This document shows, in pieces, positions 1-64,000 of a stretch of DNA of 64,000 nt. The first letter of the stretch is position 1, and each line of letters starts with the position of its first letter. The stretch is taken from assembly GCA_026120035.1 (NCBI GenBank), contig JALRME010000041.1:225658-289657 (forward strand), written 5' to 3'. The notes beneath the pieces were generated by a model. That model saw only the letters and a program-made list of their open reading frames with translations. It was not told the DNA's origin and made no database searches. The position numbers and the translations under genes are program-made. The stretch comes from Coleophoma eucalyptorum (lineage: Eukaryota > Ascomycota > Leotiomycetes > Helotiales > Dermateaceae).

Positions 1-660
1 CGACGAGTCCAAAGGCTATTGTTATCTTATCAACAGCTATAGAAACGACAGGTTCGTGAGTTGGAATTCTAGTACTATTGTAAGAAACATTATAAGTCCG
101 TGCGGATTGAAAATGTATTTTATATTGATGTCAAATTGCTAGAAAAGATAAAGATAGACCCTAGAAGCGACGATATTTGAAGTGGGCGTAATTGCTTAAA
201 CAATCCTTAGTATAATCGCAACGACCCAGAAGATAAGGAACTGAGTGCTTACTAGGATATAAAAGGCTGCGCATACACTTCTGTACCTTTATATAATATT
301 TTAATTGTCTCCGATACATGCTATGCTTGTAGGGTTCACTAGTAGTCAGCACGTTCATACTCCTCGCATCTCATTGGCTTTTTGACAATCACATCATAAG
401 TTTGTTCAGTTCACTAGTTACTACCATTATATACTATAAGCCTTGCTTGCAGTGATATCCATGTCTACCTATCTTCAAGACTAACTAAAATGAGTTTAAT
501 AACGGCACGTGGTCCTTATTCAATTGCAATATGGAACGGAGGTATCTGCCGACTGCTGTCCGTTAGACTTAGAATCCAGACTACATGGAAAATGTAGAAC
601 TCGTTACGACATGCACTCCGTGGAACAAGCTTCCATCAAGCTTCTGTGCCTCTTCTTCAT
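1..660. other. Intergenic, no gene seen
   Basis: Only short out-of-context ORFs occur here and none resembles a known protein. The right end holds the promoter of the phosphoesterase gene. Confidence 0.5.
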
Positions 661-662
661 GA

Positions 663-670
663 TATAAATA
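663..670 (+). promoter_or_regulatory. Possible TATA box for the phosphoesterase gene
   Basis: A TATAAATA string lies about 90 bp before the chosen ATG at 761, a usual distance for fungal core promoters. It is only a motif match in AT-rich DNA. Confidence 0.35.
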
Positions 671-760
671 AATAGATACTCCTTCATTTACGAAGGCTTA
701 CACTGTCATAACGCGCTTATCATTCGTCTCTGGGCGCTCCTCATCAGGTTCATCAGTGCA

Positions 761-3255
761 ATGAACAAGTACGTCGCATTGCTGGCGCTTACTAGCCTTG
801 CCAGCCTTTCCAATGCTGTCTCTCTTAAGGATGTTAAGCATGTAGTCATGCTCATGCAGGAAAACCGTTCCTTCCAGCACGTGAGTGTTCATGCCCCTTC
901 GATCTATACGGTCACGCCAATCTAGGGCCATATTCTGATCTTTTCAGTATTTTGGTACCATGGCTGGAGTTCGTGGCTTTGCCGATCCTAATGTTCAAAT
1001 TAATCCCGACGGCCGCTCTGTCTGGTACCAGTAAGTTTGGCTTGCATCTCATGGCTTTTGTGGGTTTTACCTTGTTGTACATCTCTGACAAGAGGTCTAG
1101 AAACGTCACTGGCCTTACTAACCAAACAGACTGGTTGCTCCCCTACTGGCTTAACTACCTTGGTGGGGAGGAAAATTACAACAAGAGCCAGTGTCTCTGT
1201 GCTGGTGCCAATAATTGGATTCCAACCCAGCAGGTTTTGGAGGGAGGTCTAATGAACATGTGGGCGCAGATCGATGACCCCCAGTCCTGGGGTTATTTCA
1301 AGCGCCAAGATATTCCGTATCACTTCGCTCTAGCCGATGCCTACACAGTTGGAGATGCATATCACGTATGCTATTTATCGTCTTATGTACTTCCACGAGA
1401 CTAACAGCTTGCTTAGGCTAGCATTACTTCGAACACAGATCCAAATAGGTGGTATTGGCAGGTTAGTGCTTTCTTATTGCCAATCACATTTGCAAATATA
1501 CTCAGTGAAATCCCCTTCTATAATTTTAATTCGACATGATGCAATAACAAGATGCACCGTGGTATTCATGCTTATCTTTATATGCAGTCTGGCACAATTA
1601 ACGTGCCTGGAGGATTCCAAGAGCTTGGTGCCGGTGGTATTATTCTCGATGACCAGCAATCGAACGGTAAGTCGTCGATTCCGACCGTTCAGCCATCAAT
1701 GATGGCTAAATTATGCAGGATGCACGGCTACGAATTTAGACTGCCTTCCGCTATACTGGCCTGCGTTCGCCCAGTATCTTGATGAAGCTGGCGTTGATTG
1801 GCGGTCATACCAGGAGTCCTACGATTGGGCTACCAACAGCGGCCTTTTCTATTTTGCGGCGTTCCAAGAGGCAGCCGTAAATTCAAGCTTGTATCAGCGA
1901 GGTCTCGCTTTTGATGGTGCCAACAGTCTAGATTCTTTCAAGGCTGCTGCTGCCAACGGAACCCTTCCAGAAGTTAGTTGGGTCTTCCCCCCAGGCGCCT
2001 TGCAAGAACATTCGCCAAATGCACCAAATGACGGTGCTTGGTTTATCAACGAAGTTGTCAGTGCTGCTATTCACGGCAAGAACTACAATGAGACTATCGT
2101 TATGGTTAATTACGATGGTAAGTAGGACTAGCCTCATAACCGTGGAAATCTTAAATCTAATAATTAAATGGGTAGAGGCTGGTGGTTGGGGTGATGCCGT
2201 CTATCCCCTAATCTCTCCAGAAGGGACCGCTGGTGAATGGTTCGAAGACCCATATGGAGAGCTAGGTTACACCTTTTCTGGTCCTGGTAAGTCTCCAGGT
2301 CTATCGCGACTGGTATTAACAATGGATACTTACACATTAGCTAGGTATTCGTATCCCTCTGATGATCATCTCCCCATTTACCCGTGGTGGAAAAGTCTTC
2401 ACAGAGCGCGCCGATCACTCCTCCATGATTATGTTCGTCGGTAGGTAATCTGCTCTGTAGTTCAATTATCCAGTAATTAACTCAGAACCCACAGAGGAAT
2501 TTCTTACTGCTAAGGGGTATGAGAATGTTACTACTGGGCAGCTGTCTGACTGGCGACGAGAGCATATGTCTAACCTTCTCAATGCTTTTGACTTCGATAA
2601 TGTAAGTTATCATATACCAGAATACAATTGAATCGCCGCCTGACTGGATATTGAAAAACAGCCCGATTATAGCATCCCGGATCTTCCAGTACCTGAAATT
2701 CCTATACAAGATGCTGATGGCAACATCATTGGCATGTACTCTGGCTTTTGTTCCGTGGAGTGGACTGGTAGCTGTTCCGGTAGCGAATATGTTGCCGGCA
2801 TTCCCTACGGTAACCAAACCGAGGAGGATTCACTCGTCTACGAAGACGGTTACAAGGGTGTGCGAGGTTATCTGACTGAGGGCCGCTACCTCGTATTCGA
2901 GTCAAACGGTTACGCTCTCTCCAATCCTTCCAACAGCAGCAATCAGTTTAGCACCACCCCGGCCACTTCTACCCACGAGGCTATCGCTCAGCGCTGGGTC
3001 CTCCACGCCCTGGCTGAAGAGGGTACCAACTTCTATATCAGTAGCGCTGTCAATAGCAAGTACATCTCGCAGCAATCCAACCTGTCTATCTCGGTGAGCG
3101 GCGCTGAGATTTATAACGTCACCTACATCGGCAGTAGCCAGTATATCATGCAGGGAGAGAACGGTGATTATCTTAATATCGAGCAAAGCGGTGAACTGTC
3201 TTTCAGTTCCTCGCCGGTTCCCTATAACATTTACAGTGTTACCTATAACAGCTGA
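761..3255 (+). CDS. Secreted phosphoesterase (phospholipase C / acid phosphatase family)
   Basis: Phosphoesterase family (PF04185), which hydrolyses phosphoester bonds of phospholipids or small phosphates, likely outside the cell. My exon model is 761-880, 948-1030, 1095-1365, 1417-1461, 1588-1666, 1719-2117, 2176-2286, 2345-2440, 2495-2601 and 2662-3255. It keeps frame throughout and gives 634 residues. The N-terminus is a signal peptide (MNKYVALLALTSLASLSNA). The family motif MQENRSFQHYFGTM follows at about residues 31-44, then WGYFKRQDIPYHFA, a central NYDGEAG-like metal/active-site segment across the exon 6/7 junction, and TERADHSSMIMFVEE near 390-405. The last exon adds about 200 residues of less conserved C-terminal domain, as in fungal phospholipases C. 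All nine introns have GT..AG ends. Whether the substrate is phospholipid or another phosphoester cannot be told. The family call is firm; exon edges are hand-derived. Confidence 0.9.
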
Positions 3256-4162
3256 AGTATGTAGTTAGGGTGGGAGGATGTCAAAGGAGTACTCCTGTAA
3301 CGAAAGAAATTTAAAATACGGGCTAATTACGAGCAGAGATGTAGATCTGCAAAATCACTTCTTAAATCCTTCACACCCGTTGTTCTAGAGTTGCTTCTCG
3401 ATTAGCTACTTAATATACTCTTCTTACGTGCCATAAACCGTTTAGAAGTGAACTGGAGCAATCTCATTAAACTATTATAATATGAGAGTGCTCTATTCTG
3501 AAAATATTATCGCCGTTAATAGAATCAAATCGTATTGTGGAAATATAGTTGTCCAGGTTCAATCAGTGCTTAAAATTTTGGTAACATTATAACATAGAAT
3601 TAATCATCCAAGTTGTTTTCTCAGTCTGGCTTCCAATATATACTGTTAAGTTTATTTATATTATTAGGTAAGAATCTCTCATGCGAGTAAGATCCCTCTT
3701 TCAGCTCATAGAGACATGGCATTACTGTCTGCTCTCATGATCGCGTTTCAACGAGTCAATTGTAACCTGAGAATTATTGGTTTCGTTTCGAGACATGATC
3801 CACATCAAAGCATATAATAACCAAGACAAAACCCATATAAAGCAAAATCCCTGTACTCTATCTGACGTCATAATACGAGATGATGTATTTGCAGCGCGCT
3901 TTGGATTTTTAAAGTCACATTGAAGTCATTGACATACTCATTCTTACTGGGCTTTCCAAGAACTAGAAGAATCGCTATGATTGAAGCATGTCCTGTGGCC
4001 AGCGTATGAAATTGGCGGGATAGCAAGTGTCAGCAGTAATCGGGGAGCCGCAATCAAACCATGCCAAACAGTTGGAGTTGGCACGCTACAAGCCATAAAA
4101 TTATTATTGGTCTTTGTAAGTTAATTTATTCTTAATTATAAAGCGTAATAGGTGTTTAACAT
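3256..4162. other. Intergenic between convergent genes
   Basis: AT-rich sequence between the 3' ends of the phosphoesterase and the DUF3405 gene. No gene, repeat or RNA was recognised. Confidence 0.5.
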
Positions 4163-6407
4163 CTAATAAGGTAATGGTGATGTTGAAACAAAATTTGGAG
4201 GTGGTTTTTCCACATCTTTGATGGGATGAAGAAGCATCGGAGGTAGGCAGGTTCGACCGTGCGTTTTCTCCCACTAAATTCAATGAATGTTAGTAGAAGT
4301 AATGATACCAGTAAATAGAGCAGCAGGGCAATTGAATTGTGAAAAAAAGTAGAGAAACTGACCTCCGATCCACCAACAGCCGTATCTTCCCAACCTAAGA
4401 AGTTATTCCATAACCTCATTGGTGGTATGGCTCTATAATACCACGTACTCCCGGAAAACTTGCCCTCGCCGCCCCAGCTGAACGGACTGGCATTTCCTCC
4501 ACCACCACTATCTCCGTCCTTGCCTGGATTGAACCATTTATTAAGACTCCTTGGGTCCCATTCAGCATCGAACCACATTGGTATAGGTGCATACACGGCC
4601 TTTAGCCCATGATGCAGCGCGACAGTTTGTGGTGTCATCTCGCTACTGACATGATTCCCTCTCTGGTTTTCCTCGTGCATAATTTGAAGTAGCTCTCTGC
4701 TACACCGCGACTGTGTACCAATTGTTGCTCGTCGTGGTGTCTTTTCCGCACCTAGATACCCAGTCATTGCGTCCCGATCAATCCAGCCTGAAGTTTGTGG
4801 GTTGTAGAGCGGCGCGACCGTTATATAGTCAGCGTCTTGCCCAACCCCCCATTTGTAGTCATCACTTCCTTGATACCATGTGGGAGGTGAAGGCCCTTTT
4901 GGAATGATTTTGCTGACAGCCACAGCGCCCCAGACGGCAAATCGACCATATATCTTTTGGACCTGCTTGCGGAATTGGGTATCGTAGTCTCCATGAACCT
5001 TGGGGATGTAATAGCGGTTACTCCGTTCCCAGAGACCCCTTCGCGGCTGCTTGGCACCAAATCGTGCAAGTTTTTCTAAGAAGTCGTAATGGTGACCCGT
5101 ATAGCGGGAGTCCAGCTCCCAATTCCAGTAGAAGTCAAAATGGGGATAATCCTGAGCAAATTTTTGGACAGAGAACCACTGCGATCTGTGTACATTTTGA
5201 AATTCACCGGGGATCTTGGGGTACAAATTCTGCATTTCAGAATCAGTCCAGAGGACAGACATACCCCAAAACTCTTTAGGGATATGTTTTTGGAGAGCTT
5301 CCTGGTATGCGGTTTTGTTGTTTTCGATCTTGAAACTATCGTCCTTTTGTTGTACAAGGAGGAATACTTCATATTCCCCTCCACTTTTCAAGGACAGTTC
5401 TGTCACCAAGGATCGAATGGTCTGCTTTTCGTCATCGGTGATGACCATGCCTGTGTAACCACGCAGAAGTAATGCCGTCCGAGTGCCACGTTTTGGCTTC
5501 TTTTGTTGCTCACGACCTTCGCCCTTGGTCTTGCTTGCCCCTAGAGGTCTAGTTTTAGCTTTCTGTCTTTGGGTGAGTGGGGGGACTAGGTAGAGAATCT
5601 TGTGCCCGACCCCGTATTTTGCATCTTACCATCATCACTGAAACGGCCAGCATTCTTATCGATGCATTGCTTTTGTAACTTGCCCCAGTTGACATTCTCC
5701 CAATTTATCTTTGTCGAGATGCCCTTTACATCTGGCATGAAGTTATCTCCATCCTCGCCCACGTAGCCGTATGGACCAAGTCGTGTTCTCCTCTCAAAGC
5801 ACAAGTTGCCGTTAATATCCAAATCTTTGTTAGACCCCATTGGCGGATCTATCAGAGCTTTGGAGTGACCTGAAAATACAAGCATATCGGGGATGCGTCC
5901 GATGGGTCCTTCGCACTCCACATATTTGCCTTGGTTCTGTGCCTTCCATGTTTCGCTGTTGTATTCTGGGTAAGGGTTAAATTCGTAAAGCGTCGTGTTT
6001 GCAAAAGTAAATCCGGTCGAACGAAGTGTATCTGGTGAGACTGTCTGCTCGTCCGTGCCAACCAGGTCATTCAAGGTTGTCCCAAATATTGAGCCTGCGC
6101 TGGTTTTCCTAGGTCTTATTAATATTGTCTCCCTTTACACAAGCCAAGACCATACTCACGATTTCAAAACTTCATACTCTTCCTCATATGTCTTGTACTG
6201 CTTCAGTGGCTGCTGGTCCTCAATCGGACGTTGCTCTTGTAGACCAGAGCTCTTCCGGTGGCCTAAATCCAAAGCCCAATCAAGATTCGAAGATCCGGAA
6301 GTGCCCTGGAATATCTGAACATTCGAACGAATTGAACTCCTTGAAAAGGTAATATAGGTTGCGATCAGGAGGGTGGCTAGCACGACACTCGTTCGCAATC
6401 GAAGCAT
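4163..6407 (-). CDS. DUF3405 family type II membrane protein
   Basis: A fungal DUF3405 protein, biochemically uncharacterised as far as I know. Exons on the minus strand: 6407-6160, 6108-5630, 5585-4363, 4273-4163; together 686 residues with frame kept. A single hydrophobic segment at about residues 8-24 after a short basic start predicts a type II Golgi or ER anchor. The body has the family blocks RTALLLRGY, ELSLKSGGEYEVFLLVQ, FYWNWELDSRYTGHHY, GLWERSNRYYIP and GQDADYITVAPLYNP. The last exon supplies the conserved tail HGRTCLPPMLLHPIKDVEKP; reading through the last intron would lose it, which is why I splice at 4362/4274. Intron 2 (5586-5629) is only 44 bp but has GTAAGA..CTAG ends and rejoins the frame. 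The topology and the acidic W-x-W-E-x-D block resemble Golgi glycan enzymes, but that is inference. Confidence 0.85.
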
Positions 6408-8489
6408 GATTGAGGAGTAAAGACTGTGTGCGGTTTTTTATGTTCAGGCGCCAGAGAGTTTGAGAAGGGCGCCCGATCAGATTCGAATTCCAGGAGGGGA
6501 ACAAGAAGATGGGAAGTGGGTGTGTTATAAAGAAGGGCGCTGGGATTCTACGTTGCACATCATGTTCCTGGGATGCGCAAACACGGATGATAATAGAACA
6601 GGTGAAGAGGAATTTGTTTCGACAATGTTTGTGGCCAGCCGATCCTCAGGGGTTTTATTATATGATCCATTAAACCCCAAGAGTGTATAATAAGCCGATC
6701 TACTGGCAGCCTCATCTAATAATTGATCGGCGTTGTTACTTAACATAGCGATAACGCAGTGCGACGGCAACTGTTGCAGACAGCTCAACACCCGCCGATT
6801 TAAAGTTTTAAGTTCAGGCGGAACCTCCGCCGCAGACTCATGCGCCTAAAATTTGGTTGAAAATAGTGGGTTTCGTGAAGATCGAACGAAAAAACAGGCA
6901 ATACCCAAGCAGCAAAAGCGCTTGAAACCGTTGCCATCCTCGTCCAGAAAGATGGGAAGAAGCAAGTAGATGATTGTCTGGGTTACCGATCCTGGCATTG
7001 CTCGCCTTCCTTGTTTTTGCTGCTACAAAATCTTCTCGATATATCCTTGTCCTGGACTTGGCGGGCCGGTGGCAACAAAGAGGTTGTCATTTGGGGATGG
7101 AGTCGACGGACACGAGAGCTGGAACCCAAAGGCGACCTGAGATCTCGACTCGACGGGCTTATCTCTCCAGACCAAGCGGTTATAATCAAGACGTGCTTGA
7201 ACAAGACAATGAGGATAAATCAACCCTTGCTCGCTTGGGCCAATAATCGGCGAAAATACGGCGTTAGCGAGGCGACAGGGGACCTGGGAGACATGGGCGA
7301 ATTGATCCCAGCTGGACTGACGACAGCAATTGGCTCAACCCCAGGTAGGGCTTTCAATGCCCTTGAAGGGCTGCACTGTACATGATGTACTTCGGACTGG
7401 ATGTGGTGATGGCAAAGCGATAGCACCGGATTGCCCGTGATGGCCGAAATTGCATCTCGCTTGTTCTTAGAGTTATTAACTTTACTGTACTTTACTTTAG
7501 ATAAGGAAAAAGAAGACTTTCAACGAAATGAGAACGTGAGAACCTAATTTTTATGCACCGCCAGGCTCGCTTATGCTGTAGCTGTGTAGCTGCCGTCCGG
7601 TCTTGTGCAGATGCAGGTGCTGGCGCAGGTCGTGGAGGTCGTGCAGGTCGTCCACCCGTCTCTCAATCCACTTTTCTTGTGCATAAGGTTCGTCGTGCTT
7701 GCAACACCTCGTCACTCACAACTCCATGTTTTATTATGCATCTCATAAACCGTAGTTCGTTGCATTATAGCCCCTTAATTTAGAACCCTCACGCACCATA
7801 TTTCCTGTCTGGATCCCGGCCTTCTCTGCGCTCTCTTCGGCGTTGATAGGTACTGGACGAACTTTGCTACCGTGACTGTGTAGATGCATATATGTCTGGT
7901 TGATTTCCCACCGTACAGAAAAACTCAAGGTCACAAATAAGTGCCACTGCATCCTTCTAATAACATTGTCCTGTAATTTGACTAGTTAATCGCCTTTGTC
8001 AAATGATAGTCCCGCACGATGGAAGATGGTGCCTCTCTACCTAGTAAATCCAATTTCACTGTTATTTGCATGGAGAATAAGTGGTTCTTCGGGATTTTGC
8101 AAGGAGCGGCCAATAACCGTTCGTATCAACTAGTAAGCATGTTGCGCTTTCTCGTTTCTCGAGGGCTCTTGATTGCTGACTCAGTCCACGCGCTCCTGAG
8201 CAGTCCAAGCACCCGAGTCAGGCCAAGCGGGATTTATCACATTGTCTCCAGTTTTGATTTCTTGCCTCGCCGCTAATCAATCGTGATATAACCCTGCTAG
8301 AATTGTTTTATGTTCTGTTGGTCACTTTTTAATAGTACAAAACTCTGAGAGCGTAGACAAGTTCCCAACGATCCCCAAACGTGTAGTTTACGAATTTATC
8401 TCTCGCTTTACGATATGAGCAGAGTTATTTTCAGAGCGCCATTTTTTTAATATGATTCTACGATTCCCACGACAACATAGACTCTTTGA
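6408..8489. other. Intergenic, no recognised gene
   Basis: The stretch 6.9-7.4 kb is more GC-rich than its surroundings and has overlapping ORFs on both strands (longest 7011-7385, 124 codons), but none resembles a known protein and none has clear splice partners. It could be an old eroded gene. Confidence 0.4.
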
Positions 8490-8710
8490 ACCTTTGATCA
8501 CGACAAAATGGCGTACCACGACCAGCGACTGATAGTTTTACCAAACAGGATAGGCTCGGGAGTCCCTGTCCTAATCAACCTCAATTTTGTTAAGCATCTC
8601 CCAGTCAAACTTTTGACATAGCTTGGCCTGCAGCCCCACATAGCCCATGCTTTGACCAATTCAGTTGCGACAGCCGATTCTACACAGTTTAAAAGCGCTT
8701 CTTTCATCAT
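8490..8710 (-). pseudogene. Unrecognised degenerate coding fragment
   Basis: The minus strand reads like protein: MKEALLNCVESAVATELVKA, then, after a frame change, KFDWEMLNKIEVD, DRDSRAYPVW and NYQSLVVRHFVVIK. These blocks are separated by a TAG and a TAA that each look like a changed glutamine codon (CAG to TAG, CAA to TAA), the usual result of C-to-T decay. I cannot name the family. It may be a fragment of a larger eroded gene. Confidence 0.25.
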
Positions 8711-10291
8711 TCTCGGGGATTTTATTATAGTCTTGGTGTGTTGCTGGTAGCCAGCGTTCAGGCCTGAATTCGAGGGATCTTGTGAAGGTAGCGTGGCGAA
8801 TGTCTTGTTGCAAACGCTGCCGTTGAAACAATAAACTGTAGCACCATTAGAATATCCCGTCGAAAGGAAAAAACATTACCAATAATTGATACATTTCGTA
8901 CTGACTATTTTAACTGTATAGTACCCATCCACTGTAGCCCCAGGGCTGATCCTTTGCAAGCTATATAAATACATTCGTATAGAGGCGCGCAGGCCTCCTC
9001 AATAATCACAGGCAGTCATGCCAGACTCTGGAGTGCATCGTCGTTGATATCGTCTAGGGGCCAAAAGGTTTCGCGAACTTCCCGCTGGGGTTTACTCAGA
9101 ATATCTGGGTTCAGCAGAAGCCAGCGGTAACAACGCCAGAGCCTTCAATATAATCGAACACTAGATGGGAGCTTGAGACCAGAGATTTATCGGACGGGAT
9201 GGGACTACCGTCGTGGACCAGTGCTTATAAGTAGACTATCTGCTTGACTTCAGGTTGATTTTCGATCCGATTCCGAACTACTTTTCTGTTTGGTTTGTAA
9301 ACCAAATCAAAGTTGAGAGCAAATTTTGGTAGCAGAAGGAAAACCAATATATAAAGTGAAGGAAATCAATGCATTATATGCTTCATAGTCAGCCACCTAC
9401 CAATACCTAGAATTGATTCCAGTAATGGTTAACTGTGGCCAAAACTCTCCCTTCCGGTCAGACATCCTTTCCTTAGTTGGTTCAATAGCGACCAAGAACT
9501 CACAATGAAGTATATTGTTATAGTCATGACCGAAGGTAACTCCTTCACTAGTGCCAGCGGTTATGAACTCAAACCACTAAAGCATATTATTTGAGAATTT
9601 TCTGACTGAAAGAATTGAACACCTGTACCCCTATAATACCCACATACTCGCCAACTCTGCTAAACTGCTCTAGGCTTTTTTAATGAAATGAGATGAATGT
9701 TTGCGGATAATTGACTTGTGTTTTTACTAAGAGCTCGCGGGCTAAATTCCGACTGGTTTTAGCGGTACCGGTGTAGATATCTATTCTCAAATGCTAGATT
9801 ATTAATATAAGTTAGGAGCTTAACCAGTTTTATGTATTATACACAAATAAGACATATTGTAGGATTTGGCGCGAAGTAAGCTAATGAGGTAGAAGATGTT
9901 ATAGAGAGCCCTAACTTACTTACGGCTTTTGATTACTGTAGAAATAGAAGTTTTTTCTATTTGCTTCGTAGATAATCGATACGATTAATTATTTTCAGCA
10001 GTTTCTTGAACAAATCAATAGAAATACCTACCTACATCTAGCCTATTTAATGCATAAGTAAATATTATGTTGTATCACGGCTAACTCAGGGTCCCCTCGG
10101 GAGTTTGACAGGGTAAAAGAAGATGAGTCTGCTAAGTACTCCTCAACCTTACATAATCTCAAGTCTGGACGGAATCCCTGGTGAATAGCCTTATGACTAC
10201 AGTACCTTGCTGAAATTCTACTTGGTACGTAGTTTCTGCCTGAAGTCTTCTTCTACTCTTCCAGGATCCTTCCTAATACTTTGAAGTTAGT
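8711..10291. other. Intergenic, AT-rich
   Basis: No ORF above background and no recognisable gene remnant seen. Confidence 0.45.
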
Positions 10292-10570
10292 GAATATTTG
10301 ACATTTTATAATATTCCTAAGATTAATATTGGAATTTCGTTATTAAGTCTCGTTTGTATACCTGTTTATATCTTGCTTTAAATACCACTTGTTTGTAATT
10401 ACGTATTACTACGGAGGTCGAATGGGTACCTATTCTGTTTGTACTACAAACAGAATGGGTGTATTCATAAGACCTCCATCACACTCAATTAGAAGAATCA
10501 TCTACATTTTTGCCTCACATCTTGACCTGTCATCTATACAGTTGAAATAAGAGGTATACCAACAATTATA
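10292..10570 (+). repeat. Dispersed repeat with a 25-nt palindrome, copy 1
   Basis: This segment matches the reverse complement of 34625-34905 in several long blocks. Shared pieces are TATTACTACGGAG, a palindrome made of attctgtttgta, one centre base and its complement (10432-10456), ATCTACATTTTT, CCTCACAT, GACCTGTC and GAAATAAGAGGTA. The order is kept, with small indels between blocks. It is a short interspersed, probably non-autonomous element; no coding capacity and no clear target duplication were seen. Confidence 0.65.
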
Positions 10571-13500
10571 GACTATTATAACTAATCAATAATAAGTTAT
10601 ATGGTATTTTTATACGTGTTTATTACAAACCTAGTTACATACATATCCTTGATATAGATCATGCTGAAGCCACAATCTAAAGCCATAAAAGCCTCACATA
10701 AAATCGCCTAGATACAATCCTTTAAGGGTATATATGTCTACTATATCAAGCCTAGACAGTAGGTGACATCTTAATCAGATATTAACCAAAGACATGAGCT
10801 TAGGTAGATTTTACCAACATTATATGATAAAGCATGCGAATCATTTACATTTTCCCGAAATGGGCCATATTCTCACTGACTCCTGATGACAGAACTTTAA
10901 TGAACCGAGAGCATATTCCGCTTGGGTATTTGAATAAGATCTGCAATTCTCCATCCATTATATTATTTCCTTGCAGCCAAGTTTGGTCTTCAATCAATAC
11001 TCGAAGCCCGTAGTGAGTTGCCGGTCGTTATATTGTCAAGAATATGGGCTTTGCAGCCATGTAGGCTGTAGTTTAGGGATGTGATGAGATGCACTCAGAG
11101 GTCATCTCCTGCATAATATCCGACCTTCGTAATCCTCCCTTGCTTGAACACAGATATTTCTGCTGTATAATTCTTCGTACTTCCGAAACTCTTGGTAGGT
11201 TGAAGTCGAAGGATTGAACTTGAAACAGTATGTTTATAAAGCTAGGTACTTCATACTTAGTTATCCGTTCGCTCGCTTTTATATTAGATATCTGATTTTA
11301 AGTTCTACGTAGCCATTGTAGAGACTGTGGCCAGAAGTATCACGCCTATTGATATCAATCTACAACTTGGAACTTGTATTAGTCTAGCTCAATACAGAAG
11401 TTAGTGATCAAATATACCCTAGGTCTGGTCCAGTCTAGCATGGACCTGTCCCAGCTGGTGCTTGAACCATAACAGTGAACCATCATATTTTCTTATCCTT
11501 CACTTATGTCCAAAACCTATACGTTAAATCCCAAGTTTAATTTCTACCAACACTTTGCTACGGTGCACCTACTTATTATGATATTCACAAAGCCCTCGAT
11601 ATCGTTAATATACTGTTGAGGCCTATGCGAGCCTTAGATTCTCCCGGTGGTATCCATGAGCCATTGAAAGAGTTCTACAAGAATATAGTACGTTTTGCGT
11701 GCTGTGATAATGGAGACATGATATGCTTATTTCAGCTAGGGTAGGTTATTCGCGATGCAACAAATTAGCTGGTATTTATAACTCTAAGAGCATACATGGA
11801 TATTTCTCTTCCAATACTTACATGATTAATTTTTGACTATTGATGCAAGTGAGTAAACTAACCTGATAATGGACAAGAACCTCGATAGCACAAAATTGAT
11901 TTGAAAGGATACGTCTTTCAGCAGGCCTTCGTATGCTTATGCTCTTTATATGTGTTTGTGTTTTATTGTGGTAAATTTACATAGAGGAGAGTAATAAGTA
12001 GCGTCTTAAAAAGAGGTGGTTGAGGTTGTCAAGCTTTTGGAGTCGAGTAAAATGGGTATAAAGGTCAATACATTCTCATTTCTCTAAGTTCAAATGTGAG
12101 ATTTTGAACTTATCTGTTCAAATCTTAGAGATAGTCATTCATCTTCAACTTGGAACCTTCCTCGGGCTGGCTCTTCATCAGCGAGTTTCGAACTCCCCTG
12201 TTTATTATTCAGGACAGATTAGCCAAGAAAAAGGTGGAGTTGGAATCTCACAGGCATCTCTATCCCATAGACGGAAGCTGAGGAGGGATTCGCCGCTGAG
12301 TTGTGGCGACAGCAGAGAAAGTTAGATATCCACGTCGCTAAATGGTTGCCTGTGATCTATGTCTCGCGAGGACAAAACCTGCGTTGTCCTCGACATGAGC
12401 AATTCAATATGGTTTATTAGCGTTGTCTTCATGCTAGGGCTCGTTGTATTATCTGCAAACTGCGACCTGTAGTAATTTCTCTCGTGACCAGTGCAGATGG
12501 GCTTCAGGGCCATCATGCCAGAAGGAAATTCATTTCAAAATAGCAACGCAATATTTTATCTTACTCTTCAAATGTCTTCTACTTCATCGATCCGTGTGTA
12601 TGTAATAAACAATCTAAATGAAAATGCAATAAAGTTCTTATTGCGACCATCCCAGTCGACCATTGGCTCGATGAAATGCATCAGTCCTACAAGCAAACTT
12701 TGTCTAGTGGTTTCGTCTACCAACTTAGATAGTAGAGGAAAAGGGGTTGTTTATGTTAGAGTGGAACATTTCTTCTACTTTTCTCTACTTAAATATTACC
12801 TCGACCTCATTTAGCAAGTCTGGGATACCACCGTATCTTAATTATAGGAGAAAATATCAGTCATATAGCCACCATGGACACTAAGGGACAACTTTCTTGA
12901 TAACTCCTAATCCTTTGTACATGTCTCAAAACCAAATAAGGATAGTGATGTGATCATTCTGATGCTTACAGATACAACAGAGGGACAAGCACCAGCAAGT
13001 TCATTTGCAAAACATTATTGAATCGCGTTAAGAAATCATGTCGTCGCTTGCATCGTTGGTCCGAGGACTCAGCGGCTCGCAAGATGTCAGGTGACGAAAG
13101 GAGGGCTCGCAAGATGTATATCACCTACATTATAGGCTTCCTTGGCGGAGGTTCCGTTCTCACTAGTCACTAGGTATATTCTCCTTCTGCTTAAGATTCT
13201 GATATCATGCAATAGTACAGACTGTTTCTTCGCTCAAGTATCAAGCCTGCTACCATTTGATAGCACCTATGACAACATATCTGCTGCTCACTCTAGCCTT
13301 CCCGCCAGTACATTATCGCATTTACAACGAGCGTCATCGATGGCACTATCCAAGCATATCTTTGACTAGTGTCTTCGAGACTACTATGCAGATAGTTGAA
13401 ATTACCTCGACTGGTTAGGTATTTCTAACGTTGCCACTCAACCCTTTTATGCGCCCCAATTCAGGATTCCTGAATTTCACGCGAGAAAATATTGCGTCAC

Positions 13501-13998
13501 TCTCCCCATCACTCGCAGCCGTTTCCACAAAATCAGAAATCGGAATCGGGATATAGTAATTTCTATATAGAACTATATAACGTATCACCTGACCTTGGCC
13601 GAAACATTCCATCCGACATTGTCGCATGGCCCAGACGTGATGGTGCCAACGTTACCACATCGATCATTTCCCGTACAGCTTTGACCTGCCCCTAGAACCT
13701 TTTGGTCCGCAGAACACAGGCCAGATGGACATTAAGAGAGAGAAGGAGCTACACCGTGCATTGTTTGAGATACTTCTATAATATTGCCATTTTAAGACTA
13801 TGTATCCGTGAATTTTATATACTACTTCCCTGCACTTTTTCTGTACGTGCTCCAGCAGTATCGATGATGCTAAAAATAACAATGCTGCTAAAGAAACAAT
13901 GGTGCTAAAAATAACAAAGGCTGGACGTTTTATGTCCGCCATGAAATAGGTATCATGGTCGCAAAATAATAAAATATACCACGTGCGCTAAGTCTAGA
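10571..13998. other. Intergenic, no recognised gene
   Basis: About 3.4 kb of AT-rich DNA with only short ORFs (up to 107 codons at 12491-12814) that resemble nothing known to me. Confidence 0.45.
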
Positions 13999-15240
13999 TT
14001 AAGACATGAGAACTGCTGCTGGTCCCGCCAGCGTCGAATTAGTTAAGCCATCTACGGTAATTGCTGTGGTCTGCGTCGTTAACGCCGCAAAGGCAATGCC
14101 TGTCAAACCCTTGGGAATATCCGCTGTGGCAATCCCATTGGTTACAGTCACATTGGTGTAGACCACAGGGTTTGCCTGGTTCACCCAACCAATATATAGA
14201 TTGCCCTGCGGCATGTTTCCAGACGCGTTGAAAGTGATAGAAGTTGGAGGAGTCGCCGGAGCTGTCGCAGTCACTACTGGAGAAGTGAGATTAAGCGATG
14301 GGAGAATTGGAAGCTCAGGCAGCTGTGGACAGCTGCGGGGGTCGACATAGGTCAGGGCAATGTTGTAGGCAAAAGTAGTGGACAGTCCAGTGTTGAAAGG
14401 AGAGGCACTAGGTGTGTTGGAGCCACTCATGCGAAAAAAGGCGTCTTGTTGAGACTCAACGCTGAGGATACTCGAAAGAGGGCTGATGAGATTGGGGTCG
14501 GTTCCTGATAGGGATTGCAGGATGTTAATAATGACCCCAATAGCAGCACTTGTAACAATGTTTGCTTTGGCCAGGTAGTCGGTTGAGTCGTTCACGGGGA
14601 AGATTGTTGTGCAAGAAGGGACCACGGGCTCCATAGCGAGTCCCAAGAGACCTTCTAAAGTTGCCTTATGGACTAGCTCTTGTGCAGCAATTTGTGTTGT
14701 CACATTGGCGATCGATTTTCCATCCGTCGAAGGAGCCGTGAAGGTTTGATCCTTGGCGAGAGTCTGGAGTGCTCCAGCAAAGAAGCCGGATTCGATGCCC
14801 TCGATGAAGTTTGCAACTTTGAAGTTTCGGATAGCATTGGCACTAAATGTTGTCTGTGGTGGAGGCCCGCCTGGAACTCCTCCTCCGGCTTGCTCAGCTG
14901 TAAGTTGGGAGAGTAGATTAGGTGGGCCTTTTGCTGGTGCAGATGGGGCAGCAGGGGCAGCAGGAGCAGCAGGAGCAGCGGAGGAAGCAGTAGGAGCAGC
15001 GGGCGCAGCGGAAGCAGCAGCAGGAACAGCAGGAGCAGTGGAAGTAGCACTGGGCTTTGCCGACGTCGCTGCCGGTGCTTTCACAGTCATCGTTACTGTC
15101 GTTGACTGTGCTTGCACAGTTACCGTTGTTGTTATGGCTCTCTTGTCATCGTCGTTTCGTCGTTGTTGGACTGGTGCTGCACAGCATAGTGATGTCAACA
15201 GAAGGATGATTGGCAGAAGATTAGAATTAATGAATCTCAT
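13999..15240 (-). CDS. Secreted ferritin-like domain protein, rds1-like
   Basis: A 413-residue intronless ORF resembling fungal stress-response rds1 proteins with a ferritin-like domain (PF13668 type). It starts with a signal peptide (about residues 1-22, LLPIILLLTSLCCAAP), then a dibasic stretch and a Thr/Val-rich tract. A low-complexity Ala/Pro/Ser segment spans about 55-105, where the DNA has near-repeats of GCAGCAGGAGCAG on the plus strand. The ferritin-like part begins around residue 135 (AIRNFKVANFIEGIESGFFAGAL) and includes TTQIAAQELVHKATLEGLLG. Classical ferritin metal ligands are only partly visible, as is usual in this family. A C-terminal beta-rich region with LPSLNLTSPVVTATAP follows. 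Such proteins are reported as nutrient- or stress-regulated cell-surface or secreted proteins; the molecular role is not settled. Confidence 0.85.
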   Translation of the reverse strand: MRFINSNLLPIILLLTSLCCAAPVQQRRNDDDKRAITTTVTVQAQSTTVTMTVKAPAATSAKPSATSTAPAVPAAASAAPAAPTASSAAPAAPAAPAAPSAPAKGPPNLLSQLTAEQAGGGVPGGPPPQTTFSANAIRNFKVANFIEGIESGFFAGALQTLAKDQTFTAPSTDGKSIANVTTQIAAQELVHKATLEGLLGLAMEPVVPSCTTIFPVNDSTDYLAKANIVTSAAIGVIINILQSLSGTDPNLISPLSSILSVESQQDAFFRMSGSNTPSASPFNTGLSTTFAYNIALTYVDPRSCPQLPELPILPSLNLTSPVVTATAPATPPTSITFNASGNMPQGNLYIGWVNQANPVVYTNVTVTNGIATADIPKGLTGIAFAALTTQTTAITVDGLTNSTLAGPAAVLMS

Positions 15241-15336
15241 GATGAACGAGTTAAGCTTGGACTTAGAAGTGGCGAAGTGGCGTGCAAAGAATAAACTAGA
15301 GGGCTGATGGTCTTTTTCCTTTTGGGATTGTGGCAG

Positions 15337-15344
15337 ATATATAA
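15337..15344 (-). promoter_or_regulatory. Possible TATA box for the rds1-like gene
   Basis: TTATATAT on the minus strand lies about 100 bp before the ATG at 15240, in a short upstream region that is otherwise not especially AT-rich. Confidence 0.35.
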
Positions 15345-16074
15345 CTAGAGATGGGCTGTACCGGAAAGTCTGCCCTGTACGACGTCGGTCGTATTCTGGA
15401 ACCGTGTACGTCCGGTTCCGATCTCCTGAATGGCATCGTCAGAGAGTGTACTATTTGCAATTGTCTGTGTATACGGCAAGAATTCGCCGCGACTGGTGCT
15501 CGCGTGAACGTCATGACATTGTCTCGGTTCGTCGGATCTCGACACTCGAATCGCAAGACTGGAGGCCAATACCTGTCCTTCGCATAAAACTCACATTTGC
15601 GACTGGCGGGATGGCATATGTATCGCGTCTGTCATCGCATCTCACGAACGAATCGTAAAAGCGGAAATAATTATACTTCGATATTGCTATTGCGACTGGT
15701 GTTGTCGACGGGATGCCAAGATATCGGCTTCTGTCATCGATCGCATCGCATCAGCGATGTTTTACATGCTGCAAATACGCGAGTTGTCATCTGACGCACG
15801 AACGGTATCATATAATCTGAATTATTTCACCTTTGTTTATCACAATCCAATCCAATACCATGCAAGGCGAGGAGATGTTTCCGTTATTCTAAACCAACGG
15901 AGAAGCCTGATTAAGTCATTAACTACCAGTATATCCCCGCTTTCTCCTTCTGATCGTTATACTTCCTTTGTCCCTGTTACATCATGAGAACTTAGACCAT
16001 GCGAACAAAAGAAGGACAGAAAGGCTAGCCTCAGATCATGCCCTCATTCACAGCCCCTCAGCGCTTCAAGTAGC
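15345..16074. other. Intergenic upstream of the rds1-like gene
   Basis: Overlapping short ORFs in several frames but no recognised protein. Near 15.7 kb there is a small run of CATCG/GATCGCATCGCATC repeats. Confidence 0.4.
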
Positions 16075-16148
16075 AAGTGGCAGGTAGCAGGTAGCAGGTA
16101 GCAGGCAGCAGGTAGCAGGCAGCAGGTAGCAGGTAGCAGGCAGCAGGC
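16075..16148. repeat. Minisatellite of the 7-bp unit GTAGCAG
   Basis: About ten head-to-tail copies of GTAGCAG, some varied to GCAGCAG. It stands outside any gene. On the minus strand it makes a Leu/Pro/Ala/Cys-rich ORF that is an artefact of the repeat. Confidence 0.9.
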
Positions 16149-16414
16149 ATACATCATAACTAATAGGGGTGAATTGCTCACAGTTGGGCAAGGTGCACTC
16201 TCCAGGTAGCGTGGTGATGCAACAGTGCTCAATCTGCAGATTTGTTCGAGGAAAATACTTTGAATCGTTGTCTCTGTCCTTTTACCCCGAAAGTATGTTT
16301 AATCAAGCGAGGGTAGAAGAAGCAGTTGAGCTCTTGAGAACACAAATTGTAGCAAATGAGAAAGAGCTTGCTATATGTGAGGTTCACGTTTCTACCAGAT
16401 GCGAGTAAGAGGAA

Positions 16415-16690
16415 AGACGGGCAGCGAAGGTGTTCCCACACAGCAGAGCAATGTGAACAACTGCTTCGGATTTGTGGAAGTACGGATGAAATCCAGATAG
16501 TTCTGAATCCAGCTCGCACGATTAGTCTCTCTTTCATACGCTAGGGCATCTTAGATCCCAAAGTATTCAAACTGGACTAGTGGGCCACTCCTGTTCTTAT
16601 CATCGTAGTACTTGGCTAAGAGTACGAGCGCTTCTTCGGTGCGAGGATGCCTCGGCGCCGGAAACGCTGAGGTGCTACATGTGGGCAACA
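16415..16690 (-). pseudogene. Remnant of an MFS sugar transporter
   Basis: The minus strand reads RTEEALVLLAKYYDDKNRSG, PLVQFEYFGI, a TAA stop, then DALAYERETNRASW, LDFIRTSTNPKQLFTLLCC. This is the cytoplasmic loop after transmembrane segment 6 and the start of segment 7 of fungal lactose-permease/hexose-transporter-like proteins (family pattern: R..EAL..LA.YH..GD...PLVQFE...I, then W.D..RTP.NR.RL). The flanks, including the PESPRWL motif that should precede it, are eroded with stops. Only this piece of a protein of about 500 residues is readable, so it is surely non-functional. Confidence 0.6.
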
Positions 16691-18931
16691 GAGCGCGGCT
16701 TCTATCGTGCTTCCGGTGCGATGGCCAAAGCTATCATTGATGGGTAAAATGAATGAAATCATAGAGAATCCTCTTGATGGAATGAGCCTTGAAAAACCCC
16801 AATGTTCCAGCTTTGGGCTATCTAAGATACCTATGCTCTAGCTTAAGTGTTTGAAGTTCATTCACCACAGGCCTCTCAAAGCTGCAATTACAGTTGTAAC
16901 TTGGCATCACTGCAGGCCGGTGGAAAGAAAGGATAAATCCGCCTCGCCCTTGGGTGAAAATGGGATAGCAGTTGGAAGGAGAGCTGGAGTGTCAACATAT
17001 GTCCATAGTGCTTCGCATCCAAGCTACTCTCTGGCATGGTCCTCAACACGATATTGACTTTGGGAAGTTCATTATTGTTGCTGCTTTTGATGATGATGAT
17101 AAAGTACCAAGTTTGGGGCAGTTCAACAAGGAGGGGAGTAATGACTGCGGCAGCTTGATTTAATCTTTTGGGTATTCTCGTTCGTGTTGGAGAGAGTTTG
17201 AGGGAACTACAAAACTATACCAGGTTTTTGTCCGCATCGGCTTTGAGGCCTAATAGAGCCGTTTAATTTCGTCACATTGGCGTCAAGGCCGAAGCTTCTT
17301 TCGATTGGATTAACTTGCGAGCAAATCTATTTCATTTTCGGTGAAGACTTCTAGGTAGTTCTCGTTTGTAAGAAGCCAAGGTCGGTCGTGTGTTGTATCA
17401 AAAAGTAGCGAGCGCAATGCCAGCGGATTCAATTCAAGACAATACCTTATGTTCAAGCTATGGGTTCTTTTGCCAACATTTAAGTCGCCGTAGCTAGCCT
17501 TGGTCTTTTCTATAAAAGGCTGTAGCAGAGAATAGGGCAGGCAACATTCTGAGTGAAAACTTCATGTTACGGAAATTTCCCGTCTTGACACCATACTAAA
17601 TATTTTCCAGCGGGCGAGAACTTTATAATCACCCTACAAAATATGGCCAATACAAGGACTCATGATCTAGAGAGAACACATCCCTCCCCCCCCCCCCCAC
17701 TAGTCAGACTGTCATGCATGGGGAAGTGGAGCGATCGAATAGTTCGTTACCAAGGTGGCTAGCATCTGCCCGACTAACTGGGCCGTGATCGCTTTCAATC
17801 TCGCATCAACCAGTTTCTAGACCCGAATCCTCGTATCTCACCCATGTCCAGGTACGCCAGAGGATTATACATGTAGGTAGGTACGCAAGGATTGTTACAT
17901 CACGGTTACGTTGTGGAGTTTGACATGCAGAGTAGTTTCACGTGTGCTACTTTAAGTGGCATGTCCAGGTGGAGCAGAGGTAATGTTGAACGAGATTTTT
18001 AGGTTTGCACTTATTCCTATGATGGTTCTTTCGCATTTCTAAAGTTCGATAATGCTTGATATATAAGCCACTACCAGCCAAGGATGTATCTCTGAAGACC
18101 TTTAAGCTTATATTTCGATCTCAAAACCATATTAAGCGATAGCTTCTTTATTAAGTGCGCGGTGCGTGTAGTTTCTTAGCATCAGGAAATATATTAGTAA
18201 TATAGGAAAGATGGTCTTCATGAAGCAGTAGTACCATGACTCAGGCTTGCTATAAATGCCCAATCTCAGTTCTATTTGCATGAGTCTAAATGTTACGGCT
18301 TAACCTAGTTCAGCTTCTCATCTGGACCAGATTCTCTTCCATAGACGCAAAACCGGCGACATTTGCTTTGTATGAGTGAAGGGCCTCGAGAATGCGACTT
18401 GAAAAATGGAGTGGCTTACACTCTGCTGTATCTATGGTTTTCCTATCTCCTAAGGCAGTCTTCAGCTTCCCAATATAGACTTGAACCTCAGCATATTCCC
18501 ACTATTGAAGTCAGCTCCGCTGTCGATATCAGGAGCGCAAGTATCCTGAGCTCTACTCCTCCCATGCAGAAGAAATAAAAGAGTAATACCGAAATTATCA
18601 AGCTACTTTCAAACCAGACATGAAGTTCTACTTTCTTTCAAAACATTCACTAACATGTACAACGCCATCTCCTCAAGTACCGTCGACAAATAAAGCAGCT
18701 GCCAGCCAGCTCCTTCATCTTCTTATCTTGCTGCCACCCACTACTCTGCGCCTTCCATATTTTCTCAACGAAATCCAAAATCCAGCCTCTTCCATTAATT
18801 TCTTGGTCTTCATAGTAATCCGAAAGGTGCGACGCCATTTGGATGCTGCCCAAGCATGCAAGGAATACTTTATGATATCGACATACTTAGAGCAGCGCAA
18901 AGAATGATTTGCAAATAAGGATCCATCGTAC
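16691..18931. other. Intergenic, no recognised gene
   Basis: No gene recognised. A run of 13 C bases occurs at 17686-17698. A short ORF near 16972-17163 with an Asp-rich stretch is unassigned. Confidence 0.45.
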
Positions 18932-19335
18932 GCATCGGTCCGAATAAGCTCAAAGGCTCTGTCAATCCTAACCTTGCCAGATTCTCAGAATCTTCTGGAA
19001 TTAAATTATCTTTTTATTGATACAGTATATAAGTCGGTTGACTTCGTATACAAACTCAATTCTTCGCCCTCAATGTTATTTCAAAGCTTGCGTTTGGGAA
19101 GTCCTTCGGTGATCTCGAAGCTGATGAAGATATTGCCGAGTACATCAAAATGGAGGGGGTTTCCCCAATGCTTGTCCTTCTAGCTGCATTCACTTGGATG
19201 GCTCGTGTTCTTCTCACAGACTTTCAAAGGCCGAGTTCCATCAGATACAGATGCTACCGGCATGTGAAAGTAGAACACAAGCCGAGGCTTTGATGCTGGG
19301 ATGGATCGCCCTGAACGGTGTTTTAAGCTATTCAA
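18932..19335 (+). pseudogene. Remnant of a cytochrome P450 gene
   Basis: Two P450-like blocks are readable. The first, near 18932-18960, is IVRIGPNKL, the common fungal 'VRIGPNEL' motif of the N-terminal half. The second, starting near 19060, is FFALNVISKLAFGKSFGDLE, then ADEDIAEYIK and LVLLAAFTWMARVLLT, which matches the 'D(I/V)IS.LAFG..FGDLE' block before the F-G loop. A frame change then gives VPSDTDATGM and stops. The region between the blocks is too short and has stops, and the I-helix, ExxR and haem-binding Cys regions are absent. The P450 family cannot be assigned. Confidence 0.6.
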
Positions 19336-21719
19336 ACACATAGAATTAAACGCCAATATAGACTGGAATTGTTTCTTGCTGACAGGCACCTAGCTATCAT
19401 AGTAATAGAATTATATACCAGTCTTTGGGCTATCGTTTTTATCGTTCTCCACCTTCACATAGGCCATGAGAGCAACCTTCCTACATTCACTTTACAAACT
19501 CTACCACTACGTAAGCACTATCGCCAAAGGTGCCACGCCGTATTTAATTAATGCCTTTATCCACACCTACTTTGGATACATGTCGTGTTCCCGCGTAGGT
19601 ATTCCAAACGAGTCGATATAAAAGTGGATCTTATGATGTCTTTTCAAGCTTATTCTCAATGCTTGGCCAGAAGCGAATGTTCCCCATGGTCGTAGCTTTC
19701 TATTTCGTCAATGGAGGCTATGTTACTTCAGTTGTATGAGTATTTCTATTTCAAAAAATCGTTACCTATAATACTCAGCTAAATTGACGGCGGATAAAGT
19801 GTTGGGTAAACAAGAACAACAGCAATACCGAGGAACTTGAATTGACTATTTCAAACATGAACGGTTTATTCTACGTAACAGATAAACCCTCAGCCTCTCA
19901 TATCATACATTTCTAAATGCTAATATCAATAGACTTATGCCTCCCTATTCTCATCTTTCCTCAACAACAATCCCAACTTTCGAGCGAGGTATTCCCACTA
20001 GACTATTCTCGCATTTCTATTATCCCTATTTTCCTTGTCTAAAAGTTATTACACCACCGAACCACCCTCATAATCTTATCTCCATAACTTCCTTTTTACA
20101 GAATGTGATGAATGATGCAAGCTTAATGTTCAGTTGCGACTGATTTCCTACATAAACGCCAGTTTCGGCAGGAAGCAGAAGCAGGAGTAGATTTGCCTCT
20201 GTTTGAGACTGCTCTCTTGTAGGTAGACAAAGAATAAGGGATGAGAGAACCTTGACAACGAATTTACTTGTGTCCAATACTAGAATTTAGAAAGTAAAAG
20301 TCGAGGGTGGAGAATACAAACCAGAAAGTATAGGGTATGTAGATGTTCAAAGGTTTCGAGCCTGTCATAAATCGGCACCTATAATTGGGTTATAATTCTA
20401 GGCTTGTATAAGGAAGGCTCCTTAAATGCATACTTTGAGGGTACACAAAACCATGAGTGTAAGATAATAAAATACCAACATGAATAGTTCTAACCTAGTT
20501 TCCAGGTAGTTTACACACAGTTGGGTTATGGTTGAATTTCTTTTTATCTATACCAGATGCTAAAATGACTGCAAATGGTTTCTGTAGGAGGACCATATGG
20601 ATATATTTATAATCTAGTACAGCAGACACTTTTTCTGTTACGATGGAGTTGTTTATATCAAATTGTTGCTTTGCTTTGCCCCATTTATGAGCTGATTCAG
20701 AGGCAGGTGGATAGGGGCGGCGTCAGCGGTAGTGTATCCGCTGATTAAGCCACGACCTCATCCAGACAGAGCATATTTCTCCAAATACGTTTTCCGTCTA
20801 TAGCTTTCAGGCGCTGTTGTGTTGCCTGGCGGTATAAAAGGTCTGATGAGACAATGAGCAGTGGTCCTGTTTGCGCAGGACAAAATCAACTTTTTTCCAT
20901 CGGTTCCGGACGGAGGCAATTGTTCTCATAAAATGCCTGGGCGCCAATGTTCCGGACTCGTAACTCTCTAATATATTGTTCCTAGACAAGTCTTCTGCGG
21001 ATCCGATGGGATTTTTCAAGCTCGTTATATTTCAGAAGCTGACTTGATATAGTTTCAGGCCATAATTCTACGAGGCAAGTGGTTTTCGTGGCAGTTATGG
21101 TTTAGGTCACGTTTTATGGTCAAGTTAACCAGAGTCGCCACCTAGGTTTTGATTCAATACACATGTCATCCACCTTGATTACAAAACACATTTGAACAGG
21201 AGATTGCACTTCTGGAACCATCTTCGTTTGTATATTTTAGTAGCAAATTAGCTCATATATATTGATACCTGCGAGGGACTACGGGAGACAAGGCACATGG
21301 TTCTGGCGGAAAAGAATTCATCACAAAGAATGCGTGTACTGACAACCAAAAAGGTTATTCCAAGGAAAGTGTAGCCCGGTTTTTTGCCGGCGATGGCCAT
21401 CAATGGTTTCGCATTCCGAATGCGGTTATAATGTTTGCAGCTACCACATCAAGATGCAACTTATCACTCATATCGCTTGCTGCATTAGGTATAGAATATA
21501 ATTTGTCCGACGTATAGCCTTTTGGCTTGACAGGTGCGATCCTGCTGCTTTCGGATACGTTAATGTTGTTTATAGGCTCTTTGTCCTCCATCTAGATGCT
21601 TTCTCTTTGGATTCTATTTTGTTCTGTAATTCGTTCTTGCTTTTGCATCGCCAGAATTAATACCACAGCCGTCATCAGATGAGTTAAGGAATGATAAGAG
21701 ACTTCGAATCGAAGCACCA
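19336..21719. other. Intergenic, one coding-like but broken stretch
   Basis: Mostly AT-rich without recognised genes. The minus strand of about 20745-21025 reads for roughly 90 codons with two internal stops (blocks include ELEKSHRIRRRLV, IGAQAFYENNCLRPEPMEK and RQATQQRLKAIDGKRIW) and may be an eroded gene of unknown type. Confidence 0.35.
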
Positions 21720-23008
21720 ATGTCGAAAGAAATCAGCATCCTCATTGAAAGCTGTGTGTGGTTCGCACTTGTGTGGATGTCTGCTGTCTTGCGAGCGTTC
21801 GTGGAACCACCCCCTGGAACAAAACATTACTGCAGCTCATACAATATTAGGGGATCACGAATCAGCACTTTAAAGTCATGGCGTCGGCTCCAAATCGATG
21901 ACTGGTTCATGTGCTTTCTTCTGGTACCAGATGTTACAAACTCTTCTGCGGTAAAGCGCTAACCACTGCAGTAGCTCACGTTCACATCGGTGCTTGTATG
22001 TCTGAACCATTTGACTCTCCGCGAAAAAAGCTTTGACTCGCCCACTTCGGTATCAGTGCAAATAATGATTGGGAAATTATCTATCACAACTGAATTACTA
22101 ACAGTGACCACGATATGGGGAGTTAAAGCTTGCTTATTATGTCTGTATTGGAGAATCACGTAAGTCTGATGCATAGTTTTCAGCAGCGAATACAAGACAC
22201 TAACTGTTTTTTTAATAGAGAGTTACTCACTGAGAACACGGCTGTCCGAATCGTAACTGGATATGTTGCAGTCACTTATGTGGCGATTATTGTGACGTTT
22301 TGTACCGCGCTTTGCCGCCCGTTTTCCGATTTTTGGGCCCCCTATGATGATCAACCTGGTAAATATATAATTTCCTGGCCTTGATTTAGTTTACAAACAT
22401 TTTTCTATATTTGTCCTTTTACTAAATACTCCAACCTCTAGTAAATTGCTACTTATGGACTAATTACTATATTGTCAACTATGCATTGAATATATCTTCA
22501 GATCTCATGATACTCGGCATCCCTCTATCTATTGTATATAGATCACATTTTGATTTAGCAAGGTAAATGACGGTTATATTCAGGAATTCTTACCATTTGG
22601 CTAACATCTATATTAGGAAACTTATGCTCTTCTGCGTTTTTGGTCTTGGAATTGTGACTGTTAGTACTCATCACACTGTTCAATAGCACTGCTGGCTTCT
22701 CTCTTACAAGTGGCTAACTTGATTTCAAGATCGTTGCAGCAACATTGAACAAATATTACAATTTCGTCGAGCCATTTGATACAGCGGCCTTTATTCCTTG
22801 GTACATTAGGGAAGTTAGTATAGCAATGCTTGTGGCCAATCTTGTCCTAAGCCAGCCTGCATTGCGAGCAATTTTCAAGATGCTCCCGATACCACAATGG
22901 ATTGTGGAAAAAATATCAAAAACTAAGGAGGTAATTTTCACAAACTCGAAGACCGAAACCGAACGTATTTATAGCACTGGGTCAAGTGTGTCAAAGTCAC
23001 AGGCCTAG
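21720..23008 (+). CDS. Rhodopsin-domain (SAT4-like) integral membrane protein
   Basis: A fungal multi-pass membrane protein of the rhodopsin-domain family (PF20684), common in filamentous ascomycetes and of mostly unknown function. Six exons restore one frame without stops: 21720-21923, 21975-22159, 22219-22358, 22442-22562, 22617-22659, 22730-23008, giving 323 residues. Diagnostic blocks in order are ESCVWFALVWMSAVLR (TM1), RRLQIDDWFMCFLL (TM2), TTIWGVKACLLCLYWRIT (TM3), RIVTGYVAVTYVAIIV with the W/P-rich CRPFSDFW loop, YYIVNYALNISSDLMILGIP (TM5), KLMLFCVFGLGIVTIVAATL (TM6) and FIPWYIREVSIAMLVANL (TM7). The tail is Ser/Thr-rich. Length and order fit the family, so it looks intact despite decayed neighbours. 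The conserved extracellular Cys pattern is incomplete. Ligand or partner is unknown. Confidence 0.85.
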
Positions 23009-23490
23009 TTCCTACTCAATTTGTATAAGTAATTGACTAGGGATTGTTGTATTATTTATTACTGGCCTTACATATTTTTTATCTTTTTTTCGAAATTTTA
23101 TTTCTCTTCCAGTATATATATCTTAGTAGAAGTCACGAGGCCATTCTTAGAACGCGACGACTACGTGTTGCGCAACCTTACCCTTGTATACAATGAAGAA
23201 ATAATATCATTTTCTAAATTTGACGAGTTTCGACTATTGATGGATTGCTCCCTGGGCTGCTGTTCCTTATTTGGCTAAGTCCACATGCTGTAACTTTTGA
23301 AAGTACAATGTTCATACTTAACAACCATTGTGTCCCTGTAGAGTCACCGTCTTTCCCCTGTTCAATTTAGCAGGCTGACTGATTTAACACCCGCAGCAAC
23401 TTTGTGTGAGGGAACATTCTACTTGTATTTCGCTGAGCTCTTGACCCCCTCTTCCTTGCTGCCATTAAATCTGGGTAGACACTCCGTGTA
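23009..23490. other. Intergenic, AT-rich
   Basis: No gene seen. The N-terminal Rossmann part expected for the dehydrogenase remnant downstream is not recognisable here. Confidence 0.4.
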
Positions 23491-24336
23491 GTGCAAAAGC
23501 ATCTACTGTTAATATGTTTCATTTTGACGGTCGGGCATCTCATTCAGGCCGAGAACCAGTATCTCATCCCTCAGTGGCAAAGTGATTCTGGTGACGATGG
23601 AATTAGAAAAGAGGAGCCGTATGCCGCACTGAAGCCTTTGGCGCTTGATCTTCAATCGCTCGAATCAGTCAGGTCCGCCGCCATGACGTTCTGCGATAGA
23701 TCCGCAGTCCGTCTGGATATCCTGATGCTCTATGTCGGCATCATGAACGCGCCGCTTGAGCTGATTTCCGACGGCTACGAACTGCAGTTTGGTACGAACC
23801 ATGTTGGCCACGCACTACTCGCCAATCTACTGCTCTCGACACTGCTGAAAACGGCTGAGTATCCAGCTGCCGACACCCGCGTCGTCGCTTTCTTCGGCTT
23901 GGGTCCAGTTCTCCCCTTTTAAGGCGGAATCCATTTTGAGGAATTCAAGACGAATTGCAATGGCATGCGCTCCTGGACTCGCTACGGCCAAAGTAAGCTG
24001 GCCAACGCGCTCTATGCACGAGAGCTGGCAAAGTGATACCCGCAACTCACGGTCATCGCGGTTCATCCCAGGGTTGTGACGACAAATCACGGTCGCTTTC
24101 TCATGAAGAGCTACCCTTGGTTGGAGTCCTTGGACCCGGTTCTTGAACCGCTGTTCAACGGCCCTGAGATAGGAGCGTGGAACCAGCTGTGGACATCCGC
24201 ATCGAACGATGTATCTAGTGGGAAGTTTTACTGTCCTATTGCAGAGAAGAGTAAGGGTGGCGAATAAGTGAAGAATGACGAGCTTGCAGCGACAGACTGT
24301 GGGATTGGACCAAAAGAATTAGAAGGCGAGGTCTAA
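23491..24336 (+). pseudogene. Broken short-chain dehydrogenase/reductase gene
   Basis: One frame from 23491 reads as the C-terminal two-thirds of a retinol-dehydrogenase-like SDR: LKPLALDLQSLESVRSAA, RLDILMLYVGIMNAPLEL, DGYELQFGTNHVGHALLA, then a TAA, GGIHFEEFKTNCNGMRSW, YGQSKLANALYAREL with the catalytic YxxxK, a TGA where Arg is expected (CGA to TGA), and YPQLTVIAVHP. The end KELEGEV is reached at 24334-24336 after a further stop and local frame changes. The glycine-rich nucleotide-binding N-terminus is missing, replaced by an unrelated hydrophobic start, and the active-site Ser segment is altered (VVAFFGLG). It is clearly non-functional, though sequence similarity to the family is still high, so loss was probably recent. 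Confidence 0.85.
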
Positions 24337-25263
24337 TCGCTTAGTTCATAACCCGTTCACCGACATAGTGTATTGGGGCAGAAAATGGAAGAAGGTTTAT
24401 GTAGCACGGAGCCGCATACATGTACGGGATATACCATAAAGCAATGAAATGGCTTTATGTCAAATCCTATGTACCTGGGGAGTCTTTCTGTGCTTTTTAT
24501 TCAGTTAAAAGAAGCATCCCACAATGTCAAAGAGACATACGTGCCTTCCCTATCAAGAATATCCTGTACAAGCTCCATGAGGCTGATCCACAAATAGCTA
24601 GTGATCGTACAGTGAGGCATTATTGAAAAGATAAGACCTCACTACACTGAACTAAGGATACTTGACACTCCAAAAATACTCGAACTTTTTCAATGTCTCT
24701 TCTCATAGCCGTTCCATGGTCTCCTTACCATCGAAGCATCCATAACTTTCTTTGCCCCTCAAGACTGTGGTATCCACATAAGTTGAAGCCATCTCTTCGG
24801 AAGTAGTGATAAGGCGGTGGCTTCCTTCAGAAGTGCCATGATATTTCGTGCAACTGTTGGTGAATTTCTGTGCATTGCCGAACCGCCGATAAAACTAGGT
24901 GTACCGGTTGACTATCACATTTTCCGTGATAGCCAGGTCTTAATAAGTACAGGGTTTCAAAAAGTACTACCTCACTAGAAAACTTACAGATCAACAGTTA
25001 CTGTGGTATTTATTTATTTATAATTATACAAAATAATCATCTAGGTAAATCTGAATAACTCTGCAAGTATTATACTCATACCATAGTCCTATCTTCCTAA
25101 GCCTGCGACTTAAGACACCCGAGTTGGGGAAGCAATCCCTCTAATGTCCACTGCGGTATACGTTCCTCCATACCGCTGTTGCCTAGTAAAACTCACACTA
25201 GGAGCCGGCAGGAAACTCTAGATAGTCTTCAATGACTTTATGGTATCTTCCAGCAGTCTTGCA
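24337..25263. other. Intergenic, possible small fragment
   Basis: No gene recognised. The minus strand of about 24704-24865 reads THE protein-like string TSEEMASTYVDTTVLRGKES followed by YGCFDGKETMERL and a stop, which may be the end of an eroded gene; the family is unknown. Confidence 0.35.
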
Positions 25264-25922
25264 TCAAGTTTGCGTATGCACAACCACCTCCAAATGGTCA
25301 CTCCTATTCCACACGGCTAGTAACGAGTTACAGGAGCCACATTTGTGTTCTACGTCCTGGAAACCACTAATCATATAAGGTATGCAGCCCAAGCAAAAGC
25401 AAAAGCAGAGCAGAAAAGCTGATAAACTATAGAAGCATTAGCTCATCAAAGCCTTTCCTTCATAGCATTGATTAACTGTGTTGTGGTCCCGCTCACGTAT
25501 TCCACACGTGTTACTTCTCGATTTCGACATATGGGACAATCTACCGGGGCAGGGCCTTGACTCAAACTTGCCAGTGGAATCGCTGTTGCATACTTATTCT
25601 TGGGCGGTGTGCTAGACGCGTCAGGATAATTCGGTAATGAGAGGACTTCTAATCCTTCGTAGTGTGGGCTTTGTGTAGTGAACTTCTCTACTACGATTGG
25701 CGTATTGGTTTCCGCTGCCGGTGGTATTCCAGCGTGAATATTGTGCTTGTCAAAAGTTGTTGCACCAGTGAGCGACGGAGAGACTGTGTGATCACGTAGG
25801 TTTGTTATTCCAGTCGTTTGGGGTGATATCATCTCGTGTGCTGAGCTTTGAACTGCGCTCTGTTCTTGCGTGGGGGAGACAGTATCACTCCCCAGTGGAT
25901 TCTTATTACTTTGCAACGACAT
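25264..25922 (-). CDS. LITAF-like zinc-ribbon membrane-associated protein
   Basis: A fungal LITAF-domain protein (PF10601), a zinc ribbon interrupted by a membrane-inserted hydrophobic stretch, usually on endosome/lysosome or plasma membranes. Exon 1 is 25922-25477 and exon 2 is 25426-25264, 202 residues. The intron 25427-25476 (50 bp, GTTAAT..ATAG, branch GCTAAT) is needed: without it the ORF stops at INAMKERL, with it the conserved TTTH is restored, followed by the hydrophobic Cys-rich run LLCFCFCLGCIPYMI and the second zinc half VEHKCGSCNSLLAVW. The first half is VDCPICRNREVTRVEYVSG. The N-terminal 120 residues are Ser/Thr/Pro-rich and unconserved. I chose the ATG at 25922 (MSLQSNKN); the frame stays open up to 26114, so a longer start is possible. 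Confidence 0.85.
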
Positions 25923-27039
25923 TGTACTATATTTCGCCATAGAAGATCGCATGTGGATCGAGAGGATGTCGAAGTCAAAGTAAAGAAGCGTTTTTGCGGA
26001 AGCGATCGCAATATTAAATATGACTGCAGTACCGTTTACGCAACAGTGATCTAGGCTGATGTTGTCATTAAGTGTGACAATCCTTGGGTCCTGGCCAGGC
26101 GTGCAACCTATCATGATGTAACATCGTGAAGATAGAGTTGCTTTGTACGTACTGTAAGGTAAATAAGCCTCTGCCTCGTCTTCTCATCGATAAATGATTT
26201 GCAGCAGTAATTGACCAAAGATAACCGGGAGTTATTTACGCTTAGAGTATTATTGTATACTACTGCAACACAGCCAGCTTGCCACGCTGCACACTGCCTT
26301 GCTGCAAAGATAATGGATTTTAATTTACGTGAAATAATCGCCGGCTGCTGACCGTTGGTGGTGATGACGCTGTCTAGTGTTGTATAGTCTGGGATTTATC
26401 ACGTACAATCTATGTTTCCAACTGGCAAGGCCATGTAAACAAAGGAACGACTATTGAACCCAAAGATACTTCGAAATAATTTTCATATCCATAGTTACCT
26501 AACAATTTGATGTGGTATATCACCACCGAGGACAATTAGGCAGACAGAATAAATACCAGACGCTGGACAATTTGCTGAGTAAATAATGCGCAGGGCTTCC
26601 GACAAATCAGCATGTATCTTCATTCTTCGACATTATCGAAGATGGTCAGGTAATACAGAAGAATGACTTTCCGAGAATTGAATCCGCGATGACCCATCGC
26701 GGTGTCGCACTCGACTAGCTTCACGAATCTCAATTCTTATGCTACTCATACCATTGCCAGTGACGGACTCTGGGAGGTTGAACCTGCACACAAAATGGAA
26801 CGTCAAAGTAGGCAGATTTCTTCCAGCCGAATGCTTGCAAGTTTTTCCTTCAATCTCTGGTACAAATTTGTCCAATATTTGTCACAAATTCAGAAAGAGG
26901 GAGACACGAGGAAGTAGTAGGCAGAAAAACACATGTTATCACGTGCCGTTGAGCAGAGTCACCGACGCAGTTTATCTCAGTGAAGTCAGCCGCTCTTATT
27001 ACACGAACTTAGGGGCAGTGCTGTGATAGGAATATACAA
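25923..27039. other. Intergenic
   Basis: No recognised gene. The first 200 bp hold the promoter and possible longer N-terminus of the LITAF-like gene. Confidence 0.4.
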
Positions 27040-28250
27040 AGTACGATACGTAGTACAGATGACTTCATTAATAGCCTACTTATATCGCACGACTCTAGCC
27101 TACCGGTACAGGACTCTAATACTCTATACCTTGATACTGAATCCCCACAAGTTATCCCAGAAACTCGGCTATTAGAGTACCTAGAAAGCCCTCTATTATC
27201 ACCAGTACTACGTAAGAGAACATCGACTTCCAAGGGCAAAGAGAACTTTCAACCGACTATATAATAAAATCACTTTCTAAGTGGAGTAAAATTCTGCGTG
27301 AACGCCTAGAAAACCACTGCAAAGCAAGCTGGATTCTTGGCGACAGTCGACGAACGGTCCCAAACGTTGCCAACTGACGCCCCTTCTATCACTAAAAGGG
27401 AAATGTTACCCTGATTAGGCATTGTATAAGTCTAGTACTAAATTCCCCAACGCACTGAGTATTCAGCCAGGACAAACACAATTCAGACACCTCGCTACGT
27501 GGGTGGAGGTCGTAGCTGCTGCCTAATGACACTGAACTCAGGGAGAATGATGACTCCAATAACGAATACATCTTCAAGGATAAAATTAAGAAATTAGAAA
27601 GCTAAGAATTGCTAGAGACAATTCAATAGCTAAGCCTCTTGCGAGAATGAAAGTAGTTGAAGACTTCCTTCGGTAGTCTAGCAACTAGACCTCTTAGAGA
27701 AAGAGAAGAGCCGAAGTTCCCCACGAATAAAACGTCCAGGAATCCAGGGAGTCGAAGTCCGAAAGACCAGAAATCCAGGAGTCCAGGAAGCTAAACAAGC
27801 GCCAAGAATCAAGGTAAAAACATAAGAAACCTATATCCTTCCTTCCAACCCAGTTATATTGTCGGAGTGAGTTCGAAACCGTATCTGCTTAAGTATTCTT
27901 ATGTATTAGCATACGGTACAAGATAAGATAGAGAGTACTTCTCGACGTAATCGAGTTAGTATTGTCGTAAAAACCTAAAAAGGGGGGAGAGTTAGTTCTT
28001 CTAAGGTTTGCCACGGACCGTGGCAAATAGGCAAGTAGGCAAGATTGGCAGGGAACAAGCACAGCAACGAGCACAACGAGCACAAATGCATAGTGGAACA
28101 GGCCAACAAGCGACAGTGCTAAAGCAAAGTCAAAAGAAATCCTTGAAAGGATTGCCCCAAGATAGATCATACTCTTGTGAGAGCTGCCTCAGAATTGCGA
28201 TAGACCATCGGCCAGAATCATATTGGCCTTTACGCCAATGAAGGCAAGAG
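27040..28250 (+). other. Possible eroded transposase tail
   Basis: The plus strand has a run ending LESPLLSPVLRKRTSTSKGK at about 27170-27262 and a later Gln/Arg/Ala-rich piece (28008-28241, GREQAQQRAQRAQMHSG). Such Ser/Pro- and Lys/Arg-rich tails occur at the C-termini of fungal pogo/Fot1-type transposases, but no DDE catalytic core is readable, so this is only a suggestion. Confidence 0.2.
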
Positions 28251-29789
28251 GTTCCGCACCAAAAACCAGCGTGGACTGCGATCTATTGTAGCCTTATGTT
28301 GCTAGCACGTTAGCAGTGGCTACAGCAAGGCATTCGAATAGATCTTCTGATAAGGAACAAGTACAAGATGTGGTTAACAAGAGCTTTGATTGGAGGAACT
28401 GTGATGATGTTAGTATAAGTCGAAATAAGGAGAGGGGGTATATATCAAATCCATGGATTCAAAAGCTGAACTTGGATGAATTGAGAGATTCAATGTTCTG
28501 GATCTTGAGAGTTAGCCAAAATCAAAGGAAGAGCTGTGCTTAACTTGATATGTTTTCTGCACTAGCTGAACTTACTGAAGGGATGATAGCGAGGTTGAGA
28601 GGATGTTGATGAAAAAAGAAAGATGAATGAAGAAAGGAGGGAAATGCTCAACTTGATACGCCTCCGCATGTCCAGTGATTGATGATAAGATCAATCTAAT
28701 AATCGATGATGATCATAATAAAGAAAGAAAGAGGTGAAATAAGATGGTAAGAGAAGAACAAGTTAGTTGGAAAATAGAAGGGTAGGATTGAAAGCAAACA
28801 AGGAAAAATGACAGGAGTTTGCGTGGGTGGCAGTTGCGCGCAACCAAAGGACTTGAAGATGAAGCTGGTAGGAATCACACTGGCGTAAATCTTACGCAAC
28901 AGACAACTACTACTCTGAATAAGAACTATATAACATATATGGAGGCATGATTATATTGATCTGCTCAGATGAAGGAGAGCTAAGGTTGGGAAGTTAAGAA
29001 TGATCGAATATAGAGGTAGAAAGTAAAGAATTCATAATATTGGAAATTGGTCGCTTCAATGCGAATACTGGATGGAGTCTCTAGGACCTATGCGACAATA
29101 TCACATGATTTTGCCTGGGTTACAACTTTCACGACTATTCAACATAGCCGTATACTAACTACTATTCATTCATTGACTTATTGTTTCTAAGCCGTTATAA
29201 ACTTTTAACATTATGGTTGGGACTCGAGTGCGAATAGAAGAAAGGGAGGGGGACAAATGTGACGGGTCTACCTAATGTCACCTGATTTCAATTCTATTTA
29301 TGTCACGTGGATCAGGTATGTATACTGCTGGGCTGTACTATAACTCTCTCTATACTCTGATGGGACTTTCCCTACCACAATATGATATATTTAGTCTAAA
29401 TCTAAAGTAGAAAGTCCAAGAACAGGCTCTGTTGTTGAAGCATCAATAGTAGGACCTATAATATTGTCTGACCTTTCGTCAATATACGTAGCATATATAC
29501 CTATATCTGTAAGTATATTGCTATTGGAATTCTCTGTGAAGTGATTCGACTCCTGGATAACACTAGGACGCTTAACATGGTGAACTTCGCAATCTCTCTC
29601 TTGTGTTCTATTCCCTACCGTACTCAGTTAACTTATATATAGCAGCTATTCGGGCTCAATGGTCAAGTTGTGTGCCATCCAGGGGATCTATATAAGAACG
29701 AAGTTACTGCTGCTCAGAATCATGTTGTCAGAAACTCTACCCGGTCGCCTCCGTTCTGCTTGAAGTAACTATTTCTTCCGCAGCTTCGA
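28251..29789. other. Intergenic, purine-rich in part
   Basis: The segment 28.6-28.85 kb is strongly purine-biased on the plus strand. No gene recognised. Confidence 0.4.
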
Positions 29790-30411
29790 TACCAAACGCC
29801 CACCAGGCTCCTACAACTGGCAGCATTGGTAAGTTCGCCACATGACTCTGTAGCTCCCGGCTTAAGTCTCAATAGGATCGAACGATTATTGCGACAGCCA
29901 TGTCCAAAATCAACGATGAGTTCCACTCGATTGATTATGATATTAGCTGGTATGGCAGTGCCTACATGTTGATAGCCGCCTGCTTCAGTCCCATTTCCGG
30001 CTGTGTCTACCAACTCTACTCAACAAAGTGGGTCTTCCTGTTTTCAGTGTGGTCTTCGCGGCCGGGTCGGCCCTTTAAGATGCTGCTTCCACATTCAGTA
30101 CCTTCATTATCGGACGGGCCACTGCTAGTCTTGGATCAGCCGGTATCTTTTCTGGCAGCATGATGGTGATACTTCCACTCGCTCCCCTCCACAAACCCTT
30201 GTATTCACCTCAATTTTGCGGTATAGCTATTGCAGTCTCATCGGTCCTGGGCGTATTATTGGCTATACCTTTACCGACAAAGTATAAGTCGATGTGTTGC
30301 CTGGCAACTGAAGCTGAGCAGGAAGAAAATGAGGGGTTCAAGAGCGGGGGAGCTGCTACGGCAGACGAAGAAAATAGCTCAACTAAGGAGGTGCTGTCTA
30401 GGGGGTTGTGA
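29790..30411 (+). pseudogene. Internally deleted MFS efflux transporter
   Basis: Remnant of a DHA2-type MFS drug/toxin efflux pump. A first exon ends near 29828 (LQLAAL) and a GTAAGT..AATAG intron joins it to DRTIIATAMSKINDEFHS, SWYGSAYMLIAACFSPISG and YQLYSTKWVFLFS, transmembrane segments 1-3. A frame change, then a TAA, precede FIIGRATASLGSAGIFSGSM (the loop/TM4-5 motif) and LPLAPLHKP. Immediately after, the sequence jumps to VLGVLLAIPLPTKYKSMCCL and an acidic tail ending at a natural stop at 30411, which is the last transmembrane segment and tail of such pumps. About eight to nine transmembrane segments are therefore missing. Frameshift, stop and internal deletion all show it is dead. Confidence 0.75.
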
Positions 30412-31728
30412 GAGGAAGTAGAGCGATGATAGAAGACATGACTGGTAAAGGCGGTACAAAGGGTAATGATTTGGTTAAGAATCCCACGAGATACCATATA
30501 TTTAGAGTATCATTCACTTGATTTATTTTGGGCTAACTTAGATTGATTGTTTTGTTTACCTCAATCTCCTCTTTACTAAGGTATACAATGGTTCGTAATT
30601 ATTCACTAATTGCAGGTCAGAGAGCTGAACGTCTCGCTCACTTGTGGTTTTGGGCGCGGAAAGTTAAAGCCTTTCCTAAATAGTGGAATAACTCCATTCT
30701 TTCAGCTGAGTTTGCTTGATAATATCTCCTATAGAACCCACCCAGTTCCTTGATTGTACTCTGGAGAACATAATTTAATATAGTGGACAGATACAGACGT
30801 TGATTGAAGGTCTAGGATCCGGGGATATAATGTCGTCAGGAAACGCGACTGCTAAAATTCCGTGTAGAATTACCAGCCACCAGGGCACGCGTAACGAGAC
30901 GGAAACCTTCCCTGTTGACGTGACTTTGGCACACGACGTTACAGCTTCGAGGTGCCAAAGGTGCCAAGATGGAGAGAATGCAGAAAGAAATCAAGCTGGC
31001 TGTGAAAACAGTCAAGGGAGGTTTAAGCGAGCGACTAGAATGCATGGCTGGAACAGAGGTGGCATGCACTCAGAAATTGCCTCTGTGACAGACGGTGCCC
31101 GACAGGCTTGTGTATCGCGTATTATGCTTTTGCTCCGATCTCAACCTCGGCACGTAAGTTTAATTGCCAGGGAGAGATGTCTGGTGCGCGAATGCTGGTC
31201 CCAATAATACAGCTCCTGGGCCATGGATTCGAAGAATAAGGAATGTGGTACATTTCAACTCACGCACGAGCATGGCCGCCACCTCTTCGAGGATCGAAGC
31301 TAGCTTTCTGCCTCTTGTTTCTTCATTTGTTTGTACCAGGAAGGAGTCACAAATATGATAGGACTCTTATGACCAAAAAGAAAAACAGCACAACTGAGTG
31401 GAAATTCGTCATGGGAATCCCTCACGAAGATGCATGCAGCTTCGCGTAAATGGTCTATATGCTTCCATATGCGGCTTCTTATGCAGATCCTGTGTTTGCG
31501 TATGGTACGTTCTATAGCGAGGTCTCCATGCGATGCCCGTCATCAGATAAAACCTCGGTCTACTTTCCGCAGTAGTTCAAAGTCAATGATTAGTTGCCGC
31601 AATTGAGCATAGCTTGAGGAGTATAGAGTTCAACTACCGTAAGCGAGGCAGTCCTGTGACTCCTTACAGTAACTGCCACTTCCATTAATATAGAAACTTC
31701 TCCTGCGGCAAATTCTTCATACATTGAA
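30412..31728. other. Intergenic, unassigned ORFs
   Basis: An ORF of 135 codons at 30800-31207 and an overlapping frame with a helical stretch (KMERMQKEIKLAVKTVKGGL) are coding-like but unrecognised. Confidence 0.35.
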
Positions 31729-31736
31729 TATATAAA
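31729..31736 (+). promoter_or_regulatory. Possible TATA box for acyltransferase gene A
   Basis: TATATAAA about 118 bp before the ATG at 31854. Confidence 0.4.
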
Positions 31737-31853
31737 GTGCCAAACGCTTCAGTTGTAGGTAGGTCAATACACCCCCGCTCCTGTATATGCTCTTTCGAAT
31801 AGTTTTTCACATTACTACAGGTGCATCGCATCTAGAGTAGCAAGATCACCGAC

Positions 31854-33332
31854 ATGGCTATCAAATCTGGGTACCAGATTCTAGCTGCCGGCGAGGAGAT
31901 GGATGCTACCAAATACAAGGCAATCCTGGTGCAAATTGCTCGAAATCTCTACTACTACGGTGCACCCAGTTTCATGCAGCCGCGCAGCAACACTATGAAA
32001 AAGGTGCATGCAACATCTTATTTGGATGGGATGCGTGGGGTGGCGGCATGCATCGTTCTCCTTTCACATTACCTTGTCGATGTATATCCAAAGATTACAT
32101 TCGGATGGAATACGGATCTTACTCCAGCCGAAATGCCTAAGTTGCGCCATGCATACGGCGACCCGCCACCATTGCCAACCGACATCTTTCTACAACTGCC
32201 AGTCATACGTATTCTGGTATCAGGAAACGCTATGGTACAATTGTTCTTTGTGATATCTGGATTCTCTGTCTCGTATCGAATGGTCGGCTTATTACGCAGT
32301 GGCCAACAACAACGACTTATGGAGACGGTATCCTCAGCCTGTTTCCGGCGAGGCTTCAGACTTTATCTACCGATTATGGCAGCCATGGTAATGTCAGAAC
32401 TATGGGCTTACTATGGATACTTCAACAATTACCCTAGTCTACTTACACATCCTCCACCTTCCAATACCGTTCGTGGACGCATGGTTCATTTCATAAACGT
32501 GCTAGACCATCTTGTCGCCAATGAGATTTGGCCAGGGTTTGATAGACATGGATACAACCCTCAACTCTGGAGCATTCCTGTGGAGTACAAAGGGTCCTTG
32601 GCAATCTACGCTGCGATAATAGCTCTGATGACTACTCGAGAAATGATCCGACTTACCATCCTGGCTTCAATCGTTGCATATTCATTATACTTGGGCAATA
32701 CAGAGCTCTCGCTTTTCATTTCTGGAATGCTCCTTTCTGAACTTCACCATCGCAAGGCAGAACGTAAACAGCGAGAATCTACCAACACCTTACCTAGTAA
32801 GCTCGAGAGCAGTTTTCAATACTTTCCTCCCACGATAAGGGAGAGGGTTCCGCAATGGGTTACGCAGGCTTTCTGGTGTGCTGCAGCTTTCCTGGGTATG
32901 CACATACTCTCGCAGCCGTACAATGCTAGTGTCACTCCAGGATACAACTGGCTCAATGTGAACTCTGTATCATTCTTATTACACGTAAATGCATGGAATG
33001 TGGTTGGTGCAAGTCTTATGGTTCTCGCTGCGGATAATTGCACTATTATTGAGAGCATCTTTACCACTCCTCTTGCACAGTATCTCGGCAAGATCTCATA
33101 CGCCAACTATTTATTGCACTACACGGCATTTTACGTATTGCGGAATCCAATCATGTTATGGTTTGAAAGAGTTTTGGGTGTACATGAATTGGGCACTTTG
33201 ATGATGTTAGCAAGTCTTGTCGTAGCACCTATGCTGATCTGGGCGGCAGATCTTTTTACTCGGTACGTGGATGAGCCTTCAATTTCTCTTGCCAAGTGGC
33301 TATTTGTAAAGGCTACGCGAGATAGCACTTGA
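31854..33332 (+). CDS. Acyltransferase-3 family membrane protein A
   Basis: A 492-residue intronless multi-pass protein of the acyltransferase-3 family (PF01757), enzymes that move acyl, mostly acetyl, groups from CoA onto sugars or other acceptors at a membrane. Family landmarks: SYLDGMRGVAACIVLLSHY with the conserved Arg61 and presumed catalytic His72; VQLFFVISGFSVSYR near 130; FRRGFRLYLP near 160; the loop block PQLWSIPVEYKGS near 240; and C-terminal YLGKISYANYLLHY near 410. About ten hydrophobic segments follow these. The ATG at 31854 gives a soluble N-terminus of about 55 residues. It is the first of four intact paralogues here and faces acyltransferase B tail to tail across 1.8 kb. A sugar acceptor is likely from the neighbours, but the real substrate is unknown. 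Confidence 0.9.
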   Translation: MAIKSGYQILAAGEEMDATKYKAILVQIARNLYYYGAPSFMQPRSNTMKKVHATSYLDGMRGVAACIVLLSHYLVDVYPKITFGWNTDLTPAEMPKLRHAYGDPPPLPTDIFLQLPVIRILVSGNAMVQLFFVISGFSVSYRMVGLLRSGQQQRLMETVSSACFRRGFRLYLPIMAAMVMSELWAYYGYFNNYPSLLTHPPPSNTVRGRMVHFINVLDHLVANEIWPGFDRHGYNPQLWSIPVEYKGSLAIYAAIIALMTTREMIRLTILASIVAYSLYLGNTELSLFISGMLLSELHHRKAERKQRESTNTLPSKLESSFQYFPPTIRERVPQWVTQAFWCAAAFLGMHILSQPYNASVTPGYNWLNVNSVSFLLHVNAWNVVGASLMVLAADNCTIIESIFTTPLAQYLGKISYANYLLHYTAFYVLRNPIMLWFERVLGVHELGTLMMLASLVVAPMLIWAADLFTRYVDEPSISLAKWLFVKATRDST

Positions 33333-34624
33333 AGCTCTTGATGTGTCATGTCAAACGATATACTGAACACCATGGTACTTGGGCGTTATTTCTGAGCGGC
33401 AGTTCTTTCATGCTGGTACACCTAATAGTTGTCATAGAACAGAAGCAGGCACTTAGCTTCATGACAATGTTCTGTATATAGCTGCTTTTGATAATAGAAG
33501 CAATACGGCCCTCAGCCGAAGCAGCGATGTTAGTGGTATAGAGAAGTCAATTAATGGGTGGTATAAAGGCGATAAGATAATCTTCAAAGTTAATACTTCG
33601 TTCGAAGCCATCTCATTCAAGACTGTGCAGATGCGAGTACAGTCTACTTAATACTAGAACTTTGCTGCAAAGCAAGACCTATAACCACGGCAAATGAAGC
33701 TTATGGTATTTATCAGATCTGATGCGCGATACTACCATGTTTAGTCTTTCCTGCTGATTAATGTTGTCAAAGATGCGAAACAGAGAGAAATCACAGTTAT
33801 TCTGAGCAGAATTCTACACTTTGCTTGGGATGTGCCTACGCTTTGTTTGTATGCCACTGAGTGACACGGATGGTTTATGTTATCATTTCTTCTACTATCC
33901 CCGTTTCTCCTTTCCTCTATAATCACAACCGGATATTCACTTCAATACCACCAATGTTTTCTTACTCTATTAGACCTCGCTCAATTAACTACCTCGGACT
34001 ATGGTACTCCATAATTTTAGCATGGTAGCAGAAACTGGTTTCTTTATCATTCTGCACAGCTATATTTGATACGTTGATAGTATGAAATCAAGAATGGTCA
34101 ATCCATTTACCAGTTTTGCTCTAAGCTTCCCGGGCTTCTAGGCCAGTAAAATAGCCAATATGTTTGGAGGGACAAACTTTAGACAGGAATCTACAGTCTT
34201 ACTATCATTGGTTGCGGAAGGAGGCTTGATTTCAAGGTATGCTAGACATTGTAAAAATACCTTTATGTTATAATAAACAAACAAGCATGAGAAATTCAAT
34301 GCTAATATAGCGTTATGGAGAACATAATATCTATCATAAGACGCAATATGCCTTATTAGTACAAATTTTAGCTTTGTGGCTCATAAGACCTACAAGGGAG
34401 AGACTTTTCCGAGCACGTCACAAAATTCAGAGCAACTTCATCAAAGAGAGGTATCAACAGAAGATAATGGTAGCTACCAATGACTAGGCGGAGTACAAGC
34501 AATATTGGAGTACACAACTCCCGAATGTGCAATTAACGAGAAAGGCTTTGAAGTAAGATGCAAACTTGATGATTACTAACCATATAGCTGCGAAAGGCTG
34601 AACCGGAGTACCAAAAGAAAGAGA
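33333..34624. other. Intergenic between convergent acyltransferase genes
   Basis: AT-rich, no gene seen. Confidence 0.45.
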
Positions 34625-34905
34625 AATAACTTAGTGGTGTTGGTCTACCTCTTATTTCCGATGTAAAGACAGGTCAAAAATGTGAGGTAAAAAAATGTAG
34701 ATGCTCCTTCTAAGTGAATGTCATGGAGGTCATTATCAATACCCTCATTCTGTTTGTAGTACAAACAGAATAGGTACTGATAAAGATCTCCGTAGTAATA
34801 CATCATTACAAACAAGCGGTGTTTTTAGCAGGTACAAACACGGGTACAAGCAGGTGATATTCCAACAGTGGGAAGCAAAAGCAAATATTCGCGTGACGGT
34901 TTACT
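34625..34905 (-). repeat. Dispersed repeat with a 25-nt palindrome, copy 2
   Basis: Inverted relative to copy 1 at 10292-10570. The palindrome attctgtttgta / centre / complement is perfect at 34747-34771. Flanking blocks match copy 1 in the same order, with scattered substitutions and small indels. Confidence 0.65.
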
Positions 34906-35146
34906 TCTACCTATCACTAGTACCATATATATATATACTGAAATCTTTATTAACACCATCACTCAATTACAAGTTTCTGTAATATAAACTTATCCCCGTA
35001 CGACATGTATAATATCCCATCACATCAAGCAACTCAAAACATGATCAAGGAACAGCTCAATGGCATATGAACCCATTGCTTCTCAATCCGCTATTTCTGG
35101 TTCTTTCCTCATCTTCTATGTACATATTTTCTTAAAGTGTCATTGA

Positions 35147-36658
35147 TCAAATACACCTCTCTCTCGGAGATCTTGGAGAAGCATTGGAATATGTCTCGAT
35201 CGTTTGACAGAACCACTTAGCAAAAGTGACAGAGCTATTGTCTATCAGTCGCCAGAAGATATCCGACAACCAGATCGTGAGAGGTACCAAAATAAGGGCG
35301 CCATAGAAATGCTGCATTCCTTTCGAGGTCCCTGGTGATACCTGCGAAATCTTTGCCTGGAATGGGTAAAACACAGCAATTATCAACGAGTAGTGGGTAA
35401 GATAGAAAGCAAAGGAGATTTTGCCTAGGTACTGCGGTAGCGGGCCAGTGAATAACGATTGTAATTCTTTGCAATTATCGACACAGTATATGAGTCCGAA
35501 CGACCCAATGATATGATAAAAGTCATCGTTGATAACCGGAGAAGAAGAGCTGTTTGGAAGCCACTTATACCCGGGGCTTGCTTCAGGATTGATAGGTCGA
35601 GATAGTATATAAGCGCTGGTCAGCGCAAACCAAGTCCAGATGCCTGTGGATAGCCAATCTGGTATTTTCTTCAGTAGCCGCGCGTATGCTTTCAAAAAAG
35701 GGGGGGTCGGCCTTGATGTTGTCTCCAAGTGAATCAGGTATTCGGTGTGCTCTGCTCTCAAATGGTGAAGCTCTGCCAGAAATGACCCGCCTAGGAAAAG
35801 AGCACAGAAGGGATTAAGCTGGCACACAGCCCACACGATTTGAGCTGCTTTCATAGGCAATCGATATCGTGTTTTCGTCTTTGCGAAGGCCAAAATAGTG
35901 ACGTAAACCACTAGGGAATTCCTGTACTCGATAGGTATGGTCCACATTTGTGCATCGTAACCAATGTGCGTGATGCCATCAGGCTCGATCCTTGTAATGA
36001 CTTCTGCTACTGATGACCACCAATGCTCGACAAAGGCCATGACTGTTTCGTCTCTTGGGTGTGGTTTAGGAGGAACGTGTACGAGACCCTTGAATCCCAG
36101 ATAATGTGATATCATGGCCATGAAAATGCACGGAAGAAACAGCCGAAAACCACGTCTGAAGACCGATGAATACAGATTTTCGAGTAGCCGACCAGGCTTT
36201 CCACTCCGTGCGAGCTGAAGTGGCCGGTATGATATCGCAAAGCCAGATATTACAAAAAATATTCGTACCATCGCCCCTCCAGAGATGAAGAGTCGGATTA
36301 AAGGTAGCTGGAGATACGTTTCCTTACTTGGGTCACCAGTAAGATATCCATATTGGCAGCGCAAGTAGCCACGGAGAAGAAAGTGAAAGACGCATACGAT
36401 GAAGGCTGCGACCCCACGAAGACCATCGAGGTAGGCCGTGGGATGAAGTACAGCCCGTGGGCTTGCTGGAGCGCCTATCTTAAGAACAAAACTTGGTAAA
36501 ATACCTCGAGCTATTGACTCTACTTTGTTCTTCAACACATAATCCATGGTGGTTGCAGATACGGTGCCTTCCAGCTCCACGTCGGCCAAGGAGTCACAGG
36601 TAATAGCATGTTGCGTTTTGTAAGGCAAATGTTCCGTGAAGTCGAGAAAGCTGGCCAT
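35147..36658 (-). CDS. Acyltransferase-3 family membrane protein B
   Basis: A 503-residue intronless paralogue of acyltransferase A. It has AYLDGLRGVAAFIVCVFHF with Arg81 and presumed catalytic His92, VRIFFVISGFAISYRP, FRRGFRLFLP, the loop AQMWTIPIEYRNS, and YLGKISFAFYLTHY near the C-terminus, with about ten hydrophobic helices in total. The ATG at 36658 gives an 75-residue soluble N-terminal part. The presumed reaction is O-acylation of a glycan at an internal membrane. It is closest in motifs to A (both have RRGFRL and an IPxEY loop), which suggests they are an older duplicate pair. There is no sign of frameshift or missing motifs. Confidence 0.9.
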   Translation of the reverse strand: MASFLDFTEHLPYKTQHAITCDSLADVELEGTVSATTMDYVLKNKVESIARGILPSFVLKIGAPASPRAVLHPTAYLDGLRGVAAFIVCVFHFLLRGYLRCQYGYLTGDPSKETYLQLPLIRLFISGGAMVRIFFVISGFAISYRPLQLARSGKPGRLLENLYSSVFRRGFRLFLPCIFMAMISHYLGFKGLVHVPPKPHPRDETVMAFVEHWWSSVAEVITRIEPDGITHIGYDAQMWTIPIEYRNSLVVYVTILAFAKTKTRYRLPMKAAQIVWAVCQLNPFCALFLGGSFLAELHHLRAEHTEYLIHLETTSRPTPPFLKAYARLLKKIPDWLSTGIWTWFALTSAYILSRPINPEASPGYKWLPNSSSSPVINDDFYHIIGSFGLIYCVDNCKELQSLFTGPLPQYLGKISFAFYLTHYSLIIAVFYPFQAKISQVSPGTSKGMQHFYGALILVPLTIWLSDIFWRLIDNSSVTFAKWFCQTIETYSNASPRSPRERCI

Positions 36659-38263
36659 GGTAGATACTGGGGTGAGATTTCAGGTGATTGAATAGTTCCT
36701 GACTGGGAAGTCATAGATGGAAGGTTGATGTCAAAAGAAAAGGGTACCTTGCCCCGAACAACCTCGAGCCTCCTTGGTATTCGAAAGGCCAATAATGCTG
36801 ACCAAATTTCACCGCTTGATTCTTTGGCGTTCATTCAAAGTTTACGCATTCCCTTGCTTGCAGTCCCGCACGATTTACTATTGCGCAAAAGTCCTTATCA
36901 TGATGTAAGTGGCAAAAGAGTGTAAACTTAAGTTCTAATCCCGGTTATTCTACTATAATCTAACCGTTCTAGCTACAATATCAATCTATGCACCACCCAA
37001 TACAACTACCCGAAAACAGTGACTGAAATCCAGCTCGGTAGAAATCTAAGGCCCAGTCAAAAAGGGGTGGAATAGCGGTGCCTTGCATGTCACGTTCCAC
37101 AACGTAAGAAGTATGTAAAACTCAAAATTGCCCTCACTTCCCGGAGATTAACTTGCTATCGGCCATGGTTTTAGACTCTTGAAAATTTGCGGCTATAACC
37201 TGATTTTATGAAGTTAAAAGTTAAAAAGGGCCCATAGACTCAAGGCTCTAAATCTAGACTATATCTCCCTACAAACTTGCTTTGCTGTCTATGTGGCTTG
37301 TAAAATTACAAAGATATACCAAATTATTCTGGTGCACACATGGTTTACATAATATTTACTGCCTGACTGCCAAATTACGCAAGCAAACTTAAACGATACA
37401 GAAACGAAGGAGACGCTTCTATTGCTTTCTCGGACTGATTGGTCCTATGCATAGAAGCCAAGTGCAAACTAAACACCAATCCGGTTCGCTTATCTCTCCC
37501 AGTAATTTTGAGTGCGTCAAACCAAAGCAACAGCCTGTCTTTGTCAGGGTTCTCGATGTCGTCAACGGACTATGGCTACTATTCCTACCGTCTCGCAGTA
37601 ATTGGCCGATTTTGAAGACGGAGAGCTTTCGGTCTGAAAGGCATGGGTGCGATGCTAACAGCAGCTTAGCGTGTACTGTACTAATACCCCGATCAACATT
37701 CCGGGTATCAGGGCAGATGGCTTTAACATTCCCAATAAGCGCACCAGCATGATTTTGTTGATACTCAAAACTTTGCCTATAGAAATTCTGTGGCATAATT
37801 ATCTATAGATACGATTTGGTCTTCGCGAGCTCGAAGATCTGCTCGTATAAGTTTGTCTAACGGTGTGGTCGAAATAGAAAGGTTCGTTAAGATCATAACG
37901 AACTGCTGGGTTTAATGGCCAAGTGCAATGAAAACCTACGAGCTTGGCATTAGTATTAGTTGCGTCCGTCTGATTAATTTGAGCCCGCGGGGTCCATAGG
38001 GGAGTCTGGAGGCGATAAGGCGAATGGAACAGAAAGAGATCTTATTCGCCTCAAGAAACTCTATATATTTGTAAAGCTAGCTACCATAGCAAGACTCTGT
38101 CTTTATGACCGGGAAAAACACTGTATGTGTTCAAAGTTCTGGTATTAATAAAATTATCGCAGAGTAATTCATTTCAGCAATATATCTTCCACGATTGGTT
38201 ACTCCGGTGATAGATCAAAATATAGTCTCATATTATACAGTGGTAACCTTTGGTCACCAAATT
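36659..38263. other. Intergenic
   Basis: No recognised gene. Both strands are open for about 100-125 codons at 37419-37796, but neither translation resembles a known protein. Confidence 0.4.
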
Positions 38264-39868
38264 CTAGTTCGTCCTAACAGTTACTCTTCTTAATAGCAAT
38301 CGCGCAAAGCTGTTGCTCCAGACATCTAAAGTTAAAGAAAGACCATAAGCAACCAATGCAGCTATAACATATATCAGAATAGAGGCAAGACCTGTTGAAA
38401 CCAGATGCTGCCATTCTGTTGTGTTACCAAACCAAGGAGCTGTTATATTAAGCCAAAAATACCAACCGACAGTGTGTATAATAGCTCCATGTACCAAGTA
38501 CAGCATGAAAGAAATCTTCCCCAAGAATCTGCTGGTTTCTGTAGTGAAAATTGCCTGAAGACATTCAGAATTACTGATAGCAAGCGTTACATGCATAGCA
38601 GAGGTCAGAGTCCCGTACAGGTCACCAATCTTTTGCGTTGAGCCAAGGTTGTACAAAGCAACGATGAAATTCAAGATCCAAAAAATATTCAGCAGACAGT
38701 CGCCACCTTTCGTTGTAGCAAGAAACCGAGCGCAGCTGATCATCTGCGACTTGCACCTCTGCCGTAAATCTCCCGTAGGTCGTTGCTGTGGTACCAGCTC
38801 TGTTTGGAGCATTGTCCTAATATCCGCTTCCCATGTTTGACGGCAAAAGTGTATCTCAGCTAGTAGCGTTCCTCCAAGGAATGGCGCCATAAGTAGATTA
38901 TTGCTATGAAGCAATAATACAAATATTGCGCATAGTATCGGTAATCTGAAACGAACACAAGATAGGGCGAGTATAGTCGTGAATACTATCATTGATCCAC
39001 GAAATTCGACAGGGATAGTCCAGACATTTGGGTCGTATGGCGGTGCATAGCTAATTCCTGGAGGAAGCGGTTGAAAAGATTGCATGGGATCCGAAAGTTG
39101 CCAGACGTTTGCCCACCAATTATTCAATTGCATAGAGAGTGTGTCGAACTTGGGCGGTTGACGATGTCGGCCCATAGGTCCCATTCCATTATATAACCCA
39201 ATGTAGCTTGCAAGCATATCCCCAAACAGAACAGCTAATGTAGGCACATATAATCTCATCCATCGCCGAAAGACAGAGGAGCTTAATGAAGTCAAGATTT
39301 TTTGCTGCTGCCTTGTGTGGCAGTGACGAAGGGAACCGAGACTGATGGAGAATCCAGATACAACGAAAAATATTGCAACCATAGCAGGGCCAGCGTTCCA
39401 GAGGCAGACTGGCGATACGCCTGCGAACCATCGCGCGTATGAGAATAACACATTTTCGCCCACTCTCGGCGGCATAAAGAATTCAAAGGCGATATCAGTA
39501 TGGTGGAAGACCACAAACACACATGCTATACCACGAAGTCCGTCGAGCCACTCCGTTGAATACGTATTCTTCTTCTCAAGCTTATTTAGAAGTGCGAGGC
39601 CTGCATAATCACCAAAACGCAGTTTCAAAACTTGAACTGTTTTCGATAAGCACTTCAGGACGAGGCCAACCAAGGAAGTTCCTTTGTCGATTTCATAACT
39701 GTTATTGACCCTGGTAAAATGGCTGGGACTATCGTCGATATGAGGAGATCGGTTGGTGTCATTGTCGACTGGAGAACCTGCAAAGCTTGGAAGTATATCA
39801 TACGAGTAGCTTTCTGACGATTGTTTCTCATAGCTGTCTGACGATTGTTTCTCAGAAGCATGGGACAT
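38264..39868 (-). CDS. Acyltransferase-3 family membrane protein C
   Basis: A 534-residue intronless acyltransferase-3 paralogue. Landmarks are EWLDGLRGIACVFVVFHHTD with Arg112 and presumed catalytic His122 or His123, VAIFFVVSGFSISLGS, FRRWMRLYVP, NVWTIPVEFRGS and FLGKISFMLYLVHG. The N-terminus carries a short tandem duplication, EKQSSDSY then EKQSSESY at residues 6-21, from a 27-bp DNA repeat, and a Ser/Asp-rich tail of about 65 residues that would face the cytosol. A decayed duplicate of this gene lies at 62536-63785. It is divergent from the glycosyltransferase gene at 40783 with 0.9 kb between the starts, so the two may share a promoter region. Substrate unknown; O-acetylation of a sugar is the family's usual activity. 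Confidence 0.9.
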   Translation of the reverse strand: MSHASEKQSSDSYEKQSSESYSYDILPSFAGSPVDNDTNRSPHIDDSPSHFTRVNNSYEIDKGTSLVGLVLKCLSKTVQVLKLRFGDYAGLALLNKLEKKNTYSTEWLDGLRGIACVFVVFHHTDIAFEFFMPPRVGENVLFSYARWFAGVSPVCLWNAGPAMVAIFFVVSGFSISLGSLRHCHTRQQQKILTSLSSSVFRRWMRLYVPTLAVLFGDMLASYIGLYNGMGPMGRHRQPPKFDTLSMQLNNWWANVWQLSDPMQSFQPLPPGISYAPPYDPNVWTIPVEFRGSMIVFTTILALSCVRFRLPILCAIFVLLLHSNNLLMAPFLGGTLLAEIHFCRQTWEADIRTMLQTELVPQQRPTGDLRQRCKSQMISCARFLATTKGGDCLLNIFWILNFIVALYNLGSTQKIGDLYGTLTSAMHVTLAISNSECLQAIFTTETSRFLGKISFMLYLVHGAIIHTVGWYFWLNITAPWFGNTTEWQHLVSTGLASILIYVIAALVAYGLSLTLDVWSNSFARLLLRRVTVRTN

Positions 39869-40782
39869 AATGATGCTTGTGTTAAAAAGAAATCCGAGAG
39901 AAAGACTTTTGTTGTGCAGCTATGGTGAAAGGACTGGTCGGACCTACACCATTTTCCTGTTTGCGGTCTTTATAATACAGATAGGTATTCAATGACTTCC
40001 ATGACACTTGCCAAGGCCCACATGGAATGCTCTTTAAACCTGATCCCAGCATGCTTGCCAGCGATTTGATACCACTAAATAATTACCTTCGTTCTTCGGA
40101 GGACAACTGAACCGATGAGGTAGGTAGCTCTCTAGGTAAGGATAAAAGTACATTTTAATTATTCCGCTTTCATCCCAGAACCTTAATCACAAGTGCTCTA
40201 ATCTCCTCTCTCAATAAGAGAGTCGTGATGCCGGATGCTTCGGCCAGGCCTTAGGGTGGCGTGAGGCTGCGACTGCTGAATTCAGCTCTGCGGAAGGCTG
40301 GTCGCTGAGATGTTTCCGGACCATCTAGAATAGTAGTGGAATGATTGCAGGGAGATTCGCATTCTTAGGATTAAACTAGCGACCGTGGCACCGTGCACAT
40401 TAAAGTATGACTTAGGCACTGTGCCGAGACAGGAGTTCTATCAAGGAGAAGGACGCTTAATATTTGACGGCTACGACCAAACTGATCTGGTGTCTTGCCC
40501 TCAGTGAGGGCGGGTGGTCTAAATTCCTCTGTGAATCATTTTTAGTGAATTTAGAGTTTCGTCTCTTCAGGTATTTCCAGCGGTTACCTAAGCACGGAAT
40601 GGGAAAGATATGGAGTGAGACTCCCTAGGCAAGGCCCTCAAGGGTTTAGGGAAGAATGGCGAAGGAAAGGGGTCAAGTGCTTTGAGAAACAAAAGGCTTT
40701 ATTATGGAAATGCACTGATTACGGTCAACGCAAGCAGGCACTCAACAGCCCTTCAACTTGGAAATTGAGATCTAGTGTTGCA
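39869..40782. promoter_or_regulatory. Divergent intergenic region, acyltransferase C and glycosyltransferase
   Basis: 914 bp between two divergent starts. A minus-strand TATTATAAA at 39968-39976 sits about 100 bp before the acyltransferase ATG. The right part stays open in the glycosyltransferase frame up to 40615 but has no in-frame ATG before 40783, so it is treated as 5' leader. Confidence 0.4.
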
Positions 40783-42138
40783 ATGATTCTACTCGCAGAT
40801 TCCCGGCTGCAAAGCTCACGAACATTCAGTCAGCGTAGGCTAATCGCCGCTGCAGTTATTTCTGGTTTCATTATCTTGGGTCTGATAACACGCCTTGATC
40901 GAATACCGACCTCGATAAATGTTGTATGGCCTACTCATTCACCCGCATCGTTAAAACAACAAGATAGAGAATTGAAGGCTCTATGCGACAAAACGGACTG
41001 GACCCCAGGACTCTGGATACACTGTCACAGTGGTGCTGGTCCGAATGGAACAGCAATGAATGGCGGGCTCAACAATGCTCGCAATCGTTTACAGACGTGT
41101 CTTCGACTTGCCATTGATGCTGGCTCTGGCTTGATTATTGGCACCACGATGACAAGAGATCCTAAAAATCTGGTTAACACATCAGACTTAGAAGTTTGCC
41201 CAGATACATTCTTCAACATGGCAAATATGGAAATCCAACTACAACAAATCTGTCCACAGCTGAAGTTGAGACACTGCAGTGATTTAAGCGGTATAACTAC
41301 TGTGTTAAAACCTCCCCATAAGCCATGGCAAGCACCCAGTTTTATGTATGGCCAATTCAAGAACTGGCTTCAGCAGAATCTAGATACTGTCACCTACCGT
41401 ATTGATAGCTCGGCGATTAGCCCATCGAGCCCTGTGGCCGTGGACTTTGCAGATTCGTACAAAGGATGGAACTATCGAAAATCAAAGGAGCTGTCTACAA
41501 TACGGAAGAGTTTGTTTCGAACGCTGGAATACAACCCGGAACTCCTTGCTATTGGAGAAGAGTTGCAGAAGAGTCCACAGCTCATAAATGGCTACATTGG
41601 TATTCATCTTCGAGGTGAAGCTGACTGGCCGGCAGGATTTGGAGGGTTGGAGGTTCAGATGCAACTCTACATTGCAGAACTGACGCGGATCTCGGTCCAA
41701 AACACGCAAAATTCCAAATTTCAAAAGACGATATTTGTCAGCTGTGGCTCCGAAGAAGCTATCCAATTGTTTCGCACAAAGATTGAACCCCTCGGCTTTG
41801 AAGTCCATAGTAAGATCAGCTTACTGAGAGCGCTTGATCTTGACAAAGCTACAGCAGTCGAAGCTCTGAACTTCGATTCAAGAGCCATTGTGGAGTACGC
41901 GGTACTCGTCAAAGCGGATTATTTTTTGGGGCTAATCATGTCCACATTTTCCTCCCTCATAGCCTTTGCTAGAAGTCTAAACATGGAGGAGGATTTCTTT
42001 GAAGACTATGTTTTTCCTGGCAGCGTGCGGCTACCAAACAGCATACAACGCCACTACCCTGTAGCAGAAATGAAAGGAGATAATAAAACTATGCTGTTGG
42101 TAGTTAATGGAGATGATGTAATGGACTCGTTTCCTTGA
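40783..42138 (+). CDS. O-fucosyltransferase-like glycosyltransferase
   Basis: A 451-residue intronless type II membrane protein. After a short basic tail, residues 19-37 form a membrane anchor (LIAAAVISGFIILGLITRL), then a Golgi lumen domain. The block NGGLNNARNRLQTCLRLAID (93-112) matches the GGLNN/QxR signature of the protein O-fucosyltransferase superfamily (PF10250), and IHLRGEADW (274-282) sits where these GT-B enzymes have the donor-binding HxR motif. A C-terminal SSLIAFARSL block corresponds to the last nucleotide-binding segment. Donor and acceptor cannot be told; GDP-fucose is a guess from the family. Start: the first in-frame ATG is at 40783. It lies tail to tail with the nucleotide-sugar transporter 333 bp away, which supports a shared glycan role. 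Confidence 0.75.
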   Translation: MILLADSRLQSSRTFSQRRLIAAAVISGFIILGLITRLDRIPTSINVVWPTHSPASLKQQDRELKALCDKTDWTPGLWIHCHSGAGPNGTAMNGGLNNARNRLQTCLRLAIDAGSGLIIGTTMTRDPKNLVNTSDLEVCPDTFFNMANMEIQLQQICPQLKLRHCSDLSGITTVLKPPHKPWQAPSFMYGQFKNWLQQNLDTVTYRIDSSAISPSSPVAVDFADSYKGWNYRKSKELSTIRKSLFRTLEYNPELLAIGEELQKSPQLINGYIGIHLRGEADWPAGFGGLEVQMQLYIAELTRISVQNTQNSKFQKTIFVSCGSEEAIQLFRTKIEPLGFEVHSKISLLRALDLDKATAVEALNFDSRAIVEYAVLVKADYFLGLIMSTFSSLIAFARSLNMEEDFFEDYVFPGSVRLPNSIQRHYPVAEMKGDNKTMLLVVNGDDVMDSFP

Positions 42139-42471
42139 TTCAACTCAGATTAATAATATTGAAAGAGTATCTTTTGTCTTTTTTTCTCTCCTTTAATATC
42201 TTGTGATACAGTCAGAACAATCGCACCTTTTGGAGACGAACAAATATCACAGAGCACAACCTGCTACAAGATAATTAGATTAAATATCACATCCCAATAT
42301 ATAAGATATCTTGTTACAATTAATAATTATCTTATTTTATATGCAAAATATCTACAAAGCTTCTCAAATCAAGAAAGCTAAGAACGATTAATCTATAATT
42401 GTGACGCGCAGCTGATAAATTTACACAAATGTTGCCTGCGAGAGAAGTCGCCTCAGAAGGATGGGTTGGTC
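42139..42471. other. Short convergent spacer
   Basis: AT-rich 333 bp between two converging genes; it should hold both polyadenylation regions. Nothing else seen. Confidence 0.5.
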
Positions 42472-43566
42472 TTATGCAGTCGTCGTCCTCCAAACCTCCA
42501 TACTCAGAAATCCCACAACAAGTATACAAGCCAAAACCTTTGTGGCATCCGGCGTGAAAATTTTTGATCTTGAATTATCCTTATTACAATTGCTAGCATC
42601 CAAATGTGCCAGATCCTTGTCCAACGGCTCCTGGACATAGAAATTATATGTCCAGAGGCTTATACACACAATTCCACCTCCTAAGACTTTCCAAAAAGTG
42701 ATGGTTTGGGCTCGAAGCTCTGGCAGTACTATGTACTGGCTGATGGCAATCGTGATCAAAGATGCGGCCGTACCAATAAGCTTGAGTATGTTGTCTTTCG
42801 CACGCAGCACTGTTGCAACTGCAAAACCGGTGCAAGCTGTAATGATGACAAGGAGACTCATAGGGAAAACCAAAGAGGTCGCGGCTTCGGAGAGGCTGGC
42901 GCTGTTTGTCGGGATGAGAGGATAAGCAATGACAGAGAATATGAGGCCAAAAAAGTAAAGACATGCTTGGGAAGCCCAAAAATCACCAATCTTTGTCATC
43001 TTCTCTGTATTTATGCTTGCAAGTGCAGACAAAATGGCGATAGTTAGGCCTGCTGATGGTGCAATATACCATGCTGAAGCGTTTTGAGCGTCGGAAGTAC
43101 GAGATGGAATATTGAAAAGAATGAGACCTAAACAGAGGAATAACAATGAAGTCCAAGCGTAAGGATTTCTTTGTCGAGAAATCATATAATGGTGGAGTAT
43201 GCTTGTTGTTGGCAGCTTCATAAGCATGCAAACTTGCAGCAGACTTGGAGTTGTATGCGGTAGTACCATATAATATATCAAGTTGTTGACGAGATACAAC
43301 GCGGCTGGTGTGGCATATTGAAAAATGGTTCTAATTGAAGAACCAGATTTGGAGATCTCTAATGGTGATATGGACGACTCAAACGATATTCTGCGGTTGG
43401 AGGAGAGGAACAGCACTGCAACACAGAGCTTGATCGCTTCGGAGAGCGCAGCGACGAGAGCTGCTGAGATTTGGGGATAAGAGTGAAATACGTGGTATGC
43501 ATAATTAGCTCTTACAGTCTCGCAGGTGACGAAGAGGATGAAGAGAAATGAGGATGAGGGTGCCAT
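42472..43566 (-). CDS. Nucleotide-sugar transporter (UDP-galactose/CMP-sialic acid type)
   Basis: A 364-residue intronless protein with about ten hydrophobic segments of the nucleotide-sugar transporter family (PF04142), which exchanges cytosolic nucleotide sugar for lumenal nucleoside monophosphate across the Golgi or ER membrane. Family blocks: ALVAALSEAIKLCVAVLFLS, ATPAALYLVNNLIYYMVL, LLQVCMLMKLPTTSILHHYM, the SALASINTEK motif, and AVATVLRAKDNILKLIGTAA in the C-terminal half (compare 'KYADNILKGFATS' in characterised members). The last 50 residues include an acidic/Asn-rich cytosolic segment and a final helix. I start at the ATG at 43566; the upstream in-frame codon at 43572 is GTG. Specificity cannot be read from sequence; UDP-sugars are the commonest substrates. 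It is divergent from the GT92-like gene and supplies the logic for a lumenal glycan pathway. Confidence 0.9.
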   Translation of the reverse strand: MAPSSSFLFILFVTCETVRANYAYHVFHSYPQISAALVAALSEAIKLCVAVLFLSSNRRISFESSISPLEISKSGSSIRTIFQYATPAALYLVNNLIYYMVLPHTTPSLLQVCMLMKLPTTSILHHYMISRQRNPYAWTSLLFLCLGLILFNIPSRTSDAQNASAWYIAPSAGLTIAILSALASINTEKMTKIGDFWASQACLYFFGLIFSVIAYPLIPTNSASLSEAATSLVFPMSLLVIITACTGFAVATVLRAKDNILKLIGTAASLITIAISQYIVLPELRAQTITFWKVLGGGIVCISLWTYNFYVQEPLDKDLAHLDASNCNKDNSRSKIFTPDATKVLACILVVGFLSMEVWRTTTA

Positions 43567-44069
43567 TTTCACAATTTGAGGGGCGATTGCCTCAAAAGTC
43601 TCGGACGGATGTAGGCATTGTGATATTGAAAATCTTGCGTTGTTTTTCTATCTGGAAGATAGGTAAACCTTATCTCAAGTGAACAGCAAACCTTACTCCA
43701 GGTATTTCTGGAACTATCTTATGGCGAAATCCTTACTACAAGCCACAGTATTTCTTGAGAATGTTGAGCCTACCAGAACCCAAATAATGCGTGCCGCGTA
43801 GAGTAAGGGAGAAGGAGTAAGCGAGCTAGGTTTGTTTCCGCATGCAACTTTGACTTAGCTCGCTTGATGCGTGTGATGGATCATACTCCTGTTCACCAAT
43901 ACCCTGGTAGACTGCTACAAAGGACCACAGGGATTGACGTAAACAGACTTGAATGAATTAAAAAAAAGTATAATAAAGTTCGCGAGGATGTCTAGTTCGC
44001 ACCCAAGGGTTGCGAGACAAGCTAAATGCGAGTTGGAGAAAGGGTTCGAACCTCAACTGAAACTCAGAT
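43567..44069. promoter_or_regulatory. Divergent promoter region, transporter and GT92-like gene
   Basis: 503 bp between two divergent starts. No firm TATA box or operator was identified. The short spacing is consistent with co-regulation. Confidence 0.4.
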
Positions 44070-45461
44070 ATGAGTAAAAAACTTATATATGTCTCTTTCA
44101 CTCATTATTCTGATGTTGAGAAAACGGTGTGGCTTCTTGAGAGGTACATAATGCTCCGATCGCAGATTATAGACACCAGGTGGGCTGGGCTACGGTCAGT
44201 CCGCTGGAAAGTGATCATCATCCTTCTTTTTTCTCTGGTCTGCCTACATTATACGATTGAGAACATCTCTTCGTTCACGTGGGAGAGAGTAGCTATCATC
44301 CCGTCGTTATCATCTGGGCCCATTTCGTTATGGAATGGAGTCCGACCAGACGCAACAATAATGGACGAAGGATCGCCTGGTACCCATTTGGCATCGGCGT
44401 CAGGGTTGGTAACCATTCCTGATCAACAAATAGAGCAAGGGAAAGAGAAACTAGGAGGTGAAATTGCACAGAGCTTGCCTGCTGTATCCATGTCATCTAC
44501 TACCCTTTCTGCCTCAGTTACGAGTAATGCTTCACCAGGAACTTCCCAGAATGGGGCAGCATCGCCTACAGAAACTGCACAAAATCAGCCTACTACAACT
44601 ACATCTTTGAGCCCATCTCAGTCTTCAAAGGTCATTACTACCGCCAACTCCACTAACGAGTATATTGCTATCTGTATTGCGATAAAAGATCAGCGGCAAG
44701 ACCTCAAAGAATGGATGATACACCATTACCACCATCTTGATATTCGTCGGTTCTACATTATGGACGATGGATCCGAACCTCCTCTCTCGGTAATGAAAGA
44801 TGAAGAATTTGGCATACCACGTTCGGCTGTGACATTTAATTATCAAGACCGAGCGACGCGAGACCCGAAGATGCAACTGGCATTCTATGACCAATGTTTG
44901 CAGAAATATGGCGCACTACACACATGGATAGCTTTCATCGATGGAGATGAGTTCCTTGAAGTGAGTTCGCCAAACGAGACATTCCGGCACATTTTGGAGG
45001 AGTTCGAACACGATGAGAGTGTAGGAGGGCTTGGCGTTCAATGGCGAATGCATACCTCCTCAGGCTTACTCAAGAGGCCCGAATCCGTACGCAAAGCATT
45101 CACAACATGCATCTTCGATGATGAAGAAAACGATGGGTTGAATTCCGATAACAGGCATGTAAAAAGCATCGTGAAGCCTTCTAAGGCCCGTGGTGCGTCG
45201 AATCCACACATGTTTTGGCTACAGGCAGGTTATCGCAACGTCGGAGAGCACAATGATACAATCACAACCATGGCCTGGCGACAGCCGATCACGCGGGATC
45301 GGCTAGCATTGCATCACTATGCTCTAAAGAGTCGGGAGGAATATGAGGAGAAGATGAGTCGTGGCAATGGGATGACAGATCCGAAAGGGAATGCATTTTG
45401 GGACCGCATAGAGAAGATGCCTCATGTTGGTTGTCCAGAGATGTCCATGTATGATCCATAG
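44070..45461 (+). CDS. GT92-like glycosyltransferase, type II membrane protein
   Basis: A 463-residue intronless protein. Residues 47-61 (WKVIIILLFSLVCLHYT region) form the membrane anchor, followed by a Ser/Thr-rich stem to about residue 195 that is probably heavily glycosylated. The catalytic domain begins with EYIAICIAIKDQRQDLKEWM, then HHYHHLDIRRFYIMDDGSE, the DxD motif in WIAFIDGDEF (about 286-295), GGLGVQWRMHTSSG, and the C-terminal LALHHYALKSREEYEEKMSR (His-His-Tyr motif). This order is that of the DUF23/GT92 and Glyco_tranf_2_4 group of GT-A enzymes, whose characterised animal members are galactosyltransferases. The sugar here is unknown. An inner ATG at codon 28 could be the real start, since it would place the anchor about 19 residues from the N-terminus. 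Confidence 0.85.
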   Translation: MSKKLIYVSFTHYSDVEKTVWLLERYIMLRSQIIDTRWAGLRSVRWKVIIILLFSLVCLHYTIENISSFTWERVAIIPSLSSGPISLWNGVRPDATIMDEGSPGTHLASASGLVTIPDQQIEQGKEKLGGEIAQSLPAVSMSSTTLSASVTSNASPGTSQNGAASPTETAQNQPTTTTSLSPSQSSKVITTANSTNEYIAICIAIKDQRQDLKEWMIHHYHHLDIRRFYIMDDGSEPPLSVMKDEEFGIPRSAVTFNYQDRATRDPKMQLAFYDQCLQKYGALHTWIAFIDGDEFLEVSSPNETFRHILEEFEHDESVGGLGVQWRMHTSSGLLKRPESVRKAFTTCIFDDEENDGLNSDNRHVKSIVKPSKARGASNPHMFWLQAGYRNVGEHNDTITTMAWRQPITRDRLALHHYALKSREEYEEKMSRGNGMTDPKGNAFWDRIEKMPHVGCPEMSMYDP

Positions 45462-46728
45462 GTACACTTTTACGTTGGTAAAGTGGTAATGGGCCTATAT
45501 GAATATGCAATTACAAGTAACATAAGCACTTCTCTTCTATACAAACTTCGTAGTACTAAACTCGACGGAAAATATTGTTTCGTATCACTCCATCAGGATA
45601 GAATTTCACCCACAATATTCACAGACTACTGTTTGGAGAGATATCAACATCGTGACTTCCTTTTAGGAGAGGTTGCTATTCAGAACATAGTAATTCTCTT
45701 TAGCTTGCATTCAATAAACATAGGGATTTAGTATCTGAGCCGTCTAATTAATTTCCTCTAGTCCTCGTGCGGTGAATTGGACACTCTATTCAAATAATGC
45801 CAAAGATTAGTTAGAACACGCAATCTCATATTCACTACTGCTTATTAAATGCAATTAAGTATTGGTATACTAAGGTAACGAGCAATATCCTTCACACACA
45901 CTGAATTTGCTAACCGGTGATTTTGTAGCTCTCAGTAGATTTACTTGTATTGAGCACGATAACGAGATGACGAGCATAATCAACCTAAATCCCTGGCTTT
46001 AAACTACTCGTGGAATTTTTCATAAATCCCAACCTCTGTTTCGAAGATCTTTGCAACCTCGGCTCAATCCTTGCATGGGTTTTTCTGTGGCCTTCAACAG
46101 CACCTGAAAAGAACTCTGCCAGAATGAAGCCTGCTTTCATTTGACGCCACCCCTTTTTCAGAGTGCCATCTCTGCCTCTGCTTTTGACTCATTCTATTTT
46201 TGCGACTACAGTTTCTGCAGCGATTGCAGAGTGCCCGGAGTCGGCACTGTCAATGGCGAGGTGACTGAGGAAATGGTGCAGGCTGATGCCTATGGAACAG
46301 TTCAAGACGTCTTGTTATATTAAAGAGGTCTCACAATATATAAACTATCGCCAACTAAAAATTACAGCAAGGTATTATATATTATTTAACTCTCAAGAGT
46401 ACAGGTAGATGTCTTTCAGGGCTGCTCAGACACAAGACTTCATCATGAGTTAGATAGTATCCAACATTCTTAGAGTATACACTAAGTATCTCAGACAGTA
46501 CTATAAGTCTCAGAGTTGATTGAAGATATTAGGCAGCTAGTGGCACCTTTAAAACTCACAGTCAGGAGTACAACTGTCCCTTCCCTACCGACTAGAAGCT
46601 TATACTTGTATTTATATTGTCGGAATGATGTTACTTCACAGTGATTATGTGATAATATCACATGGTCATATACGCGAGAGGGGTACGTCCCCTTTTTGAC
46701 CTCACATTTGATAGATAGAATAGGAACC
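45462..46728. other. Intergenic
   Basis: No recognised gene; an unassigned ORF of 60 codons lies at 46141-46323. Confidence 0.4.
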
Positions 46729-47205
46729 ACCTACAACACTGCATTGCTCCATCAATTATTAGGGGAACCCAGGTGCTACTTGAGTAACAGAAACATTCTA
46801 CCTGGATAGAGACGCCCTTTGATGCAAATCCGAGTATAGCTGACTTGCAATTGTCAATTAAAACCTCAATATCAGAACATATTGGGTAGGTCGCAAGTGA
46901 GCCTACGGCTGTTATCGTTGGATTTGCTGTGTTACTTGGCGGCTTGGTGGACTCCTTTGCTTCAACATCCCCGACGCTACTGCAGAAACCTTCCAAGGAA
47001 CTAGGTCGCTATAGAGAGATGGAGCTGCGGTTGAAACGTATTTCGCACATATCTCCAAGGCACTGTCAAAATTATCGAGGAACTAATGACGTGCTACTAT
47101 ATCACAGACATGGTGCTTGGTTTGAAGCTCTCAAAATTTCCCAGCCAGGAGTTGCTGATTCATAGAAGCTGGTCCCATAGTCGATGCACGAACAGCTAGG
47201 ATCTG
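46729..47205 (-). pseudogene. Decayed two-domain cysteine-rich secreted protein gene
   Basis: One minus-strand frame shows two copies of a Cys-rich domain common in fungal secreted proteins. The first reads SFYESATPGWEILRASNQAP then CL-stop-YSSTS, and after more stops reaches SSLEGFCSSVGDVEAKEST. The second reads YPICSDIEVLIDNCKSA, VECFCYSSSTWVP and IIDGAMQCC. The shared pattern is (C)ESATPGF..L..SxQAxCLCYSSSxWxP..FDG...C. The stops in the first copy (TGA, TAA, TGA, TAG) and a lost ending make it a pseudogene. The signal peptide is not readable. The family is widespread and of unknown function. Confidence 0.55.
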
Positions 47206-48383
47206 ACCCGAATATGGCGGTCGATGTAGCTCGTATCTGCATATTTTTTCCTTCGGCAGTATGGATCCAAATAATTCGTGTGCTGTTTGAAGGCCATTGT
47301 TTCATTGATGGATAGGCATTGATTGGGATGTAAATTAGAGCCTGGCGATGAAGGAGAGACATTTGGATTTGAATTGGTGGTTATATAGCTAGGTACCTAG
47401 CTAAATCACGAGATAATCATGTATTTGTGAATAGATATGCAGCTGCAAAAAGAATACTGAACCTCCTAGCTAAGCGTGCCCGAGGGATTGGGTTCGAGCT
47501 TCAATAACGATACAGTGTAGAATGAAAACTCTTCCATATTAAATATTAATGGTTGCTGTGGATTTATGGGCTACATGCAATACATACAAGTAACTCCACA
47601 AGGTACTATCATCATATATGAGGTCTGCCAATAAATTTCAGAAAAGCCCTGTGTAGGCTACCATGTCTCAAACAAGTTATATATAGTACATATATTCTAT
47701 CCATACACAAGTCGTAACTTCGCATCGTATAGTACGTGGGCAGCTGCAAAGAGGAATTCCAAAAGAGAGGGGGGGTTGTAACCTTCTGCTTCACCTCCAC
47801 CTGTTATTGGCTTGGTTATATATCAAGGTTTCAAATATGCAGCCTCCAATCCGGTTTCCATTTCGTAGGAACATTATGCAATCATAAACCTTAACTTCTA
47901 TGCTGCTTCTAGGAAGTCGAGGTAGATTTTTGCGTGAGATTGCTAGTGAGGATTCTATAAACTACATACTAGCACCTTATATATACGACATGCCTTAGAG
48001 ATCTCAACAAGGCCCACCACAGTTTATTAAAAAGGGTGTGCACAAACTTCCAACTTCTGCCTCCCTCCTCATTACATAACTAATGGCACAGTTCCAAACG
48101 AAATAAAGTTATTAAGTCACCGCGTTTGAATGGGTCGGTACACCCTATTTAACCAGGCAACACTATATTTTCGCCAAACCCGGGAATGCGACCATAATTC
48201 CAGAAGATCAAAGGGCGACTGCGGGGCTTTAATACGTTAAATTATGCATGTATGTACATGATTTCGAGTGGACGCCAGATAATGCAAGTGTCTCTAATCG
48301 CGATCGGAACAAACTCAAGCATCGATACCTACAGCCATAGCTCAAGTCTTCACATTCAACCATGTATATATACAAGCGCGGTA
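47206..48383. other. Intergenic
   Basis: No gene recognised. Confidence 0.4.
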
Positions 48384-48786
48384 ATGGCTAATTATCCTGA
48401 GCCCGAGGAGGAATTCGGTAATATTGATTTGAGTGGACGTCGAATAAAGAGGGAAGAGCACCCGCTTAGAGTTCTAGCTTTCGTGTTCTATTTCACTTTT
48501 TCATTACTAGTAGTCAACTTCCAAGAATTAAGGGTACTACTACCTAGGCTTTTGAAGTTTAACAATATATATAGAATTTGAAATGGAATTCACTTCAGGT
48601 CTTTAAATTCAACCTTCCACACATACAAACGGAGCCGTGGGTATCTTGAACCAGAAGACGATTTCAGTCACAATTATTAAAGTGAACACCAAACAAGGCA
48701 AGCAGATCACGACAGCTCGACTACCCACATAAGCAAACATGACCATGGATATCTTAAACCAGAAGATGACTTGTATATAGAAGATT
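48384..48786 (+). repeat. Imperfect repeats encoding a Y-x-x-PEDD-like motif
   Basis: Three plus-strand copies of a short peptide motif: NYPEPEEEF after the ATG at 48384, RGYLEPEDDF near 48636, HGYLKPEDDL near 48744. The last two belong to a 48-bp direct DNA repeat with a period of 108 bp, an exact multiple of three, and are in the same frame, separated by one TAA. Dibasic sites (IKREE, YKRSR) lie beside copies one and two. It could be the remnant or part of a small repeat-protein gene. No signal peptide, intron model or neighbour enzyme confirms this. Confidence 0.3.
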
Positions 48787-49252
48787 GAGTACACAGCTAT
48801 TCTGAAATATAGGTCTTAGTTGTCACTAAATTAGCCTTAAGAACATATTATGTGATTAAATTCACTCTTTACCCACCTAACCTAAAGGTGCTTCGGTGGC
48901 TTAAAGTGTTCTCACCTGCAGCAGATCGTCTAAGCAGGAGTCCACCGAGACGAAAAGCCACATATTCGCTGTTGAAAGAGCCTCGGCACCTTGCGGAGTA
49001 AGTAGATACGGCGATTTCGTTTATCAATTGCTTGTAAGTCACTCACCTATAATAAGTAGCTATTGACATTAGGTAAACTATACTTATACATATAGGTATA
49101 TACAAGTAATAAGGGAATTAGAAGTGTTCTTTTCGTCCAACAACAGAAGCAGTAGAGTGAAAATTACGTAGGTAATCTATAAATCCCATTATAATAAGAA
49201 TTATTCTAAATTTGTAACCTTAGCTCTAATCTAAAAAGCACCCCCTTCTTAT
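48787..49252. other. Intergenic
   Basis: AT-rich, no gene seen. Confidence 0.45.
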
Positions 49253-50866
49253 TTATTCTTTTCTGAAACATTTTTCAGCAACCCACTTACCAAATGATAC
49301 AAGCCTTGTATCTACTCCTCTCCAAAACAGATCAGCAACCCAAATACACAAGAATGTATTTACTAGTATAGCGATATAAAATCCACCTGAGGTATTGTGC
49401 CAACGAAAATAAATACGAGAGCCAACTGTTCCTAAGACATAATAATGGGTTACATACAAGGCGAAGGATATTTTCCCTATATACTGTGCAAAGTGTGTTC
49501 GGAATGGCCGTTGTAGAAGTGGTGCTGCTGATTCGGAAGACGGAGAGAGAGAAATTGCAGCTACCAACGCAGCAGCACCAACATCGACCCAAAACCTCTG
49601 TGGTGAACCATATGTAAGAGGTGTCCATACTGTCAGAATTTTGTACCCCGGTGTAGATTCTGCGTTTGAAGGAATAGCTATGACGTGGAGGCTTAATAGT
49701 GCTAGAGTAATACTAATAGTATGTAACCCGACAAAGAAGTATGCAGGATGGGATTTTTTGAAAGCTGCGTAGCTATCTTCTTTGAATAGGTCGTGTTGAA
49801 TAAATTGTAAATCGGCCAAGAGCATACCAAAAAGGAATAGCGATAATTCCCATTGTCGTATCCACGCTGTATACCAACAGGAGAAGATTATGAAACTGAC
49901 TCGAATTATATTACGTGTCTTTGCGAAGCAGATTAAAACCAGATAAATAACCATTGATCCCCGAAATTCCCTTGGGATAGTCCAAAGTTGGGGGCCATAT
50001 GGTGGAAAATAAATATGGTCTGGGTCGAAAGACGCTGTCGGATTACTCATAGTAACAAATGCCCACCACCAATCACTCAACTGTGCAAAAAAGGATCCTC
50101 TAGAGGCTGGACCAGTAACTGGAGCAAGGTTTATCCACAAATTTTGCCATGATATTAACATAGTAATAAATGTAGAAACCATAGTGGGGAGGAAGAGACG
50201 GAACCATCGACGGAACACGGAGGATACCAGAGATGCGAATAATGTAACAGAGTCTCCGCTTCGAATTTTCCGAATTGGGCTACAGCTAAGAGCATATCCC
50301 GATATAACGAAGAACAAAGCCACCATTCCGGAACCACTGACAAACATTCGAATAAATGATATTTGGAAAGGAGAGTAGTTCCCTGGGCTACTCGCGAAGC
50401 CTTGTCCTGAAGAGGGCCACCATGGGTACATGAAGTGACCTATATAGACTAACAAGGCGGCAAATCCTCGTAAACCATCGAGCCATGATGTTGAATGAAG
50501 CTTCCATTTATAGTCGTAAGAAGGTTGGCAGAAACTGGGGGCTAGCGATAGCACGGACAGAAGAAAGGTCTTCGTTTCGTATCTCGAAATCACTCGCAAA
50601 AGCTTCACGCGCGATTGTCGCAACCTCCCTCGCAGTCCGGATTCTTCGCATTCGAAGTTATAATTTTCTCGCTCGTGTGTCGGTAATTGTAATGAAGAGC
50701 AAGATCCCGCGTCATCATCCGAATCGTTCATAGCCGGAAGGAGCATAGCAAGCTCTACATCTTTTAAGTGTTTTGATGAAGAGTAGGATCCTGTATCGTC
50801 GTCCGAATAATCTGTAGCTGGAAGGAGCACAGCGAGCCCTGTGTCTTCTATGCGTGAAGCCATCAT
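49253..50866 (-). CDS. Acyltransferase-3 family membrane protein D
   Basis: A 537-residue intronless acyltransferase-3 paralogue. Landmarks are SWLDGLRGFAALLVYIGHF with Arg133 and presumed catalytic His144, VALFFVISGYALSCSP, FRRWFRLFLP, PQLWTIPREFRGS and YIGKISFALYVTHY, with about ten hydrophobic helices. The N-terminal 65 residues hold a direct duplication: LAVLLPATDYSDDDTGSYSS and LAMLLPAMNDSDDDAGSCSS with a 28-residue (84-bp) period. The acidic/Ser repeat would be cytosolic and may be a phosphorylation or sorting region; that is inference. The FRRWxRL and REFRGS variants place it nearer protein C than A or B. It is separated from the GT92-like gene by 3.8 kb of repeats and a pseudogene. 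Confidence 0.9.
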   Translation of the reverse strand: MMASRIEDTGLAVLLPATDYSDDDTGSYSSSKHLKDVELAMLLPAMNDSDDDAGSCSSLQLPTHERENYNFECEESGLRGRLRQSRVKLLRVISRYETKTFLLSVLSLAPSFCQPSYDYKWKLHSTSWLDGLRGFAALLVYIGHFMYPWWPSSGQGFASSPGNYSPFQISFIRMFVSGSGMVALFFVISGYALSCSPIRKIRSGDSVTLFASLVSSVFRRWFRLFLPTMVSTFITMLISWQNLWINLAPVTGPASRGSFFAQLSDWWWAFVTMSNPTASFDPDHIYFPPYGPQLWTIPREFRGSMVIYLVLICFAKTRNIIRVSFIIFSCWYTAWIRQWELSLFLFGMLLADLQFIQHDLFKEDSYAAFKKSHPAYFFVGLHTISITLALLSLHVIAIPSNAESTPGYKILTVWTPLTYGSPQRFWVDVGAAALVAAISLSPSSESAAPLLQRPFRTHFAQYIGKISFALYVTHYYVLGTVGSRIYFRWHNTSGGFYIAILVNTFLCIWVADLFWRGVDTRLVSFGKWVAEKCFRKE

Positions 50867-51895
50867 AGAGCAGAGGTACTACAAAGAACAGGGTACGTTT
50901 CGCTAAACTGAGTAGACCGTAGCAATGAGTGGAGAGGATGTAAATGAGAAGTATTTCAGGGCCCTGTAACATAAAGGATATTTTTATTGATAAGTATCTA
51001 GGACTCTAGGACGCCTTGCTTGAGAGGAATGTAGTGACAGGGCAATTGTAGCAGCAAGGGAATGTGGCAACACGGGAATGTGGCGCGAAAAGGGTGTCAA
51101 AGTTTGATTTCTTCACAGGATTGTATTTTGTATTTCGTAGCCTAAGGTAGCCATAGAATCCGTTAGATAAGCCTCAGTTACACCGCAACCGGGAGTTTTT
51201 TTTTACATACAAAAGATTTCGGTGCGTTGTTTGGCAAAGAGACTCGGCCACTGTAACCAGGTTCTAGAGTTACGTTAGAGTTAACATTCCCTAGCTTTGG
51301 AGTCATTTAGTCCTACCCCTTATAGGTGGGCGGTTTTCTAGTAGAATATTACTTCCCACGGGGTGGCCCCTTGATGTAAGGTTATTGTTACAACCAGATC
51401 CTATTGTTGATGATCACCTGACGAAGGCTTTCATGAAGAACCTGCGGAACCTGTGAAGATACAGTATACTGAAAGCTTACCACAGGGTTCTAAAGCTGGA
51501 CAAAGTGGTCAAGGTAGTTCTGTCAATCCTTCGAGGCACCAAACGATACAACAAAAGCACAGGTAAAAGTGAGGAGTCTCAAATGAATAATTCCTATCAG
51601 AACACACCCTATGCCCGTAGCAACCCTCCTACAATGAAATACGATGACCTACTACAAGCGTCCAATCCCAATTTCGATCGCCCGGTTTTGTAGTAGGTCC
51701 ACTTTCAGGATCTCCCGGTCGCATCACAACCCTAACGAGTTGTTAGGACAAGAAGCAGCGAACGTATGTTCCCTTGCTATCGGATCGGAATACCCTGCGT
51801 TCGTTGAGTTATCGAATAACGCAGAGGTCGAGAATCGAGGAGTTGGGATGCTTGCAGTCCTCGCTTAGCTTAGCGTAGCCTGGCTTATACCTACC
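50867..51895. other. Intergenic with an unassigned ORF
   Basis: The plus strand of about 51417-51570 reads SPDEGFHEEPAEPVKIQYTE then a Gln/Ser-rich segment, and 51600-51693 continues NTPYARSNPPTMKYDDLLQA after a possible GTAAAA..CAG intron. It may be a fragment of a low-complexity protein; I do not recognise it. Confidence 0.35.
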
Positions 51896-52482
51896 CCCGG
51901 GATAAGAAAAAACAGGCGGATTTGGGGCACGGTCCCACCCCACCCAAAACACCACCAAATTTACTAGTAATACATTTCAATTTGACCCCTAACTCAACCC
52001 AATACATTGTCATTTAATATATAGCCTTCTGGCAGTTATGGAGTACTTTTGTATAGCTACAATGGTTATTTTGGATTGTTTTTTGATCTGTTTCTTTAAA
52101 AAAAAATCTAAGAGGGCCTAGTGAATGCCTTTGCTTCCGTACTTCCCCTTGGATCCGAGCCTTTATCAAGTTAAAATTATGAAGTATTTGTTCGGGCTTG
52201 TTTAGAAGCAAGTATACGACATTAGGCTCGTTCTAGAACACATATAACGCTTCGTATTACAGAGATCTTAGGCTGCTGGGCAAAAGCTTTAGCTTAAAAG
52301 ACTCCGTGTATCTGAGGGGCTTGTATTTGGGTCTCTGAAAAGAGGGTATTCGGAGGTATAAAATGGCGTGCCCGAGACCTACGGGTTCGTTCTGGTGGCA
52401 TCGTTGTTTGTGTTGGGGGGGGGGAAGATTTAGTGGTGTTTAGGGACCGTGCCCCAAATCCGCCTGTTTTTTCTTACCCGGA
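51896..52482. mobile_element. MITE-like element with about 35-bp terminal inverted repeats
   Basis: The left end TAAGAAAAAACAGGCGG continuing into ATTTGGGGCACGGTCCC (51903-51936) is matched on the opposite strand by 52443-52476 with no mismatch over 34 bp. The similarity continues outward into CCGGG on both sides with one indel. The element is about 587 bp and has no transposase. The near-perfect ends show that it inserted recently or escaped decay. Target duplication is unclear because the flanks are themselves C/G-symmetrical. Confidence 0.8.
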
Positions 52483-53286
52483 GAGCCTAAAGTTTTTGAT
52501 GTTTTAGTAGGGTTACATACTACAAAAAATTAAAAACGGTTACTGTACAGTACTTATTCTGGTCTTGATACTAAGTGAATAGAGGAGATTAATAATAATA
52601 CACCTAAGTACATAGGTACCTAACGTAAGTACATAGGCAGCTTGGATGAACCAATCTAACTTTCTGAGACACCTTGAATTGCACACTCTTCAATATTTTA
52701 GCGTAGCATACAAGATACTACAGTACATTACCTGACTATAACGATAGTATCTTTTTCTCGTCTCTTGACTCCGAGTTTGTCAGCTATAAGTCTATACTAT
52801 CAAGACAAGAGTCTTTAGGTGTCCCTCCAAGCGTTATGCTATAAAGGAAACCGGCCATATTCACTTTTTGAGTATGTAGTCGAAACTAGGTACAGTGTAG
52901 TATATACGGCCATAGCCTAAGCTGAACCACCTGAAATATAAGCAAATGCTCTAGGTATCTTATATATACAATAGTTGGACTTGAAATGTAAGTGGGAATA
53001 GGTACTTTATATTTGGCATTTAAAGTACTATAGGATAAGTATCAATATAAGGTATACATAGGTAGTAGTACTTTATCTATATTTAAGTTTAAGGTTAAGC
53101 TTAATTATTAAATTTTAATTTAAACCCCTTTCTATCTTTATATACATATATATCAATGCTATTAAAAAATAACTTGATTTGTAGAAAATTTATGAAAAAC
53201 AACTTAACATATAGAAAGGCCTCTACTAATTATATAATACAACTAAGTAGTATATAATACTTCATGTATTTATTGTATTTAAAGCT
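52483..53286. other. AT-rich spacer
   Basis: No ORF of note. It shows the start of the strongly AT-rich block that runs to about 58.3 kb. Confidence 0.45.
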
Positions 53287-53780
53287 ACATTACTGCTACT
53301 TTATACATAGCTTAAGCCAAATTTAAGCATAGATTAAACTCGGCTTCAACCAAGTTCAATCTATAACTCAGCTTTGAGTCAAGCCGAGCTCGTTCTCCGA
53401 CCGAGGTGGCCTATCCCAAGGGCCCGGCTTGAAGCCGGCTTAGATCGGATTCAAACCTAGATCAAATCCGACTTAAAATTAATTAATAGTTTATCATGAT
53501 AAAGTTATAAACTATTAATTAATTATAACTTAAAAAGTAGTTATCTATTATACAAGCCGCTTCTGATATATTGTTTTCTCCTAATCGCCTAGATAGATGG
53601 TTATTTAATTAATAATGTAGCGTTGTTATATAAAAAGATGAAGACATTTTGAAATTAAGATTGTTATTTAACTCTAAATTAAAGGTTAAATTTAGTATAT
53701 AATTGATTAGTAGGTATACCTTAAGCTAGTTCTAAGCCTTAGATCAATTAGTAAGCCCTAAGTTAGTTAACAAGCTTTAG
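53287..53780 (+). repeat. Degenerate direct repeat, copy A
   Basis: Matches 56077-56570 over about 500 bp, with shared blocks such as GCCGAGCTCG, CTCCGACCGAGGT, CTAGATCAAATCCGACTTA, AAGCCGCTTCT, AATCGCCTAGA and AGTAAGCCCTAAGTTA. Differences are mostly C/T and G/A transitions, as in RIP-affected copies. Could be one LTR of a decayed retroelement. Confidence 0.65.
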
Positions 53781-54175
53781 CTTAAGACAAAAAGCAAGCT
53801 ACTATATAACTAGAGCCTAAATCAAGCCTGACTGAAACCTAACTAGAAACTATATAGCATAAGAAACTCCAACTACCGCGTTAATCTAGTCTTAGGCTAG
53901 GTTAGATTCTGTTTTAACTCGACGTAAAGCTAGCTTAGATTATACTTAGAGGCCCTTTATAAATAATTTAAGTCTAGCTCTAGATATTTTATACTAGGCC
54001 TAACTCTATCTTTATAGTTAATTTGAGCTCGATTCAATCTTAGTTTAAGCTGTATTCGCTCCTATATTTCTTGAAGATTACTAAGGAAACTATAAATACT
54101 ATAATTTAAGACGAACTAGGTCCTGTATCTAAATGCTGGATTGAAAACTCTATATCAGCAAAAAATTCGTCAGCT

Positions 54176-54437
54176 AAGGTTTGGTTGTTTTATGACCGGA
54201 TAAATTTTCTAATCATTTCTAGCGCGGAACCAGCCGAGTTTGATCCAAAAACTGATTTTCAGCTCGGAAACAGCTGGCTTTAGCTTAAAGAAAGTTAAAA
54301 ACAGCTGGAAGTTAAGTAGCTTTTGGATCAAATTTATAAGTATATTTTTATATACTAATAAGAGTTGATTAGAAATTTTAGTAGTTTTTTCTACTCGGTA
54401 AAGCTTTATTTTCTCAAATTTCAACAACCAAAAAGAT
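54176..54437. mobile_element. Possible hairpin-type MITE
   Basis: Outer ends GTTTGGTTGTT and AACAACCAAAAA, middle ATTTTCTAATCA against TGATTAGAAAT, and inner TTTGATCCAAAA against TTTTGGATCAAA pair as nested inverted repeats around 54.3 kb. Similarity is imperfect, so this may be a decayed element or chance in AT-rich DNA. Confidence 0.4.
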
Positions 54438-55090
54438 TTTATTTACATAGTCGATTTAGAGAATTTCTACATAGGCACGTTAATCGACTTAGATTCAAAT
54501 GCTTATGATTTCTTTTGGTGATATAGCTTCTTATATAGTAACAGTATATAAAAAGTAGTACTTTTTTTTAAGTCACCTTATAAAAAGATATATAAGAAAG
54601 CTTCTTAAAGAGGTACTATTGACTTAATAACTACTATTTTATTATAATTTCTTATTTTGTAAAGAGATACGGTACTTATTTTATTAAATTTGAATTAGGT
54701 TCAAATATTATCTAAGTCGGCTTTAAGTCTAAAACCGGCACTCGGTTCACTTACCGTCTAACGGTATTAAGTCCGACTTAACCCTAGATAAAATCGCCTA
54801 GAATTTTAGCTTGCATCCGCTTTAGATCCGATTTATATCTATATAGGTAGAGCAAGTAGGTATATAGTATAAGAGTCGACTTTGATTGAAGCTGTTATCC
54901 TATAGGAGTTACTTAATTTCGTTCGAGAGGGATATCGTATCTGAATTTTAAGGATAATCATAGTAGGTATAAAGGACAGTACTGTATAGTCATAGTATGT
55001 TTTTTAAATAAGCTAAGGAGGGAATGGTTTTTTCGCTACAAAAATCGGTAATATTCGCTGTCCCCAACTAGTCTTAAGGTAGAGGTATCT

Positions 55091-55972
55091 AGGCTGCGCA
55101 CCAAAACCAGAAAAACCAGACCACCCATAAAACCAGACCAGACCAGTGGGTGGTTTTTCAAAATTTCCAACCCAGAAACCAGACCACTGGTTAACCATTG
55201 GGACGAAAAACCAGTGGGTTTTGGCCTAAAACCAGTGGTTCAGGTAGAACCCACTGGTTTCTTAACCAGCCTATATAACCATTACGTAACTTTATACTAT
55301 AGAGGGGGAGAGGTCCCTAAAAAGAGAAAGTGGTTTGGGTTCTTTGCTTGCTTTTAACTCTAGGATCTAACTTTCTATTTCAACTTTAGAATCTAACTCT
55401 TGATTTTTCGACTTTGGATATTAATTTTGGATTTCGACTTTGAATTTCGACTTTAGATTCTATCTTTAGATTTTTAATATACTTGGTTTATCTTTTTAGA
55501 CTTAGTGTTATAATCTTAAAACATACTAAATAAGCGAATACATAGATACTAGAGACTAAGGAACCTTATATAAGCGATCAAGTCGGAAGCAACTAAGAGG
55601 GGCCGTTTAAATTTAAATTCAAAATCAAGAGCTAAGATCGAAAGTTAGAATCGAGAGTTAGAATTAAGAGTCAAAATCCAAGAGAAGAAATCTAAGAGAA
55701 GAAATCTAAAGTCAAAATCAAGAGTTAAAATCTAAGAGAAGAAATCTAAAGTCAAAATTAAGAGTTAGAGTCTAAAGTTGAAATTAATACTCAAAATCTA
55801 AGAGATACCTCCCCCCCTTTTAATACCCCTATATACTAGGCAAAACCCCTATATTAAGCGAAAAACCAGTGGGTGGTTTTTCAGATTTTCAAAAAACCAG
55901 CCCATATGGATAGAAACCAGTGGGTGGTTTACAAATTCACAAACCAGCCCATTGGTACCCAGTGCGCAGCCT
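55091..55972. mobile_element. Foldback/MULE-like non-autonomous element with 10-bp target duplication
   Basis: Ends are AGGCTGCGCAC and its inverse GTGCGCAGCCT. Just outside are AGAGGTATCT (55081-55090) and AGAAGTATCT (55973-55982), a 10-bp duplication with one G-to-A change. Next to each end are several copies of ACCAGTGGGTGGTTT / AACCACTGG-type repeats. The middle is two arms of degenerate 12-14-bp tandem units (about TTTCGACTTTAGAT on the left and its complement AATCTAAAGTCAAAA on the right), so the whole 882 bp can fold back. A 9-11-bp duplication is typical of Mutator-like elements. No transposase is present. Confidence 0.75.
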
Positions 55973-56076
55973 AGAAGTATCTAGAAGCAGGTCCGACCAT
56001 TTAATACTTACTATAATCTAAATCTAAATCTAGGTAATCTTCGAGGCAGTAGAAACAAGGCTTTATACAGTTAGAT

Positions 56077-56570
56077 ATATTACTACCACTCTATATATAG
56101 GTTAAACTGGGCTTAAGTATAGATTAAGCTCGGCTTCAACCTAGTTCAATCTATAGTTAAACTTCGATTTAAGCCGAGCTTGATCTCCGACCGAGGTATC
56201 CTGAAGACCAATTTGAAGCCAACTTAGATCGTATTTGAACCTAGATCAAATCCGACTTATATTGAATCATATGATCTATATATAAAACATTAATTACTTA
56301 TAAGTTATATAATGATTGTCTACTATATAAGCCGCTTCTTATATATTGCTTTTTCTTAATCGCCTAGAAAAATAGTTATTTATTTATTAATGTTGGTATA
56401 CAAAAAGATAGATACAGTAGGTTTTAAAATTAAAGTTAATATTTAACTCTAAATTTGACGTTAAATTTAGCCTAGGATTTATTAGTATAGGTAGTAACCA
56501 CCTTAGTCTAATTATAAGCTTTAGATTCATTAGTAACCTCTAAGTTAGTTAGTAAGCCCTAAGTTACAGT
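56077..56570 (+). repeat. Degenerate direct repeat, copy B
   Basis: Second copy of the repeat at 53287-53780, same orientation, about 2.78 kb downstream. A third, partial and inverted piece of the same sequence family lies around 54700-54790, so a simple LTR interpretation is not certain. Confidence 0.65.
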
Positions 56571-58976
56571 AGATACCGAATCAAGCTATATAATAGATGG
56601 CAGTAATGTACGATCCTGCTTCTAGACTGTAAAATATGTACTTATTTATCAAGTTTGAGACAGAGTCCGCATGGCCTTCATACAGTACTTTATCGTGTCG
56701 TGGGCTTCGGTAAGGTATATGCTTAAAGCGTTTACTTAGATACAAAACTCTAGCTTAAAAAAATGTATTCAAGATGTATGCTATGGTTTCCAAGAAGTCT
56801 TAGGTTTCGTACTAAGAACACAAAAAAGATAAGAAGAAACAGAAGAAAGAACCCAATTTCTATGCCATATCCCCTTTATATGCTCCTGGGTCCGAAGCCC
56901 CTCCGACTCAGGTCATAGTCGCTTATGCTGGTCAAATAGTCACGTGATATGGGTGCTGGATAATCCCAATTACGACATCTAGAGGTAGGTCATGTTCTTA
57001 CAAAGCCTACAGGTAGCTTGAGCCTTGAAAGTGACCAAGTTAAGCCGAAGCTTTTACAAAGCTTGATCCCGAAAAATGTTGTGGGCCCTACTACGGCCTT
57101 AGGGATTGAATCTAACTTACGACTATATAATTTATACAATCAAACTACTAGTAAGTATTTACCTACAATACTTACTGGTATACACAAGCAATACTAAAGT
57201 ACCTACCTATCTTATGTAATCTACTCGATTGGGAAATACGTTATTATTTTTCAGTATTGGTCTTTATTATTAATTGGTAATACCTATTATATAGGCCTAG
57301 AGTACCCTTTAAATGTGATCTAAGTCTACTATTGTGCTTTGTTTTTATAGTTTGTTTTACTAGTGAACTTAAGCTTGGACTTAAAAATGGTCCTACGATA
57401 TTCTATGTGTAAGTCTTTTCTTTGATTTCAGTTTATTTACTTCTAGTTCTTTTTATTGATCAGCTGTTTCCTTTTCAACACCAGAAATTTCCTCATTATT
57501 AACCCCAAATAATCGCAATGCCACTCCCTGGGCTGTTTCAATTTCCTTTCTAAGCTTTCTTTATCTGAGTACAACAATTATCTCATGCTAAAATATTGCA
57601 CAGCTCACATCACTCCGTCTCTTGCTACTGGACGAGAACGACTTTGAGTGTGTGAATCAGCTCATTCCTGATGTCTTTGAGCTGAAAATAATATTATCAT
57701 GCTCTTCGCTTATATTAGGCAGATAGAAATGTTTTAGTGTTGTGGCTGGATATAAAGAAGCCTCCTGTATTTGCAATGCAATTCGACTCGCGACAACTGT
57801 AATACAATACTTTTGATAGACTCAATACAGTTATATACCAACGATGATCGGAAAGCCGCCGTTACTTATTATATTGCATGGAGTTTTCTAACATCACACA
57901 GCAGAGCAGATCGAGCTATAAATAATCTGGGATAAAAACTAGAGGTTATCCTATATCTCTGTGGTAAGAATACATATATTACAGTTTCATGATAAGATTT
58001 GAATGTTTACAGCCATGGAACGAACTTCCAACAGTAAATTTTACTGACTTACAAAGATCTAATCAGGAATCAAGCAGAATTCTCTCATACTATATATCTA
58101 GTTAAGTAAGTAAGTAAGTACCTATCTACCTATAAATATATATATATGGATACATAATGGTGTAAGTACCTACTTATGTAGCTAGCAACTGTAGCAGAGT
58201 AGACTTCGTGAATTTAATGTATAGACTATATATGTTCCTCCTTTGAAGTAGAATATTTTTTAATTGATGCCATTTCTCATTGTAGCGCCTTTTGCCATGG
58301 GCAAAATTGACGTTGCAATTCGAGTGATTTTCTTGTTTCGCAGTTCACTTTAGAAGGCGTGACCAATAATATTTTAGTTAATACATAGTTAGAACTTGTG
58401 GCCAATTATTTCGAGAAACAACACAATATCTAAATCACTAACCGGGGTAGAAACGATGTCTCCATAATCAATGTAAAAATTGTTACTCTATATGCTTCAC
58501 TAGAGAGGACCACGAGTCATCACATCCAAAATGGAGACAAGAATGAAACCTTTGGCATCTTCTTGATAGTATCATTCTAGATATTTAAGTAGACCAATCC
58601 ATAGATTCAAATTAAATTTGATAATAGTACCAATAATGTATACGTTTAAAAAAATTCTTCTTGCCTATACATAGTTTTGAAGAGACTTGAAACTTTTGCT
58701 TCAGGGTACTTGGACCAATAACTTTGACTCCTTAGCAAAGAAGCTTGGTATTCAAAGGGGCTGGTGTGCTCGAAATGAATAGTAGCAGCAATCCTGTTGG
58801 GTTGAATTTTTAATTCCAAAAATCTACACCACCTTGTTGTTTGGTGTTCGTGTCGCTAGCCCTTTATGCTGATTATCTGGATATCCACGAGAAAGGTGTG
58901 ATTTGCAACTGTTCCAGTTGTCGAAGACAGCAACAATTGCTTCATGGACTTGGCAGTATTACCGACCAGGCGGCCA
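56571..58976. other. AT-rich intergenic
   Basis: No recognised gene. A (TAAG) microsatellite of about four units lies at 58103-58119. Confidence 0.45.
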
Positions 58977-61377
58977 TCAACCAAAGCCTAGTCCACCACA
59001 CGAGTCTAATTCAGTTATATCGGTATTGAACGGAGCCTGTCCAGGTACATAATTATATGGCCCCATCTGACCCGCTGGTCTATTCATCGATTTCAGACTC
59101 ATCGCTGACCAGTCTAACTGGTTCAAATCAACATCTAGGAGGGTCCGTCCCGATGTGTGAGGGTATACACCCGGACCCATCTCCTCATGATTATATATGT
59201 GACTACCAAAGTCCATCGGCATTGACGTCAGGAAATCATCAACATCCATACCTGCAACATCGTATAGCCGTTCTATGTCATCGCTTTCTACACTTTGTGC
59301 CATTTGTGCCATGGTGTGTCTGATAGATGACACAAATTTCGGTGGTGTTAACGACTCTCCCAACTGCCCGAATGCTAGCTCGCGAGCCTCCCAAGCCTGG
59401 AGAACAATCTTGGCAAAAATCTTGATGAAAGGATTCTCAGCTCTGTGTAGCAAGCCAAGCCGAGCCTCGTAATTTTCGTTCATAACTACCCAAGCCTGTT
59501 CGGCTTGTCTGCTGATAGGTCGTCTCTTGAGGTCTTGGATGATTTGAATGTAGGCGGGAAATGGAAAGTAAAAGTTAACCAGCCAAATAAATCCTTTGGT
59601 ATGAGGTGAGGTTGTAAGTTTTGTATCGCACTCAAGCCTAGTAAGTGCATGCGAAAAGGCAGTATGGCGCTGCGCTTCCGTCTGACGCACTGACGAGCTA
59701 GAACATTTCGAATGATATTCCATGAGACGATATTTAGCAAGAAAGGCTCGTGCTGTCCAAATCGTCAAGAAGTGTAGTGGATTTTCTGGGTCGCAAGCCC
59801 TGAGGTATTTGGCCTCAATCATCTTTTCCAGGGTTCCTATCTCACCACCTTCTAGAATAAAACCATTCTGAGCATTTTTGGCAATGGGCTTCAAGGCCGG
59901 GGTGGTAAGGTCAAGGTAAAACATAGTATTGCGGACAAAATCCCCCAGCTCAGCCTGCACAACGGCGAAAAGTGCTTCGGTGGACTTTCCCAGGTTTTCG
60001 GGCGCCTCCTTCATCTCTGGCCTCAGGTCCGAATCATTCACATTTAGAGGAATCTTACAATCCCAAGTAGGTGCTAGCTTTGTGCTCTTGTAGTCAGCCA
60101 GCTCACCGACGCGAGTATCAAAGAGTACGAGCGACCACCAAAGCCTTCGGCGCATTTCGGCCTCGAGAGCAGTGCATTTGGCTAAGTCTGACTCATTATG
60201 AATACCCATGCGTTCTGCGATACGAATGGCAATGCCAAGCATAGAAGACAGAGATCGAGGGACTGTGTTGGCTCTGACAGAGACCTAAAATCGTTGGTAA
60301 GGACGGATATAGTCATTCGATGGACATACTAGGTATAGGTATAATGCAGTCAAGCAGTCACGATCACCACATCGCAGAAATCCACAGTTCAATAAAGCTT
60401 GCTGGCAGCCGAATCGATACCTTGACAACAGATCCTCTTGTGACGAGCCAAATATGACCTGAACATCGTCCGCGCCGAGACTCAGGACAGCCATGCAGTA
60501 AATGCTGAACATAAGCGCCTCCGTAGTGGGTGTGATATTTGCAAGGTTACTGATAGCTTCTACGAGGCGTCCTTGCAGGCTGGGAGTGTGTGTAACCTTG
60601 AGCAACGGGTTAACATTGTCCAAGTAAATCTGCCAAAGCCTGAAGATCTGAGCCGGCTCGGGGTGCAGTGTAGAAAGCTTAACGGCTGCCTTTCGCATTC
60701 CAAACAGAAGGTGGTCATCACTCTCAAACAGTTCATCCCACGTCTTCGTAATGACAATCTGACTCACGTCGTCATCCGAGTAATCGCTTTCATCCTCGAG
60801 GTCCTGGAACTAATTATTTCAATTGTCAGGAAGGCTTGAATCACATGTGACATAATCACTAACCCCTTGGTTCAAGGACCGCCAGATACTCCTGAGATAA
60901 TTAGCCAATCTATATGTATTTCTTGGGAGTGGATAGGGCATACTTGGTCTCATATGGTATTTGAGACCTGGCGGCGATTGAAGGAGATGGTAAATCTTCC
61001 CTAGCAGCAGGGGGGTGCTCATCGTCTAAGCTAAAGCTGCACTGCACGTTGAGAGGCGTCTTTGCCGTAGACGGATCCTTGGGGAGCGCTTCGAAGTCGA
61101 TGTTGTTCTGGCGGAGTAGGTCCTCGTACATATCGAGACGTTCTAGCAGCTCTCGCTCGGGGAATTTGCGTGTCCGTCGACGGGTGGCCAACGTCGCCGG
61201 TACACACTGTGTGCGGCACTTGGTGCAGTTTGCGCAAGGAAATTTACGATCACATTTCACCTTGCGCTGCTGGCAAAGCACACACGCAAGCACACGTTGT
61301 CTTCTCGAAGCTTTCGATGGTGTCGGAAGCGCAGCGGGGGATGTGTCTGGGGTACTAGTCCCCGGAACGTTTGACAT
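58977..61377 (-). CDS. Zn2Cys6 fungal transcription factor
   Basis: A nuclear Gal4-type regulator of 749 residues. Exons are 61377-60944, 60891-60864, 60809-60330 and 60284-58977; frame is kept across all three introns. The binuclear cluster has Cys at residues 32, 35, 42, 48, 51 and 58 in CVLCQQRKVKC and CANCTKCRTQC, after a Ser/Pro-rich start and a basic SRRQR. A short dimerisation-like stretch (ELLERLDMYEDLLRQNN) follows. The fungal-specific domain (PF04082) covers the middle, with YLDNVNPLLKVTHTPSL, MLGIAIRIAERMGIH and EAEMRRRLWWSLVLFDTR. The 28-bp second exon (KSIWRSLNQG) is needed to bridge exon 1 to FQDLEDESDYSDDD; its upstream intron has GTATGC..CTCAG and a GCTAAT branch site. The start at 61377 is the first ATG near the cluster; the frame is open further to 61416. 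Targets are unknown. Confidence 0.9.
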
Positions 61378-62535
61378 ATTCTCGATACAGCACCGGCAAC
61401 CGCCTACCAGTGTCACAAGTCGGATAGTGGTCTATGATGCAAGTTGACTTCCCTTGTAGAAGTCGAACAGACACTCGCTGACCGAGAGTTTGCCTTGTAA
61501 AGATTCAGATGTATGTCACGACCCTTGCTAGCGCTCCAGTCGTTCTATTGTGATAAGTTACCGGTTAATCCTATATCGATCGCTTCGACTGTCGCGGGTG
61601 TGAATTTAAACATGAATGTCATTTTAGATCACATGATATCACAAAGAGGACAAGCTTTGTTGTTAAGCTTGAAGCTCAACACCTAGTAATGCCTACCTAT
61701 CGCCACCTATTCAATTATGTAGTTTTGATGGCACATATTCTCCTTCTACTCCTCCTGGCCAATCAAGGGCATTTTTGAATTTATATCTCATGTTTCTCCC
61801 GTTAAACTCAACCACTTATCCTCGTCATTCATACCTTGGCAGGTGCCTTGTCAAGGGAGACCCTCTCCGCCATCTTATACTGCGCTTAGCTAGCGTTAAG
61901 AATCTCTAAGAAGGTCAAACTCTAAATTCAACTAAATGTGATTACCCGAGTAATTCCAAGCACTCGCCCTAGATGACATTGGTCACAAATCTTAAATCCG
62001 TTAGTATCTAACTCCTTGATAGAGCTCCTGTCTCTGCACAAGAATGCTTTTGCTGCTCGTGTTCCCCACAACCATACTCAAATGTGCTCGGAGTTATGGC
62101 CGCCAATTAGTTGTTAAGGGATGCGATTTTCCCTGCCATCCGGAAGCATCTCATTCACTAGTCTTCAGACTTGGGATTAAAAGTCGCTGCGTCGCCACCA
62201 TTCCAAGCACTAGGCACTATCCTTCTCTAGCCAGCACTCGCATCCAGAAAATGTAGTTGCTATCGTAATTTTTAAGGTTTTAGGATGAAAGCGGATTATT
62301 TCTCAAAATGAGCCTTTATTCTTACAGTCACGACTGTTAAGTGCCTTTCGAACGAAAGTAATTCGTGGTATCAAACTGCCTTTGAAGCCATCGAATACTT
62401 GACTCATACTCTGAATGTGACTGCATATACAAAAGCAATTTGCATTACAAAGGCCATTAACAAGGAAGACAGGGTTGGCTAGTTCCATCTCCGCCATATG
62501 TTAGTAGACAAGAGTCTTCTCACAGATCTCTTTAG
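61378..62535. other. Intergenic
   Basis: Promoter of the transcription factor and AT-rich DNA; no other gene seen. Confidence 0.45.
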
Positions 62536-63785
62536 TCGGGCCTGTCCTCCAGTGCCTGTCAAAAACAATTCATGTGTTAAAACTACGCTCCGCCGATATG
62601 CAGAAATTGTACATCTAAAGAGGCCTGAGAAGAAGAATACAAATTCAACGGAGTGGCTCGACTGACTACGCGGTATAGCATATGTACTTGTGGTTACCTA
62701 CCATACTAATATCACCCTTGAATTCTTTCTACCACCGAGAGCTAACGAAAGTATATTATTCTCATACATAAGATGGCTCGCAAACATATCGCCTATCTCC
62801 CTCTGGAACGCCGGTCCTGCTATGGTTGCAATATTTGTCGTCGTATCTGGATTCTCTATTAGTCTTTGTTCTCTTCGTTATTATCATAAAAAGCAGCAGC
62901 AAAAAAATTTGTTTCCTTAAGCTCATCTGTCTTTCGGCGATAGATAAGGTTATATTTACCTACGTTAACCGTTACGTTTGGGGCTATACTTATAAGCTAT
63001 ACTGGGCTATATAATGAATTAGGACCTATGAGCCAATATCATCAACCGCCTAAGTTCGACACGCTCTCGTTATAGGTGTAGGATTGGTGGGGACAGGCCT
63101 AGCAACTATCGGATCCCTTATAGTCTTTCCAGCTACTTCCTCCAGGGATTGGCTACATACCTCTATACGATCAAAATATCTGGACCATTCCTATCGAATT
63201 TTGTGGATCAATAATAGGATTTACGACGATACTCGTATTATCCTACGTTCGTTTTAGATTATGTACATACATTTTTGTCGTCAAGTATGGGAAGATAATA
63301 TTATAGTAACAATTCACAATGAGCTCGTACCACAACAACAGCAACAGCCTACTGGATATTTGCGGCAGTGGTGTAGGTCGCAGATGATTAGTTGCTCTCG
63401 GGTTCTTCTTACAACAAAAGGTGGCGAAATTCTACTTAACATCTTTGGGTCTTAACTTCGTTATCGCTTTGTACAATCTTGGCTCAAGGGAACAAAAAGG
63501 GGACCTGTACGGAACTCTGACCTCTGCCATGCATGTCACAATTGCTATCAGCAATTCCGAATGTCTCCAGGAGACGATTTTCACCACACAAACTAGCCGG
63601 TTTTTAGGGAAGATATCATTCATGCTATACTTGGTACATGGTGCTGTTATACATATATAGGCTGGCATTTTTGAGTCACTATAATAGTTCCTTGGGTTGG
63701 TAACGCAACAGAATGGCAGCATCTGATTTCGACGAGTCTTGCCTCAAGTATTATAATATTACCTTAGTTGTAGATTTAGTAGACG
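62536..63785 (+). pseudogene. Decayed duplicate of acyltransferase C
   Basis: Co-linear with the acyltransferase gene at 38264-39868 from its residue 72 to near residue 500. Readable blocks: CLSKTIHVLKLR, NSTEWLD-stop-LRGIA, LEFFLPPRANESILFSYIRW, LWNAGPAMVAIFVVVSGFSI, IHFCRQVWEDNI, DLYGTLTSAMHVTIAISNSE and FLGKISFMLYLVHGAVIH. Between them are many stops (TGA, TAG, TAA), frameshifts and lost segments, including the FRRW and IPxEF regions in broken form. Most changes are transitions. It is in the opposite orientation to the intact copy. Confidence 0.85.
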
Positions 63786-64000
63786 CCTTTCTACTATATA
63801 TCGTCCAATGTTACCTACCAATACAAGAGGAGCTAATGTACGCTAGAAAGTAATAGCTTTCGACTTATATTAGATTTAACCCAACTATAACGTAAGGTAA
63901 ATGTCGGGACATCCCGAGAATTAGGCCTGATATGTTTACCGATATATCTACCGGGATGCTTCCCGATCCGTACGAAGCTCCCGAAAGGAAAAAGCAATTA
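63786..64000. other. Window end with short inverted repeats
   Basis: GGGACATCCCG and CGGGATGCTTCCCG lie close together near 63904-63965, giving hairpin-forming sequence. They might be the edge of an element that continues beyond the window. Confidence 0.3.

Follow-up and report, generated by a model that had tools for sequence, protein, structure and literature searches.

The 64,000-nucleotide stretch of Coleophoma eucalyptorum analyzed here (the window) holds seven intact genes within 19 kb, which we read as a partly conserved Coleophoma cluster for a glycan pathway of the Golgi lumen, with an acylated chain that perhaps contains galactose. We give this reading an even chance. Judging from locus tags and contig sizes, two related species seem to keep much of the gene set linked, and for this reason an acylated sugar chain is probably the product.

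Gene content of the window

The first-pass annotation had proposed seven intact genes of named families within 19 kb, and the coordinates, open reading frames (ORFs) and Pfam scores agree with it. The features are the following:

31854..33332, + strand: AT1, acyltransferase-3 membrane protein, 492 aa (PF01757, 82.8 bits)
35147..36658, - strand: AT2, acyltransferase-3 membrane protein, 503 aa (PF01757, 65.1 bits)
38264..39868, - strand: AT3, acyltransferase-3 membrane protein, 534 aa (PF01757, 61.8 bits)
39869..40782, no strand: divergent intergenic region between AT3 and the O-FucT-like gene, 914 bp, a possible shared promoter (from gene coordinates)
40783..42138, + strand: O-FucT-like glycosyltransferase, POFUT-fold, GT-B, 451 aa (PF10250, 42.6 bits)
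42472..43566, - strand: NST, nucleotide-sugar transporter, 364 aa (PF04142, 91.4 bits)
43567..44069, no strand: divergent intergenic region between NST and GT92, 503 bp, a possible shared promoter (from gene coordinates)
44070..45461, + strand: GT92 glycosyltransferase, 463 aa (PF01697/PF13704, 38.2/38.6 bits)
49253..50866, - strand: AT4, acyltransferase-3 membrane protein, 537 aa (PF01757, 80.5 bits)
62529..63746, + strand: decayed AT3 relative close to the contig end, broken into pieces whose frame changes (tblastn with AT3)

All seven genes are uninterrupted ORFs, use both strands and score over their Pfam cut-offs (31 bits for PF01757, 31.5 for PF10250, 27 for PF04142, 23 for PF01697, and 27.5 for PF13704). 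They had also been described as intronless. This holds for all seven, but it is not special to them, because genome-wide the listed PF10250 places (all seven) and the majority of the PF01757 places lie in single open frames too.

The genome contains 19 PF01757 places, merged to 17 loci by counting two C13 pieces as one and excluding the decayed window copy. Four loci in 19 kb have a uniform-placement probability of about 7e-7, under a model that ignores tandem duplication and post-hoc choice, and such clustering was reached in 0 of 200,000 simulations with the same placement and the same simplifications. Recent tandem duplication of one acyltransferase was rejected, as the window copies are 26–36% identical. 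At most of the other acyltransferase loci, the scanned neighbors (one to three larger ORFs each at 12 of 13 loci, C13 excluded) are not glycosyltransferases; PF04488 was found at two stretches beside these loci, and the remaining neighbors belong to unrelated families or have no match. No PF01757 match lies close to any of the other six O-FucT loci, and the four neighboring ORFs scanned at three of these loci included no glycosyltransferase and no acyltransferase.

Most other nearby sequences had been called decayed, which is right in part, for the AT3 relative, a possible MFS remnant and AT-rich repeats. The two main pieces of the AT3 relative (about 62.5–63.7 kb) are 62 and 52% identical to AT3 by tblastn, and it scores 30.2 bits for PF01757 and has one internal TGA. 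The possible MFS remnant, at 29.9–30.2 kb, reaches 25.8 bits, below the cut-off of 33.4, and an AT-rich, RIP-like repeat stretch lies at 52–58 kb. The ORF scan covered all 35 non-overlapping window ORFs of at least 100 aa, from which intron-split genes could escape. Outside the seven genes, cut-offs were exceeded by DUF3405, Ferritin_2, Phosphoesterase, Zn_clus, Fungal_trans, and a LITAF-like zinc ribbon; no polymerase, flippase or acceptor gene was recognized by Pfam among these 35 ORFs.

Apparent linkage in related fungi

Among the matches listed, the nearest named proteins come from Coleophoma, with 75–87% identity. In C. cylindrospora, GT92 (BP6252_11072), O-FucT (BP6252_11074), and AT2 (BP6252_11076) are all on a contig sized 1669527, and in C. 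crateriformis, GT92 (BP5796_11933) and AT1 (BP5796_11938) are both on a contig sized 835590; equal listed size was assumed to mean the same contig. When the tags are taken as running numbers, their spacing is as expected for a collinear order AT1-AT2-AT3-OFucT-NST-GT92. These six genes, the unseen ones included, would then be collinear in the two species. No NST or AT3 ortholog was seen in other Coleophoma (for AT3, among the best 120 of 218 matches). Scattering in relatives had been named as the observation that would speak against a cluster. Instead, tags and contig sizes fit linkage of GT92, O-FucT, and AT2 in C. cylindrospora and of GT92 and AT1 in C. crateriformis, and AT3 and AT4 gain no such support.

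AT1 is 78% identical to C. crateriformis BP5796_11938, gapless over 492 aa, and AT2 is 83% identical to C. cylindrospora BP6252_11076, gapless over 503 aa; close relatives of these two were found only in Coleophoma among the matches listed. The best 120 of 218 acyltransferase matches include nothing close to AT3 or AT4, so synteny backs two of the four acyltransferases (AT1 and AT2). None of these 120 has AT3 as its best window match, and the top-scoring listed relatives of AT4 are 37–41% identical. Between AT4 and GT92 are 3.8 kb without a recognized gene, and AT4 is only possibly part of the cluster. Its distance to the RIP-like repeats is about 1 kb.

The acyltransferase tree had 62 rows: the four window proteins, 11 of 13 other loci of this genome and 47 of the 120 listed matches, leaving out a partial locus (C101:91916) and the split C13 locus. 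AT1, AT2, a paralog of this genome and the two Coleophoma proteins group in a 100/100 clade that excludes AT3 and AT4. AT3 keeps its motifs on a branch of length 1.9, and its placement and that of g_C19 and g_C79a are unsure because of very long branches. A dead copy was rejected as a reading of C79c, the closest AT2 paralog, which has YFVVSGF in the alignment and retains the other motifs.

We compared by eye the 52 rows of the O-FucT list with the best 120 of 205 GT92 matches and found four contig coincidences (1669527, 149105, 8067, and 1122397). Beyond Coleophoma, among these listed matches, Lachnellula hyalina has relatives of both enzymes on an equal-sized contig (149105), and a metagenome contig of 8,067 bases holds both together. 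The coincidence at 1122397 says little, given the length of that contig. Differently sized contigs carry the listed O-FucT and GT92 relatives of Venustampulla, L. suecica, and Cudoniella, and the O-FucT rows of Botrytis and Sclerotinia have no partner among the best 120 of 205 GT92 matches.

Enzymes and proposed pathway

The lumenal location, order of action, donors and acceptor given here are inferred. In the proposed pathway, NST would import a nucleotide sugar; by sequence, the solved structures closest to it belong to CMP-sialic acid transporters (6i1r, 6oh2, and 6oh4). GT92, membrane-anchored and with a galactan-synthase fold, would add a hexose, most likely galactose to judge from its family. 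The POFUT-fold enzyme would attach another sugar, which may be a 6-deoxyhexose, for example rhamnose instead of fucose. AT1 and AT2 (AT3 probably too) would take acyl groups from acyl-CoA in the cytosol and transfer them across the membrane to the chain or its carrier. The Golgi lumen is suggested by the presence of a nucleotide-sugar transporter with two membrane-anchored glycosyltransferases.

The GT92 gene is the only PF01697 match found in the genome. Its product has a GT-A fold, a DxD motif, one hydrophobic segment (41–59) and a low-confidence stretch at about 74–193 of the predicted structure. The model resembles the plant galactan synthase GalS1, itself a GT92 enzyme, with 14% identity over aligned residues. 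The structure alignment included the window protein and 53 of the 120 listed matches (the best 120 of 205). By sequence, the PDB returned only phosphatase rows at E about 0.2.

The O-FucT-like enzyme has a GT-B fold, an HxR motif and one hydrophobic segment (20–38); its structure alignment included the window protein and 43 of 52 matches. By sequence, it matched POFUT1 in the PDB at E 0.011, ranked under two unrelated calcium-channel rows, and identity to animal POFUT1/POFUT2 is 13–18%. The family name given in the first-pass annotation stands, but fucose as the donor may be wrong for this genome. Unlike the animal setting, GDP-mannose dehydratase (gmd) scored 57.1 bits against a cut-off of 415, at a 4,6-dehydratase locus, and fucose salvage (PF07959) scored 25.6 against 34; exon-by-exon matching lowers both scores, and controls were over cut-off in 6 of 14 and 1 of 14 cases, respectively. 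One gene resembles dTDP/UDP-glucose 4,6-dehydratase, scoring below its bacterial-model cut-off. Because of these results, the enzyme may use a donor other than GDP-fucose. A PF04321 gene (C101:643 kb) was rejected as a second UDP-rhamnose step, its best match being methionine adenosyltransferase 2 subunit beta. UDP-rhamnose use has been proposed in another ascomycete for putative rhamnosyltransferases of Sporothrix (PMC9145935), whose five candidates matched PF00201, PF04101 or PF03033 and not PF10250. A more specific version, which we regard as unlikely, is a lineage-specific fungal glycan pathway in one cluster: the POFUT-fold enzyme switched from GDP-fucose to UDP-rhamnose and works with a GT92 galactosyltransferase that has its own transporter, and several of the acyltransferases act at different positions of a rhamnose/galactose glycan.

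All four window acyltransferases present the DxxRx10H, VxxFFxxSG, RxxR, and SxxxY motifs, and their PF01757 match is nearly full length. A plain hydropathy scan gave three to five segments for each, where the family expectation is ten transmembrane helices, and a PDB search with the acyltransferase-3 profile gave no match at E 1. Membrane acyltransferase-3 proteins acylate glycosyltransferase-made glycans in bacteria, as proposed here, with xanthan GumF/GumG and O-antigen OafA/OafB as examples (PMC2824669, PMC9558356). Unlike these systems, the window set is eukaryotic, includes a nucleotide-sugar transporter, and has no SGNH domain matched and no polymerase or flippase recognized. In Cryptococcus, Cas1p is likewise a fungal 10-TM acyltransferase that acetylates a glycan, in capsule O-acetylation (PMC2824669); it belongs to PF07779 and has an N-terminal esterase domain, whereas the window acyltransferases matched PF01757 only.

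Alternative explanations and significance

The lumenal glycan pathway read from these genes at first is in part strengthened by the apparent synteny in two Coleophoma species and in part weakened by AT3 and AT4, without close relatives among the listed matches, and by the upstream regions, where no exact word of 8–10 bases was common to at least four of five (random sequences gave a mean of 0.36 for 8 bases, and 0). Further points against it are the lack of a recognized polymerase, flippase or acceptor gene in the 35 ORFs, the differing contig sizes in Venustampulla, L. suecica, and Cudoniella, and the neighbors scanned at the other acyltransferase and O-FucT loci. The missing common word and the use of both strands would suit a chance neighborhood with no common pathway, which the tag and contig agreement in two further species and the clustering test make improbable. 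A somewhat better case can be made for GT92, NST, and O-FucT being an older glycosylation module, beside separate acyltransferases that act on different substrates and came together in a plastic stretch with repeats close to the contig end. Linkage of O-FucT and GT92 may extend beyond Coleophoma, all listed close relatives of AT1 and AT2 are from this genus, AT3 is long-branched with a decayed relative nearby, and AT4 neighbors RIP-like repeats. However, AT1 and AT2 share equal-sized contigs with the module in two other species, and the acyltransferases are not one local group in the tree; we consider this explanation rather doubtful.

It is also unlikely, slightly more so, that the window enzymes tailor a natural product, decorating a glycolipid or small molecule with a core that genes at another place in the genome provide. 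Fungal acyltransferase-3 proteins do occur in natural-product clusters (PMC12423673), secondary-metabolism genes neighbor some of the O-FucT subfamilies of Dikarya (PMC10481521), and Coleophoma species are described as makers of echinocandins. Against it, the 35 window ORFs of at least 100 aa gave no match to a synthase or oxidase family, in a scan that intron-split genes could escape, and the transporter and anchored glycosyltransferases suggest the Golgi lumen.

A narrowly worded search of the open-access literature found no description of a fungal cluster with this content. As a glycan cluster, it bears on the role of O-FucT in fungi whose GDP-fucose route is incomplete, a question that PMC10481521 leaves open. 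Few eukaryotic acyltransferase-3 proteins have been characterized so far, according to PMC9558356, and two such enzymes tied to glycosyltransferases, in a genus where a genetic system is reported for C. empetri (PMC8417879), would allow their acyl acceptors to be tested directly by genetics.

Gene content of the candidate cluster

The seven genes that the first-pass annotation had proposed as a glycan-assembly cluster were confirmed at their places and are intact: each consists of one open frame and scores above its own Pfam cut-off. They lie in the following order.

AT1 (+), acyltransferase-3 membrane protein (PF01757)
AT2 (-), acyltransferase-3 membrane protein (PF01757)
AT3 (-), acyltransferase-3 membrane protein (PF01757)
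O-FucT (+), POFUT-fold glycosyltransferase (PF10250)
NST (-), nucleotide-sugar transporter (PF04142)
GT92 (+), glycosyltransferase family 92 protein (PF01697/PF13704)
Gap of 3.8 kb between GT92 and AT4, in which no gene was recognised
AT4 (-), acyltransferase-3 membrane protein (PF01757)

AT3/O-FucT and NST/GT92 are divergent pairs, and the window ends where its contig, C37, ends. All four acyltransferases contain DxxRx10H, VxxFFxxSG, and RxxR together with SxxxY, which PMC9558356 and PMC12423673 name as motifs of the acyltransferase-3 family. A profile search of the 45.3-Mb genome found 19 places matching PF01757, which were merged into 17 loci plus the decayed copy of the window; 4 of these 17 loci fall inside the 19 kb of the cluster. 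Genome-wide, PF10250 matched at seven places and GT92 at one.

Other parts of the window hold a DUF3405 gene with a very strong match (4156-5448, 491.5 bits), a Ferritin_2 domain protein with a weak mucin-like match across a low-complexity stretch (13999-15240), and an apparent Zn2Cys6 transcription-factor gene in pieces, possibly with introns (58977-61431, Zn_clus and Fungal_trans). The region 27001-29000 displays a strong AT skew (0.216) and no recognised gene.

Relatives in Coleophoma and beyond

Among the matches listed, the closest named relatives of O-FucT, GT92, AT1, and AT2 were Coleophoma proteins. In C. cylindrospora, O-FucT is 87% identical to BP6252_11074, AT2 83% to BP6252_11076, and GT92 78% to BP6252_11072; in C. 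crateriformis, AT1 is 78% identical to BP5796_11938 and GT92 75% to BP5796_11933. The contig size is the same for the three C. cylindrospora genes (1669527), and also for the two C. crateriformis genes (835590). Counted from GT92, the locus tags step by 2 to O-FucT, 4 to AT2, and 5 to AT1. If locus tags run in order, these steps reproduce the gene order of the window with one gene per missing step, and we infer that NST and a gene at the place of AT3 are present among the missing Coleophoma tags.

The reading of all seven genes as one set was upheld in part: tag and contig agreement supports synteny in relatives for GT92, O-FucT, AT1, and AT2, but AT3 and AT4 had no close relative listed. The search for acyltransferase relatives keeps word-sharing candidates only, and 120 of its 218 matches were listed. 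AT3 was the best window match of none of these 120, and the best-scoring ones for AT4 were 37-41% identical, with no ortholog-close match among them; given this scope, the result does not prove that orthologs of AT3 and AT4 are absent.

Outside Coleophoma, relatives of O-FucT and GT92 lie on equal-sized contigs in Lachnellula hyalina (149105), Rutstroemia BVV2 (1122397), and one metagenome contig (8067), whereas in Venustampulla, Lachnellula suecica, and Cudoniella they lie on contigs of differing size. The O-FucT/GT92 pair may thus be an older module, and the two acyltransferases AT1 and AT2 may have joined it later.

Acyltransferase relationships and other loci

In the tree, AT1 and AT2 grouped with one paralog from contig C79 and the two Coleophoma proteins in a clade with full support; outside it, AT3 and AT4 sat on long branches. 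Genes of the PF04488 (GT32-type) family adjoin acyltransferase genes in two other stretches of the genome, and most other acyltransferase loci scanned had no neighbour of this type. No PF01757 match lay near any of the other six O-FucT loci in this genome.

Related loci and repeats
C101, about 447 kb (stretch L026): acyltransferase-3-family gene beside a PF04488 (GT32-type) gene
C79, about 1.046-1.054 Mb (stretches L027/L028): about 8 kb holding two acyltransferase genes and a single PF04488 gene
Window, 62529-63746, near the contig end: decayed AT3 relative, 52-62% identity in the main pieces, with frame changes and a stop
Window, 55090-55980, inside the RIP-like AT-rich stretch: repeat of about 0.9 kb, with copies at many genomic places

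The stretch from 52 to 58 kb of the window is AT-rich, with RIP-like dinucleotide indices. One copy of the 55090-55980 repeat lies at C79:1042 kb, close to the C79 acyltransferase stretch. At L026:5719-9858, a 1380-aa open frame with protein kinase and HET domains adjoins the acyltransferase gene.

Possible sugar donor and predicted product

For the O-FucT-like enzyme, nothing in the genome scored above the cut-off for GDP-mannose 4,6-dehydratase (the sole match, at C68:782 kb, reached 57.1 bits vs. 415), and the fucose salvage family stayed below its cut-off in the genome search. The C68 place matched the dTDP-glucose 4,6-dehydratase model in two pieces (184 and 106 bits; cut-off 365), and its closest PDB entry is 6vlo, a putative dTDP-glucose 4,6-dehydratase. 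Botrytis converts UDP-glucose through a 4-keto-6-deoxy intermediate to UDP-rhamnose, according to PMC5698552. Together, the dehydratase and salvage scores and this route make UDP-rhamnose a plausible 6-deoxy donor. However, the second enzyme for its synthesis was not identified, and PMC10481521 regards GDP-fucose synthesis as probable in some Dikarya and raises the question whether another dehydratase could substitute. The same paper links S-T-F residues to GDP-fucose binding, and their partial retention at positions 387-389 of the window O-FucT also argues against UDP-rhamnose (S in 37, T in 24, and F in 14 of 44 rows; these positions were paired with the POFUT numbering by motif, in our own matching). 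GDP-mannose or another sugar nucleotide is a possible donor as well.

Overall, the cluster is real. Two of its acyltransferases, AT1 and AT2, are tied to it by the apparent synteny; membership is likely for a third and doubtful for the fourth. It is probably a conserved cluster whose predicted product is an acylated glycan or glycoconjugate.
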